From Forficula auricularia (Eukaryota > Arthropoda > Insecta > Dermaptera > Forficulidae), in contig JALMQS010000099.1 of assembly GCA_024734495.1 (NCBI GenBank), positions 71,322,249 through 71,386,248 of the forward strand: a stretch of 64,000 bases of DNA. The letters run 5' to 3'. The translations under genes and the position numbers were made by a program. Positions 1-64,000 of the stretch are shown in pieces (position 1 is the stretch's first letter; every line of letters starts with the position of its first letter). The notes under the pieces were generated by a model, which saw nothing but the letters and a program-made list of their open reading frames with translations, was not told the DNA's origin and ran no database searches.

Positions 1-1600
1 TTCTGATACCTAGAGGGTTAAACTGAAATACAATTACGAAGAATATAGATAGTGAAATAATAAATCCTCAACTTAAAATGATTTATATTCATAACAAACT
101 TAAAAATGCAAACTCTGGTAAAAAGAAACAAAAGCTCTTTTTTGGGGGCCCCCAAGAAAGTTGTGGCCCTAAGGTATAGCTTGTGTAGCTTATTCATAAA
201 TCCTGCACAGCCTCAGATATTAATTAGCTCCCGTCCTATATTAATTTTATCCAAGATATATTCTATAATTGCAAAAAATAGAAATTGTAGAATAATTTTG
301 AAAAAATAAGGTAATTTTTATTGCATCACACCTAATCCTCAATGTGAATAAAATAATTACATAACGTATTTCAATTTCAATTTCAATTTATTATTATCCT
401 TTGGACCAAGGTACATATTTGAACAAAAAATGTCATTTTGATAGGTCAGATAATAATTAGAAGATCTGACAGATAATATTATTTAAAAATTTTACATTAT
501 CTAATCAAAATAAATCAATAACTCACCTTATGATTAAAATGACAATTATTTTTAGGGTTTTTTTTTTATTCTAGATTTTGGATTTAAATATTTTTTCATT
601 TCCGCCTTCGGAAAACTAAAGATATTAATTTTATACACATTTGGATTTACAATATTTAATATATTCAAGAAAATAATGGAGTTATACAATTATTATGTAT
701 AATATTAATAATAGCCAATATTTATAGAGTGTGATTTTTGCCTGTATTTTATAAACTCTAATATTTTTAAAATAACTTAAGGAACTTTGTTCCTGACGGG
801 GTCTCCTGATCGCACATATTTTTTATTGCTCTGGGACGTACGATTGTTGAATTTAATGGGGGGGGGGGGCACATACGAATCGAAAAATTTAAACCAATGA
901 TTATTATTTTGGGGGATATTTTTTTATTATGGAGTATGAGCTATCTCTGTAAAGTTCTCTTTAAGTAGAATTAGGATAAATTTCTTTTAATTTAATTCAC
1001 TTTAGAATGGCGGTATGAGAGAGTGAGCTCCAAAATGGACATTCCGAAGAGGCTTTTAATTTGAAACTGAGAAAAAATTTCACTAAATTGTTCATTCCAT
1101 CATTGTCTACGAGAAATTAAAAGGAATTTGATATTCGAGTATTTTGGAATGTATAAAACCCTCGAAATGCGAGTCTGACTTGCTCTTGACCCCTTTATTT
1201 TATTTGTTTTTCAAAATGAAGAGGTATTTATGCCTCATCCGGTATAGAGATATACCTATGTATCCTTTTGTTTTTATTGCACATGTTTCTATATTTTTTA
1301 TATTTGAAATAAGGTTTGTTGCGATTTGAGACACCCATTTCAAGTATCATTTAACATATTTCCATTTGAAGTGGGAGATAGGGAAGAAAGAGAGAGTTCA
1401 TAAATAAGAAAGCAATGGAGAAAGTTTATATTCATAAGCAACTCTAAGCACAAGAGAGCATCTAAGCCTCCTATTTATTTTTATTATATATAGCCTGAGA
1501 TGATAATATATTAGACTACTCAGCTTTACAAACTAAAGATTTTATACTATTCTATTTATTATAAAAAAAAAATGGAAATAACTTATTGATTGTTTTAGAT
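1..1600. other. AT-rich non-coding stretch
   Basis: No gene or clear element boundary is visible. The longest open frames here (61-67 codons) have AT-driven composition and no recognisable motif. A G-homopolymer lies near 858-869. The sequence looks like diverged intergenic or intronic DNA. Confidence 0.5.
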
Positions 1601-1604
1601 TTTT

Positions 1605-2590
1605 AACTGACTTCAAAAAAGGAGGAGGTTCTCATTCGACTGAATTTTTTTTTGTCTATGTTACCTGATATCTTCGACAATTGTGAACCGATTTTGATGA
1701 TTTTTTTGCATTGGGTTCAGTCTAGTTTCCGATTGGTCCCGTTTTTTTTCATTGGTATTGGACCTTTTTTGCTATGTTTGTTTAGTCATAACTTCTTTGT
1801 TTATGAACCGATTTCGATGATTCTTTTAAATTGGAAAGAGGGTGCCTTATGGGTGGTCCCATATTAATTTAGTCAAGTTGTGATGATATGATCAATGACG
1901 AATTAACGTAAATCTCTAATTCTTATGAGCAAATAATCGAAATTATAATAAATAAAATCTTTTATAAAAAAATCAATCTTAAAACGTTCAATTAAAACCC
2001 GCAAACGTTTCTAGAGAATTTCTATATTTATGAATTTAATTTTATTATCATTTTCTGATTCATTCGCCCGACGCTTTCTCTTACGAGATGCATGCAAGGT
2101 ATTATATTAAGTCACTATTAATAATATCACTAAAAAGAGAAAAATAAAAATAATTTTTATAAAAGTAAAAATAAAACCGACTGCAAAAATAATTAAATAC
2201 AACAAATAAAATAATAAAACTCAAAAATAAAATAAAATACACTAAAAGGTATAAAATAATAATCTAATTTAGTTACAACTAAACGACGAAATATTTACAT
2301 GAAATCACTTTTTGAAGTCGGTGCTAAACAAACTATATAAGCGAGGGTACCCGCCAAACGTACTAAATAAAATCCGTCGAGTTTGATTCATAAAATGTAT
2401 ATGTTTGGCACCGACTTCAAAAAGTGGTTTCATGTAAATATTTCGTCGTTTAGTTGTAACTAAATTAGATTATTATTTTATACCTTTTAGTGTATTTTAT
2501 TTTATTTTTGAGTTTTATTATTTTTATTTGTTGCATTTAATTTTTTTGCAGTCTGTTTTATTTTTTTTTATAAAAATTATATTAAATAAA
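1605..2590. repeat. Foldback element family C, copy 1
   Basis: Two arms of about 170 bp (roughly 2165-2335 and 2400-2580) are inverted copies meeting at paired GAAGTCGGTGC / GCACCGACTTC motifs. A non-palindromic body (1605-2160) begins with TGACTTCAAAAAAGGAGGAGG, a motif widespread in insect repeats, and contains two copies of an AACCGATTT-GATGATT-type sequence. The same body and arms occur inverted at 43985-44765, which defines the family. No coding capacity is visible. The superfamily is unknown; the AT-rich arms and variable ends prevent a target-site call. Confidence 0.75.
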
Positions 2591-2719
2591 TACATTCATT
2601 TATAAAAACATTCTTAAACGTTCATTAGTTTTCAAAACAAGTTGAAGCTCCATTTGAAAAAGATAATAATATAGTTCGTTGAGTATTTGGATATGAAAAT
2701 TAGTATAAGATCAATAACA

Positions 2720-2740
2720 AAATAATGTATGGGATTCCCT
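2720..2740 (+). repeat. 21-bp direct repeat, left copy
   Basis: A 21-bp sequence ending in GTATGGGATTCCCT is repeated exactly at 4455-4475, on the other side of family A copy 1. It may be a target-site duplication of a larger insertion of about 1.7 kb. Confidence 0.7.
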
Positions 2741-3404
2741 ATATTCACATATGAATACATACTATACCGGGTGAGTTTTTTATCTTGAGACAGTCTTATA
2801 ACTCAAAAACAGTACATTATATGGATTTTTTTTAATTAAAGTTTGTTTATATCGAGGGGAAACTAAACTACGCTATTGTTTGTCGACGTAGAACAAGCTT
2901 TCAAGGGTATTTCAATGTCAGGTTCTGTTTTTTAAATGGAATCCTATATTTTTCTATATGTCAACTTAATCTACAAAAAACTAACTTTCATAAGAACTAT
3001 TTTTTTATACGACATCAAATAAACAAAATACATGAATCAATTAGATCTCAAAATAAAATCTTAATAATTATTTTAACAATTATTCAACTTAATTATCAAA
3101 TAATAATGATTAAATAATTAATTATTAAATAAATAATCATTAAATCGAAAGGTCACAACAATGAAAATAAGTGTTTATAATGATCTTAAAACTGCGTTAT
3201 ACTAAGATTTTAGAGATTATTTTCTACTTAATAGAAACTATTTAAAATTCTTGAGTTTAAAAAAGTTTATTTCTCGTGTCAATCCAGTAGATAAGTAATA
3301 GATAGTAGTAGTAGATATTTTATTACCATAATACAAATGGGGCATTTTTTGTTGAACACAGAATTAAAATGGTCTTAATTTATGGGGTGAATGTGTAAGA
3401 AATG

Positions 3405-3628
3405 TTAGGGGCTGCCATTGAAATGTATGCCGAGCGTTTTCCTGATAGGAATACACCCTCACAAGCTTCATTTTATTGTGTTGTAAAATCTGTTTAAAGA
3501 AAAAAACAGTAAATGTAAAGACTACGAAGAAACTGGAACAGGCCAAAATAACGAAAATTGAACTGAATTTATCCAGAAGACTTGCGATACACTCTGGAAT
3601 GTCACAGAACAGTGTCGCAAATTTATTA
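3405..3628 (+). pseudogene. Decayed DUF4817-like helix-turn-helix remnant
   Basis: Frame 3405-3494 reads LGAAIEMYAERFPDRNTPSQ and continues ASFYCVVKSV before a stop at 3495. In another phase, 3566-3628 reads NLSRRLAIHSGMSQNSVANL. Both blocks resemble the N-terminal DNA-binding region of DUF4817-type proteins in arthropod mariner-like elements: a helix with the (Y/R)ERFP.R..PS pattern, then a second helix with S.RR.A...G.S...V..(I/L)L. Stops and frameshifts between the blocks show it is dead. A worse-preserved copy lies at 55315-55570. The family assignment comes from the pattern only, and no transposase catalytic residues are seen. Confidence 0.55.
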
Positions 3629-3748
3629 AATTATTAATTATTATTAATTTGATAATTAATTATTTAATCATTAATATATGATAATTAAGTTAAATAATTG
3701 TTAAAAATTTATAAGAATTTTGCTGGCTTGGTGTGTACTGGATATATT

Positions 3749-3872
3749 AATTTTTTATTGTTAGGATAAATAAACTGAATTTGCTTCTTTCCATAGGATT
3801 AACCATTTGAAAAACAAAATAAATTACTGGAAAGAAGCAAATTCAGTTTATTTATCCTAACAATAAAAAATT
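3749..3872. repeat. Perfect 44-bp inverted repeat (hairpin insertion)
   Basis: Arms at 3749-3792 and 3829-3872 are exact reverse complements over 44 bp with a 36-bp loop. The arm starts AATTTTTTATTGTTAGGATA. The hairpin is absent from the corresponding arm of family A copy 4, so it is probably a young miniature insertion into copy 1. Confidence 0.85.
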
Positions 3873-4454
3873 GTTAAAAATAATTATTAAGAATTTTTTT
3901 GAGATCTAATTGATTCATATATTTTGTTATTTGATGTCGTATAAAAAATAGCTCTTATGAATGTTGTTCAGTTTTTTTTTTTTTTTTGTAGTTTAAGTAG
4001 ACGTATAGAAAAATATAGAGTTCTATTTAAAAGACAGAACTTGACATTGAAATACCCTTGAAAGATTGTTCTACGTCGACAAACAATAGCGTAGTTTTGT
4101 TCCCCCTCGATATAAACAAACTTTTATTTGAAACTTTTTTTCATATACCTACTGCACTGTTTTTGAGTTATATGGTAAAACTGTCTCAAGATAAAAAACT
4201 CACACGGTATATATAGTATAGTTAAACCATATAATATATATCCTTTCTAAGATATAGATCCTTTAAAAATTACTTATATATTGTCAACATAAATAAAATT
4301 CGTGAAAGTATTGATACTATTTTCATGTCAAAGGCTATTCAGAGAATATTTATCAAAAATAATACAGCCTTTTCAGAGTCTTTTTTTGGAAAAAATCGAG
4401 CCCTTTTAGGACCCTTTTTTTGCAAAAATCGAGCCTTTTTTTAGCGCTCTCTAC

Positions 4455-4475
4455 AAATAATGTATGGGATTCCCT
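4455..4475 (+). repeat. 21-bp direct repeat, right copy
   Basis: Identical to 2720-2740. The segment between the two copies holds the whole of family A copy 1 plus about 245 bp of right flank containing repeated AAAAATCGAGCC motifs. Confidence 0.7.
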
Positions 4476-6990
4476 TCGGATTGTTTCTCATGTCGGGAGG
4501 CTTGCGTCACAACCTCTCAATAAAAAAATTTTTAAACAATTTACACAAACTAATTTCCCTCTCGTAAACAATTAAATAACATTTCATTTAAATATTTTCT
4601 GATTTAATTGAAATTTCATAAAAACATCCAGTTTCTTGCCACTGGTAGCGTGTCGACTAGAAATGTCAAAAATTTTCATTTTTTTTTTATCATCTCACAT
4701 ATTGAATCAAATTTTTTAAAAAATTTCAGATTTTTATGTATTATTTTCTTCTATCTTTTAAATCTAATAATTATTTGTAATATATTTAAATTTTTAAGGT
4801 TTTTTATTTGAATTCATCATTTATGAAAAACATAATTAATAACTTTCATTCACTTTAAACAAAATTGATTAAATCATTTTTGAAAAAAATACAAAACAAA
4901 AAACCAATAACCGTCTTAAAAACGATGTTTTGAGAAATTTTAGATCTAAAATATAGCTTAAAAAAATTCAAAAATTCCATATGAAATCAAATATTAACTT
5001 GTGGCATGGGGATGAAATTTAAATTAGTTATTCTCTAATGTATTTTTAAAGTGTTGTTTGTGATTTTTTCAAATTTTCTTAAAAACAGCTCTACTGATTT
5101 TATTCCAATTTTCTGAAAATTTTTCAAAAATTACGTAGGTACCTTAATTTTTTTTTTTGTTATGTACATTAAAGATTCTTTTTAAAAAGCGTCAATTTAA
5201 ATATGTAGGTATATTAAACTAGGAATTAATTGTAATTTTCGGCACTCAGGCTGAGAAGGTGAAAGCACTTTTCTAATATATTATAAAGATAATCCATGAA
5301 ATCTCAGATTTTGTTGATGACAATCTCTTGTGATTTCTTTAAAGATTCAAAGTCTACTTCTGTCAGAAATTCGAACTTTTATAATAATTTAAAACATCAA
5401 TCAGTTGTTCGCCTCCATTTTAAATTTATTTAATCCTATAAATGAAGCAATTCTTTACTTGCTTGCTATCCATCCTCATATATAAAACATATCCGAAGTT
5501 AATTAATTCTTTGTGATTTTTTGTTTTGGAGAGGGGGCGGAGTATGCGGGAAATTCATTCTGTATTCATTTAATGAATAATGAATGATTTTGGTCTTTTT
5601 CTGATGACTCGCTCGCAAAACATTATTTGGATACCCCTGTCTCTCTCTGTCGCATGGAGATGTTCAATTATACTAGCAGACTACTAACTAGTACTAACGA
5701 TACTTTCTCTACTACGAGTTTTTACTAAACAAATGAACAAATGGTGTTAAATCTTTCATGTTCTGCTATATATATATCTAGAATCATTTGTTTTTTTTTT
5801 TCTAAATAATTCACTTCTCTGGTACCTTCTTGTTAGTTTATTTTTGCTTTCATATTCACGTTTAATTATTTTTTATTAGGTAACCTTTCAAAGAAAGAGC
5901 AGGGAAAAATTGTATGTGTTTTTTTTAAATGTATATATATAGAGAAGGAAGTTTTTAATGAGCGAATCATTTGATATTGTTTTGCTCGAAACTCGGATTA
6001 ACTCGAGTGATGTTGTTTCATTTAGTAGTTATGTTGATCTTAATGGGTGGTTTTGTCTAACAAGGGAGAACTTATTTTAAATAATGGCGGTTGGAAAAAC
6101 CTGAAGGTGTTCTAATATTCTTTCTAATGTGTCGTTGAAAAGTTAAACGGGACCTTATCATCGTCAATAGAATATCTGTCTGCCTGCTCGTACTTCAGAG
6201 CATTTTGATTCGTAAATAAAATAAGATCAAACCTGAAATTTTTAAGTTATGTGTGTTTTTTTTAATTTATTTTTATAATCGACATTCTCCGTTAAAACAT
6301 TTGGTCAGCGACACGTAAAATATATGGTTATCACATGGTTTTATATGCTAATTATACATAGATTATGTTGTACTAGTTACTTTCTATAAAAATAAAAAAA
6401 TACGGACTGACGCATAACATTTAAATATTAGCTATAACAACATTTGGAAACCTTTTAAGAGTGGAATGTGATCAGTGAATTGGTTTTGAGTAGAACATTT
6501 GGTGGGAAACTGTGACGTCACGCTCTAATAGCGTTGAATTTGAGTAGTAACATTATTGTTGTTGACTTAAAATAAATATTAATAATAATCCAGTCATATA
6601 AAGGTTTAAAAAAAAATAATCAGGTCATATAGAGAGATAAAAACAAAAGAATTAGTCGAATGTACTTTGAAGATAATCAGGGACAATTGATTTAATTTGA
6701 AAATATGTGCACATCTGTTTATATCTTATAATTAAATTATAAGTAGCTATCTCCTACAAGCCTACAAAGGTTCCTATACCGTTCTGCTGTGGCCAGACCC
6801 TGAACCAATCATCCGGATCATGTGTGGGAGGATCGAGGATATAAGGGGAGATGTGGAGGCCCTTAAAAAAATAATAATCATTGAGATATGTTGTATGTAA
6901 TATCTTTTGTTAATTGATCGTGAAAGAGAAGAAAAAAAGGATCTAACTTATATATATGTCCCATAATTTCAACTCACTTTTTTGATTTTG
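4476..6990. other. AT-rich stretch, no recognised element
   Basis: There is no supported gene. Open frames (for example 4608-4811) are Phe/Ile/Lys-rich translations of AT-rich DNA. The part around 5540-6560 has somewhat higher complexity, and 6780-6870 is locally GC-richer, but neither gives a recognisable protein. It may be diverged intergenic or intronic sequence. Confidence 0.45.
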
Positions 6991-6992
6991 AT

Positions 6993-7033
6993 ACACCTGA
7001 TGAAGCCTAAATAAAATTGGCGAAAATCGTTGA
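6993..7033 (+). ncRNA. Hammerhead-like motif H1
   Basis: CTGATGA (6997-7003), one unpaired A, a 3-bp stem II GCC/GGC (7005-7007 / 7019-7021), GAAA (7022-7025), then ATC and a partly complementary stem I (CAC upstream, GT(T)G downstream). The order is that of a type I hammerhead ribozyme. Stems are short, so this is a weaker case than the 38, 60 and 63 kb examples. Confidence 0.4.
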
Positions 7034-7106
7034 GAATTGTTTGATTTTCTACTTTACTGTCCAAATACCTGCTAATATACTTAATTCATATACCATAAAA
7101 ATGTGT

Positions 7107-7312
7107 TTTAAAATTTTAGAAAAACAGTCCATATATCGTATATCTGATCTTTTGTTGTTTAAAATTTCGATCATTCTAAAATTAAACTTTTTTTAAAGCG
7201 AAAGAAGGAGAAGAAGAAGTAATTTAGAAAAACGGTTAATTTTAAAAATGATCGAAAATTTTAAACAATAAAATAGATTTGGCCTGTTTTTCTAAAATTT
7301 TAAGTTTATCTT
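7107..7312. repeat. Inverted repeat, arms about 80 bp
   Basis: The left arm (7107-7188) contains AAATTTTAGAAAAACAG and TTGTTTAAAATTT. The right arm (7232-7312) is its diverged reverse complement. The purine-rich loop holds GAAGGAGAAGAAGAAG. It looks like a miniature foldback element; no target duplication is resolved. Confidence 0.7.
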
Positions 7313-7567
7313 CACACTAGATACCTACGCTCTTAATATCTTACATAAATTGAAATTGTGTTTTGTTGAAATATTTTTTTTTCTCATTTAAAATTTGAAT
7401 TTTTAATCATGTTATCTATTTTTTTGTAATTAAATTGGTCTAAAATTGTAGATTAAAGGACCTATATGGCCCTACAGATACAATGTTTTAATAAATAACC
7501 CTTTATCACCAAGCGCCTACGTTTTATAAGTAACCTTCATGCCAAATTTCATGTTCTTATTCTAGAC

Positions 7568-7963
7568 CAGGGGTAGTCAACCTTTTTATACTTTTTGTCA
7601 CTCTTGTCTCTTTGTGGGTAGTAAAATTTTCTTACTGTCCCCCGGTTCCAGAGTAACTTTATTTTCCATATCTATTCTAATTTTCTAAACTTGTATAGAC
7701 GGTATTATTAAAGTTTCTCCAATATTATAACTTTTACTACTTTTTGGAATTAATTGTGAAATACCATATATGGCAGTTAATCCATCTTTCTTTTCTTTGC
7801 ATGTTGTTTCTTAAATGATGCAAGGATGTTGGACGATTTTGAAGTTTTTATTTATTTCAGCATATATTACATTAGTTTCAGTAACGGACAAAACCCCTAC
7901 CGCATACCATGAAAGCTTAAATTGCCCATTAGTGGACGGTAGAGACCAGGTTAACTACCACTG
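7568..7963. mobile_element. hAT-like miniature element
   Basis: Ends are CAGGGGTAGTCAACCT at the left and the inverse of CAGTGGTAGTTAACCTGG at the right, a hAT-type terminal repeat. The 8-bp flanks TTCTAGAC / CACTAGAG share the CTAGA core expected of a degraded hAT duplication. At 396 bp it has no transposase and is non-autonomous. Confidence 0.7.
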
Positions 7964-7966
7964 CAC

Positions 7967-7993
7967 TAGAGAAATCCTATGTGATTTCTCTAT
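7967..7993. repeat. Short hairpin beside hAT end
   Basis: TAGAGAAATC and GATTTCTCTA form a 10-bp stem around a 6-7-nt loop, immediately outside the right hAT terminus. It is possibly a footprint or part of an older inverted repeat. Confidence 0.55.
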
Positions 7994-8110
7994 TACTTAG
8001 TGGGTACTACTAGTGATGACCAAAATCCCATTCTAGACACAAAATGCTAATTTTTACAGAATAAACTACCATCGAGGTGGTTTCATCTTAGCTAGGGCTA
8101 AACTGCCCAA

Positions 8111-8431
8111 ATGGTCCAGCTACAGTCGAACTCTCCGAATGAAACCCGAACTTTCTATCAAGTCTATAATATTGTATATGAAATCTATGCATTCTTTAAA
8201 TATAATTCGTTCGTCAAATTGATTTGTTATCATTTTTCTCTGTATTTTTTTAGACATATTCAAGTGCCCAAACATTTTTGTTTCTCGTTCTCTAACTCAA
8301 AGTTCTCTTTGAATGGTTTGATTACTTGCTCGGCCACTAGTCGGCTCGGCTCATTTCTCCATCCGAAAACTGGGTCAATTGCTGAAACATTGCTAGTAAC
8401 GAGATTTAATATTGTTTTGCTGTCCAATTAA
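8111..8431 (+). other. 106-codon open frame, probably non-coding
   Basis: The frame is open for 106 codons with a somewhat more balanced C-terminal half (SKFSLNGLITCSATSRLGSF). It matches no family I recognise, has no splice or promoter context, and lies between transposon fragments. I treat it as a chance frame but record it as one of the longest non-repeat frames here. Confidence 0.2.
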
Positions 8432-8633
8432 CATGGACTAGATGTAGATAACAGGAAAGCTAACTGCTATAAACGACATATATAGGCAGGCAGCATAATA
8501 AAATCAATTTTCTACAAGTGAATGAAGCTTAAAGAGAGATAAACGCAATCAACTACAGTACAATAAAAGCCAATCAACTTCTCGAATCATCGACAAACAA
8601 ATATATTCACTAATACTAAATAAAAAAAATGAT

Positions 8634-8760
8634 AGAATTGATGGAAAGGCACCCCAAGTATAATGAAAAATAAAATTCCAAAAATAAAAAGAATTTATTG
8701 AAACTCCTCTTAAAAAATTTTTATTTTTCATTAACCCTGGGCTGCCTTTCCATCAATTCT
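8634..8760. mobile_element. Miniature inverted-repeat element
   Basis: AGAATTGATGGAAAGGCA at the left and its inverse TGCCTTTCCATCAATTCT at the right bound a 127-bp AT-rich foldback. Fragments of the same terminus occur near 28876-28905 (TTTGGGCAGCATATCAATC) and 47150-47170 (TTTGGGCTACCTTCCATCAA), so this is a dispersed family. Confidence 0.7.
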
Positions 8761-10212
8761 CCAATAAATAAATAAATTTTAAAACAAAGTCTAATTGATT
8801 TTCATCGTAGATTTGAAATTTTCTAGCACACTAGAATGAGTTGATTTGATCTCCTGAATAATGTTTTAGAATTATTGGCTAAAACATCACAAAAAACTAT
8901 GAAATAATATAAAAATTTTATAATTTAACCAAGCAAGGTCAAACCTGGATTTTTTTTGATATTATAAGAATATTTGAATGAAGGCCCTTGATTTTTAACA
9001 AATTTGAATAAGTCATAAAAAATGATATCAAGTAACTATGTTTAGTGTCCCGTAGAAAAATAGAACAAAACAAAACATTATTAATGACACTTTTAAAAAA
9101 ATAGAGTTGGAATTCTACACTTGTGCTGTTGGCTGCAAATAACTTTTTATTTTTACATTTATGAATAACAAATTAACTAGACTGTCAAATCTATTGGAAA
9201 ATGTATTATTCGATTCATAAAAGTTGAGTTATTGATCTGTATAAATTTGTTGAAAATTGTATAATTTGTATAAAATTTATAGGGCTTTTAAAATCTCGGT
9301 CCATTTACTTCCATGCTAAAAGGACAATCTTCAAAAATTTATTTCTCGGTAATGAGACAGACGATCAGCTTCAAATTTCGGGAATAAATATTTAATATTT
9401 CAATGATTCGATGGTAAAAATTTGAGAATTTTCTTAAAAAATGATAAACAGTCCCGACCCCCTTAATGGGTCGGCACCAAAGTACGAATTTTTGTACCTG
9501 ATGGGAATCCCAAACCTCTTAACACAAATTTATGAAAAAATTATAACATTCTCACTTTATCAACGATAGATAAGATCAAATTTAATATGTCAAATATTTT
9601 GGATGATATAAAATATACTATTCTCAAATCTGATATGCACTTGACTGATTTTCTTAAAGATATATTATATTTACAATATTGAGAAAAACCGACAACGAAT
9701 ATAAAGGGCAGTTTTCGAGTGAATATATTTCATCTAGCGAATAATTGAGTTCAAGTGCGAATTCCTTTGTCTGGTGTTTTTCCATTGAAATTGCTTAATC
9801 CGTCTTCAATGAATGACGTCAGCGATGCGAAATAGGAATTCATGAATTCCAATAGAAAGAGAGAGAGGGAGAAAGTGTCGATAGTGTGGTTGTCTTAGAC
9901 TCAAGACTACACCGAAACTAGTTCGAGATAATGACAAGGCATGTGTAATGTCTTGGAAATCGGAGGGGTAACTAATTAAAACCCCATCTGGAGGATTAGT
10001 TATTCGTACAGGGATTTCCATCACAAGGGGATTCCCAGCCATCTTTGTCAGTGTTTTCGGTACCTTTGCTTTTCACAGACCCTCCTTTCGATAAAATGAG
10101 GGATTAATTAAAAATATGGAAATATTTATCAAATAAATTGGAGCAAAAAGGGAAAACTTTATAATTCACTCTCTGTGAATTTTTGTGATTTAGTCTATTT
10201 TATCAGTTAGTT
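8761..10212. other. Mixed AT-rich and relatively unique sequence
   Basis: No gene is recognised. The part from 9700 to 10080 is more complex than its surroundings: it holds a CRE-like TGACGTCA at 9813-9820, a 16-bp perfect palindrome GGAATTCATGAATTCC at 9835-9850 and a GA-rich run at 9854-9872. It may be non-repetitive flanking or regulatory DNA, but nothing proves function. Confidence 0.35.
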
Positions 10213-10311
10213 CAGGACTGTCCAACCCATGGCCCTCGGGCCGCATGCCGCCTAGCACTGCAATGATTGTGGCTCAACATTAAATCATAAACTTCTTTAA
10301 AACCAAAATTC
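10213..10311 (+). mobile_element. hAT-like 5-prime end, interrupted by LINE
   Basis: It begins CAGGACTGTCCAACCCATGG followed by GGCCCTCGGGCCGC, the hAT terminal pattern also seen complete at 17473-18344. A LINE tail interrupts it at 10312. A second, internally deleted copy of the same terminus starts at 10853 (CAGGGCTGTCCAACC). Confidence 0.65.
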
Positions 10312-10616
10312 TTTTTTTTTTTTTTTTAATGCAATCGAAGCAAGAAGGGGTGCACCAGTAAAGATGCAGCTCCTATGGATCTTGAAAGACCCTTGCATTA
10401 CCGAAGAGAAGGGAAAGTTGATCAAGTGAGAGGGTGTAGACGTAGGTGTCTATGCACTCCGGTTTTGAAGGTTTGAAGATTATAGGTGCTGGGAAAGATG
10501 GAGGCTGGGAGAGAGTTCCAGTTCCTTGAAGTCATGGGGATATATGTATTGGCGAATGAAGCGGTCCGGCACTTTTCCAATTTGACCGCGAAAGAGTGTT
10601 GGGAGCCGGCAAAATT
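10312..10616 (-). mobile_element. 5-prime-truncated LINE tail (Jockey/CR1-type), copy 1
   Basis: A T-run at 10312-10327 is the poly(A) tail of a minus-strand insertion. The minus frame ending at 10422 encodes the reverse-transcriptase protein C-terminus: SFAVKLEKCRTASFANTYIP, then MTSRNWNSLPASIFPSTYNL and FKTGVHRHLRLHPLT. The WNSLP..(I/V)FP.(T/S)YNL..FK pattern is typical of the end of arthropod Jockey/CR1-type ORF2. Homology to the copy at 15995-17080 stops near 10616. The upstream part of the open frame (to 10676) is flanking DNA. Confidence 0.8.
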
Positions 10617-10852
10617 ATGGTCTAAAATTCTAGTAGTACAAGGAGACAAGGAATTGCGGTTTTCTAGAAGAATCACAATTAATTTGTAATTTCTGTGCTG
10701 GACTAAAACTTGTCAGGACTTGTCTTTTAGATCTTTGCACGTCTTACATGTCAATAGATAAATAATAGATAGTCAGCAATTATTATATCCGTGACTCTGA
10801 AAAATTAAATTATCATTCCTTATATCCTTTTTTAATCTCATTCGATTTAAAC

Positions 10853-10990
10853 CAGGGCTGTCCAACCAGTGGCCCATTATAAAGTCATAAAATTCCTTAA
10901 AACATTGAGATTTATATTTAGATACTGGAAAAGACACAACAATTTGTGAACTATTTCCCACCCTTATTAAATATAATCAACCCCTTACAT
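10853..10990 (+). mobile_element. hAT-like 5-prime end, second copy
   Basis: CAGGGCTGTCCAACCAGTGG, followed by a CATAAAATTCCTTAAAAC-type block, parallels 10213-10300 with an internal deletion of the GC-rich part. The matching 3-prime end is not found nearby. Confidence 0.5.
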
Positions 10991-11420
10991 TATTTAACGA
11001 CGTTTTGAATAAAATTAAGTGAATTTTTCATTAATTATCCTTAAGGACCTTTTGACATTCTTCATCCAAATTGAACAAAATTTTAGGTTTAGTTCTCTTA
11101 CAACGTTTTGTATCAAATCAAATGACTTTTTCATTAATTATCCTTTTTACATTTTTCATCCAAATTGAACCAAATTTTTGTTTTAGGTTTCTTACAACGT
11201 TTTAAATCAAATTAAGTGACTTTATCATTAATTATCTTAAGGACCTTTTTACACTCTTCATCCGAATTGAACCAAATCTTTGTTTTACCTTTCAACCAAC
11301 GTTTTGATTAAAATTAAGTGACTTTTTCATTAATTATCCTTAAGGAGTTTTTATACTCTCCAAATTTAGTTTTATCTTTCTAAAAACGTTTTAAATAAAA
11401 AAATTAAGTGACCTTTTCAT
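10990..11420 (+). repeat. About 100-bp tandem repeat, 4 units
   Basis: The anchor CATTAATTATC recurs at 11029, 11132, 11226 and 11328, giving periods of 103, 94 and 102 bp. Each unit has AACGTTTT, AAATTAAGTGA and CTTCATCCAAATTGAAC blocks. Units are diverged, so the array is old. It sits upstream of a hAT-type 3-prime terminus. Confidence 0.8.
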
Positions 11421-11639
11421 TTCATAATTATTTAATAATGTTTTGAAATTTTTCTATCAAAATTCAAGTATTTCTTTAATTCTAATACACAGAATTTAGT
11501 AATTTTTATATTTAATTTTAGTTTTATTTTATTTTTTCGCAAATATATACCATATTTTCTGACAAAAAATATATTAAAATGTATAACATATTTTCGGACA
11601 GAGGGAGTATTTATCTTTTTTATTTCTAATATTTCCAAA

Positions 11640-11725
11640 CAGAAATTTATAAAATATTTGAAAAGTCATCAATTTTTCTGCGACCCTCCAAATATTTCCC
11701 TCGACCCCCACTTTGAGAATCACTA
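11640..11725 (+). mobile_element. hAT-like 3-prime terminus
   Basis: The end GACCCCCACTTTGAGAATCA followed by CTA is the inverse of the hAT start TAGTGATTCTCAAAGTGGGG. The matching left end is not identified; the tandem array at 10990-11420 may be internal to it. Confidence 0.55.
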
Positions 11726-12183
11726 AGATAGACCACGAAATAGGTTTTGAACTAATTCTCAAGCTGTTAGAGTGGTGTTAATCTAATGCACACTCTGTGG
11801 AATATCTGTTGTTGATAGGAGAACGCCAGGATAGGAAATTGAATGTTTGTTTATAGTAATTCGATTGCGACTGCAACCACACTGTTTGCTCAGCTAGCGT
11901 GTTTACCTTTAATTATCCATATATAGATATATACCTAAATATATAGATATATAATAATAATATTGAATATAGGATTTTTTATAGGTTACTATATTCTATA
12001 CTCTTCTAACTTAATTAAATAGATTAAAAGAAAATAGTAATATATAAGTAAATATAAAAATAATAATAAATAAATCCTCCTATATTTTCAATTTATATTA
12101 TCTACAATATCTGTTTTCTTTTTTTGTTTTCCTGATTTTTTTATTTATTTATTCCATCAGAAAATAAATAAAAACATATATAC

Positions 12184-12574
12184 CTATAAAGGAGCCTACA
12201 GTAGGCTTGCAGCTTGTTTGCCAACTAGGTTGCAAACATGACATGTTGCAAAGAATGTTGAAGGTCTGTGAGCTGGTTGAAGTTGCAATTTCAGGTTGCA
12301 CTAGCGATTGGCGGCTTGATTGGAAACATTAGCATAGTTGCCAGATCTCACGATTAATCGTGAGATCTCACGATTTTGGTCACAATTTCACGATCTCACG
12401 AATTAGGTAGACATTTTCACGAATTTTGCCTAGTAGTAAACTAGATCAAACAATGACTTTTGCTTACTGATGTTGATGGGCCTTGTGGTTGCAAGGTTAG
12501 GTTGCATAGTCTGTGGCAAACAAGTTGGCAACCTAGTTGGCAACCAAGTTGCAAATCTGTAGGCCCCTTTACAG
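12184..12574. mobile_element. TIR element with GTTGC-rich ends, nested in family A copy 2
   Basis: Ends CTATAAAGGAGCCTACAG and the inverse of CTGTAAAGGGGCCTACAG bound 391 bp. Subterminal inverted blocks are built on TTGCCAACTAGGTTGC. The element separates TATAC from GTGAGTTTTTT, the two halves of a family A terminus, so it inserted into that element. No coding sequence; superfamily unknown. Confidence 0.7.
12343..12368. repeat. 26-bp perfect palindrome
   Basis: A perfect palindrome centred on ACGATT|AATCGT and ending in AGATCT on both sides, followed by three further TTTCACGA / TCTCACGA repeats up to 12423. It lies in the middle of the element at 12184-12574. Confidence 0.85.
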
Positions 12575-13557
12575 GTGAGTTTTTTTATTTTGAGACAGTC
12601 TTATAACACAAAAATACTGCATTATATGAAAAAAAGTTTCAAATAAAAGTTTGTTTATATCAAGGGGGAAACTAAACTAAACTATTGTTTGTCGACCTAG
12701 AACAAGCTTTCAAGGGTATTTCAAGGTCAGGTTCTGTTTTTTAAATGGAAACCTATATTTTTCTTTACATTTCCTAAATTTACAAAAAAAAAAAAAAAAA
12801 ACGGAACAGTTTTCATAAGAACTATTTTTTATACGACATCAAATAAAAAATATTGAATCAATTAGATCTCAAAAAATCAAATTTTTAATTATTAAATAAT
12901 TATTCAATTGAAAAGTCACAACGATGAAAATAAGTGTTTATAGTGACCTTAAAACTTCATTATACACAGATTTAAGGGATTATTTTCTACTTAATAGATC
13001 TATTTAAAATTTTTGAGCTTAAAAAAAGTTTATTTCTCGTGTTAATCAGTAGATAGTTATATTGTATTACCATAATAAAAATGGAGCATTTTTTGTTGAA
13101 GAAAGATGTTTAATCCAGAACACTTGCTATACACTCTGGAATGTCACAGAACATTGTCTAAAAATTATTAAATTATTTATTTAATAATTAAATATTTGAT
13201 CATTATTATTTGATAATTAAGTTGAATAATTGTTAAGAAAAATTATAATTTGGATTTTTTGAGATATAATTGATTTAATATTTTTTTTATTTGATGTCGT
13301 ATAAAAAATAGTTCTTATGAAAGTGGTTCAGTTTTTTTTTTTTGTAAATTTAGGCTATGTAAAGGAAAATATAGGTTTCTATTTAAAAACAGAACTTGAC
13401 CTTGAAATACCCTTGAAAGCTTGTTCTAGGTCAACAAACAATAGCGTAGTTTAGTTCCCCCTGATATAAATAAACTTTTATTTGAAACTTTTTTCCATAT
13501 AATGTACTATTTTTGAGTTATAAGAGTGTCTCAAGATAAAAAACTCATCCGGTATAT
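12575..13557. mobile_element. Foldback TIR element family A, copy 2
   Basis: The body and right end match copy 1: GAGACAGTC and TTTTTGAGTTATAA near the ends, and TCATCCGGTATA at 13546-13557. The central coding remnant is mostly deleted; only the CACTCTGGAATGTCACAGAAC-side block survives near 13133-13153. The left terminus is displaced to about 12176-12183 by the nested insertion. Confidence 0.75.
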
Positions 13558-14142
13558 ATGGTCAGTTCACTGCACAATTCAATTAACCTACTTTTTGAAA
13601 TATCTTAAATTTAAGTGTCAAAGCACTTGATTCACTAATAGTTTTTTATATTTATAATAAATTTCCCAAATAATAAAGATTAACGCCATTGAAATGACAA
13701 CATTTTTTTGGCAATTGAATAATAATTAATGTAATAATTTGCATTTCTCCACTTTGTGAAAATAATAATATAACACAATAAATAAATAAATAAAAGAAAT
13801 CAAAATTTTTCTAAATTATCCTGTTAGTTTCTGTGAGTATTGTATAGGTATATTATTTTGAGAATTATAGGATGTTTAAATAAAAATTTATAGTCACGCT
13901 TTAAGACTTGATAACTCTTTAAGATTCTCTCCTTATAGAATTTTAGCCAAATATATATTAGGAACAAATATTCGACTCGTTAACTGCTTCTAAATTTTTT
14001 AATATATGAAAATAACCCTTGAATTTTGAAGAATATCAATTACATAATCACTAAATTTTGAGAAAAAATAAATAAAAATAAAATAAATATAAATATCCTA
14101 TTTGTAAATTTCATTTTTTTTTTAATTAATGATTTTTGATTA
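13558..14142. other. AT-rich stretch without recognised feature
   Basis: No gene, element end or strong repeat is visible in about 580 bp. Confidence 0.45.
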
Positions 14143-14302
14143 AAATGAAAGTTTCTTTTTGCCGAGAGTAGTAGAATTTTTATAAATTGAAGGAGAGATT
14201 AAAAGAGATGTCTCCTGCTGGAAAAACTATAGTCTCGTCATAAATAAATTAAAAATTTATTTTTCCATCAGAAGACACACTATTTTATTGTCTCATTCAA
14301 TT
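14143..14302. mobile_element. Inverted-repeat retroelement-like unit P1 (ribozyme hairpin lost)
   Basis: The left arm carries TGAAAGTTTCTTTTTGCCGA and GTAGAATTTTTATAAATTG. The right arm is the inverse with ATCAGAAGACACAC. It is the same family as P2 and P3 but short: the centre is reduced to ACTATAGTCTCGTCATAAAT, the stem III/stem I side of the hammerhead motif, with the CTGATGA box and stem II absent. Confidence 0.65.
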
Positions 14303-14382
14303 TAATAATTTTTGGGATTTTGATTTGATGAAATTTTTGCCCTCCGTTCGATAGAAGCCGCAAACCAATTTCCTCCCTAATT

Positions 14383-14625
14383 GTGTTACCTGGATACTCG
14401 AAAGGCTATAATAGAAAGGCTATTGTGATTTTAATACACGACAGTACAAGCGACCCTTTGGAAGTTAAGCCTATGCTTAAAGCTACCCCCATAAAATTGT
14501 TGTTGAAATTCACGAAATTCTACCGAATAATTTTCATTAAACAAGAACAGAGAAATCGAGTGAAAAAAAGAAAGAAAGGGAGGGGGGAATTAGTTTATGT
14601 TGCTGATTTTAGTATAGAAGTTTAG
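14383..14625 (+). other. 80-codon open frame, probably non-coding
   Basis: An open frame with a Lys/Arg-rich C-terminus (QEQRNRVKKRKKGRGELVYV). No domain is recognised and it sits between repeat units P1 and P2. I judge it a chance frame. Confidence 0.15.
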
Positions 14626-14910
14626 TAATCCCAATTGTAGGTATTTGAGAATTCTCAATTCAGTAATAGAACATCACAATTAATTCAAAAATTCTCAATT
14701 CACTTTCAGAAAATATCAATTCAGAATTCTCGATTGAATATTAGAAAATTATTCAATGTCAATTGTATTTCAGAAAATAAACATATATAAACAACTAGCT
14801 ATACAATTAAATTGAAAGTTTCTTTTTGCCGAGACTAACAGAATTTTTATAAATTGAATGAGACAATAAAAGAGTGTGTCTTCTGCTGGAATTATAAATT
14901 TTTAATTTAT

Positions 14911-14961
14911 TTATAACGAGACTATAGTTTCGAGAGCTTTGCTCTCTTCATCAGTCTATTA
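14911..14961 (-). ncRNA. Hammerhead ribozyme-like motif H2
   Basis: On the minus strand: CTGATGA (14948-14954), an unpaired A, stem II GAGAGC/GCTCTC with an AAA loop (14932-14946), GAAA (14928-14931), the self-complementary stem III octamer ACTATAGT, then C as the cleavage nucleotide. Stem I pairs AGA-side bases with TC..TTAT across a small bulge. All core positions are present apart from the one extra nucleotide after CTGATGA. Confidence 0.6.
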
Positions 14962-14993
14962 CACTTGATGACATTAATTTCTTTGAATCAATT

Positions 14994-15048
14994 CTAATAG
15001 ACTGATGAAGAGGCAAAGCCCTCGAAACTATAGATAGTCTCGTTATAA
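14994..15048 (+). ncRNA. Hammerhead ribozyme-like motif H3
   Basis: CTGATGA (15002-15008), an extra A, stem II GAGG/CCTC (15010-15013 / 15020-15023), GAAA (15024-15027), stem III ACTA/TAGT with a TAGA loop, cleavage C at 15039, then TCGTTATA for stem I. It is the inverted partner of H2 with a 4-bp loop in stem III. Relative to H5, stem II is shortened. Confidence 0.6.
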
Positions 15049-15112
15049 ATAAATTAAAAATTTATAATTCCAGCAGAAGACACATTCTTATATTGTCTCC
15101 TTCAACTATACA

Positions 15113-15670
15113 ATTGACAATTTTCTGAAATATAATTTGGGTTTTCTGAAATACACATGGGAAATATGTAGAAATTTTTGTATATATATTTATGGTATAT
15201 ATAATAATAATATTAATTTTTATTAGCTACCATACTTCAGCTATAGATACATTATTACAATTCAATAATAATAGAATTCGCACAAATATAATACAAAAAT
15301 AACAATATTAATTAATAGGGTCGCGACACTGAATTTCGGCGTCGCGAACATTAGCCAACAATGACAATGAAACAATGAAAAATTATAATGCTCAATGGCC
15401 AAAAATTAATAATAAAAATTACTCATAATTTTACCTAATTTTTTATTCTTAAAAAATGTTTCACCTTGAACCCACACCTTTCACCTTAAAAGTTATCAAA
15501 AATTAATGATTGGTGAATTCGAGGTACATTGCACTCATGTTTAACGCGCTCCCGTAAAAGAATAATATTAATTAAAAAGATCATATAACATCATCGATAT
15601 AAATGACAACAGAATTTGTACAAATCAATACAAAAAATTTTAAGATATAAAAATAACAATATTAATCAAA
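15113..15670. other. AT-rich stretch without recognised feature
   Basis: AT-rich DNA with short duplicated phrases (ATTAAT...CAAATAAT; AAATTTT..ATATAAAAATAACAATATTAAT near 15295 and 15650). No gene or element end is seen. Confidence 0.4.
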
Positions 15671-15673
15671 CTA

Positions 15674-15992
15674 CAGTGAAATCCTTTAAATCCGAACTAG
15701 TTGGGGCTTTGTAGTCTGTTCGGATTAGCCGAAAGCTCGTGGTTTAGATATTTTATTGAAGAAAATGATATTCTTTCTATTCTTGAGAAGCTGAAGAAAG
15801 TTACAATAAAAGATGTTATTTACTGGGTTGCAAAATACAAATGTGAACTTACTTCGGAGATCTTGGAAGAAGCTTTGGCCTAGCCTCGAATTCTAGGAAA
15901 CACCTACCAAAACTTAAATTAGTAAAAAGAAAACACGTTCGGATTTCCCGGGATTTCGGATTTCCGGGTTTCGGATTTTAGAGGTTTCACTG
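15674..15992 (+). mobile_element. pogo/Tigger-type deletion derivative
   Basis: Termini CAGTGAAATCCTTTAAATCC and the inverse GGATTTTAGAGGTTTCACTG are flanked by TA on both sides (15672-15673, 15993-15994), as in pogo/Tigger elements of the Tc1/mariner superfamily. A 61-codon frame inside is the transposase C-terminus. The DDD catalytic core and DNA-binding domain are deleted. Confidence 0.8.
15701..15883 (+). pseudogene. pogo/Tigger transposase C-terminal remnant
   Basis: The 60-residue open frame contains NDILSILEKLKKVTIKDVIY followed by WVAKYKCELTSEILEEALA. This matches the C-terminal tail of Tigger/Jerky-like transposases, where a helical VTIKDVIYWVA..W...T.EIL pattern precedes the stop. 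The first 15 or so residues derive from the terminal repeat rather than from coding sequence, so the start codon is not meaningful. Full-length proteins are several hundred residues; only the tail remains. It cannot transpose. Confidence 0.65.
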
Positions 15993-15994
15993 TA

Positions 15995-17080
15995 TTTTTT
16001 TTTTTTTTTTTAATGCAATCGAATGCAAGAAGGGTGCACCAGTAAAGATGCAGTCCCTATGGATCTCGAAAGACCCTTGCATTACCGAAGAGAAGAGAAA
16101 GTTGATTAAGTGAGAGGGTGTAGACGTAGGTGTCTATGCACTCCGGTTTTGAAGGTTTGAAGATTATAGGTGCTGGGAAAGATAGAGGCTGGAAGAGAGT
16201 TCCAGTTCCTTGAAGTCATGGGGATATATGTATTGGCGAATGAAGTGGTCCGGCACTTTTCTAATTTAACCGCGAAAGAGTGTTGGGAGTCGGCAAAACG
16301 CGTGCTACGTGCAAAGCATGCTTTGGGGGAATTATTGATTTTATCTCATCAGAGCACCTGCCGTGATAGTATCTATAGAAAAGGGAAAGGGCAGAGACAT
16401 CTCTTCGATGAGCCAGCGAGTCGAGGGAGTCGGTGAGGGTAGAATCGTCAATTAGCCTGACGGCTCGTTTCTGAATTGCATCCAGGGTAGCAAGAGAGTA
16501 TTTTGAGGCCCCTCTCCACAGATGAGAGCCGTATTCGAGACAGGGGCGGATTTGGGCCTTGTAGATGGTGAGAAGTTGTGGGGGTTTGTAAAATCGCTTG
16601 GACCTGAATAAGAAGCCAATCTTCCTTGCTGCAGATTTCGCCACAGAGGAGATGTGTTCATTCCAAGACAGGTCAGATGCGACAGAGACGCCCAGCATGG
16701 ATAGGCTGTCACACATTTTTAGGGTATTCGAATCGAAGAGAATATCAGGGAAATCTTTATTTTCGCGCCTAGAAATTAGACAACATTGAGTCTTGTTTGA
16801 ATTGAAGTTAACTAAATTTTGTGAGCCCCATTTATTCAGTTTGTCTAGGTCGAGAGTAATTGAGGAGGTAACATTGATTCGATTGTTCGGGAGTGAGGGT
16901 TTACCGTGTAGAGTGCTATCGTCGGCGTAACAATGAGTGGGGTTTGCCGTTTGATCGAAAAGGTCGTTTATATAAATTAGGAAAAGTGTGGAGGAGATTA
17001 CGGAGCCTTGGGGAACACCAGAGTTTGTGGAGAACGATTCAGATGATGTTCCATCCACCACAACTTTTATACTTCGTATT
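15995..17080 (-). mobile_element. 5-prime-truncated LINE (Jockey/CR1-type), copy 2
   Basis: A T-run at 15995-16012 is the minus-strand poly(A) tail, abutting the pogo-type element. The 3-prime region is nearly identical to the tail at 10312-10616. The element extends upstream to reverse-transcriptase motif B (GVPQGS) and ends abruptly near 17080, a typical 5-prime truncation. Confidence 0.85.
16261..17080 (-). pseudogene. Reverse transcriptase C-terminal half of non-LTR LINE
   Basis: The minus frame (open to 17139, with roughly the first 20 residues from flanking DNA) contains motif B STNSGVPQGSVISSTLFLIY, the catalytic YADD at 16918-16929, then the thumb/connection region (LGVSVASDLSWNEHISSVAK; RPCLEYGSHLWRGASKYSLA; IQKRAVRLIDDSTLTDSLDS). 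This order is that of Jockey/CR1-type ORF2. The frame ends prematurely at 16261 as LPTPNTLSRLN. A frameshift near 16300 restores the expected SQHSFAVKLEKCRT continuation in another phase. Endonuclease and the first half of the RT are missing, so it is a dead copy. Confidence 0.85.
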
Positions 17081-17472
17081 AAATAAATAAGTATATAATA
17101 CCTATCATCCATCAATTCAATAAATGACAGAATCTGCATAAATCAATACAAATAATTATAAAATATAAGAATGAGACAATATTAATCAAAATAATAATCT
17201 CTTTTAAACACAAACTCCAACAATCGCTCTTTAAATTGATGGATTTCTGTCACATTCTTTATTTCTCTTGGTACTTTGTTATATTCCGACAAACCCTTAT
17301 CAAATAACGTCTTAAATTTTTTATTGGTCTTTCAAATATTTATCTTAAAATTTTCACCACTTCTCAAATCATAACAGCCTTCCACATTTGTTTATTTTAA
17401 TTTATTTTTTAGATATACAAGTGCAAAATTGTTTTTTATTTTAAAGAACATAATTAGTGAATTATAATACAT
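17081..17472. other. AT-rich flank, possible old retroelement debris
   Basis: 17200-17350 contains a moderately complex stretch (CAAACTCCAACAATCG; GGTACTTTGTTATATTCCG) with no clear frame. No confident feature. Confidence 0.3.
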
Positions 17473-18344
17473 CAGGGGTGTCCAACCTTTTAGGATCCTT
17501 GGGCCACATTTGAAAAAAAATTGTATCGGGCCACAGCATAAAATACACTGATTCTAACAATAGTTTTTAAGGAGAAAATATAGTAAATAATGATATCCAT
17601 TTTGACAAATATTAATGAATGACTTTTATCATATGTGGAAGGCAAAAGTAAACAATAAACAACGAAAATAATAAACAAGCAATAGCATTCTTGAATTTTT
17701 ATTTTTACCTAGTAATAGAGAGAAAAAACCAGATATTATAATCAAATAAAAGAAGAAATGTATATCTTTGAAAACAAATGAAAAATGAGATGTTTATATT
17801 GATAATCACCAGAAATTAATCTGACATTTATTACTGAGAATGGTCTAGTAGTGGTGACCGAAACTTTATGATCAATTAAAAATAATAAATAATAGTAATT
17901 TAGAAAATTAATAACCCTTGATATTTCAATAATTAAATCTACGGTCCCTAAATTCTGGAAGAATAAGTTGAACAATTAAAACACTTTACATCTCTTCTAA
18001 GTAATAATAAAATAATAAACAGGTAAATAGTTAAAATATTGATAATAATCACGCACAAGCTCGTGCATCGTATGATGATGTTTTATTTCGATAATTCTGT
18101 ATCCATGTCTTGACGAAAATGAAGATTAAACTGTATATTCTATGAATTTAAATTTGAAAACACAAAAATAAATTGGGTATATTTAAAGACTTTTTAAATG
18201 TGTATATTAAAGGCATTTTGTGACAATTTTTTTAATAATAAGTGTTATAAAAATTTCAAAGTTTTTAAGAAGTTTACGATTTTGTGTCGGGATGCATTCA
18301 TATTAGCGCTGGGCCGCAGGCGGCCCGCGGGTTGAACATCCCTG
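17473..18344. mobile_element. hAT-like non-autonomous element with 8-bp TSD
   Basis: Termini CAGGGGTGTCCAACCTTTTA and the inverse of CAGGGATGTTCAACCCGCGG, with subterminal GGGCCACATTTG / GGGCCGCAGGCGGC. Flanks TAATACAT (17465-17472) and TAATAGAT (18345-18352) match at 7 of 8 positions, as expected for hAT insertion. It is 872 bp with no transposase frame. Confidence 0.85.
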
Positions 18345-18401
18345 TAATAGATATTCTCCTTTACCTTTAGAAAATTAAGCCTATTTAACATAGTATTAAT
18401 A

Positions 18402-18790
18402 CAGAGTGGGGCATAAAGATCTACCATATTTTGAACAGGTATAAAAATGAAAAAATTTAACTAGAAAAAAACTGAATATATTTTTGGAAAGAACATAAAA
18501 TAAATGTTTTTTTTAAGGTATTTTAAACATTATCATACAAAAAAGGGGTGGAGGGTCAGGTCAAAAATGAAAATTCTAGCCCTTTTGACCAAATTCAACC
18601 AAATTTTGTATACATATTCTGTGAGTTCCAAAAAAAACTAGAATTGCAAAATCTAGCTTCCCATAATGAGAGGGTAAAAAATTAAAATTCTAGTCCTTTT
18701 GACCAAAATCAACCAACTTTTGTATACATATTCTGTGGACCCTCAGAAGGCTAGAAATGCAAAAACTAACCAAATTTTGTATACATATGT
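18402..18790 (+). mobile_element. Mariner-like family B, truncated copy
   Basis: It starts TA|CAGAGTGGGGCATAAAGATC and continues with the family's internal repeat unit (GCCCTTTTGACCAAATTC, AACCAAATTTTGTATACATA, TTCTGTG, CTAGAAATGCAAAAACTA) about two and a half times. The right terminus is missing. The complete copy is at 41788-42341. Confidence 0.75.
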
Positions 18791-18919
18791 CTATCAAACG
18801 CAGTTCTTTATCCCCACTAGTGTTTTGTCCTATATATTATTTTTTTGTATAAAGAGAGGGAGGGAGATAGCTGGTATGTATGTATGTATTTCGTACGCCA
18901 CATTGAAATGATCAATCCA

Positions 18920-19310
18920 ATTTTATTTGGCTAAACAGGAACATGTGCTGTCAGGCACGCACTTGCATCCAGCAAGTAATGATGTTCGTCATCAAGCCGA
19001 GAGAGATGGAGCCCTCACACACACACACGCACACATTCACACAGTCATAAAGAGGGCCTTTCCATCCATTGTTTTAAGTACAGAGGTAAGCCTGGAGATT
19101 GCCGAGGCAAGCCAACCTGCTCCAGCTCCAGCTCCAGCGATATTTAATCGCCATTTGCATTTTCCATTCATCTTACGCGTCGCTTTTCTCACTTTTAATA
19201 GCTCGTCTCGATTCTCCTCACGTCCTGATAGAGAAAATACACTACCTAAGAAATTAGCACAGCTTAAAACGTTGCTTGGGTGAATGTTTTTAAATATTCA
19301 CTCCTACGAC
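18920..19310. other. Relatively complex, possibly unique segment
   Basis: A 118-codon plus-strand frame (18927-19283) spans this block, but its protein is low-complexity in places (THTHAHIHT from a CA repeat; PAPAPAPA) and matches no family I know. An AG|GTAAG-type donor-like sequence at 19082-19089 is noted only. Composition differs from the AT-rich surroundings, so this may be single-copy host DNA, either coding or regulatory. Confidence 0.25.
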
Positions 19311-19527
19311 CCCTAGTGCCCTATGGGGCAAGTTTTTTTATTCCTTTTGGAGAATAATTTAAGAGGAAATGGAGGATAAAAATGAAAACTTTTTAACACT
19401 TGGTACACTTTTCCTAATAAACTTTTCTAAATTTATTTTTTGATTAAAGAAATTAACTATTTATTTAATTAATTAATAATTTATCCCAAAATTTGTCAAA
19501 TTAAAATTTTATTCAAAGACTTCACCT

Positions 19528-19605
19528 CACAGGGTGGCCAATTGGCCCGGATTGATAATTTTGGCACTCGGGTTCGATTCCCGAGAGTGCAAGCAACCCC
19601 TCTGA
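19528..19605 (+). other. tRNA-like module T0
   Basis: GGTGGCCAATTGGCCCGG resembles a D-arm/A-box region, and a T-arm-like stem-loop contains GGGTTCGATTCCC, a consensus B box. Acceptor and anticodon arms do not form, so it is not a tRNA gene. It is followed by CCCCTCTGACATAT, the same tail as the module family at 29, 34, 38, 41 and 42 kb. Confidence 0.55.
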
Positions 19606-19728
19606 CATATAAATAAAAATAACAACCTCATATAATTTTCTTGTGAATTTCAAGTTTCTAGTTTAAGTAGGTACTTTTAAGGAAATCTTGATGAATTTAC
19701 CCGGCATGATAGGTATTTGGTAACTTTT

Positions 19729-20335
19729 ATGGAGATAGGTGTTGGTTGTGATTTAATATAATAATAAAAATTGCGTAAGATGCGAGGTAGTTTTCACAAA
19801 AAAAGAAATAAAATAAAATTTATTTTTGAATTCGATATATTTCGGGTGTCAGCCCATCTTCAGGAGTCAGAGAAAACTGAATATAAATTGAAAAAAAAAA
19901 TTTATTTTACAAATAACAATTTTTGACAATTAATATTTTTGACAAATAGAACAAGTGAGTTTTTAACCAGATGGGAAATTATACCTGGGATTATAAGAAG
20001 GAATGGAATGATATATGGAGGGTGTTGTCCTCTTAATATTAATATGCAATGTGCGAACAATAAAAGGAATTATTTATTATAATATATAATCAATAATTGT
20101 ATTTTTATTCACTTCTAATAGATTATTTAAAATATTTAAATTTTTTGAAAGGGCTAATTTAATTTCAGTGGATTCTATGAGATCCAATTTAAGCCCTTTT
20201 CTTTCGAAATGAATGGGGATAGGGTTATTATCGGGGAATATATTGAATTCAAAACTAATTTTTGTTTAATTTCTTTTTTTGTGAAACCTACCTCGCATTT
20301 TACGCAATTTTTATTATTATATGTATTTGGATTTT
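19729..20335. mobile_element. GTTTCAC-type foldback element with ribozyme motif
   Basis: Arms AAAAATTGCGTAAGATGCGA (from 19768) and its inverse at the right (TTTTACGCAATTTTTATTAT) both lead into GGTAGTTTTCAC / GTGAAACCTACC. The outer left flank GGTGTTGGTTGTGATTTAA belongs to the same family signature seen at 34.1, 38.1, 46.6, 57.9 and 62.5 kb. Inside the left arm is the hammerhead-like motif H4. There is no coding frame. Confidence 0.65.
19830..19868 (-). ncRNA. Hammerhead-like motif H4
   Basis: Minus strand: CTGAAGA (19857-19863), an extra T, stem II GGG/CCC with loop CTGACA, GAAA (19840-19843), a self-complementary ATATAT stem III, cleavage C, then GAATT. Stem I pairs CTC.AG with GA.TT imperfectly. 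It may be a weakened ribozyme. Confidence 0.45.
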
Positions 20336-20471
20336 AAATATATACCTAAATATCAAAGTTTAAATATTATCGTGATCATTATCTATCTATAATCTATCTA
20401 TTCTTATTATAATCGGCTTGTGGGACGACGACGATGTGATTTTTTTAATTTTAAAACCCACTAATTATTCA

Positions 20472-20631
20472 AAATTAGGAAATTTAAATTAATATTTTAA
20501 AACCCACTAATAGTTCATGACAAATAATATTTTATTAAAATTAGGAATTTTTTTTCTGTTATAAAAATATTATCTTCAGTCATTCCGCTTCATTAAAATT
20601 CGTTTAAATTTATTTTTTTATTTTTATTCCA
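20472..20631 (+). repeat. About 150-bp direct repeat, left copy
   Basis: A block with TTAAAACCCACTAATAGTTC, TTTTATTAAAATTAGGAATT and CAGTCATTCCGCTTCATT recurs nearly identically at 21118-21261 in the same orientation, about 640 bp downstream. The P3 unit and an AT-rich segment lie between them. Confidence 0.85.
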
Positions 20632-20778
20632 ACACTTTTTTATAGGATGCTATCTTTCCTTAAATCCCAAATTTTCACATAACTCATATATATATATATT
20701 TTTTTTAACGTAATTCTTCTGCCTTTGTGTTTTCCGTTTTTAATACAGGATTTTGCATCTGTTACAATATACCATTAT

Positions 20779-21027
20779 TAAATTGAAAGTTTTTGCCGAG
20801 AGTAGCAGAATTTTTATATATTGAAGGAGACAATAAAGAGTGTGTCTTCTGCTGGAATTATAAATTTTATTTATTTATAACGAGACTATAGTTTCGGAGG
20901 GCTTTGCCCTCTTCATCAGTCTATTACAATGTATTCACAGGAATTAATTTATGAATGAAAGGTTAAAATCTTTCATGTGGTAAAATTTATAATTCCAGCA
21001 GAAGACACTATCTTTTATTGTCTCCTT
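20779..21027. mobile_element. Retroelement-like inverted repeat P3 with hammerhead and 14-bp TSD
   Basis: Same family as P2 (GCCGAGAGTAGCAGAATTTT; GTGTCTTCTGCTGGAATTAT). It is flanked by an exact 14-bp duplication CAATATACCATTAT at 20765-20778 and 21028-21041. The left arm carries the intact motif H5; the right arm keeps only the outer part. Length 249 bp, no coding. Exact long duplications of different sequence at P2 and P3 argue for retrotransposition. Confidence 0.75.
20875..20926 (-). ncRNA. Hammerhead ribozyme-like motif H5
   Basis: Minus strand: CTGATGA (20913-20919), A, stem II GAGGGC/GCCCTC closed by AAA, C, GAAA (20892-20895), stem III ACTATAGT (self-complementary), cleavage C at 20884, then TCGTTATAA. 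Here the extra A faces a C (A.C mismatch) at the base of stem II. Best preserved copy of the P family. Confidence 0.65.
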
Positions 21028-21117
21028 CAATATACCATTATCATGTATATTTTTTGAAATTCATTATTTTTCAAATTTTGCCATAATATTAATCAATTAG
21101 AAGAACATTTATAGTGG

Positions 21118-21261
21118 AAATTAGGAAATTTAAATTAATATTTTAAAACCCACTAATAGTTCTTGACAAATAAAATTTTATTAAAATTAGGAATTTTTTT
21201 TTCTGTTATAAAAATATTATCCTCAGTCATTCCGCTTCATTAAAATTCGTTTAAATTTATT
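21118..21261 (+). repeat. About 150-bp direct repeat, right copy
   Basis: Matches 20472-20631 with only a few differences over about 145 bp. Either a tandem segmental duplication or paired ends of a larger element. Confidence 0.85.
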
Positions 21262-21604
21262 TCTCTCTAATTGTCTCTAATTATGAACTTCTATTAAAAT
21301 TAAAATCGAAATCCAGATGCGGACGCAGGCTCTAGGTGTGTAGGTGAAATGATTTCATATATATCTCAATACGGTTTATTTAAAATAATGGTGGCCAACA
21401 AGATTCCCGCTGAATGCGGACTTCTCCAGCTGGTTTATTAATAAAATACCTACTTAGATATGAATATATTTATTATTTTTAAATTAAAAAAGCAGGGTAT
21501 ATGAAAATCAAGTTGTTTACAATAAGAACATAAAGAAACATCTATTTTCCCTATAATTGTATAATTTCATTTTTTCTTAAATTAATATAATATGTATAAT
21601 ATGT

Positions 21605-22760
21605 CAGTGGCGTGCAGTCCATGGATGCTGTAGATTTGGCGCATCCCTAAAATTTCAAACATTTAGAGTATTTTCATAAATTCAGGAGAATCTTTAAATT
21701 TTCTAATTATAATCCTTTATTCCAAATATTTCTATAAAAAACATTTTTTGTTTTGAAAATTATAATAATATAATAATTTATTCTCGAAATGAAATAAAAT
21801 TGTTGCATAGTTTTAAGAGGCAATAAAAATGAATGTTTTTTTCAGAAAAGGGTGCCGATAGAAGGTTTTAAGTACCTGCCTGGAATAGTTTCCAGCTCAA
21901 GCATGTCAAAGACAAGTGCAGGCGAGTTTTAGTCCAATAAAAATTGTTCTCGCTGAGGAACTATTAAAATAGGAATAATACAAAAAATAATAAATAAAGA
22001 TGATTCGATAATCTTTAGAATAATCCATTTCAAAGAACTCTCAATATATTAGATCGGGAAATAACTAAGAGTACTTATAGACAAGTCATAGCTTATTTAT
22101 AGCTATAGAATTAAGCAGAAATTGAAGATTTTCTTATAGGACAGGCTCATTCATCGTGGAATATGCACGATTTCCATCTCAGGGACTGTAGAGTTTAAAA
22201 ATCACAAGAATTAATTTCTGACTATTACCTTCACTCACACAAAGCAGTATCACAAAATATATTTAAAAAAACCTATGTTAAGTTTGAAAAATAACGTAAA
22301 CGATACCGTGCAAAAAAGCTGGAGATTAAAATAAAATTTCAATATAATAATGGGTACTCAAGTGATATTGATAGGCAGTCCAAAGAAGAAGATAATTTAC
22401 TACTATCTTTGTTATTCATAAGCCGATGTTTCGGAGGCTATTCATTCGTTCTTCAGGCCACTTGAAAGAGTGAGACAGACGGGAATATCGCAATGCGACA
22501 TTCCTCCTCTGTCTCCTCTTTCAGTAACTCGTGACAGTAATGGAGTGTATTTCATTCTCAGCAGAACGTACGGTGTAGTGAATATACTTGGCTATAGTTA
22601 TAAATCATAATCTATCTATTATAGTCTAGTAACTGCAAAACTCATCAATATCCACTGAAATAATTACACTATATCAGTCCGTTCCTAAACTACTTCAATC
22701 TTAATAAAGGGTACTTTTTTGGACATCATCCCCTGGATGAAATTTCGCCAACCGCCACTG
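21605..22760. mobile_element. Possible hAT-like composite
   Basis: It begins CAGTGGCGTGCAGTCCATGG and ends with the inverse of CAGTGGCGGTTGGCGAAATT, both hAT-style CAGTGGCG termini. The flanking octamers TAATATGT / ATACATTT match poorly, so the ends may belong to two elements. A diverged ribozyme-bearing unit (about 22330-22600) is nested inside. Confidence 0.4.
22330..22600. mobile_element. Diverged relative of the 63.6-kb ribozyme element
   Basis: Shares TGATATTGATAGGCAGTC, GAAGAAGATAATTTAC, TTTCGGAGGCTATTC, CTCTGTCTCCTCTTTCAGT and ATTTCATTCTCAGCAGAA with 63640-63840. The hammerhead region (22424-22460, minus) keeps CTGAAGA and CCTCCGAAAC, but the 5-prime side of stem II and stem III have mutated, so it is probably inactive. 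Confidence 0.65.
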
Positions 22761-22984
22761 ATACATTTAATATTTATATTTTTTTAAATAAAACCACATG
22801 TTTATTTCTTATTTAAGTATTCAAGGCATACACAAAATGTGGTTGAAATTTCTCAATAATAAATTAATTTTTCTCTCTCACTCCACCCCATCAGATAAAA
22901 ATAATGAATAATTACTGAGAGTAAATTATTTTATTTTTTATTTCATTTTTTTTTGAAACTTAATGCTTGAGTTCATGGATATAA

Positions 22985-23251
22985 GTGACGTTTAATTTTT
23001 TCATTAAACTTTTTTTTTATTTCTATAGCTATTTAAATATTCTATTAAAAATTCATAAATACGTATACCACTCCTATACCCCCCACTGCCTGTATGTACT
23101 TGCGTCCGCCTGTCCGTCTCTATTCGAGTTTATATTTTACGTGATTAAACTTTTTAAATCTTTAGATTTTTTTTACTACCACCCACCATTTTTCTTTTTC
23201 TTCTCTTTTTTTTCCTTACTTTCACCATCGCAAGAAAACTTTTTAATTTAG
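22985..23251 (+). other. 88-codon open frame, probably non-coding
   Basis: A Phe/Tyr/Leu-rich translation of a T-rich strand leading into the (AT)n tract. No recognisable membrane protein or family. Confidence 0.1.
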
Positions 23252-23253
23252 AT

Positions 23254-23255
23254 AT

Positions 23256-23322
<67 letters not shown>
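23254..23322. repeat. (AT)n microsatellite
   Basis: About 68 bp of nearly pure AT dinucleotide with one TATGTATAT interruption near 23268. Confidence 0.95.
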
Positions 23323-23323
<1 letters not shown>

Positions 23324-23524
23324 ACAAAAATGAAAATCAAGTTTGATTAATTTTTTAAAGAAGCGGATGATTATTTTTTTATGTTTTATTATGATTTGAG
23401 TTATACTCAATTGAGAAGGCGTTAGAAAAGAATTAATTTTTTGTTTTTTATTTGTTTTTTCATATATTTATTTATTTATTTTTTCATACAGAGAGCATTA
23501 GAAAGAGAGAAACAATCCAATATT

Positions 23525-23660
23525 TTATTCCACCCCCTGACACCTCACCTTTCCACCTTAAAACCCCACCTCTCTCCTAAACCACCACCCTCATCCCTAG
23601 GCCCCCATACCCACTAGACCACACCTCCCCCTGAACCCTCACCTCCCACTTGAACCACCC
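23525..23660. repeat. C-rich pyrimidine tract
   Basis: Imperfect CACC/CCCCAC-type repetition (CACCTCACCTTTCCACC and similar). Comparable tracts at 25465-25555 and 51400-51590, and the inverse in the Helitron at 45300-45390, suggest Helitron-internal sequence. Confidence 0.6.
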
Positions 23661-23667
23661 CATTGAC

Positions 23668-23945
23668 TTAATATTTTTTTATTTATTTGATGTATAAAAA
23701 ATAGTCCTAATGAATGTTGTTCAGTTTTTTTCTAGATTAAGAATATGTACAGAAACATAGGTTTTCATTTAAAAAACAGAACTTGACCACGAAATACACT
23801 TGGAAGCTTGTTCAAGTTCGACAAAGAATAATGTAGTTTAGTTTCCCCCTGATATAAATGAACTTTTATTTGAAACTTTTTTCATATAATGCATTATTTT
23901 TGAGTTATAAGACTGTCTCAAGATAAAAAAAACTCACCCGGTATT
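23668..23945. mobile_element. Family A foldback, copy 3 (right half)
   Basis: Only the right arm is present, from TTTATTTATTTGATGTATAA to ACTCACCCGGTATTATATA. The left arm and centre are missing. The next element begins seven bases further on. Confidence 0.75.
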
Positions 23946-24094
23946 ATATATACAGGGTGATTTACGGTCGATGGCACGTTAGACGTTTATGGTAAACGGA
24001 ACCCAGGATTTTCTGAAAATATACCACCTTAAATTTTCTTACCTGTTCTATCGATCTAAAATATTTTCAGCATTGCGACGTTTCGGCTTCCATT

Positions 24095-24425
24095 ACAATT
24101 TAATGAATTTAATTTTAACTAACCATGGCAATATCATGCTTATGACAGTTTGTTGACTATTTATAAGTAACTTATAAACAGTTTATTGACGATGTTCAAA
24201 AAAATTTCCCAAAATGACCGCAAATATTGATTATTCAAACGAAGTTCTTATAGTACAAAATAAATAATTTCATAAGAACTTCGTATGAATAATCAATATT
24301 TTCGCTCATTTTGGGATATTTTTTGAACATCGTCAATAAACTGTATATAAGTTACTTATAAATAGTCAACAGACAGTCATAATCTTGATATTTTCATGAT
24401 TAGTTAAAATTAAATTCATTAAAAA
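24095..24425. repeat. Inner foldback, arms about 155 bp
   Basis: The left arm (AATTTAATGAATTTAATTTT through GTTCTTATAGTAC) and right arm are close reverse complements around 24258, with the blocks GACTATTTATAAGTAACTTA and GACGATGTTCAAAAAA. It is either a separate miniature element or an internal palindrome of its host. Confidence 0.8.
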
Positions 24426-24429
24426 GTAA

Positions 24430-24652
24430 GTATTTTTTTTTATTTATTTATTTATTGTCACCGGGAACAAAGCCCATTTAGACAGGACATCAGTAAAGTG
24501 TTAGTAGGGTTAGTGAGGGAGCCGAGTATTTAGCCGGTAGAAATTTTATATGCCTGCCAGGATCGCACCCCGGCTTTCCGCTCCAACATCGTCATCATCG
24601 ATGCCGAAGCAGGGCTAGCGCGTTAGCCAGCTCGGCTAACCCGACTCGCACA
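24430..24652 (-). mobile_element. tRNA-derived SINE with (ATAA)n tail
   Basis: Read on the minus strand, it begins GTGCGAGTCGGGTTAGCCGA with an A-box-like TTAGCCGAGCTGG and a B-box-like GGTGCGATCC, followed by a unique body and CTAAATGGGCTTTGTTCCCG, then an (ATAA)n tail. Flanks AAAAAGTAA at 24421-24429 and 24655-24663 form a 9-bp duplication. The 3-prime end resembles that at 33495-33540, suggesting a shared LINE partner. Confidence 0.75.
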
Positions 24653-25299
24653 TAAAAAAGTAATTTTTCACGAAAAAGCGACTTTGTTAAGAAAACTTGA
24701 TGTTTTAGGTATAGGGACATGATATATCGTCTTAAATCATTTTTCTTCGTCTTCCAATTTATTGAGTAATATACGGGAGGTCTCATTTGAAAAAATGAAC
24801 TTTTGACTCCTTTTATGAATAACGGAAATAATAGTAATCTTAGCACGCCCTGTATACTATGGAGTCGATTTCTCGGCGTAATTTAAATACTTCGGGTCTG
24901 TGTAAACTACCACCAAAATATCAACTTTTCATGAATTGAGAGCACTAATTTATTTAAGTTTAATTAGGGCCATGTTTTGGACCAAATTTAACACAAATTA
25001 TTTTTTATCTAGAAAAACCGATAGAGATAGGTATAGGATAATATTAACAAAAAAGTATTTTAATTAAAGGACGGTTCTACAAACTTTTTTAATATACGGG
25101 ATGTTCCATTTAAAAAAATAAAGTTACTACGACTTTTCGATGGAAGCCGAAACGTCGGAATGCTGAAAATATTTTAGATCGATAGAACAGGTAAGAAAAT
25201 CTAAGGTGGTAAATTTTCAGAAAAATCATGCGTTCCGTTTTCCATAAACGTCTAACGTGCCATCGACGTGAGTCACCCTGTATAGAAGAATGTCTCGTT

Positions 25300-26170
25300 T
25301 AATATAATAGTACCTGGAGGCACCGAGCGATGCTCGGTAACTTCTTCCTTCAGTTAAAACCTTTATTTTAATATTATGTTCAATTTAAAATTCTGATAAA
25401 AAGGTCGATTTTTATTTGAGAGCCGTTTTCAAATTAAAAAAATACAAATATATATAGTATTCGCCCACTGTACCCCCACCCCTCTTGACCCCACCCCCGA
25501 AACCTCGCCCTACCCCCGGATCCCCCACCACTACACCCCACCTCCTGCACCTGTTTTGATTCAACCATATAAGTCATTTTTATTCATCCAATTGTTAATA
25601 GATAAATCCTATCAAAATGTGTTGTTTTTTCAGAAAATTGAGACCTGCTTATGCGAAATATATTTTTAAATAAATTCTTGATTATTTTTTATTCTATTAA
25701 ATAAATAAAGTTCTTTATAAAAACAATTATAAAACGTTTATTAATATTTCTAACGTTTATAGAGAACAACATATGTTAAAATCCACAATGACAATACTTC
25801 TTCAAGGCCTTTTGAGAACAATGGATCAAGGCGACCCATTGTCTGCCTGGGTACAAAATGAAAAGAGAAACCCTTTTTTAAAACCCTAAGAATGGGATTT
25901 GTCTACCTGAGAATAATTAATTTGATTACGAAAAAACCCATCAAAAACAATTTTGTCGAAAATGAGACCGTGACAGATCGAATTGTCACCCCAAAAACCC
26001 CCTAACCCGTGAATTTCATCAAAATCGGTAGAGTCGTTTTCAAAATATAATCAAGATACAAATATATAAACAAACAAATATATATATACGAGCAGTACCC
26101 GGCGTGCCTACGGCACGCCTGGCACCGCTCGGCCCTCCGGGCTGGTGGCCCTGGCGGGCAGCGTCTCGAG
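25300..26170. mobile_element. Helitron-like debris with C-rich tract
   Basis: The right part has TTCATCAAAATCGGTAGAGT leading to an AT-rich end and GTACCCGGCGTGCC, a phrase typical of insect Helitron-type repeats read on the minus strand. The left part has a CCGAGCGATGCTCGG hairpin, and a C-rich tract lies at 25465-25555. Exact ends are not resolved, so class and borders are tentative. Confidence 0.4.
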
Positions 26171-27240
26171 ATGTGATTATTAGCTGTCCGTAATTATATG
26201 TTTTGAAAAAAATATTTTTTTGAATAATGAATATTGATCAAACAAAGATGAAAAAATATCAGTAAATTCTTTATAAATACTTTATTAGAGCATGCAACCA
26301 TTTCTCTCGAAGAAGAAATTAATTTATATACTAAAATTTAAATAATTTATATATCCGTACACTATAAACTTTTACGAGCTAGATTGTTTGCATTTTCTTT
26401 GCTAAAAACTTTTATCACTGTAGTAAACTTCTCCTATTTGGTAATTGATTGATTGAACACAAAATTTTCAAAACAAAATAATCAAAATCGATTAATAAAT
26501 TTTCTCTTTATCAACTTTATCACCCAATGAGAGACAATTGAATTAAAATCAAAAATAATTTTTCACTATCTCAACATTAAATATTAAAAAGTGACATTAT
26601 TTCAATTTAACTGCAATTTAGTATACATTAATTAAATTTTTCAAATCCACTTAACATTTTTTACCAATAATTTTGTCATGAACAAAAAAAATGACAAAAC
26701 CCGGGTTCTACACAATAAACGAAAATACAATTGAAAATTTTCATACCCCATTCATTTTAATCCTCCCCATTTTAGAGAGGTGATAATAGAAATTAATTTT
26801 TTGGAGAATTTTTTTTTAATATTATTTTTAATTCATTTGATAACTCATTTCCATCATCCCTTTAATATGCTAATTTGAAAATTGAAATACACGGAAGGGG
26901 CGAGAGAGAAAGAGACAGAGAGATGGATAGATTAAAAATTGAAATTTAAAATTATATTCTAATCAAATTCAAATTGATAAGAATTCTATTAGGGTTTAAA
27001 CCAAAACCAAGCCAATTGGTTTGCATGCCTCAGTATAAACCGTAAAAACAAATCACATTCCCGTCACTTATTTTCGTTAAAAAGCAGACAAGTGCGAGAC
27101 AGGCCTCGAATCTCACAAAATATTTGAAATATCAAACTTATTTTTATGTGACGGTGTTATTAAAAAATTTGTACAATTTTTTTTATATAATTTTATTTTT
27201 ATTAGTTTGAAAATCTGTCGGGGTACATAAATCCTTCACA
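26170..27240. other. AT-rich stretch without recognised feature
   Basis: No gene or element boundary is seen. A GA-rich patch (GAGAGAGAAAGAGACAGAGA) lies near 26900. Confidence 0.45.
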
Positions 27241-27257
27241 AGAGAGTACATTGACGC

Positions 27258-27703
27258 CGAGGAGTGATCCGCGATTGGAAATAGGTGTACACCTCTTTGG
27301 AATTATTTTGGAAATACTTGGAAATATTTGGAAGAGCTTGGAAATATTTGGAAGTACTTGTAAATATTTGGAAGTTCTTGGAAATATTAGAAAGTACTTG
27401 GGAATATTTGGAAGTGCTTGTAAATATTTGGAAGTGCTTGGAAATATTTGGAAGTGCTTGGAAATATTTGGAAGTACTTGGAAATATTTGGAATTACTTG
27501 GAAATATTTGGAATTACTTGGAAATATTTGGAATTACTTGGAAATATTTGGAATTACTTGGAAATATTTGGAATTACTTGAAAATATTTGGAATTACTTA
27601 GAAATATTTGGAATTACTTGGAAATATTTGGAATTACTTGGAAATATTTGGAAGTACAAGTGGAAGTAGGTGTACAGCATTTTAGGTCGCGGTTCACCCC
27701 TCG
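27258..27703. mobile_element. hAT-like miniature element with internal minisatellite, copy A
   Basis: Ends CGAGGAGTGATCCGCGA and the inverse of CGAGGGGTGAACCGCGA, with subterminal AGGTGTACACC / GGTGTACAGC. The exact 8-bp duplication ATTGACGC lies at 27250-27257 and 27704-27711. Most of the interior is a 20-bp tandem array. A shorter relative with its own 8-bp duplication lies at 61465-61630. Confidence 0.85.
27299..27655 (+). repeat. 20-bp minisatellite, about 18 units
   Basis: The unit is TTGGAAATATTTGGAAGTAC, itself built of two related 10-bp halves. The first units carry GAAG variants and the last ten are almost pure GGAATTAC type. Because 20 bp is not a multiple of three and the unit lacks stops, all three frames stay open. 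Confidence 0.95.
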
Positions 27704-27830
27704 ATTGACGCCCTTCGTTATCGTAATTTTTAATGGAATTAAATTTTCAAAAATTTAGGCTTTTACTTATTGAAATCTTTACATGATAAAAATAATTTTT
27801 TTTTGACACTATTTATATTGCGAATCGGAA

Positions 27831-28791
27831 CAGAGGCGTAGTACGGCCGGAACCCCCCCCCCCGGTCCAAGGTCAGGGCTCAAGGGATGAGTAACGGCAA
27901 CGACAAACCGTTTCTTATAGCAAACTAACCATAATTAAACATGTTTCATATTTTTAATCAAGAATTTTTTTTTTTAATTCCTTGAGGTACCTTTATAGTC
28001 CAATTAAATTGTTCTCTAAAGGGTCCCTCGAGGAAAAGTTTTGCGACTAGTTTTGATTTCTTGATCCAATATGTTTTTTAGTATGCTGAATTCGAATCTG
28101 AGGTTTCCTAACAAAATTTCGTGACGGAACATTGTCAAAAATGCAAATAAATATAAAAATCTCATTTGTTTGCCGATTTTTTGCTTATAATTCGACAACT
28201 ATCAACTTTTCCTAAATAACTTTCCTTTTCGAAATGAAAGTTAACAAAATTTCCTACAAAGGGTATGATTTCTCAAAAGTGTCATAGAAAATGCTGGATA
28301 TCTATAACTATACGAGTTTTATAAAAAAGGGGTCCAAATAGTTTTTCAAAAATTCAACCTCATTGCGGCACGGGTTACCATTATCCAATTAAGATCAACT
28401 TTGTTTCAATTGTATCAAATGTAATCTACTTTAAAAATGTATAAAGTGGTCTTTGTCGAAAACGTGCTCTTTTCTGGTCAAAATGGGAAAAAATCGAAAA
28501 AAGTGCTAGTTTTTGGAATTTGAAGAAACAAAAAAATACGCCAATTTTCAACTAGCGCTTGAGCCCGAAAGGTTAGTGTGAGAAAACCCCTAAATAATCA
28601 AATTTGTATGAAATTTTTTGAACTTTAATTTTGAATAGGAAGGATTTTTACGAAAGAATCGAAGAAATTACAACTACCCCAAAACTTTCCGGATTATTTG
28701 TCTTAACAAAAAAAAATTCGCACTAAATTTTTTGCTTTGTGGATTGACCCCCCCCCCCTTCCCCCATGAAATTTTTCTGGCTACGCTACTA
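27831..28791. mobile_element. hAT-like element (CAGAGGCGTAG ends)
   Basis: Starts CAGAGGCGTAGTACGGCCGG followed by a C-run, and ends with a C-run and the inverse of TAGTAGCGTAGCCAGAAAAA. Flanks AATCGGAA (27823-27830) and AATCGGAG (28792-28799) match at 7 of 8. No transposase frame. A rearranged fragment of the same family, including an inverted internal segment, lies at 28975-29062. Confidence 0.75.
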
Positions 28792-29029
28792 AATCGGAGA
28801 GATTTTTGTCTCCAAACGTCAAAAATTCAATACCAATTCAATCCAATGTAATCGGAATTAGTAGTTTTCTTTATCTTTGGGCAGCATATCAATCAATTCA
28901 GCATTAAATTCTAGCTATCCATCTTCAATAAATCTAATTAATTATTATTTTTTATTTAAATGACAATTTTTTTTTGCATTTTTGAAAATGCTCCGGCACG
29001 AAATTTTATTAGAAAACCTCAGATTCGGA

Positions 29030-29160
29030 AGAAATTTTTCTGGCTACGCCACTAAATCGGGGAGATTTTTGTCTCAATGTTTAGATCAACTGCCCGGAAA
29101 GCATGTTGGTTCTCAGGTTCAACTCCTGAGGGGATGAACCCCCTCAGATAAGCAATATAC
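29030..29160 (+). other. tRNA-like module T1
   Basis: GAGATTTTTGTCTC, then AACTGCCCGGAAAGCATGTT, then a T-arm-like stem-loop TCAGGTTCAACTCCTGA (29112-29128), then GGATGAACCCCCTCAGATA. Same order as T2-T5. The B-box sequence is consensus-like, but no full cloverleaf forms. Confidence 0.55.
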
Positions 29161-29169
29161 AATTATATC

Positions 29170-30290
29170 TACTAAAATCTTTGAAAATTTGACCTTAAAT
29201 TTAGAATCTTTCTTATTAATCAAAATTATATTATCAAAATTCAGAAAAAAAAATGAAAATTACTTTATTCTCTATTTATGAATGACACATATAATAAATT
29301 TGATTGAAATTTCATTTATCTATTGTTACTTTTATGTTATATTCCCGGATATAACTTTACATTAAGCAAAAATTTTAGGAATTCCGTGACTCTTCTTTTA
29401 ACATATTTTTTAAATTTCCATTAATATATTACTAGGATTATTCTATCTGATGAGACAACTAAAAAAGTATTTATGTCTGAAACTATGAAACAGAATATAT
29501 TAACTAGGAATGAGGCATTTAATAATCCTTATGAATTAATAAAAATATAATAAATCTTTTTTACATCCCTTCAATCGGAAATAGCTTTTTTTTATTATAC
29601 CGAATAATATTTTAATATATGTATGAATTTATAGATTGGAATATATTATATATTCGTATAAATAAGGAGAAAAAAGAGACACTCGGATAACGATCATCTT
29701 TGAGGTTTTAATAAGCTTTAAAACTGCTTTAAAAGAGACTGTTAAATTTTTTCCTCCCTATTCTCATCTAATATTAAGTTAAAAACATTATGTTAAAGGA
29801 GGAAAAAGAGCGAAGGGGTGTTTTCCATTAAAGCTTGTTATATTTTCATATGTTAACAACCCCATATACGAGTATATAGATTGTACTATGAAAGCTTTTA
29901 AATAACAACTTTAGAGGTTGTTTTTTGTTTCAAAAATGTTTTCTGATTTATTGTAATTATTTATTAGTATTTTATCGGGAATAGAAAATTAACCTGTAGT
30001 CTTTTTTTGGCTTATTGGTGTTTATAAATGTCAAAAACGTTGAAAAAATAATTTTTATGATATTCGAGAGTAGGTCATTAAGTCATTAAGTCTTGACTAA
30101 AGAGGTTGAGATAGAGAGGAATGCTTCGTATCGACAAAAATGCCATCTGGTGATCGTGACCGGAAAACCAAAATAATTCATTCTTTTTTTATAGCCAAAG
30201 AATGATTTAAGGCGCTAAAACTTGCATACTCTTTTTTAACATAGTTTATTATGGGAACCTTCCCCTCTATCTCATCCTCTTTGGTCCTGA
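29170..30290. other. AT-rich stretch without recognised feature
   Basis: No gene or repeat boundary is recognised over about 1.1 kb. Confidence 0.45.
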
Positions 30291-30297
30291 CATAATC

Positions 30298-30540
30298 TAA
30301 AGCCCGATGCACACGAGGCTTTTTCCTCTGCCTGTTTTTGGGGTGGGAGGGAGCTCTCTGTTTGCAATTTGGAGGCCTGTCAGGTAGAAATGACGTCACT
30401 GCTGGCTGTATTTCTGGCTAGCTTGCTTGATTTAAAAGATAGGACATGTTCTATTTCCCGGCTTGGTCCTGGAAACCCATCTACTAGCAGCAAGCAGACA
30501 AAAAATTATTAAAACAAGCCTCGTGTGCAGCGAACTTAAG
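30298..30540. mobile_element. Miniature TIR element (TGCACACGAGGC ends)
   Basis: Left AAGCCCGATGCACACGAGGC and right the inverse of AAGTTCGCTGCACACGAGGC bound 243 bp of relatively GC-rich sequence. Inner blocks AGCAAGCAGAC / GTTTGC..GGAG are partly inverted. The superfamily is probably hAT-like, but the target duplication is unclear. Confidence 0.65.
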
Positions 30541-31112
30541 TAATGGTGCACGTATTATCGAAACAAGTTTTCTTCTCACAAGCACTATCTTTCAATATAC
30601 TGCTGTAAGAATTAGGTGTGTAAGTGTGGATTCTGGTAACCACCATAACTTAAGAATTAAGCTCATCTAAAGTTTGTTCTGATACCAAACTGTTGGAATT
30701 TTGAAAAACTGATTCGAAATATGTTTTATAACTTTTAAAACTTCTGTTTGAAAATAAATATCGAAATTTTTTATTTAGATCGTTGCTAATGAACTGACAT
30801 TCGGAACAGACATTTGCAATAATAAACTGCACCTCTAAGTCAATTTTTAACTTTCTATCTTAATATGTCTGCTTATCTATTATATTTTCAAATCTACGAG
30901 CATAACGAGTTTTTAAAAATTCTTCACTTTTTCCTCAAAGCGTTTTTAACTTGTATTCTTAATACAATCACATTTTTTAATTTATATACTGATACGCTTC
31001 CTAGTCAAACTTCTTTTAATGTTTAACTACATTAAAATATTCTCTAAAGTTTGAAAAGCAGATGTTCATAGAATGTTTGTCATTGAGCCAAAGTTTTGTT
31101 AAATAAGCTGAT

Positions 31113-31160
31113 GTGGCCATCCACATGACTTTACCATACACCTGCACCTCTTATATTTAA
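31113..31160 (+). repeat. Dispersed GATGTGGCCAT motif
   Basis: CTGATGTGGCCATCCACATG followed by ACTTTACCATACACCTG recurs at 32375-32425, 51130-51185 and, inverted, at 60030-60062. The shared length is 45-90 bp. It is probably an end or internal block of an unclassified element. Confidence 0.65.
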
Positions 31161-31554
31161 TGAAATAATTTATAACTATTTATGAAATAATGAGTTTTAT
31201 ACTTGTTTGTACTAGCTATAAAGAACCCTTAAAAATAATTTCGACCATCTAAATCGACCAGAAATCCTACTTTGCAGCGTTTTGAAATGCTTTAAACAAA
31301 GTATTGTAATAATTCCACAAATTCACTCATTCCCTCTTTATCAACGAAAAACAAGAACGAATTTAATATCTTAAGTATTTTGTTAGATTTAATCATTTTT
31401 CTGCTAATTATAAGCCTCTGCCCGAGATGAAGTATATTTTGATTTACGAAGTGACGGGTCATTCGGCTAATAATATAATATGTAAATTAGTTAGAAAACA
31501 CTCAGTATACGAGTACGAGCCTCGATATCGGGATTATTTTATGTATATTATATA

Positions 31555-31740
31555 CTAGCCGCGGAAACCCGCCTTTATGTCTATTACTAATTATTTATAC
31601 TTTATATTACTCAGGAATTTTTTTTAGCCCCGTCGGTGAAATTTTCATCTCAATCGGCTGAGTAGTTTCAGAGTTAAAGCGTCAGATGGAAACAACGAAT
31701 TGACAATTTTTTTCGCTAACATTCCTGTAGATTTTAATCT
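31555..31740 (-). mobile_element. Helitron-like 3-prime end (minus strand)
   Basis: On the minus strand, a GCGG-GTTT-CCGC hairpin (31561-31572) is followed by GG and CTAG|T (31559-31555). Upstream on that strand lies AACTCTGAAACTACTCAGCC followed by GATTGAGATGAAA, a phrase typical of insect non-autonomous repeats. Only two bases separate the hairpin from CTAG, shorter than usual for Helitrons, so it could be another repeat class. Confidence 0.45.
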
Positions 31741-32099
31741 TTTATTTACTTATTTTTTTTTTCAAGTTTTATTGCCGTCATAAAAATTCCTTTCTGAATG
31801 GAAATGAATGAATAGGCAAGCCATGAGTCATCAATTAGAATAGTGACCTAGAGAACATACCCATACACACCTGTTTACAAATACTTCGCGGAAATTATAT
31901 AAATTCCAAGAAAAGAGTCAAAATAATAATAAAAACAAATCCATTCATTAAACTGATTTTGATGTTCAAGGCGTATTATTTCCTAAACGGTTGCTCCAAT
32001 CAAAAAAATGCAATAAGCTTTTTTGTAGATAATTTTACACTCTACAAATTTTGTTTGAACAATTTTTATCTATCATCATTAGATAAGGAGATAATTATA

Positions 32100-33490
32100 T
32101 AAAACTGGTTTGTTAAACTTTATCAAGCGGTGATTTTTTTAGTGTATAATGTATAGATGGAAATTTTCAATATTTATCACTATACTTGGCAAGGTGACCA
32201 CCCTGTCGGTTAAATTAATTCACTCAAAAACGAATTCTAAATATATATTATAGGGTGATCATTCGTCTAGGATTAAAGCCGCGTGTACCGTATTAATATA
32301 TGTCCCGGAAAATGTCTTGAATTACATAATTCATCATATCATGTGAATATTATAATATTTTATTATATTTTATTCTGATGTGGCCATCTACATGACTTTA
32401 ACATACGCCTTGCCCCTCTCTTATTTTTAAAATAATCATTTAGGGATGGAGGATAAAAATATGAAAATCTAGGCTGGTCAGTTGACTTAACGCTAAAGAT
32501 GATATTTAATATTAATTTTATATTTCTTTGTTTCAGGTAAGTTGCAAATGCATTGACGCCTAATTTCTACTTTACGTATGTATAGACACCACTTAATTTT
32601 TATTTTTTAACGATCTATATTATTGTACTAGCAGTTTTTTAAGAACTAATTTAAAATTAAAAAAAAAATTAAAATTAAATTTGTATTATTAAATAACGAT
32701 ATTATTACTTGGGGTTACAAGAACTACTGTTCAAAATCCCCGATTTGTCTAAATACCATAAGAAAAGTGACCCAAGCATGACTAAAGATTAAATACTCTG
32801 TGACTGAATCATTAAAACTTAATGAAAAAATTCGCCTCAAAGGGAAGAAGAAAAAACATCATAAAATATGAAAAAAAAAGTTTAGTTTTATCAAAGTGGT
32901 TGGTCCACGTGATTACCCTATACACTCTTGTAAATACATCAAGCAGAAGAATTAGTAAATCTCTTTAAAAAAAACTTTTTGATTTTAATTACTATGCTAA
33001 AAGATCTGGAGTTAAAAAAGTATAATCAATTAAATTAAAAAGTATTTTTAAATAAAAATAAAACTACTTAGTTAATATGAAAGTATAATTTACTACTTTT
33101 ACTATTTGCATATATTTTTAATTTCACTTCGTTATGTGCAAATATGATTTTACATTTTTTTTATGTAAACAAATATTGTTTACAATGAGGTTATGTTATC
33201 CACTTTAGGGATTATTTTATTAACGTATAATAATAGTTAGAAACAATTAGAAATCCAATTATTTAAATTTAGCTAATTTGTCTGAAAATACAAAGATCGT
33301 ATTACACATATAATTTAAAACATTTTTATAACACAGTAGGCATTTAAATCTAATTTTACATGCTTTTATGTAAACAAAAAGCTAATTTTAATGTCATTAT
33401 TATAAAAAGAGGTTATGTTGCTAAAACGTAATCAAAATAAATGAAATTTTGTGAGTAAAAATTTTAAAAATAATATATCAAAACACATTT
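32100..33490. other. AT-rich stretch with one dispersed motif copy
   Basis: Apart from the GATGTGGCCAT copy at 32375-32425, no gene or element is recognised. Phrases such as TTTTACATG..TTTTATGTAAACAAA recur at 33150 and 33355, suggesting diverged repeats. Confidence 0.4.
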
Positions 33491-33780
33491 TTTCCTTTTC
33501 TTTTATTGGCCTCGGGAACATAGATGCCCATTTAGCAAGCCGATCGTATTCGTTCATATTTCCATAAATTCGCCAACCCTCAAATGCTGATCCCTAAGGC
33601 GGGCCGCTCAGGGACGAAGTAGGGCAAGCAGAGCATCCCAAACCGATCCCTCCGCAACCAGCCAAAGGGCATCACGAATGGCCGACGAATATAGAGCAAT
33701 AAAGAACGTACTTGTTCATTAGTCCCTTCAATGAGGTATAAAAGAGAAGACTTGTTTTAACAAGTTACCTAGTCTAACAC
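33490..33780 (-). mobile_element. Retroelement 3-prime end (SINE or LINE tail)
   Basis: On the minus strand, GC-richer sequence ends CTAAATGGGCATCTATGTTC followed by CCGAGGCCAATAAAAG, parallel to the SINE 3-prime end at 24430-24480. The upstream part (GGTTGCGGAGGGATCGG; CTGAGCGGCCCGCC) may be a LINE C-terminus or SINE body; no intact frame. Confidence 0.5.
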
Positions 33781-34104
33781 CACTAGAAAAATTAATATAT
33801 AATAAAAATTGACTATGCGATGGAAACTATAAATTTTTATAAGCTATATCAAAACACTTAATAAGATATTAATTTTATTAATGTTAATTCATTTCATTAT
33901 ATTTGCTTTTTTTCTCTAACCACACTTGAAAGTATCTTCATTGTTTACATGTAAAATCTTGTGTAAAAAATCAGCAAGCGCTTGAGGTGCTACTTTTATC
34001 GTGTAAGTAATACAGATATTCTCTAAATTATTTTTAATTAAAAAGAATGATGATGAAGATCAAACCTTCGAAATTATACTCTCTAACAGATAAACTATAT
34101 AATA

Positions 34105-34275
34105 TTAAGAGATAAGTGTTGGTTCTAGGTGAAACATTTTAATATAATAATAAAACTTGAGTAAGATGCGAGGTAGGTTTGGAAATATATCGAATTCAAA
34201 ACTCAATTTTGTTTTATTTCTTTTTTGTGAAACCTTACCTTGCATCTTACTCAAGTTTTATTATTATATATAATA
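34105..34275. mobile_element. GTTTCAC-type foldback element
   Basis: AAGTGTTGGTTCTAGGTGAA precedes AAACTTGAGTAAGATGCGAG and GTAGGTTT. The inverse GTGAAACCTTACCTTGCATC lies 60-80 bp later. GAAATATATCGAATTC between the arms is the stem III/stem I side of the H4 motif, but the CTGA box is deleted. Confidence 0.6.
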
Positions 34276-34278
34276 ATA

Positions 34279-34367
34279 AAATTGATTTGTTAATCTGAAC
34301 CCGAGTTGATTTTTGAAAAACATTCCAACTATTTTCAAAAAAGAAGATGGTCAAATCTTTAGTTTTA
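34279..34367 (+). repeat. About 88-bp direct repeat, left copy
   Basis: AATTGATTTGTTAATCTGAA through CCAACTATTTTCAAAA recurs nearly exactly at 34647-34734, flanking tRNA-like module T2. It may be a long-terminal-repeat-like or pseudo-LTR arrangement. Confidence 0.8.
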
Positions 34368-34477
34368 TATTTAAATAAGAGGAGTTGTATGAAAAACTTT
34401 TTTTCATTTTAAACTAAATTTTTTAATTTTCGTTATATATTAATGGAATGAAGAATTTCTATGCTTATATCAAATAT

Positions 34478-34590
34478 TGCGATTCAGAGAGAGGTTTTTG
34501 TCTCGAGGGTGTGAGCTGACTGCCCGGAAAGCATGTTAGTTCTCAGGTTCGACTCCTGAGGGGATGAATCCCCTCTGATATCGCAATTTA
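34478..34590 (+). other. tRNA-like module T2
   Basis: TTGCGATTCAGAGAGAGG opens the module, then GCTGACTGCCCGGAAAGC, a T-arm-like TCAGGTTCGACTCCTGA, then CCCCTCTGATATCGCAA. The outer ends are inverted (TTGCGAT / ATCGCAA). It lies between the 88-bp direct repeats. Confidence 0.6.
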
Positions 34591-34646
34591 ATAATATTTC
34601 TATTAAAATCTTAGAATCTGTCCTAAAATTAAATTCTTTCTCTTTT

Positions 34647-34734
34647 AAAATTGATTTGTTAATCTGAACCCGAGCTGATTTTTGAAAAACATTCCAACTA
34701 TTTTCAAAAAGAAGATGCTCAAATCTTTACTTTT
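34647..34734 (+). repeat. About 88-bp direct repeat, right copy
   Basis: Near-identical to 34279-34367. Confidence 0.8.
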
Positions 34735-35040
34735 TTATTATATATAATAATTTTAAGTATAATTCTTCTCTTTTTAAATTTGAGTTAAAATTAAACTATT
34801 TCAAATATTTGACAAAATCTCATATAACAGCCCCCACAATGAAGTGTTTTAAAGTAAAAAAAAAGAAAAACTTTTGAACATTGTAATTTTGCCCTAGAAC
34901 ACAAGCTTTTTCACAAACACAAAGTCGCGACCCGAGCCTGTCAGGCCCACTATATATTTAATTGGTTTAAAACACATTTTCCAATAATTATATTCTTTAG
35001 TAATGAAGCTGTTGAAGCTTTTATTTTTGTGATTAATTTG

Positions 35041-35366
35041 ATTAAAATTGGAATTTTTATTTAAATCACACATAATTAATTATAATTATTTATTGAACAC
35101 GAACAAATAATACAATATAACTACGACTTTTCGATCGACTTATTCGTTTGTGTTGGTTTTTTGACTGGACTGTACATGGAGTCTATATAAGCCTGACCGA
35201 CACGTGATTGGCTCAGTTAACCTATAATCGGAGTGGGTGCTCATACTTGAGAACGATCGCAGAATAAGTCGATCGAAACATCGTAGTTATATTGTATTAT
35301 TTGTTCGTGTTCAATAAATAATTATAATTAATTATGTGTGATTTAAATAAAAATTCAAATTTTAAT
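35041..35366. repeat. Near-perfect inverted repeat, arms about 108 bp
   Basis: Arms 35041-35150 and 35258-35366 are almost exact reverse complements (TTATTGAACACGAACAAATA; CTACGACTTTTCGATCGACT). The unique centre contains TCTATATAAGCC and GATTGGCTCAG, resembling a TATA box and CCAAT box. It may be a young foldback element with an internal promoter. The GATCGAAACATCG phrase looks like the 3-prime half of the ribozyme motif, but no CTGANGA is present. Confidence 0.75.
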
Positions 35367-35529
35367 TATATTAATGTTTTTTTATTAATTATTATCAAAT
35401 TTATGAAAATAAATAATAAATCAATACTCTTTTTATGTATTTTTTTATTGTATTTTGCTCTAAAAAAAATTAAAAAAAATGAAAAATACTACAGAAAGTC
35501 TTGAGCAGGGAATGTCTGGTCCTCTATAG

Positions 35530-35836
35530 CAGTATTCCGCAAACTTTTTATGTTCAAGGTACACCTACCAAATCAAGAAATTTTAGAGGTACACTAAAGA
35601 AAAAACAATGTTTATTTAACATTTATTTATTATTATAATCAATATAATAGGAAAATATGTTTAATGAGAAATATGAGCCTATTTAATTGAGCACAGGCGA
35701 TCAAAATTTGGAGGAATCTTTGATAATGCTGATCGCATAACTCTCAGCTATGTGTAGGTGCCTTATCTAAACAAAACATGTCATTTTTCTCCGGCACACC
35801 ATCTAATGACCACTGCACACACTTTGCGGAACACTG
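35530..35836. mobile_element. hAT-like miniature element with 8-bp TSD
   Basis: Starts CAGTATTCCGCAAACTTTTT with GGTACACCT, and ends with the inverse of CAGTGTTCCGCAAAGTGTGT. Flanks CTCTATAG (35522-35529) and CTCCATAG (35837-35844) match at 7 of 8. At 307 bp it is non-coding. Confidence 0.85.
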
Positions 35837-36042
35837 CTCCATAGTTTTATTGGTTTATAATACATTTTTCAATAATTATATTCATTTTTGTTATTAATTT
35901 ATATCAGGATTTATAAAAACAAATAATATATCAATACTTTTTTACTATTTTTACTGTTTCAATACACAGAAAACTCCCGGGACTGAGAGGCCCGTCTTGT
36001 GACTTTGTGTTTGTAAAATGAGTCAAAGAAAACGTTAGGTTA

Positions 36043-36632
36043 CAGTCGACTCTCAATAAATGGAACCTCGATAATTCAAATTTTTCGATAATTCGAACTC
36101 TTCAGCTGTTAACTTCGGTAAATCGAAAAAATGCTGTGTATTTTGATACGCTCGATAACTCGAAATCCTTTTCGTAACAAGAGGGGGAGAGAACGTTCTA
36201 TAATTCAAACTATAGGCCACTTCTCCTCTTTATAATTCGAATTTTTCGATAATTCGAACTCTTAATGTAACTTGGGTAAATGGAAAAAATGCTGTGTATT
36301 TTGATACTCTCGATAACTCGAAATCCTTTTCGTAACAAGAGGGGGAGAGAACATTCTATAGTTTGAATATGCCACTTGCCCTCTTTATAATTCGAATTTT
36401 TTCTAGCAATGTTTACTCCCCATTTTCCGCGTAAATATGGATATTTTTGTTCTTTTTTGTCGTTTTCATTATTTTTTCTTTTTTCTTGAGGCTATATATA
36501 AAATTCATATAAGCTCATCCAATTTTCAAAAATATAATAAAAACTCTTAATAATTCAAATTTTTTTCTTTCCTCTTGATAATTTGAATTTTTCTTGTAGT
36601 TTCTTGGATTTCGAATTATCGAGAGTGGACTA
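36043..36632. mobile_element. pogo/Tigger-type miniature element
   Basis: Termini CAGTCGACTCTCAATAAATG and the inverse of TAGTCCACTCTCGATAATTC are flanked by TA. The interior is dominated by GATAATTCGAA repeats and contains a tandem duplication of about 165 bp (units near 36072-36235 and 36236-36400, each with AACAAGAGGGGGAGAGAAC). No transposase. Confidence 0.8.
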
Positions 36633-36899
36633 TATAAATTTTTTTTAGAAAAATCCCTTAAAAAATACTTTTATTATGTATTAATGAAGGAATATTGATA
36701 ACCTGGAATTCATGGGGCCCTTTTTCTGAAAGTTATTGAAAAGAAAACGTGTGATGTGTTCTAGGGTTAAAAAAGTAACAAAAAACATACAGTAAATAAT
36801 TTACCAAGTATATCGTAAGACACGGCGAAACGAAAAAAAATCCTCCTCTATAAAACAAATTGTTTCCGTTTAGATTCAAATAATAATAATAATTTTTTC

Positions 36900-37500
36900 C
36901 CTTGCATCTAGTTCTTAGACAAAAAATTGCGGGGGCGTAAATGTATCTGGGCTCTGTTGTGTAGCCGAATGAGAATGGGTTCCTTGAATGTTTATAAATA
37001 TCTAATCGGATTATCCCCTTGGAGTGAATTCAAGAAACGTGTGCCTTCTTCGAGCTTAAATAAAACATCGGCTATTCATAGCGACTATTTACTACAATAG
37101 AACGGGCTGTTCTTTTCTCTAAAAGACAACTTGATAAATAATCACGCGTGTTGTTCTCTAAACTCGCTCTTAGTCTAGAAATGTATATATAATGTATATA
37201 GAGTAGATATGTATGGGGGTGGTGGAAGGGCTGAGTCGAGATTTATTCACCCCATATATCCAAATGTATGTATATATTAATATTTACCCCGAGTCAGCTC
37301 TAGGCTAACAAGATGCTCATCAGCTATTTCGATGATTAACCTGTCAACAGCCGGGGGATTATTAAATGATAAGAATTCATATCGCGGAGACAACTGGGGT
37401 GGAGATGTCGCTGCTGCTGCTTGTAAGGGGTTTAATTAAAAAGACTACAACAAGGAATTCGCTAGCTCTTGATAATTGAAACTGCCCTTGGAAAGATATT
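36900..37500. other. Relatively unique block, candidate conserved non-coding DNA
   Basis: This block has balanced composition and no detectable similarity to the repeat families elsewhere in the window. It carries AATCGGATTATCC, ATTTATTCACCCC, TTTAATTAAA and GTCGCTGCTGCTGCTTG. No open frame of note. It could be host single-copy sequence, possibly regulatory, but there is no direct evidence of function. Confidence 0.3.
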
Positions 37501-37659
37501 TTCAAGATTTTACTACTTACTTACTGTCATCTTTTCATAATAAAAATCGGATTATCGTGAAATAACAAACCTATTTTATGCAATAAAAACGTAATTCCAT
37601 ACAATTATAAGTGCAAGTCGAGGGTTCCGTATTTTATATTTTACAAAATACTTGATTTT

Positions 37660-38110
37660 GTTTAGGGAGAATGGTGTAGTTTCGAGGTAAAACATATTTA
37701 ATAAATTATTAATGTAAACATATAAGCATCTTTTGTGAGTTTCTTTTTTTTGAAAAAAGATGGAATTTTTTCAAAAATCAACCCAATTATATAATATTAA
37801 GAAGTGAATTTAATTTTATTTAGGAAACAAATCAAAGATCTTAGTAGAAATATGTTTACATTGCATATCAGAGGGTTTCGTCCCTTTGGGAATCGAACCC
37901 AAGCGCTAACTAGCTTGTGGGGCCGTCAGCCAAACCCTTATGACAAATCTCTCTCCGATATGCAACATGAGGGGACGAAACCCTCTGATATGCAATGTAA
38001 AAATATTTCTACTAAGATCTTTGATTTGTTTCCTAAATAAAATTAGATTCACTTCTTAATATTTAATAGTTTTTAAGGAATTTGGTGTTGGTACTTGGTG
38101 AAACATTTTT
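37660..38110. mobile_element. Foldback element carrying tRNA-like module T3
   Basis: Left flank GGGAGAATGGTGTAGTTTCG is the family terminus. The arms, AAGAAGTGAATTTAATTTTA (37800) and the inverse at 38040-38060, share TTAGGAAACAAATCAAAGAT and GCATATCAGAGGGTTTCGTC. A tRNA-like module on the minus strand occupies one side of the centre. A plus-strand 78-codon frame across it is incidental. Confidence 0.65.
37863..37968 (-). other. tRNA-like module T3
   Basis: Minus strand: GCATATCGGAGAGAGATTTG, A-box-like TTTGGCTGACGG, then a T-arm-like GGGTTCGATTCCC, then GAAACCCTCTGATATGC. The A-to-B spacing is close to that of tRNA genes and this is the best promoter-like example of the family. No complete cloverleaf. 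Confidence 0.6.
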
Positions 38111-38112
38111 AA

Positions 38113-38203
38113 AATTATTGGATAAAATACTTGGTAGGTTTCACATTAATTTCACTTAATGTGAAACCTACCAAGTATTTTTATCCAATAATCTTAATAT
38201 TTA
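38113..38203. repeat. Near-perfect hairpin of the GTTTCAC family
   Basis: ATTATTGGATAAAATACTTG followed by GTAGGTTTCACATTAA is mirrored by its inverse after a 6-nt loop. The same arm sequence occurs at 46480-46515 and 46605-46645 with a larger centre, so this is an internally deleted copy. Confidence 0.85.
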
Positions 38204-38226
38204 ATTAAGTTTTATTCTTTTAATGT

Positions 38227-38267
38227 GCCGAACGTTTCGTCATTTTATTTTTGACTTCTTCAGCGGC
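38227..38267 (-). ncRNA. Hammerhead ribozyme-like motif H7
   Basis: Minus strand: stem I GCCG (38264-38267), CTGAAGA (38257-38263), an extra A, stem II GTCA/TGAC, GAAA (38235-38238), stem III AC/GT without a loop, cleavage T, stem I partner CGGC (38227-38230). Both stems are perfectly paired and differ in sequence from the other families. The two-base-pair stem III implies dimeric action, as reported for Penelope-type hammerheads. Confidence 0.7.
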
Positions 38268-38559
38268 TCACTAAAAATTCTGATGCTTTGAAACTTTGAG
38301 TACAAACATATTAATCATTCTTTCTTCTTTAAAATACAAACAAAGTTAAAATTTCAAAATTCAAACCAATTAAGACAATCTTAACTGTCTTTTGTTCAAT
38401 CAAATATTATCATAAAACAGCCATCCAATATCTATTTATTTTAACAATTTGAAATTTTAACTTTGATTGTATACTTAAATACTATTAATTATTAAACATG
38501 TAGAAAGATCATTTTCATTCAAGATTTTTTTCTGTCTAGGTGTCTGGTTTCAGATAGCC

Positions 38560-39356
38560 ACAATACTTAAGAAATAAACTGCAACGGATCGTTGCTAAAT
38601 TTTATCCAATGTCATTTGAAATATTAATATGTTTATTCCTTTATTATTAATCAGATATCACTTGCTATTTGCTGTCCATGTTGACTTAAATTCAAAAAGA
38701 TCCATTATCATCTAATACTCAAGGATTAATCATTCTACATTGGATTTTAAACGTTTCGGTTATTATTGTTAACCATTGCTGAAGACATGGAGGAATCTAC
38801 TTAAAATCAAAAATAGCCATTGATTCTCGTCTAATATTTGAGGAATAACAATTCTACATTGGATTTTTGACGTTTCGGTTATTATTGGTAAAGCTGAAGA
38901 CATTGAGGAATCGACTTAAAATCAAAAATAGCCATTGATTCTCATCTAATACTTGAGGAATAACAATACTACATTGGATTTTTGACGTTTAGGTTATTAT
39001 TGGTAACCATTGCTGAAGACATGGAGAAATGGACTTAAAATCAAAAATAGCCATCGATTCTCATACTTAAGGAATAACGTTATTGCATTCCATTTTTGAT
39101 GTTTTGACTATTAATGGCAACCACTACTGAAAATGGAAAAATCGACTTAAAATCAAAAAGATTAAATTCTTTTATGGTAACAACTCAAATTGATATAAAA
39201 TAAAGACTTAAGAAAAAATATGTAAAAAATTTTTAAAAAAGGACTTTCGATGGTGTTACTTTCGGGCCTGGTGAGGAGGGGAAAGGGTTCAGAGAGAGCA
39301 GGGGACGAAGCTCTTTGGTCAACAAGAGGACCGCGGAAGGCGGACTTAGCAGCTAG
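38560..39356 (+). mobile_element. Helitron, non-autonomous, with minisatellite (5-prime end unresolved)
   Basis: The 3-prime end has a CCGC-GGAAG-GCGG hairpin (39331-39343) nine bases before CTAG (39353-39356) followed by T, the Helitron signature. CTCTTTGGTCAACAAGAGG upstream matches the ends at 45.4 and 48.4 kb. A body block (AACTGCAACGGATCGTTGCT) is shared with the Helitron at 47224-48372. No Rep/helicase coding. Confidence 0.75.
38690..39150 (+). repeat. 115-120-bp minisatellite, 4 units
   Basis: The anchor ACGTTT.GGTTATTATTGGT recurs at about 38750, 38870, 38984 and 39099. Each unit contains TGCTGAAGACATGGAGGAAT, CGACTTAAAATCAAAAATAG and ATTCTCATCTAATACTTGAG. Two to three units of the same repeat are in the Helitron at 47.7-47.97 kb. 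Confidence 0.9.
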
Positions 39357-39359
39357 TAA

Positions 39360-41215
39360 ATAATCTCTCAATGGAGTGTATTAAGTTTAATTTTTATAAA
39401 ACTCTAATATTTAATTAATAATATCGAATTCTAAAAAAACTAGCAAAATCACTGATGTACCTATTCACGTATCGGATTTATTCCCGTCACTGCTAACCAA
39501 AATTTTATTTTTATTTTTATCACTATTTTAAATTTTTTCTTTCATTCTAATTCCAATTAACTTTCCTTCATTGTCTTAATCTAATCTTTAGAGTAGATGA
39601 AAACGAAGAAAAAAATATTAAAATAAATGACTTAAATGGAACAATCCATCAGATGTTACAAAAAGCCAATTTTACGAACCAAGATAAGGGATTCAAAAGA
39701 TAGTCGAAATATCACACACACACATACACATTATGTCTGAAAACACGCCATGGGGGTAGCACGCAACCCCTGCTCTGTACGCCCTTATGGACGCCTAACC
39801 AACCAAGCATTCCACACCTATTTTGCATAATAAATACAAATAAAAACGCAAAAACATTTGTATCTAATATTTCACTCGTAAAAAAAAAAAAATACAAACT
39901 GTTATCACCAGCTGATAGCTTTTATTATTTATTTATTAATCATTATATACTAGGCAATTTACAATTTTTTTATTATTTGCATTTTAATTAATAAAATTTT
40001 TATTTTTATTTTCATTTTTTTATTCGAGAACTTATCAGGAGGATATATATTTCATACTATTAAATTAACATTGTTTTTATTATTATTGTTTAATGGTTAT
40101 CTATAAAGTACATCAACATCAGCAACTGTTTATTGTTTTACAATTTATTTATTTTTTTAGGAGGGGAAGAGCGAGAGTGTTTAATAGTTAAGTTTAATGA
40201 ATGAATGAGTAGATACATTCAATTCTCCTTTTTTTAATTTATTACATATAATTCAAATTGATGATTTTATCAATTGATAAAAACAATTTCTGTCTGCACC
40301 TTTAGGCATTCTATTTTCACCCTGAAACAATAGGCTTGTATGAAATATATTTTTTATCCTAAAGCTAAAAACGTATATCCTTACTTCATATAAGGGCCTT
40401 CTAATCTTGCAAAAAAAAAAAAAATAATAATTATCCTTTAAAAATGATGTCAAAAACTTCATGAGTGGTCTGAGGTCATTACCTTCGTCTGTGACACGTT
40501 CACTTGATTCTGTTTGGCCAATTTTGTAGAACTTGAAAGTTTTCTACTTCATGTAGGCTTCCATATGCCACGCCTCTATTTTTGGTGTCCATCTGGATTG
40601 AATATAACTTTGTAGTAAGTAACTGCATTAAAACCCATAATGACCCCTTTACACTTTTGGACAACGTGGACTATTGGTTGCCTACCATTAAAACGTGTTA
40701 GCTTGTCGGTGCCTCCACACAGTGGTCCAATATATGGGCCAATGTCGATGGCCTTGTTAAAAAAACACTGTTAAAAATTTATTATCTAATTTTACCATAA
40801 AAATAGTATAACCGGCCTCAAAACTGTTTAGTAATATTATATGCCAGTAGTGTAATCTTACAACATGTTTTTTACTGATATGTATCTAATTAATACAAGA
40901 AAAAAGAAAAGTTACAATTTATTTTTATATTTTTGTTATATAATATAGTATTTTTTTTTTATAATACGCAATCTTGTAAATTGCCATCTATTTGTAATGT
41001 AAATATACTAAATTTTTTTTAACAGTGCACCTAGCCACTGCACACTTTCGTTGAGTAACACTTGTCCTGGGGAAAAAACCTCTCCAAAAGCCAATCATCG
41101 CCAACACCATTTCGAACGTCAACCACTATCGGCCAATACAAGCCAATCACTCTCTACACATTAGTGATCACTTGAATTGGCCCACGTTGGCCTATAGTGT
41201 ATATAGGCCATGAGA
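39360..41215. other. AT-rich stretch, possible unclassified elements
   Basis: No gene is recognised. 40480-40760 and 41030-41215 are more complex (AGCCAATCACTCTCTACACA; GGCCAATGTCGATGGCC; TTGGCCTATAGTGTATATAGG) and share TTGGCCCA / GGCCAA phrases in both orientations, hinting at the ends of an unidentified element. Not resolved further. Confidence 0.3.
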
Positions 41216-41453
41216 AATGAAAGTTAAAATATTTCTAATTAAAAAGACTGATCTTATTGATAAAAGTCAAACCTTGGAAACTATAGACTCTACAAAATGA
41301 ATTATATAATGTAAATATTTATAATCGTCATAATAATATAAATTCAAAGAATTGAGCATCTTTTTTTGAAAATTAGTTGGAATTTTTTTCAAAGATTAAC
41401 TTTTCAAGAATTTAAATTTTAAGGTAAAAAATCTGAGATATTAGTAGAAAATA

Positions 41454-41550
41454 TCAGAAGAATTCATCCGCTCAGGAGCTGAGCCCAGGAACTAACGTTT
41501 TTTCCGGGCAGTCAGTTTAACCCTTAAGATAAACCTCTCTCTGATCCGCT
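41454..41550 (-). other. tRNA-like module T4
   Basis: Minus strand: CGGATCAGAGAGAGG, AACTGACTGCCCGGAAA, a T-arm-like arm with mutated B box (GGGCTCAGCTCC), GCGGATGAATTCTTCTGATA. Inverted relative to T5. Confidence 0.5.
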
Positions 41551-41554
41551 ATAG

Positions 41555-42440
41555 CAGGAGGTGGCCACTAACCTTAACTTTGGGATGCCTGCAAATTTAT
41601 AAAACTGTTTCAAAGCGAGCCACATTGTTTGAAGATTAATTAATGGCTTATTAAAAAAAAGACACAATTTTTTAATTTATAAAATATAAATGAAGTAACA
41701 TATATTTTTTGCTCTACTTACATATAACATAACAAATTACAAATTAATTTAATTTTTGTATTATTATTTTTTAATTTAATTATTATACAGGGTGGGGCAT
41801 AAATATCTACCACATTTTGAAGAGATAAAAAATGAAAAAATTTAACTAGAAAACTAAACTATATTTTGAAAAATAAAATAAATTAATTTTTTTTAAATGT
41901 ATTTTAAATATCATCAGACAAAAAAGGGTGGGTCAAAAAAATTCTAGCCCTTTTGACCAAACTCAGCTAAATTTTGTATACATATTCTGTGGATCCACAG
42001 AGGGCTAGAAATGCAAAAACTAACCAAATTTTCTATACATAGTTTGGTCGAAAGGGCTAGAATTTTCATTTTAGACCCTCACTCCATTTTGGGTGGTTAG
42101 TTTTTGAATTTCTAGTCTTTTGGAGCACACAGAATATGTATACAAAATTTGGTTGAAGTTTGGTCGAAAGCGACTAGAGTTTTCCATTTTTGACCCCCCC
42201 CCTTTGTCTGATAATGTTTAAAATACATTAAAAAATTATTTTATGTTCTTTTCAAAAATATATTCAGTTTTTTTCTAGTTAAACTTTTTTCATCTTTTTT
42301 ATAACTCTTCAAAATGTGGTAGATCATTATGCCCCACCCTGTACTTTTTAAAATCACTATTATTCAAGAGGGTTCAAGAGCTGCAGGAGATTGACTGAAG
42401 AGCCGCATGCGGCTCGCGAGCCACGTTATGGCCACTTCTG
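41555..42440. mobile_element. hAT-like element, nested
   Basis: Starts CAGGAGGTGGCCACTAACCT and ends with the inverse of CAGAAGTGGCCATAACGTGG, with GCCGCATGCGGCTCGCGAGC near the right end. Flanks CGCTATAG / CATATAGT are only partly alike. Without the mariner insert it would be about 330 bp. Confidence 0.7.
41788..42341. mobile_element. Mariner-like family B, complete copy
   Basis: TA-flanked (41786-41787, 42342-42343) with termini CAGGGTGGGGCATAAATATC and the inverse of CAGGGTGGGGCATAATGATC; TIRs of about 45 bp. The interior holds the unit GACCAAACTCAGCTAAATTT, TGTATACATATTCTGTGG, GGGCTAGAAATGCAAAAACT in both orientations, making the whole element foldback-like. 554 bp with no transposase. 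Reference for the partial copies at 18.4, 51.6, 52.6, 56.0-56.6 and 59.7 kb. Confidence 0.85.
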
Positions 42441-42496
42441 CATATAGTATAGCGTAAGTAAAAGCCAAAAATCTTTTCACTCCATTCAACTATATA

Positions 42497-42595
42497 GCGG
42501 ATCAGAGAGAGGTCTGAAGGGTTAAATTGTGACTTCCCGGAAAACACGTTAGTTCTCGGGTCCAACTCCTGAGAGGATTAATTCCTGTGATTTCA
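42497..42595 (+). other. tRNA-like module T5
   Basis: CGGATCAGAGAGAGGTC, TGACTTCCCGGAAAACACGT, a T-arm-like arm with GGGTCCAACTCC (B box mutated), then GAGGATTAATTCCTGTGATT. Partner of T4. Confidence 0.5.
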
Positions 42596-42669
42596 TTATA
42601 AAAATATTTTCTACTAAAATCTCAGTTTTTTTAGCTTAAAATTTAAATTATTTCTTGTTATTTTATTAT

Positions 42670-43980
42670 ATATGTATAGGTTATCTTACTTAGTTAATTA
42701 GTTACTTAGACGACCCGTTCCCCAGAGCGTCTGTTTGGTGCACGCGGGTCCCAATTGTATGTATAGGTACGTTTATTTAATATACATTAACCTCATTGAG
42801 TTCCCTTTATAAATATATTATATATTTAATTATATAGTGCTGCTCTAATTGGCGAGCGTACACTATGTCTTGAAAAAGTTTTAACTTTTTCCTCAATTCG
42901 ATTATTTCCATTCTGAAACTAATTAATAGGATTTCAAAATGTTTTCATTTAATATTAAAATTGATCTTGATAAATAATTCACAATAATTTGAATTTGAAA
43001 TGGTGCATAATTTTTTGAATTTAACAAGTTTTTCCCTTTAGTTCAAAAAAATACATTTATTTCCTTATTCTTTCATGATAAATTCATAAAATTTTCATTT
43101 CCCCTCTCCTACACCCTAAAACCCAACACAAGAGCGTTAACCAATTCCCTACGATAAATATAAAATTGAAATGGACAGTGGACGAAATTATTAATGTAAA
43201 ATCTCTCCTGGTCCTGGGGCTTTTACCGGACCCAGAGGGGAGGGGGGTGTTACAAAATTTTATTTGTCGCAACATCCCCAACCAATGGGGGATGTTTAAA
43301 ATTTAATTTTATTCGGTATATATAAAGCTGAAAGGGCTTTTAGAAAACACATGCGGGCTATTCTCCAACCCAGTACTTTCCTATTTAATTATTCGTAATG
43401 ATAACAACACTCTCTTAAAACACAAATTTATTTATTTTTTCAATAGAGAAAGATAAATAAATTCGCTTTTAATTGAATCCTCCCACGGCTTTCATCGTAA
43501 CTTAAATATGAGTTTAAAATGTTGTCTGGTGTGTATCTGTCTGTCTGTTTGTCCGTCGCCTTTGACTTCCTTGAGGGGTTTTAAAGAGCTTTGCCTCTCG
43601 ATTGGGAATCCCACCCTTTCGCGCTCGCTAAGAGCAAGCAAGCAGCCGGCTAAGCAGATTCCTGTCTTTTAATTAGATTCCCGCCGCATCTTGTTTACGC
43701 TTGCGTCCTTTCCCTTTATAATCCCCGGGTTTTAATTAAAATACGTTCGGCCAGAAGAGGGACATGGATCGTTTCAAATTGCAAAAAAAATGTCTGTTTG
43801 TGGGGGCTGGGGGGGGAGGGGGGCAGGAAAGCAACCCTCAAGAAGCCAGGAGGAGGGAGGGGACGGGGTTTCTTTTAGAAAATAAAAAAACTTCTTAAAG
43901 AAATAACGAGAAAAAAAACCTTTGTAATTGATAGAGTTAACCTATGCAGTCTACAAAAACGACTTCTACAGGGTGTAATA
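42670..43980. other. Mixed stretch with relatively unique GC-richer part
   Basis: 43490-43760 is of higher complexity (CTGTCTGTTTGTCCGTCGCC; GAGCAAGCAAGCAGCCGGC; TTCCCGCCGCATCTTGTTTACG) with no recognised frame. 43800-43875 is strongly G-rich, with several runs of five or more G, giving G-quadruplex potential. No gene can be supported. Confidence 0.35.
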
Positions 43981-43984
43981 TAAA

Positions 43985-44765
43985 TGAAACAAATTAAATA
44001 ATTAGAACTCAAAAATAAAATAAAATCCACTAAAAGGTATAAAATAATTATCTAGCCGATGGAATTTTTACATGAAATCACTTTTTGAAGTCGGTGCCAA
44101 ACATATCTTTTATGAATCCCACTCGACGGATCTTAGTAGGTTTGGCGTTTAATAAAGACAACATCGTTTAAGCTCGCTTATATACTTTGTTTGGCACCGA
44201 CTTCAAAAGTGATTTCATGTAACTAATTTTGTTGTTTAGTTGAAACTAAATAAGATAATTATTTTATACATTTTAGTGCATTTTATTTTTATTTTTGAGT
44301 TCTTATTATTTTATTTGTTGCATTTAATTTTTTTGAAGTCGGTTTCATTTTTTTTTATAAAAATTATTTTTTATTTTTCTCTTTTTTGGGAGGTTTAATG
44401 GTGACTTGATATAATACCTTGCATGCATCTCGTAAGAGAAAGCGTCGGGCGAATGAATCAGAAAATGATAATAAAATTCAATTCATGAATAGAGAAATTC
44501 TCTCGAAACGTTTCCGGATCTTAAATGAATGTTTTAAGATTTTTTTTTTATAAAAGATTTTATTTATTATAATTTCGATTATTTGCTCATAAAAATTGGA
44601 GATTTACGTTATTTCGTCATTGATCATATCATCAGAACTTGACCAAATTAATATGGGACCATCCCTAAGGTACCCTCTTCCCAATAAAAAAGAATCATCG
44701 AAATCGGTCCACATGGCAAAAAGGTCTCGCTGAACATACATAAAAATGAATAAATTATAAAATAG
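43985..44765. repeat. Foldback element family C, copy 2 (inverted)
   Basis: Palindromic arms (43985-44100 and 44195-44345) contain AAAATAAAATCCACTAAAAG and TTTTTGAAGTCGGTGCCAAA. The following body (44350-44765) is the reverse complement of 1605-2160, including CTTGCATGCATCTCGTAAGA and GGGCGAATGAATCAGAAAAT. Confirms family C as a mobile or amplified unit. Confidence 0.8.
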
Positions 44766-44999
44766 TTAGGTAACATACCTTGATTACTTTGGAGTTATAC
44801 TGATCCAAACACAGAAAGAATCATTAAATCTATGGATGTATATATATATATCTTTTATCTATGCATATACTCACTCATTTAATATCATAACATGTGGTCT
44901 ATTAAGAGTGAACATAGTTGAGTCGAGAACATCATGCAATACTACCAACCTCAGATAATTTAATATAATTTACATAAGCGGGAGATACAATTTACATAT

Positions 45000-45431
45000 A
45001 TAATTAAGGATTTGTCTGTACATTGCTCCAATTCACGCCAAATTTTGGTTCCCTACGTTTCAAGCAAAGTTATGAACGAAAACACCCTCCAGAAAATTCC
45101 TCTCTGTGTGTCTGTCTGTCTGTATGTTTCTGTCGTTTCCGAAAAGCTGCTCACGATTCACGTAAAAACGGCTGAAGGGATTATTATGAAATTTCATATT
45201 TACATCAGATGTCTTCTAACTTACGTTTTTAGCTATATAATGTTTTGATATTTTGACCCCAGAAGGGGGTTTGAGGGGGCGCACGAATGAAAATTATCAA
45301 ATAATGGGGGGCGGTGGTTGGGCACGGGTGCGGGAGGTCCTGGGTGTGGTATGATGGTGGGATTCGTGGGTTGGGGGTCCAGGGGGCGTGCCCTCTGGCT
45401 AACAAGAGGGCCGCCGAAGCCTTGCAGCTAG
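45000..45431 (+). mobile_element. Helitron, non-autonomous, copy 2
   Basis: Opens AATTAAGGATTTGTCTGTAC with ATTGCTCCAATTCACGCCAA, shared with 58297-58360, and ends with a GCCCTCT-..-AGAGGGC hairpin (stem of seven) plus GCCGCCGAAGCCTTGCAG and CTAG at 45428-45431 followed by T. A G-rich tract precedes the hairpin. The 432-bp unit has no Rep/helicase. The plus frame at 45012-45248 is incidental. Confidence 0.75.
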
Positions 45432-46479
45432 TTATATATTTATATAGGATCTGAATGCCCGGCTACATTCTGGTGACGGGTGAGTTGGTTACCAGCTGTG
45501 GTATATTGTTATTTTTCACATGAATCATAGATTTCAAAATATAACCAGGTCCTGATTTTGGGGGAAAATATTTTGAAATTATACTAATTATTAACAGGTG
45601 TTTGGAAAAAATTAATCACGTGGTTGATTAAATAAATAATAAGAAATTACAGAGCGAAGCTAGATAGTGGAGAGAGTATAGCGAGGTTTGGAAAAATATT
45701 TCACTTATTTTTTCTCCAATTATTACTAAGTATTTTTAATTAATATTATCAGAATTTTACTTGTATAAGTATGACATTTAAAAACTTTATATTCTTCATT
45801 GTGTTCATTTCATTAACATGAACCTTTTCAAGGGGTAAAAAAATGTCCATTAATTATTTTGAAAATGTCTGCTTTTTTTCGCCCATTCACTCTTATTCCA
45901 CTTTCTAAGTGAATTGAATAAAATATACGACTTCCAAGATGAAAGGTTTCAAGTGTCTACGAGCTTCCGGGGTTGAAAACACAAAAAAAAAAATAATCGT
46001 CTCACTTAAAAAATGCTTGGAGTTTTTTGAATTCCAGGGTGTATGTACAAGTTTGATCCGGGAAATTATACAATATTATAAAAGTTTATTGTATAGGAAA
46101 ATAGTAGAATTAGATTTCATAGGGAAATCACAAGGGTGTTATCTAATGAATCCCAGTTGAAATAGATAACACAGCTCAAAAAAGAAAAAAAAATTGTTGT
46201 CTGTAAAGTCGGTTTACGGACGATAGTTTTACGTGATAACGCCATAAAGAAACATTGATGAAAAATTGCATACTTTAATGAATTGAATTGAATTATTATC
46301 ACTGTATTTTGTATAATACAAAGAAGGAGTTAATTGAAAATTACAATTTTTTCGAAAAACTAACATTTATTTACACTAGTTAATTAAAATATTTTTTACT
46401 TAAATTATACAGATTAATTACAAGTAACAATTTGCTATTAACAATTTATTTACAACTTATATACATGTGTTATAATTAT

Positions 46480-46690
46480 TGGATAAAAAATACTTGGTAG
46501 GTTTCACATTAAGATATAAAAAAATAAAACGAATTTATTTCTGGCGAATCTTTAATCTCGATATATATATATATCTTCAGGAGAAACAGAAAGTAACTTA
46601 TACCTTAATGTGAAACCTGCCAAGTATTTTTTATCCAATAATTTTAAAAAATGTTTCACCAAGTACCAACACCAAATTCCTTAAAAAAAA
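46480..46690. mobile_element. GTTTCAC-type foldback element
   Basis: AATTATTGGATAAAAAATAC, TTGGTAGGTTTCACATTAAG at the left is mirrored on the right, which continues into ATGTTTCACCAAGTACCAAC and ACCAAATTCC. Between the arms, minus strand CTCCTGAAGATATATATATA..TCGAG retains the CTGAAGA box and stem I (CTC/GAG), but stem II and GAAA have been replaced by an AT run: a decayed ribozyme. Confidence 0.7.
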
Positions 46691-47223
46691 TGTGTTATAT
46701 TTAAGATCTTCCAATCTGCGTTATTCTGTTAAGGATAGGACGATGATAGGAAAAGTACGAAATCAAGGGGAGTGTTTCAAGTGTAATGTGTCTTGAAAAA
46801 GTCAAATCGATGGTTGTTTCAGCGTTGTTGACTTATTAATATCTGATACGCATTCAAGATTGTACGTATCTTTCATGTATAACAAGTGATAGAGTGGCAC
46901 GATCGGCCCAAGCGTGGCTTGTGACACATTTATCTCTCTTCTCGCGTGACGTCAGAGCTAGCAGTACAAATAGTTCTGCTACTAAAGATAAGAGTAAATA
47001 AATATTATATTTAATATTCATTTACTATTAGTTAAGGATTCTTGGTCACTTGTTTCACATTAAAATTAAAAAAAAATTAAAGTTTTTAAGACAATAAAAA
47101 TTACTTTCCAATAAATTTATACGGAATTTTATTTTTTAATTATCTTTGGGCTACCTTCCATCAATTCACCATTGAAATTCTACCGCCAGGATCAAAGTTA
47201 CCGAATACCTGGTCGGCAGCTTA
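46690..47223. other. AT-rich stretch, one MITE end
   Basis: 46720-47000 is moderately complex (GATCGGCCCAAGCGTGGCTT; CTCGCGTGACGTCAGAGC, with TGACGTCA) but has no frame. 47145-47175 is a fragment of the TTGATGGAAGG miniature element family. Confidence 0.35.
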
Positions 47224-48372
47224 TCTATATAATAAAAATGAATTTCTGTTTCTTTGTAAGCGCAGATCTCTCAAATGCCTGGACCGATTTGGCTATTTTT
47301 TTAAATATTCGTAATAGTCCAATTCAGGTTAAAAAGTAAAAAAAAATTAGAAAAGTTGCCCGGAAAATTGGAAAATTCAGGAAAAACTAAAAAAAAAATC
47401 AGGTTAGCCAACATAGCTTGCCAGACAATAAAAGAACTAAACGAGCAAAAAAACAAGTGTTGGCGGCCCTGTTTGTAAGATTTTTGAGTGTCATTCATTC
47501 TCAATAGTTCTAACCACATTATCGTTGAAGAAGAATTTAATAATGCAACAAAGATTTAAAAAAACTATCTATTTTTTTAAAGTACATTTAAAAACAAAAA
47601 TTAAAAAAATAAACTGCAACGGATCGTTGCTAAACTTTATCCAAATTCATTTGAAATATTAATATGTTTATTTCTTTATTATTAATCAGATATCACTTGC
47701 AATTTGCAGTTCATGTTGACTTTAATTCAAAAATAATGATCGATTCTCTTTTAACAGTCGAGGAATAACCATTCTACATTCGATTTTTGACGTTTCGGTT
47801 TTTATTGGTAGCCATTGCTGAAGACATGGAGGAATCGACTTAAAATCAAAAATAACGATCGATTCTTATCTAATACTAGAGGAATAACCTTATTGCATTC
47901 CATTTTTGATGTTTTGACTATTAATGGCAACCTCTACTGAAAACGTGGAAGAATCGACTTAAAATCAAAAAGACTAAATTCTTTTATGATAAACAACTCA
48001 AGCTTGAGAATAAGATAATTTTTTATAAATAGATTGTATATACTTTTGTGTCTAGCAAAATGAATAATAATTGTAATTTTCAAGTCTTCTTATCTATAAT
48101 AATACCTACATATAATATAACTTTTTTTTATTTTCCCCTTAATGATAACAAGTGGATTTTTAATACATTTTAAATATTTGTTTCAACTTATTTGTTATGA
48201 GTGTATATTGCAGTTAAATAGAATCTTAAATTATATCTATTTAAGACTTTATAATAAAACTTAACTAATATTTATTCTCTGTAACTAATAAAACATCAAT
48301 AACGCAGCCACTTGGGGGTCAGAAGCCCCTGGTTAGCAAAAGAGCCCGCCTTCAGGCGGGCCTTGAAGCTAG
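47224..48372 (+). mobile_element. Helitron, non-autonomous, complete
   Basis: 5-prime end TCTATATAATAAAAATGAAT after host A, with CTGGACCGATTTGGCTA nearby. The 3-prime end has the perfect stem GCCCGCC-TTCA-GGCGGGC (48344-48361) seven bases before CTAG (48369-48372), then host T. It sits between A and T as Helitrons do, and no terminal inverted repeats or target duplication are seen. Contains minisatellite units shared with 38690-39150. No Rep/helicase frame, 1,149 bp. Confidence 0.85.
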
Positions 48373-48479
48373 TTAATAATAAAAATTCGATCAAACTCAC
48401 ATAGCATATTTTTACAGTAAAGTGTAATAATACAATCAAAAACACAAAATTAAATTAAAAAATACTTGTTTTAATAAAT

Positions 48480-48960
48480 AATAAATATTCTCCCTGCATA
48501 CTATATGGTTGGTTAGTCGGTCGGTTGGCTGACAACTTGGCAATGTTTTGTATGTTTGGAATTGAATCGATTAATTGAATTATAAGAGCCAGTCAATTGT
48601 GAACGTGGGTGGGTGGTTTGCAGGAGGTCCATACAAATTCCAAGTCAATTGATTAGTTTGTAATCGGCGTCCGTTTGCGTTTGCGTTTGCCTAGTCGATG
48701 TTTGATTTTACCATGACAAATTAACAGAGACACACACACATACACACACACACGTCATAGATCATCTATTGAGATAGGGAAGGAGATAGAGGCAGCAGGA
48801 AGACACCAATCAATTCATTAACTAAACTTCCCTTCAAGATTTAATTAATGGCTTGGAAATATCTGCATAGTAAGGTGATTAACTACCTAACTACCTAGCT
48901 ATATTCCTCTATATCAGGTGAACCTTCACAATTGACTGGGTCATTTTTGATACCTCAATT
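48480..48960. other. Relatively unique block, candidate regulatory DNA
   Basis: A non-repetitive stretch with TAAT-type homeodomain cores (CGATTAATTG, TTTAATTAATGG), a short GCGTTT hexamer repeat (GTTTGCGTTTGCGTTTGC) and a CA microsatellite near 48730-48755. No coding frame. The assignment as possible host enhancer or intron sequence is inference. Confidence 0.3.
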
Positions 48961-49512
48961 TAGAAATTGGTCGCAAATTTACTTATCATATTAATGTTAA
49001 TGAAAAACTTCCTGCTAAATCTTATCTGTTAGTGTTCAAATTCAAAGTTCATATTAATTTGTAGTTTTCGTCTTTATCCGTGCATAAGACGATTCCTAGT
49101 GCTTGATTTTTATAAAATACATATAGTGAAAACAAAAATTCTCATGAATATGAGGAATCTAACAATGTGAGTTAGTAAGTACCAGCATTTTTTTAAATTC
49201 ACTTTTTAAGATTCTTTAATTTAACCTGCTTTTATAGACTGATTTTTGGGTGGAAACCTTATAATCATAATGGACCGTTTATTTTGAAAGTGGTGCAAGT
49301 CAATTTTTTGTTGTTTCGAGAAAATTGAAGGTTTAATAATATTAATCAACAAAAATTTCCCCGTAAACCTAACAATGGGTTCCAGTAGGGTTTTCTACGC
49401 TGATTATCATGCAATTTCCCTATTTTTTACCACACGTCAGAGTTTTGAGATGTTATCGGTCAAAACGAGGAAAAATGCCATTTTGACCTATTTTATAGTC
49501 CCATTAGATATT

Positions 49513-49886
49513 CTTCTTCTTCTTCTTCTTGTTTTTAAACCTATAGGTTTGTTTCTTCCAGATCCTCATACCATCTCTTCTTGGGACTACCTCTACTTCT
49601 TATTCCGACCGCCTTGTTTGTCATCATTTTCTTTACCATCCGGTCTACTGGCATTCTTTCCACATGGGCGTACCATTCTGTTCTTCTTCTGTTGATCCAT
49701 TCTCCCACCTTTTGTATTCCACATTTTCTCTAATATCTTCACTCTTCATTCTATCGAGCCTGGTCACGTTCATTATACTTCGCAATGTCTTCATTTCAGT
49801 TGTTTCCAATAATTGAGAAGTTTTTGCAGTGTCAGGTCTTGTTTCAGCTGCTTATGTTAATATTGGACGTACCACGGTTTTGTAGA
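49513..49886 (-). mobile_element. 5-prime-truncated RTE-type LINE insertion, 12-bp TSD
   Basis: The exact 12-bp duplication CCATTAGATATT lies at 49501-49512 and 49887-49898. The minus-strand insert ends in a (GAA)n-type tail (plus: CTTCTTCTTCTTCTTCTTG), as RTE elements do. It is nested inside the foldback at 49273-50564 and therefore younger than it. Confidence 0.9.
49552..49886 (-). pseudogene. RTE reverse transcriptase C-terminus, broken
   Basis: Minus-strand translation in two phases: KTVVRPILT-stop-AAETRP, then LLETTEMKTLRSIMNVTRLD and MKSEDIREN; after a frameshift, GEWINRRRTEWYAHVERMPV, then DRMVKKMMTNKAVGIRSRGS and PKKRWYEDLEE. This order (Y.(T/V)(V/I)RP.LTY..E, T.R.LR..., W..HV.RM, RG.PK.RW.D) is the C-terminal signature of RTE-clade ORF proteins. 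An in-frame stop and a frameshift show it is dead. Confidence 0.85.
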
Positions 49887-50564
49887 CCATTAGATATTGA
49901 ATAGCAATAGTGGAAATCAAAATATTTTGTTGACGTAATAGAAAACAGCTTCCTCAATGATTTTCAAATTACCACTTGTTTTGAGCTCGATTAGAACTCG
50001 AGTTATAACTAAAAAAACTAAAACTACGTGATTATAAAGGGATAATAAACATAGATAAAGTTTTAATTTTTTTAATTATAAATCGAGTTCTAATCGAGAT
50101 AGAAACAAGTGGTAATTTAAAAATCAAAGAGCAAGCTGTTTTCTATTACGTCAACTAAAATATTTTGATTTCAAATATTGCTGTATAATATTTAATGAGA
50201 CTCGAAAATAGGTCAAAATGGCCTTATTCGTAATTTTGACTGATAATATCTCGAAACTCTGACGTATTATAAAAAAACCCAAGAAATTGCATGAATAATC
50301 AGCTTATATTAATATTATATAACTATACCTGAATCCATTGTTAGGTTTACGGGGATAAATTTTTGTATAATTTTTGTCGAGAAGTGTAATCAATACGCAA
50401 TTTTCTTTTATTGCCAAATTTTAAATTGAACAAAGCATTGGGGTTTTTTAAGATATTAAATATTAACTAGTTTTATGATTAAAAAATTTACATTAAATTA
50501 ATCACAAATTATGTCATATCGCATTTAAAAAAATGAACTTACACCACTTTCAAAATAAACGGTC

Positions 50565-51130
50565 GATATTTTGGCCCACTTTTAGGCAGTCGATATTCTT
50601 GAAATTTCACACACAAGCCACACGCGCTTATTTGCTATTTGATTATAATATTAAAAAACAAATTAGAAAACAAAATATTATTTTATATAAAAATAAATAC
50701 AAATCTTTTATAAATAAAATCTTAAAACATTTATTTAGAATCAAATTTTACGGGAAAAGTTCTTCTTTTATCAGTAAAATTTTAACAATTTTAAATAAAC
50801 TAGAAAGGATCATTGCTATACTTTGCATAAAGTCATTTGAAATAAACTCGAGTGTTTATATGCTATAGTCTAACTATTTATAGCATTATGTAAAAATTAT
50901 CTTTCATCCATATTTGATGGCTTAGATGGCATAAGCTCTGGAGCATTCTCTCCATGACTGGACTCGCCTAACTCATACGCAGGTTTGATTCTCCTGCGTA
51001 GAATCTGTTGCCTAAATACAGGCGCACCAACGTCAAAAATCGTGTTCAAATTCAGACTACATGTTCTGAGATTTTAATTCGTACATTTATTTATATATAA
51101 TTTATAATTCAATATTTTCTTATACATGCA
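50565..51130. other. AT-rich stretch without recognised feature
   Basis: A Lys/Ile-rich open frame ends at 50868 and looks like AT-driven noise. CGCCTAACTCATACGCAGGT with TTGATTCTCCTGCG near 50965-51005 is weakly tRNA-arm-like but unconvincing. Confidence 0.35.
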
Positions 51131-51371
51131 AAATAAGCTGATGTGGCCACACACATGACTTTACCATACACCTGGCCCCTCTCTTGGCTAAGGCGCACAC
51201 TGAGCTGCGTCACAGGCGGCCAGCGCAACGTGGCAGCGCAACGCAGAAAAATGAGCTACTGCGTCGCACGGTGTCCGCGCACATTGAGAAGCAGTTTTGG
51301 GCAGCAGGTCGACGAAAGCACAGAAGTAAAATTACCGCTTTACGTGAAACATTTATTTTGTAAAAAAATAT

Positions 51372-51595
51372 AAAACGCTAGCTGAGAAGCCCGCACTCCA
51401 ACCCTATTCCATCTACGGACCCACCATGCACCCTTTCCCTCCATTCCACCCCCTGCACCCCACCTCCGAACGCCACCACCGCACCACAGCCCCATTCCAT
51501 CTCCGCACCCACCATGCACCCCACTGCGCACCCTTCTATTTCACCCCCTCACCCCCCCCCGGCCCCCTGCATTCCACCCCGCACCCGAGTTTTTA
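51372..51595 (-). repeat. C-rich Helitron-like 3-prime segment (inverted)
   Basis: The minus strand ends GGCTTCTCAGCTAG, resembling the CAGCTAG Helitron ends at 39.3 and 45.4 kb, preceded by a G-rich tract. The plus strand repeats CCATGCACCC and CCATTCCA(C/T) blocks about 80-100 bp apart. Open frames on both strands here are repeat artefacts. No proper 3-prime hairpin. Confidence 0.45.
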
Positions 51596-51599
51596 CATT

Positions 51600-51768
51600 T
51601 TTATACTTCTAGTGGCGCACAGATTAAGTATATAAAATTTGGTTGAGTTGCTCAAGGGGAAAGAATTTTCATTTTTTGACCCTCCCCCATTTTGGGTGGT
51701 TAGTTTTTGCTATAGTGTTTTTTATTTATACCTCTTCGAAATGTGGTAGATCTTTATGCCACATCCTG
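51600..51768. mobile_element. Mariner-like family B, right half
   Basis: Internal AAATTTGGTTGAGTTGCTC and GGGTGGTTAGTTTTTGC, then the right terminus GTGGTAGATCTTTATGCCAC followed by ATCCTG|TA. The left half is missing. Confidence 0.7.
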
Positions 51769-51824
51769 TATAGTGAAAAAAATATATTAAAATTTAATTG
51801 AATTGAAATAATTGAAATAAATTT

Positions 51825-52315
51825 ATTAAACCAATCATTTTACATGAATTAATGTATACGTTGTATTTTAGCTTCGACTCCGGAGATTACTTCTCCACCA
51901 TCGAGTGTCCTTGATCATCTTTTTTAGTCCTTGTTTTTAATAAGAGGAAAAAATCTAATTAGATAGAAAAAAACTCTTTTCCGATAATTATTTCAATTCC
52001 ATTATTCCAATCAAGTCGTTGGTTTCATTATCTCATCCTCTTTCCGTCATCATCAATTAAATTTTTTTTTTTTTTTATAAATTTTATTAAACCAATTATT
52101 TTACATTAATTAATGTATACATTGTATTTTAGCTTCGATTCCGGAGATTGCTTCTCCACCATCGAGTGTCCTTGATTCATCTTTAGTCCTTGTTTTTAAT
52201 AAGAGGAAAAATCTAATTAGATAAAAAAACCTCTTTTCCGATAATTATTTCAATTCCATTATTCCCCAATCAAGTCGATTGGATTATTCTAATCCATCTT
52301 TCCATCATCAATCGA
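51825..52315 (+). repeat. Tandem duplication, about 257-bp period
   Basis: ATTAAACCAATCATTTTACA, TGTATTTTAGCTTCGACTCC, GGAGATTACTTCTCCACCAT and CGAGTGTCCTTGAT recur in the same order at 52083 onwards with small changes. Both units end in CATCATCAAT(T/C). Possibly an internal duplication of a non-autonomous element. Confidence 0.85.
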
Positions 52316-52599
52316 TATTAAAATTTCCTAATTTTAGATAAATATATAATAATATTTGTTGTAAAAGTATTCGTGGATTTTAAAAATAAAAAACCAATTA
52401 AAAAATAAAAAATCGCACCCTACGTGAAGCAGTTTCTGTGGCGTCTCCACAAGTGGACGCAGTCGGCACGTGGGGCAGGACTGTGCTGCGGCTCAAAATG
52501 CGCGCCTCCACTTGGAAACATGGTTCACAAAATGCCTGTCTGCGCTGCGGAGCTTTCCAGTGTGCGCCCGGCCTTATATTTAAAAAAATCATTTATAAT

Positions 52600-52800
52600 C
52601 ATTTAGAGGGGAGGGTCAAAAATTCTAATCTCGACCCTTGGATCAAACTCAAACAAATTTTGTATACATAATCTGTGGGCTACCAGAAAACTAAAAATGC
52701 AACAACCAACCACCAAAAATGGAGGGAGGGTCGAAAATGGAAATCTTGGCCTTTGGACCAAACTCAACCAAATTTTTTATACATAATCTGTGGGCCCACT
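52600..52800 (+). repeat. Family B internal units, two copies
   Basis: Two repeats of GGATCAAACTCAAACAAATT, TTGTATACATAATCTGTGG, CTAAAAATGCAACAACCAAC about 110 bp apart, without recognisable termini. Confidence 0.7.
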
Positions 52801-54404
52801 ACTTTCACATTAGTTTCTCCTTTATATGAAATCACCACTCCAATTTTCCTTCTTTCAAATTACTTAAAGCCGTTTTAGATAGTCCTAGTTCTATAATTTT
52901 AACCAAAAATGCATAAGCTACTTCTTCTAGCCATAGATAGTTTAAGTTTAACAACCCAAACTATAAAACTCTTACTTTCTGTATATGAGATCTATAGTAG
53001 GCGTCCATATATTTTTTGCGACATGACTAATTTACTTTCCTTTTTCGATTTCTATCAGAATTTTTGCTAGTTGAAGAAACTAAGGTTATCGATTATTAAT
53101 AAAGACCTACATACGGTTGTTCGATTTCCATCAAAATCTTGGGGTACTTATTCTAGCCTCTAGATAGCTCAAGATTCAAATCCCAAATCTCTGCGTCTTA
53201 TCGTATACCGCGATATAGATGGATTAAAATATTTATTTTGCGACACTCCTAATTCACATCTCCTTTTTTTATTTCAATCAGATTATATTTTCTACTCGAA
53301 TAACAGCTTATGAGACTAAATAACTAACCACTGTTAAAAAAAATCGTTAGAGCCGTTTTTGAAAAAAGCGAAAAATTTTAATTTAAATGTCAACTTTCGA
53401 TGTTCCGATTTTAACCAAAAGCTTGCTGTACTCCTTATAACCTATAGCTTAAGTTTCGAATTTCGTAGCTATGAGACATACGGTTGCGATGTTGCGAACG
53501 CATCAGGCGGGGCATGTACATACAGTACTCATGGACTAATGGATTTTTGGTCACTTTTTTGGCCTCTGGAGCCCACATTATCCACTTTTTTGTTTTAGAT
53601 TCGGTTTAAAACTATAGAAAGTATTGATTCTTTATATCTAGAAGTTACTGTGTTGAAGTTGGTGAATTACACTTTTTCCTCCTCGGATATAGAAGCTCTC
53701 AAAGTATTAGGACCCCGGGAGGTTAATTCATATTTTAAATATAAATGTGAAAGTAAAAAAAACTAACAAGTAGAATAAACTCTCAATTTTAAAATTATTT
53801 ATTAATTATCTTAGAATGAAGAAGAATTAAAATACCCTATTTTTTAACAAAATGTTATTTATTAGAAATGAAATACAATTTCGAAGATAAAGAAAACGTC
53901 TCTAGAGGATGTTGAAAGGAAGACATAAAAAAATTCAATTAAAACGCACCCCGTTAGCTCTGATAAGCGAGTTATCGACATAGAAACAGTATATGGTGCA
54001 TTTAACAGCGTATATTTTTACCTAGGATATAAATTAAATTGTCACGTGAAATAATATTATTATTTTACTCAAGAGAATGAATTTGAAATCATTATTTCTT
54101 TACTTAATCAATTTTTTTTGATTAATTTTTTGGTTAATAGTCTTGTCTATGACTCCATGATCCCAAGGGTCATCGCCCAGCCACCATCTTTCGTCTTTAT
54201 TTGATATTTTCTTCACGTCTTGCAAATTAACTAAATTCGTTTCATTTAAATTTTAACGATTATTTTATACTCTTAGCTATAGCACTTTTACTAGACTTAA
54301 TAATAAAAATTATGGATGCTTAAAAAAGAGAAAAAAACATTTATCGAGATAAATAATAAAAAAACAAAATCTGTCAACTAAAAAGATTAATTGTTAATTA
54401 ATTT
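52800..54404. other. AT-rich stretch with diverged long-period repeats
   Basis: Phrases of the type GATTTCTATCAGAATTTTTG, GATTTCCATCAAAATC, TTTCAATCAGATTAT and AGATAGTTTAAGTTTAAC / TAGCTCAAGATTC recur at intervals of roughly 150-200 bp between 52900 and 53500, suggesting a very old tandem array. No gene is recognised. Confidence 0.35.
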
Positions 54405-54711
54405 TACTCTCTTAAAATGAATCAGTGGAATTTCAGCTGATTTCTCCAGCGATCATATACGTCACTGAAAAATCAATCATTTGTATTAATTTCAACAGAT
54501 TCAACAGTGGTTTTTAATTTTCACTGATTCAAACAGAGGTTGTCTAAATAAAGTCTATATATAAAGCCACTAATGAATCAGTGAATTTTAAAAATCCACT
54601 AATACATTCAGTGACTATCCACTGATTAGCAGTGGTATGATTGGGACTATTTGGATAAGTGAATAGTCACTGTTATTCAGTGGATATCCACTGATTCAGT
54701 TTTAGAGAGTA
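54405..54711. mobile_element. Miniature element built from CACTGATTCAGTG repeats
   Basis: Termini TACTCTCTTAAAATGAATCA and the inverse of TACTCTCTAAAACTGAATCA bound 307 bp. The interior contains about ten copies of CACTGA / TCAGTG, often as ATTCAGTGGAT or CCACTGATT in both orientations. No coding. Target duplication not resolved (flanked by TTT / TTT). Confidence 0.75.
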
Positions 54712-54718
54712 CTTTTAT

Positions 54719-55916
54719 TATACCGGGTTTGAGTTTTTTTATCTTGAGACAGTCTTATAACTCAAAAACAGTGTATTATATGGAAAAAAGTTTCAAATAA
54801 AAGTTTGTTTATATCGAAGGATAAACCAAAGTACGCTAGTTGTTTGTCGACCTAGAACAAGCTTTCAAGGTTATTTCATTGTCAAGTTCTGTTTTTTAAA
54901 CGGAAACTTATATTTTTCTATACGTTTACTTAATCTAATAAAAAAACTGAACAACTTTCATAAGAAATTATTTTTATATTTATACGACATCAAATAAACA
55001 AAATATTAAATTAAATAGATCTCAAAAAATATTTTTTTACAAATTATTTAACTTAATTATCAAATAATAATGATTAAATAATTAATTATTAAATAAATAA
55101 TCATTAAATCGAAAAGCCTCAACAATGAAAATAAGTGTTTATAATGATATTAAAACTTCGTTATAGGTACTCAGATTTAAGAGATTATTTTTTACTTAAT
55201 AGATCTGGTTAAAATTCTTGAGTTTAAAAAAGTTTATTTCTTGTGTCAATCCAGTAGATAGTTATATTGTATTACGATAATAAAAATGGAGTATTTTTTG
55301 TTGAAGTCAGAATTAAAATGATCTTAATTTATGAGGTGAAAGTGGAAGAGTGTTAGGGGCTGCCATTGAAATGGATGCCGAGACGTTTTCTTGATAGGAA
55401 TACACCCTCACGAGCTTCATTTTATTGTGTTGTAAAATCTGTTAAAAAAACAGGAAATCCAAAAGCTACAAAGAACTGGAACAGTCCAAAATAAAGAAAC
55501 TGGAACTGGAATTCATCCAGAAGACATGCAATACACTCTGGAAGGTCTTAGAACAGTGTCGAAGAATTATTGAATTATTAATTATCATTAAATTATTTAT
55601 TTAATCATTATTATTCGATAATCAAGTTAAATAAGTGTTAAAAATAATTATTAAAATTTTTTTTGAGATCTAATTGATTCATGTATTTTATTTATTTGAT
55701 GTCGTATAAAAAATTAGTTCTTATGAAAGTTGTTCAGTTTTTTTGTAGATAAAGTTAGAAAAATATTGAGTTCTATTAAAAAAAAAGAACTTGACATTGA
55801 AATACCCTTGAAAGCTTGTTCTACGTCTACGAACAATAGTTTAGTTTCCCCCTCGATATAAATAAACTTTGAGTTATAAGACTGTCTTAAGATAAAATAA
55901 AAAACTCACCCGGTAT
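54719..55916. mobile_element. Foldback TIR element family A, copy 4
   Basis: Starts TATACCGGGTTTGAG and ends AACTCACCCGGTATATA, with arms as in copy 1. The centre keeps the coding remnant. Lacks the 124-bp hairpin present in copy 1. Confidence 0.8.
55315..55570 (+). pseudogene. Decayed DUF4817-like HTH remnant, copy 4
   Basis: ATGATCTTAATTTATGAGGT gives KMILIYEVKVEE; a second phase gives LGAAIEMDAETFS followed by two stops, aligning with LGAAIEMYAERFP of copy 1. The second helix region (AAGACATGCAATACACTCTG) is further degraded. More damaged than the 3.4-kb copy. Confidence 0.5.
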
Positions 55917-55992
55917 ATATTTTTAGAATAGGCTACTTGCACTCAAAAGCTTAAAAAATATATCCTTTACTCAATATAAGGGCTTCCTAATA

Positions 55993-56635
55993 TATGATGG
56001 GGCATAAAGATCTACCAAATTTTTAGGAAGTATAAAAATTAAAAAAATTAACTAGAAAAAAACTGAATATATTTTTGAAAAGAATATAAAATGCATTTTT
56101 TTAAATGTGTTTTAAACATTATATCAGACTAAAAAAGTGTGTGTGTGTGGGGGGGGGGGGGGTCAAAAATGAAAATTCTATACTTTATTCTGTGGACCCC
56201 AAAAGGCTAAAAATGCAAAAACTAACCACCGAAAATGAAAATTCTAACGAGCAAACTATATATACAAAATTTAGTTAGTTTTTGCATTTCTAGCCTTCTG
56301 GCGGTCCACAGAATATGCAAACAAAACCTGGATTAGTTTGTTCAAAAGGGCTAGTATTTTAATTTTTGACCCCCCCCCCTCTCTCCATTTTGGGTGGTTA
56401 ATTTTTGCATGTCTAGCCTTTTGGGGCTCCACAGAATATGTATACAAAATTTGGTTGAGTTCGGTCGAAAAGGCTAAAATTTTCACTTTTGACCCTCCCT
56501 TTTATTGTCTGAAAATGTTTAAAACACATTAAAAAAAAATTATTTTATGTTCTTTTCAAAAATATATTCAGTTTTTTATAGTTAATTTTTTTCATTTTTT
56601 TACCTCTTCAAAATATGGTAGATCTTTATGCCTGG
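55993..56635. mobile_element. Mariner-like family B copy, expanded
   Basis: Left end TATGATGGGGCATAAAGATC and right end GGTAGATCTTTATGCCTGG are damaged family B termini. Internal units GTATACAAAATTTGGTTGAG and CATTTTGGGTGGTTAATTTT occur three times. A (GT)n-G(n) run lies at 56138-56162. Confidence 0.7.
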
Positions 56636-57384
56636 ATAATGGATAGTACCTTTTGAAATAGAACTTATTTTTCAAGTGTATTTTAGTCAAGGGTTTAGTA
56701 GGTTTTGACATGAAATTGATACCAGAAATCATAAAGGGAGATAATAGTTATATGGAACCTTCATTACCTCATTTTTTACAACAAATGTATTTAGTACCTT
56801 TTAAAAAATGAACTTCTCATTTGTCGAAATTATTTTTTATAAAAATTGTTTATGAAAAATGTAATTTTTACAATAGCCATTTTTCTAGAATAAATATCAA
56901 TTTATTGTTGAATAAGAAATGCGATGATAAAAGGCCTTATGACTAGAAAAAAGACCAAAGAGGGAGTGGGCAAGGTGGGGGCCAGGGGGTCAGTAAAAAG
57001 GTCTGTTGAGGTGACAGTTGATGGGGATATCAATTAATTTCAGGTCGGGACACAAACAAATGAATGTATTTTGCATTTGAAATTTAATGAAAACACAAAA
57101 TTAGAAAATCCATCACTTGAGGCGACGTGTGCCCCTCCGCCCCCTCCCCTTCCGACCGCTTGTACTCTTCTATCCAATTCACATTCACAAAATGTCCTTC
57201 TATTTGCTTATTTATTTTAAATTAAATTAATTACTTGACACCACGATTAATCTCTTCACAGGTAGCTTCGGTTTAATTGTAATTCGATTACCTAAAGAAG
57301 GAATAAAGGGATAAATATAGAGAATTATACTGATAATTCCGAATAAGTGAATATTATTAATACACATATATATATATGTTAGAA
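56636..57384. other. AT-rich stretch without recognised feature
   Basis: A GC-richer patch at 57120-57170 (GCCCCTCCGCCCCCTCCCC) is low-complexity. No gene or element end. Confidence 0.4.
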
Positions 57385-57560
57385 TAAGAAAATACAAATC
57401 TTTAAAAAAACAATCAAGAACACGTTTATCCCAAACCAAACGTTTCGGGAGAATTTCTCCCTTTTTCTTGGGAAATTTGTAAAAAAAAGGTTGCTTCCTC
57501 TCTTTTGGTTTCGAATAAACGTGTTGATTGTTTTTTAAAGATTTGTATTTTTTAATATTT
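57385..57560. repeat. Inverted repeat with GAAAC hairpin
   Basis: ACAAATCTTTAAAAAAACAA with AACACGTTTATCCCAAACC is mirrored by CGAATAAACGTGTTGATTGT. Minus strand GGGAGAAATTCTCCC-GAAACGTTTGG is the stem II plus GAAAC half of a hammerhead, but the CTGANGA box is replaced by CAAGAAA; probably a dead ribozyme. Confidence 0.6.
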
Positions 57561-57599
57561 AATACACAATCAAAAAATAATTTTTTGCTTGATTGTTAG

Positions 57600-57900
57600 T
57601 ATTGGAAGAGAATAATTAATAAAGTAAAGGGAATGTAGTTTCACATTGAATGAATTAAAACTCAAATAGGTTTATACAAACTCAGTATATTTCGAATTAT
57701 TAATCCATCATCAGGAGCTTAGAGATTAAAAACATTAATCTGTAAACTCATGATGATCGACTAATAATCCCAAATATATTGAGTTGGTATAAACCTCTTT
57801 GAGTTTTAATTCATTCACTGTGAAACTAACTCCCTTTACTTGATTAATTAATATGATGTTTCACCTAAAACCTATACCACTTTCCCTAAAAAAAATTGGA
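57600..57900. mobile_element. GTTTCAC-type foldback element with ribozyme motif H9
   Basis: AAGTAAAGGGAATGTAGTTT followed by CACATTGAATGAATTAAAAC is mirrored near 57800-57850, which continues to ATGTTTCACCTAAAACCTAT and ACCACTTTCCC, the family terminus. Same layout as the 19.7-kb element, with different outer arms. Confidence 0.7.
57680..57719 (-). ncRNA. Hammerhead-like motif H9
   Basis: Minus strand: stem I AAGCTC, CTGATGA (57708-57714), an extra T, stem II GGATT/AATTC (one G.T pair), GAAA (57690-57693), TATAC, T, then GAGTTT pairing with AAGCTC (one G.T). Position 16.1 is C instead of U, so cleavage is unlikely in this copy. Confidence 0.5.
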
Positions 57901-58296
57901 AGAGAATCTTCCAGAATGCATTTTTTGAAATCTTCCAATATCCATAAAAACAAATTGACTGAGTTAGTGTTTTTTATTTAAGATTCTTCCAAAACCCAAA
58001 TGCCTAAATCTTCACCCTTTGAAACTGATCGAGAAATACTAGTATGTTTAAAAAGGGCTGCGGATACAATAATTATCTATTTCCCTTTACTATAAGCTTA
58101 GACATTGAAAATAAAAGTCCAGACTTGTTTAAGACTATTAGAAATTTATTTCTTAACATCTCATATTCTAAAAATGGTCCTTTCCCTTACGAATTTGGAC
58201 CAAAACGATACTCATTATAGAGAGAATATTCAATTGAACTTCATTAAACTTCAGACTTTTAAAGTAAAGGCGGCTTGCCACATTTGATGAATTTAA

Positions 58297-58820
58297 TCTA
58301 TAAATATAAAATTAAGGTTTTGTCTGTACATTGCTCCAATTCCCGCCAAATTTTGGTTGCACACGTTTCAAGCAAAGTTATGAACGAAAACACCTCAACA
58401 AAATTCCTGTCTGTATGTATGTCTGTATGTATGTCTGTCTGTTTCAGTGATTTCCGAAAATTTGCTCACTATTCACGTAAAAACGGCTAAGGGATTATTA
58501 TGAAATTTCATATTTACATCAGATGTCTTCTAACTTACGTATTTAGCTATATAACGTTTTGATATTTTGACCCCAGAAGGGGGTTTGGGGCGGCGCACGA
58601 ATGAAAATTATCAAATAACTCCTAAACTATTAACCCTACGGCAAATTTTATGATAAACATTGTATTGTAGTAGCATTGTAGGGGATGTGATTTCTGACAA
58701 CTTTTGTTTAAAAAAATTTCCCCAGAAACCCCACCCAAAAAGGGGGATAGGGTGAAAAAATGTAAATTCTTGCCTCTTGAACTTAAGCATGGAAAAAGAT
58801 GGCGACCCAACTTTGGCATT
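58297..58820 (+). mobile_element. Helitron 5-prime end
   Basis: After host A, TCTATAAATATAAAATTAAG with GTTTTGTCTGTACATTGCTC matches the Helitron at 45.0 kb and stays homologous to about 58618 (GGCGCACGAATGAAAATTAT). The continuation to about 58820 lacks a clear 3-prime hairpin. A GTCTGTATGTAT-type microsatellite lies at 58410-58443. Confidence 0.65.
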
Positions 58821-59690
58821 TTATATACATATTTTACTCTCGGTTGCTAATATATTTATCCGGAAACTCGTTAAGTACATTTATGTAATAAAATTAACAA
58901 TTTTTTTATTAAACATAGCTATAGAGGGAAATCGGATGTCGACCTTATCAAGTTTTATTTATTAATACATTGTATTATCAAAATATTAATTTCATTAGGA
59001 AACTCGATAGGTGAAGGTCGACCTAAGCCGGGATCTTAACATATAAAGAAATCAAAAATCAGAACTTGTCAATCCCCTAATACCACTGAAGATGGTCACC
59101 AGTGGCCATAGAAACTGTTTAATGAATAATGAATACAGATAAATAATATATGATAAATCGGAGCCAGCCAGATATGTGACTGTATCTATTACAATTGTAC
59201 AATTTAACAAAAATATTCTTTGGGATGAAATAAAGTTTTGATTGATTATTACTGTCAAAATGAGAGTTTATTTTAAAATGAAATCTTATAATTGTATACA
59301 CATATTACTCGCCTACTTCCCGGGTGAGTCTAGTATTATATTTAATTTACTCAAAAGCATTTTTTACTTTACCATACAGGGTATGGCCAAGTAATGTAAT
59401 CGTGCATGAAAAAAGTGTTTTTTTGTTCTTTCTTTCGAAATATCTAAAAAACGGCTGAAAGCATTTTGATTAAAAAAATTGGGTGAAATCATGGCCTTTC
59501 GCTCTACAAGAAAGCCCTTGTAAGTGAACATCGAAAAAATTATATTTTTTGAGATAATAATTGTTTTGTCAAAATGTCTGTTAGTCTGTTAGTTAGTCTG
59601 TGCGTTACCAATTTTTTGTGGACGAGCTAGCTCAAAAACTAGTGTGAATATCGAAACCATATTTCACACGTAGTTTTGGTGCATTGAGAT
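58821..59690. other. AT-rich stretch without recognised feature
   Basis: No gene is recognised. 59375-59400 (ACAGGGTATGGCCAAGTAAT) resembles a mariner-like terminus, but no partner was found. Confidence 0.35.
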
Positions 59691-59694
59691 TAAG

Positions 59695-60030
59695 AGCTGA
59701 TGAGATTTTGGTGCATATCGACCAAAAATTAATGGAGGTGGCCGGGGGGGGGGGATTAAAATTAAAAATCTAGGCCATTGAAGCAAACTCAACCAAATTT
59801 TGTATACATATCCAGTGGGCCCCCAGAAGTCTAAAAATGCAAAAACTAACCCCCGAAAATGATGGGTGGTCAAAAAATGAAAATCTTGACCATTTACCAA
59901 ACTCAACCAAATTTTGTATACATAAAGTGGGACCTCAGAAGACTAGAAATGCAAAAACTAACCACCAAAAATGGGGGGGGTTTGTAGGGTCAAAAAATTA
60001 AAATCTAGGCCCTTGTATCAAACTCAACCA
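59695..60030 (+). repeat. Family B internal units, three copies
   Basis: Three units of AAGCAAACTCAACCAAATTT, TGTATACATATCCAGTGGG, CTAAAAATGCAAAAACTAAC at about 110-bp spacing, each followed by an ATGG(G)n run. No termini. The last unit runs into an inverted GATGTGGCCAT motif. Confidence 0.7.
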
Positions 60031-60152
60031 GAAGTGTATGGTAAAGTCAAGTGGATGGCCACAAAAATTACAAATTACAATGTAATTTTTGAGATTGTGT
60101 TGCTTTGTGATGAGAAGTTTTGATTGTATATTTTGTAATGATTGAAATGTTT

Positions 60153-60194
60153 TAGGCTGATGATGACATATTTGTAAATGTCGAAACGTTCCTG
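60153..60194 (+). ncRNA. Hammerhead ribozyme-like motif H10
   Basis: Stem I TAGG (60153-60156), CTGATGA (60157-60163), an extra T, stem II GACAT/ATGTC (60165-60169 / 60178-60182), GAAA (60183-60186), stem III AC/GT, cleavage T at 60190, stem I partner CCTG (60191-60194, one G.T). A complete architecture on the plus strand with stem sequences unlike the other families. Flanked by ACAATAAAATAAAC and an inverted GATGTGGCCAT block. Confidence 0.7.
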
Positions 60195-60249
60195 GGTGAC
60201 AATAAAATAAACAAAAATAAAAGATACAAAATGTGTTTTTTGTCAAAAA

Positions 60250-61264
60250 AGAATAAAACTAACACCTATTTAAAAGAGAATTTGTATCCTCAAAAAATTT
60301 ACATATATATAGATATATATATATAAATTAAACTCAAAATTAATAAAGAAATTAAAAAATATTAAATTGAAATGAATACCTATATCAGATTGAATATTTC
60401 TCTTTTAATATTTTTTATTATTAATTCACCGAAACTGCGCAAATACGTTTCCTTCCAATTTTCTTTTCAAATCAATCACAAAAGAGATCCTTGTCATAAT
60501 AGCATTTGATTGGTTGAAATTGTTAATATATAAGTAGAGGACATTATTCAGTGCTGCTATCTTTAGCTGTCCTCGAAACGCACAAGGGTTTAGATTTTAT
60601 TATTAAATCAATGAAATTACAAACCTCAATGATTATTTGAAGCCAAAAGCGTCAATTAAGAAAAGATTACTAGCCATTTTAGGTAAATGGATTATAGGAA
60701 TTATTAAACCAATTTTTGAATTGAATAAATAATTAAACGGATGCTCACGTGTTCTCCGGTTATCGATTGAATGTTCTGCGCAGCTTTCTTTCTTTTAATG
60801 GAACGAGAGAGACCATGGCTGGATGATGGATGGATGAATGGCTTGCCATATGGTATGTATCAACACTAATTACACACTAATATTATTAACATTTAATCAA
60901 ATTTTTGAGCTACGTGTGTTTCTCTATTTAAATTTTTTGTTTTTATATTTCAAACCCGGATTAGTCAAAAGCCACGTTTTCCAACATGCGAATTAAGGTT
61001 ATGTTAAGCTCAAAATTTCCAACCCCTTTGAATAAGCCCTGATTTAGTCAAAGTGGATAAAAGTGTTTTCGAATTGTTAAAAAAAAAATACTTTTTTTAC
61101 TTTATCTTATAATTTATTCTTTTTTTTTACTTCATCTCTAAAATGTCCTCGATCCTGGACCACATTTTGCCTAGTACCTGTTGATGGCTTAATTTTTCTT
61201 TCTATTTTTTTTTTAATCTTTCTAATTATATATTTGGATAAGTAATAATTTGTTATAAAGGCCA
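60250..61264. other. AT-rich stretch, partly complex
   Basis: 60480-60600 has a TATA-like TTAATATATAAGTAGAGG preceded by GATTGGTTG, superficially promoter-like. 60740-60870 is more complex (GTTCTCCGGTTATCGATTG; ATGGATGGATGAATGG). No open frame supports a gene. Confidence 0.3.
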
Positions 61265-61269
61265 TAGAT

Positions 61270-62795
61270 ATAAGAATACTGAATCGGCCCCCGAAAGATA
61301 ATTTAATGATTCTTAGGGGATATGTAGGTACTAATAAAATAATAAGATCCTGAAAGTTTCGGATATCTTTTGAGAAAGGGCAAAATATGTAAAAAACAGA
61401 AAAAAAATTTCTCAGTATTTACAGAACCGATCGATCTAAATTTTTAATATGTTTTAGGGACTGACGAGGGGTGAACCGCAACCTAAAATCGTGTACACCT
61501 ACATACACTTTCACATTCATTTCCAAGTAGAACACAATAGATGACAATAGATTATCTAATGAATTCCAAAGTAATTCCAAATAATTCCAAAGACGGTGTT
61601 CACCTAATTCAAATCGTGGTTCACCCCTTGGAGACTGATAATAGCTTCTAGGAAAAAAATGTAAGATTTATAGGTTAATTCGATCATTGAAAAAAAAAAT
61701 TGTTTTTCTTTTAATTTCAATTTTTGACCATGATACAATTTTGGCACAATTATAAAACTATTTTTTTAAACGTTATATTTCCCTATATAGGTATTACCTT
61801 TTAAAATTTTGAAAAAAGGTACGCCATAGTAGAAAAAAAACAAAAAACAATTTTTTTTATGTTTTAAGCTTTCATTGCATTATTTAAAACAAAAAAAAAT
61901 GGTTTTTAATTTTTTTCTATTATGGCGTACCTTTTTTCAAAATTTTAAAAGGTAATACTATTATAGGGAAATAAAAGATTGATTGAAAAAATAGCTTTAT
62001 AATCGTGGCAAAATTGTATCATGGTCTAAAATTGAAATTCAAAGAAGAACAATTTTTTTTTCAAGGATCGAATTTACTTATAAAAAAAATTGGTTTTTAT
62101 TTTTTCTACTATGGTCTACCTTTTTTCAAAATTTGATAAGGTACTAGTATTATAAGGAAATAGATTAGGTTCGAAAAAAATAGTTTCATATTTGTGCCAA
62201 AATTGTATCATGGTTAAAAATAGAAATTAACAAAAAAGAATTTGTTTTTCAAGGATATAATTAACCTATGTAGCTCATCATTTTTGATAAAGTAAAAAAA
62301 ATTTTTCAAAAATTTTTTTGGAACTTTTTCAAAAAAATTTTAAATATAAAATACTAGGTAGGTTTGACATAAATAAAAGATCAGATGCTTGTTTAGAACG
62401 ACTCAATATATTATATATATACTATATATATTTTTTTATGTAAAACCTACCAAGTATTTTATATTTAAAAAAAAATTTGAAAAAGTTCCAAAAAATATTT
62501 TTCAAAAAATTTTCTTTACTTTATTTAATATGTTTCACCAAGAATCTACACCATTCTCCCTTAACAAAATCATAATTTTTGGTCGAGAAGCTATTATCAG
62601 TCGCTAAAAGATATTAAAAATTTAGATCAATCGGTTCTGTCAATCCTGAGATTTTTTTTTCTGTTTTTTACATATTTTGCTTTTTCTCAAAAGAGATCTG
62701 AAACTTTCAGGTTCTTATTATTTTATTAGTACCTACATATCCCTTAAGTATCATTAAATTATCTTTCCGGGGCCGATTAAGTATGTTCATACCCC
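61270..62795. repeat. Large inverted repeat (about 1.5 kb) hosting a hAT-like insertion
   Basis: The left arm (GAATCGGCCCCCGAAAGATA; GGGATATGTAGGTACTAATA; ACCGATCGATCTAAATTTTT) is mirrored at 62580-62795. The next layer (61690-61850, minus; 61895-62085 and 62085-62270, plus) is a three-copy unit of about 190 bp with TGATACAATTTTGGCACAAT and GGTACGCCATAGTAG. The centre-right includes a GTTTCAC-type block (62345-62460) and a family terminus TTTCACCAAGAATCTACACC (62529-62548). Confidence 0.75.
61465..61630. mobile_element. hAT-like miniature element, copy B
   Basis: Termini CGAGGGGTGAACCGCAACC and the inverse of CAAGGGGTGAACCACGATT, with GTGTACACCTAC / AGGTGAACACC. Flanks GGGACTGA (61457-61464) and GAGACTGA (61631-61638) form an 8-bp duplication. 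The opposite arm of the surrounding inverted repeat (62597-62604) has this octamer only once, an empty site. It keeps two or three AATTCCAAA units instead of the 18-unit array of copy A. Confidence 0.85.
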
Positions 62796-62848
62796 TATGC
62801 CCTTTTATGATGACTTTACTAAAGATTTTATATTTTTTTTAAATAATA

Positions 62849-62967
62849 TACCGGGTGAATTTTTTATCTTGAGACAGTCTTTTAACTCAAAAACAGTGCA
62901 TTATATGTAAAAAGTTTCAAAAAGCTTCAAGTAAAAGCTTATTTATATCAGGGGGGAAATTAAACTA
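62849..62967. mobile_element. Family A foldback copy 5, left part
   Basis: ATATACCGGGTGAATTTTTT, ATCTTGAGACAGTC, AACTCAAAAACAGTGCATT. Continues at 63438 after a LINE insertion. Confidence 0.75.
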
Positions 62968-62969
62968 CT

Positions 62970-63116
62970 CGTACTGATATCGCCACCAGATCCTTTGTCG
63001 TCAGCTCGGCTCGGTTGTGGAATACATTGCCATTAAATATCCGAACATCGCTTTCAACATCATCTTTTCATCGCTCACTCAGGGTGCATCTTCTCGGGGG
63101 GGCTGGGTTGGAGTAA
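62970..63116 (+). pseudogene. LINE reverse transcriptase C-terminal fragment
   Basis: The frame reads RTDIATRSFVVSSARLWNTL, then PLNIRTSLSTSSFHRSLRVH and LLGGAGLE, then TAA at 63114-63116. The (F/V)..(A/S)ARLWN.LP..IR......FK..L..(Y/H)L pattern is the usual end of CR1/Jockey-type ORF2. The natural stop appears intact; everything upstream is lost by 5-prime truncation. Confidence 0.8.
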
Positions 63117-63184
63117 TGTGTCACTGGACTATTCGCCTGCTTGTGCTGACTCTAGGTTGCTCACTGTGGGTTGGGAGAGTCTTG

Positions 63185-63390
63185 CTCATTTAAATCTTAC
63201 TATATACCTGTATTCTTTCTGTTTAACATTTAAATCTTACTATATATTTGTATATCTGTATTCTTTCTGTTTCTCATTTAAATGTCACTATATGTATGTA
63301 TTCTTTCTGTTTTTTCATTTAAATATTATATATGTTCTGTTTGCTTACTTAAATGTTACTATTTGTATATATTCTTTCTGTTTCTGCTCT
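63185..63390 (+). repeat. About 40-bp minisatellite in LINE 3-prime UTR, 5 units
   Basis: CATTTAAATCTTACTATATA plus CTGTATTCTTTCTGTTT recurs five times with small changes, keeping (A/T)TTTAAAT and TTCTTTCTGTTT as anchors. The plus-strand frame across it is incidental. Confidence 0.85.
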
Positions 63391-63437
63391 ACGAGGTAGC
63401 CACCTCATAGCATTGTTTTAAATAAATAAATAAACTA

Positions 63438-63640
63438 AGCTATTATTTGTCGACCTCGAACAAGCTTTCAGGAGTATTTTGAGGTCAAGTTCTGTTTTTT
63501 AAATAGAAACCTTATATGTTTCTGTACATATTTTGAATCTACAAAAAAAACTGAACAATTTTTATTAGGAACTATTTTTTATACGACGTCAAATAAAAAA
63601 AATTTAATCAATTAGATCTCAAAAAAAATTCTTAATTAAG
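63438..63640. mobile_element. Family A foldback copy 5, right part of left arm
   Basis: GCTATTATTTGTCGACCTCG, GTTCTGTTTTTTAAATAGAA, ATACGACGTCAAATAAA, AGATCTCAAAAAAAATTCTT follow the order of copy 1's left arm and then stop. Centre and right arm are absent; the ribozyme element begins here. Confidence 0.75.
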
Positions 63641-63700
63641 TGGATATTGATGAGGCAGTCAAAAAAAGAAGAAGATAATTTACACTATCTTTTTATTCAT

Positions 63701-63744
63701 AAAACCGACGTTTCGGAGGCTATTCCCTCCTTCTTCAGGGTTTT
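63701..63744 (-). ncRNA. Hammerhead ribozyme-like motif H11
   Basis: Minus strand: stem I AAAACC (63739-63744), CTGAAGA (63732-63738), an extra A, stem II GGAGG/CCTCC (63726-63730 / 63715-63719), GAAA (63711-63714), stem III AC/GT without loop, cleavage C at 63707, stem I partner GGTTTT (63701-63706). Six perfect base pairs in stem I and five in stem II make this the best-paired copy in the window. Confidence 0.75.
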
Positions 63745-63966
63745 GAAAAGTCAGTGAAGGAAATCCAATGCGGCATTCCCCTCTGTCTCCTCTTTCAGTG
63801 GCAGTAACAATAATATCTTGTATTTCATTCTCAGCAGAATTATAATGTAATAATCTGTAATGTAATAATAATTCTGCTGAGAATGAAATACAAGATATTA
63901 TTGTTACTGTCACTGAAAGAGGAGACAGAGGGGAATGCCGCATTGGATTTCCTTCACTGACTTTTC

Positions 63967-64000
63967 AAAACCCTGAAGAAGGAGGGAATAGCCTCCGAAA
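63967..64000 (+). ncRNA. Hammerhead motif H11b, truncated by window edge
   Basis: AAAACC, CTGAAGA (63973-63979), A, GGAGG...CCTCC, GAAA at 63997-64000. The cleavage site and second strand of stem I would lie just past the end of the window. Mirror image of H11. Confidence 0.6.

Follow-up and report, generated by a model that had tools for sequence, protein, structure and literature searches.

The question raised by this locus is which elements brought hammerhead-like motifs into the window (the whole 64-kb stretch of Forficula auricularia DNA analysed) and how these elements were inserted. The bare pattern CTGANGA-N6..36-GAAA matched 19 times in the window, a number reached in 0 of 100 shuffles (mean 4.55, largest 10). 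The hammerhead-like motifs described in an earlier note on this DNA were therefore a real observation, with the qualification that several of the 19 matches are due to chance, given the shuffle mean, and that the copies at 7.0, 22.4 and 57.7 kb are decayed. All helix sequences listed in that note were found, with G-T wobbles at 57.7 kb. Six motifs survived the requirement for at least 2 bp in helix I, 3 bp in helix II and 2 bp in helix III (63.7, 60.2, 38.2, 19.8, 15.0 and 14.9 kb; shuffle mean 0.12, maximum 1 in 150). With at least 4 bp in helix I, three remained (63.7, 60.2 and 38.2 kb), against a shuffle mean of 0.03. The 20.9-kb copy failed the helix scan due to one surplus base before GAAA.

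Judged by their anatomy, the motifs in the window are genuine hammerheads of the minimal type I form, in which the core CUGANGA/GAAA encloses helix II. One additional A or T directly followed CTGANGA, before helix II. In all classes helix III was loopless and self-complementary (ACGT, ACTATAGT or ATATAT). Such palindromes can pair only between two copies, so cleavage would need two RNA copies. Cofolding of two hammerheads gave plain duplexes, not the double-hammerhead form, as the lowest-energy dimers. In monomer folds, helices I and II formed as drawn for the 63.7-kb motif, and alternative pairings appeared in the other three motifs tested. Rfam models, applied over the window at gathering and permissive thresholds, reported no hammerhead because the forms present lack a closed helix III.

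Helices I and II were kept by compensating changes between families, as judged against re-dealt partners, a control that ignores relatedness. On that basis, the first three helix-II pairs were kept in 46 of 61 distinct motifs, taken from the first 100 ACGT-class matches listed and chosen without a helix requirement (re-dealt mean 14.3, maximum 25 of 2000 re-dealings); helix I had at least 2 bp in 55 of 59 distinct motifs from the window and the loci (mean 17.2, maximum 28); and three helix-II pairs were kept in all 14 hand-picked family representatives (mean 3.2, maximum 10). Pairing was thus maintained across different sequences, as had been claimed. The selection on RNA structure proposed from it would act, if at all, on active source elements, as individual copies are decaying (7.0, 22.4 and 57.7 kb, and the right arm at 15.0 kb).

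In the 1.06-Gb genome, the exact patterns matched 52,159 times for the ACGT class and 27,878 times for the ACTATAGT class. Reversed-pattern controls, which approximated the comparison with shuffled sequence proposed in the earlier note, gave 17 and 0 matches, respectively. The density of both classes was ~75 motifs per Mb, which predicts ~4.8 (about five) matches per 64 kb. The window contained five and is not the unusually dense cluster that had been suggested as a possibility.

The carrier elements were recognized at loci with coding sequence. At one locus (L029), an 858-aa frame that matched RVT_1 (1.6e-16) and GIY-YIG (8e-6) had ACTATAGT hammerheads on either side, at distances of 104 nt (upstream) and 198 nt (downstream), and tandem units lay 2909 nt apart, as in the pseudo-LTRs (pLTRs) of Penelope-like elements (PLEs). 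A second PLE family was only 28–31% identical to the 858-aa frame and carried an ACGT-class hammerhead ~730–760 nt after the GIY-YIG match at five of six distinct places; in the motif of the remaining place (L023), helix II was shortened. RT and GIY-YIG in one frame were thus found beside the motif for the ACTATAGT class and one ACGT family, and this linkage upholds the proposal of ribozyme-bearing retroelements of several families. Families for which no open frame was located, such as GGAGG, are presumably also of PLE origin. The window copies at 14.9 and 20.9 kb were 90–95% identical to L024 and L022, loci with PLE coding remnants (the 20.9-kb copy was 93–95% identical to copies adjoining such remnants). 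The decayed copies at 7.0 and 22.4 kb aligned to families from other parts of the genome (75% and 82%, respectively). The insertions in the window (Table 1) are short, 5'-truncated, mostly old and derived from several PLE families.

Table 1. PLE-type insertions, hammerheads and target-site duplications in the window.
Feature	Position	Strand	Remarks
Small head-to-head copy, same family as 6988..7082	14139..14304	.	Without hammerhead core
Decayed single-arm copy related to L065	6988..7082	+	75%; core 6997-7025
Head-to-head PLE-type insertion, ACTATAGT class	14809..15105	.	Tail on left arm; 90% identical to L024
Target-site duplication CTATACAATT, left and right	14799..14808 and 15106..15115	.	
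Hammerhead, helix II GAGAGC/GCTCTC, helix III ACTATAGT	14918..14956	-	
Mirror hammerhead	15000..15041	+	Helices II and III changed by indels
Hammerhead, helix II GGG/CCC, helix III ATATAT	19832..19865	-	Inner end of inverted repeat 19756-19841 / 20237-20322
Head-to-head PLE-type insertion, unequal arms	20779..21027	.	Right arm without hammerhead
Target-site duplication CAATATACCATTAT, left and right	20765..20778 and 21028..21041	.	
Hammerhead core, helix II GAGGGC/GCCCTC	20892..20919	-	Extra C before GAAA
Decayed single-arm copy, GGAGG family	22360..22566	-	Core 22429-22456, helix II broken
ACTATAGT-class PLE end fragment	34029..34115	+	79-82%; without intact core
Hammerhead, GTCA family	38227..38267	-	Helix I GCCG/CGGC, helix III ACGT
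Diverged fragment of ACTATAGT-class PLE end	41226..41332	+	About 71-77%
Decayed head-to-head insertion	57614..57894	.	Arms 57613-57729 / 57735-57850, 86%; tail on right
13-bp target-site duplication ATTGGAAGAGAAT, left and right	57601..57613 and 57895..57907	.	
Decayed hammerhead core, helix II GGATT/AATTC	57690..57714	-	
Single-arm copy, GACAT family	60098..60300	+	85% identical to L055; no target-site duplication found around it
Hammerhead	60151..60196	+	Helix I 6 bp, helix II 5 bp, helix III ACGT
Head-to-head (palindromic) PLE-type insertion, GGAGG family	63637..64000, continuing to ~64121 past window	.	Tail on right
Arms of GGAGG-family insertion	63634-63846 / 63865-64080		97% identical
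Left 8-bp target-site duplication TTCTTAAT	63629..63636	.	Right copy outside window, after tail
Hammerhead, cleavage triplet GTC	63701..63744	-	Helix I 6 bp, helix II 5 bp, helix III ACGT
Right-arm mirror hammerhead	63973..64000	+	Complete only past window end

The motifs form outward-facing pairs inside single insertions, without nesting; this main architecture was overlooked in the earlier note. Among the first 100 matches listed of each class, neighbours within 600 bp were head-to-head in 19 of 23 cases (ACGT class) and 20 of 20 (ACTATAGT class). These frequencies were taken only from the listed pattern matches, and the PLE loci were picked for long frames or opposed GIY-YIG hits. The structure was scored in 20 short pairs with a minus/plus arrangement, namely 18 of the 19 such listed pairs within 600 bp and two in the window, with arm ends trimmed by hand. 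The 19th pair (C3:540088/540380) joins two different families and was left out. Inverted head-to-head pLTRs with a one-sided tail and a short target-site duplication, an arrangement typical of PLEs, were found. A target-site duplication of at least 8 bp flanked 12 of 15 PLE insertions (cross-pair control 4.3%), and a shared repeat of at least 10 bp flanked 15 of the 20 short pairs (control 10.8% of 380). The duplications ranged from 8 to 19 bp. None was found for L018 (a small insert), L033, L036, L067, L068 and L071, and no clear one for L002A, L061 and L063. Single-armed copies also occurred (L070, with a 10-bp duplication, and those at 60.2 and 22.4 kb).

Where both outer ends of a head-to-head PLE insertion could be assigned, exactly one outer tail was present in 19 of 20 cases; the same held for 15 of the 20 short pairs. 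Tails were seen at both ends of L033, an 11-bp repeat with ~38 nt on both sides at L064, and a 10-bp repeat without a tail at L051a. BLAST coordinates served to call the tails and the longer arms. The 20 PLE insertions exclude L001, L029, L032, L036, L040-L043, L046 and L070 (one arm, or one or both ends unassignable) and L047 (same place as L015); L016, in which the L015 structure is repeated at another place, was not counted, and L010, L022, L024, L027 and L028 lay outside the end scoring. The compound of four segments at L066 entered the outer-tail count and, like L033, was kept out of the arm-length count. The tail-bearing arm was longer in eight PLE insertions, shorter in eight and equal in two; in six short copies, read by eye, the tail was on the longer and the shorter arm three times each. 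Both outer ends of the PLE insertions fell at discrete sites. The two arms belonged to the same subfamily in 23 of 23 cases, against 36% expected if drawn independently, a result that also fits fold-back or one shared RNA. The arms of L072 seemed to come from different PLE subfamilies, and their overlap was too conserved to decide. Junction overlaps of 2–16 nt were seen in 10 of 16 insertions, a raw count without a control. PLE copies ended 136–189 nt past the hammerhead start and read through it, so the reverse-transcribed RNA was uncleaved there.

We consider it probable that the motifs are predicted minimal type I hammerheads in the 3'-terminal pLTR regions of PLEs, that the window holds short insertions of several families, and that each head-to-head pair is one event, primed from both target ends. 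The GIY-YIG endonuclease would make staggered cuts leaving 3' overhangs of ~8–19 nt, each of which would prime reverse transcription of the element RNA near the RNA's 3' end. One cDNA would start at the outer site and include the tail, and the other would start ~30–50 nt further in and be tail-less. Both would extend past the hammerhead, each to a 5' point of its own, and then be joined in the middle. According to PMC11167929, both target strands are cut and extended by a PLE protein in purified form, and two RT start sites bound the tail.

The palindromes had first been read as the product of antisense or cis fold-back, an idea set aside after the arm-length test. Here a single cDNA begun at one target end would prime itself, its 3' end snapping back to be copied into the second arm; self-priming as described in PMC3846280 was framed with an antisense template, which this version extends. 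The palindromes are near-perfect, and the central gap was only 0–18 nt in 13 of 21 short pairs, though arm length differs between insertions. Such matched truncations are what fold-back would give and count against priming from both ends. Short native inverted repeats at some turn-arounds, found by eye (e.g., CAC-AGTA-GTG in L054), and the subfamily concordance of the arms are also in its favour. However, fold-back would tail only the longer, copied arm, since an arm copied from a tail-less one would itself lack the tail. Among the 16 PLE insertions with unequal arms, 8 bear the tail on the shorter one, as do three of the six short copies, which contradicts this. The discrete sites of both outer ends also speak against fold-back. 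The arm-length and one-tail data thus argue against cis self-priming, which we regard as unlikely, and favour cDNA synthesis that begins at each of the two cut ends of the target; the arm-length test moved our reading to two-sided initiation.

Retrozymes, small tandem non-autonomous elements that spread via circular RNA from hammerhead cleavage and occur in many animals (PMC7229834), share type I hammerheads, AT-rich non-coding repeats and high copy number with the present motifs. This origin is nevertheless highly improbable: among the matches listed, same-strand neighbours within 600 bp made up 1 of 23 and 0 of 20, so that no tandem arrangement of the retrozyme kind was seen, and Tandem Repeats Finder reported no array of these units in the window. 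Direct tandem monomers of 150–450 bp were found neither in the window arrays nor among the listed same-strand neighbours. Moreover, the PLE copies read through the hammerhead, and the linkage to RT and GIY-YIG in the ACTATAGT class and one ACGT family marks the motifs as PLE pLTR remnants, not retrozymes. More improbable still are MITEs or foldback DNA transposons with a hammerhead in each terminal inverted repeat, which would account for the palindromic shape, inverted repeats and target-site duplications but would show duplications of fixed length and symmetric ends, whereas here the duplications vary (8–19 bp), the tail is one-sided, centres vary, single-armed copies exist and PLE copies of the same architecture contain RT/GIY-YIG coding sequence.

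Within two-sided priming, the self-complementary helix III might serve as an interface between two element RNAs, or between two copies carried by one tandem RNA. These would sit with a dimer of the PLE protein in a complex of two-fold symmetry, and each RNA would be reverse transcribed from one cut end. We judge this distinctly doubtful. If true, the dimer hammerhead and the head-to-head insertion would be aspects of a single, symmetric integration complex. Counting against it, hammerhead mutants insert normally in vitro according to PMC11167929, and subfamilies with the same helix III did not mix within any of the 23 insertions compared.

Hammerheads in PLEs and head-to-head pLTRs are already known from the literature; what the present analysis adds is the scale, the one-tail rule and the arm-length test. 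Minimal hammerheads in the pLTRs of Penelope/Poseidon-type PLEs were reportedly covered by Lunse et al. 2017. As described in PMC3846280, PMC7761336 and PMC11167929, these elements share with ours the RT and GIY-YIG frame, tandem pLTR units, inverted head-to-head pLTRs, AT-rich targets and a minimal hammerhead without a closed helix III. Published target-site duplications there are 8–10 bp, whereas ours reach 19 bp, and a tail on one inverted pLTR is optional there, whereas here it is confined to exactly one side in nearly all assigned insertions. Unlike in those descriptions, the longer arm lacked the tail as often as it carried it, and short pairs saturated the genome. Metazoan non-LTR retrozymes, as described in PMC7229834, likewise have dispersed, non-coding, AT-rich type I hammerheads, but they form short direct tandems, whereas same-strand neighbours were rare here. 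The dimer hammerheads of newt, axolotl and viroids also have a helix III that is weak or self-complementary, so that two copies are needed (PMC7229834 and PMC6155905); in contrast to those, helix III here is loopless and located in PLE ends, and an extra A/T separates CTGANGA from helix II. The role of PLE hammerheads is called 'still a mystery' in PMC7761336.

PLEs are the third large class of eukaryotic retroelements, and their mode of integration is unsettled. In a genome with ~80,000 exact-pattern hammerheads, many of them in dated pairs whose ends and target-site duplications are clear, integration becomes countable: thousands of insertions can each be scored for the side of the tail, the length and subfamily of the arms, and the junction. 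Even the few insertions examined here speak for initiation at both target ends and against simple cis self-priming. The mirror-image layout of the pairs suggests that the element is copied into both cut DNA ends at once.

The bare hammerhead core pattern matched 19 times in the window against 4.55 expected, and several of these raw matches are chance occurrences without helices. When a structural descriptor required all three helices (I, II and III), six motifs were found, against 0.12 in shuffles. The earlier note had proposed about ten, of which those at 7.0 and 57.7 kb are decayed. Its description of covarying stems held, as helices I and II both change in compensating ways between families. 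In all six motifs, and in most listed genomic copies, a single additional A or T separated CTGANGA from helix II, and helix III was a perfect palindrome with no loop (ACGT, ACTATAGT or ATATAT); the exceptions to both were a few listed genomic matches without helix I. An extra nucleotide in this place is known from one viroid hammerhead. Scanning the window with Rfam models gave no hammerhead hit, even with E-values of up to 10 allowed. Taking the window as an example, standard annotation would therefore miss such motifs throughout the genome.

Hammerhead motifs and other repeats in the window
Position	Feature	Flanking repeat	Remarks
7.0 kb	decayed hammerhead copy
14.9 kb	exact match	10 bp	90–95% identity to L024/L022
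20.9 kb	exact match	14 bp	90–95% identity to L024/L022
22.4 kb	decayed hammerhead copy
38.2 kb	exact match
57.7 kb	decayed hammerhead copy	13 bp
60.2 kb	exact match
63.7 kb	exact match	8 bp	GGAGG family, named by helix II
57390–57558	palindromic repeat	10 bp, TTAATACACA	minus strand: degenerate core, then CCCGAAACGTTTGGG; possibly another decayed PLE-type pair
16264–17142 (−)	293-aa open stretch of reverse transcriptase (RVT_1, 3.3e-11)		likely remnant of a LINE; sole stop-to-stop frame of at least 150 aa in the window
27297–27657	minisatellite		20-bp unit, 18 copies, 92% matches
38704–39159, 47718–47971	two arrays		related 115–119-bp unit
36071–36401	two-copy 158-bp tandem repeat		contains raw core match at 36083 without hammerhead helices
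1773–2164, 44352–44742	another dispersed repeat		inverted ~390-bp copies, 85–88%; related copies in several loci studied elsewhere in the assembly

In the whole assembly (1,061,512,967 bases, 845 contigs), motif counts ran to tens of thousands and far exceeded those of the same patterns reversed, a control that approximates the comparison with shuffled sequence. CTGANGAW-N8..26-CGAAACGT gave 26,190 + 25,969 matches (control 11 + 6) and CTGANGAW-N6..24-CGAAACTATAGTC gave 13,799 + 14,079 (control 0 + 0). Together they amount to about 75 matches per Mb, so that 4.8 would be expected in 64 kb; five exact matches lie in the window, a sixth being completed just outside. The genome is therefore dense but the window is not, and the unusually dense cluster suggested earlier was not upheld. 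By other descriptors, the number of type I motifs is more than 6,000 in a coral and 126,247 in axolotl, according to the available text of PMC7229834.

The insertions bearing these hammerheads are almost certainly Penelope-like elements (PLEs). At L029, the reference copy, an 858-aa frame matching RVT_1 and GIY-YIG had a ACTATAGT hammerhead 104 nt upstream and another 198 nt downstream, with units spaced 2909 nt; this motif also lay on either side of the frame at loci chosen around long frames. Among 112 listed relatives were proteins named from Parnassius, Diabrotica, Bemisia, Folsomia and Hydra. A second PLE family (28–31% identity to this frame in the matched part) carried an ACGT-class hammerhead about 730–760 nt past GIY-YIG at five of six distinct places; at the sixth, helix II of the motif was shortened. 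Both classes agree with the ribozyme-bearing retroelements that had been proposed. L024/L022, the relatives of two window copies, contain PLE coding remnants. The GGAGG family is a putative PLE, given its shared hammerhead, the same insertion architecture and a tail. In a GIY-YIG search of the assembly, 150 of 3,423 candidates were scored and all 150 matched. Match statistics were the same for L015/L016 (different contigs) and for L013/L014 (same contig), which may reflect duplication or assembly redundancy.

Among the first 100 matches listed of each class, neighbours spaced at most 600 bp apart were minus-then-plus, with 3' ends facing outward, in 19/23 (ACGT) and 20/20 (ACTATAGT) cases. The paired arms were 81–98% identical, and their outer ends lay about 55–79 or 99–131 nt from the motif in 20/21 pairs (30 nt in L001). 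In 15/20 pairs a direct repeat of 8–19 bp adjoined one arm and lay 27–52 nt past the other, so that one of the two arms ends in an additional tail. Repeats of at least 10 bp occurred in 15/20 short pairs, against 10.8% of 380 cross-pair controls. The five misfits were L002A, L061 and L063 (no clear repeat), L064 (additional sequence at both outer ends) and L051a (repeat but no such sequence at either end). At L051, a head-to-head pair was inserted just past another such pair, with a 12-bp duplication.

Twenty head-to-head PLE insertions with coding sequence had both outer ends assigned. In 19, one end fell at 134–143 and the other at 176–189 of the L029 unit (first set: L015, L017, the small insert at L018, L020, L021, L030, L031, L034, L035, L037, L039, L045, L048; second set: L066, L067, L068, L069, L071, L072); the exception, L033, had tails at both ends. 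Repeats of 8–13 bp were present in 12/15 tested insertions (control 4.3%). In the second set and L070, read without a cross-pair control, repeats of 10–16 bp were found at L066, L069, L070 and L072 and none at L067, L068 and L071. L066 consisted of four alternating PLE segments, a compound insertion inside one 13-bp target-site duplication.

Excluding L066 and L033, the tail was on the longer arm in eight PLE insertions (L015, L018, L034, L037, L039, L048, L067, L069) and on the shorter in eight (L017, L021, L030, L031, L035, L045, L071, L072), the arms being about equal in two (L020, L068); in six short copies, compared by eye against L058, the ratio was 3:3. Since the tail is equally frequent on both, the two cDNAs seem to have been started separately. 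Two-sided initiation, in which each target end would start its own cDNA, is the explanation we consider probable. Fold-back, in which one cDNA primes itself and the second arm copies part of the first, is unlikely: such a partial copy would allow a tail on the longer arm only, in conflict with the eight PLE insertions and three short copies tailed on the shorter. The central gap of just 0–18 nt in 13/21 short pairs is more natural under fold-back, unless both enzymes reached the same RNA end, in which case it also fits two-sided initiation. Middle junctions showed 2–16 nt overlap in 10/16 and 1–15 nt filler in 6/16, counted without a control. Both arms belonged to the same subfamily in 23/23 ACTATAGT pairs (36% expected), and 18/19 close ACGT pairs looked concordant by eye; both cDNAs therefore came from a common source, which could be a single RNA that served as template for both, a tandem RNA carrying two copies, or a pair of RNAs transcribed from the same locus.

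In motif-containing insertions the copied RNA runs through the hammerhead to 134–189 nt past its first base, and was therefore uncleaved there when copied. The putative biochemical role is likely two-copy (dimer) cleavage of upstream hammerheads in tandem RNAs.

As far as the available text of the following papers goes, hammerheads in PLE pseudo-LTRs (pLTRs) as well as minimal type I hammerheads at dispersed sites (PMC7761336), and cutting and extension of both target strands (PMC11167929), have been described. PMC3846280 describes inverted head-to-head pLTRs with palindromic junctions and favours self-priming; it also describes a tail that one of the inverted pLTRs may carry, and duplications of 8–10 bp compared with 8–19 bp here. 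Neither the one-tail rule nor the arm-length test was found in the literature searched, whose coverage left out most subscription journals. The Forficula finding is a very large new instance of a known PLE phenomenon, and the paired insertions are a useful handle on PLE mechanism.
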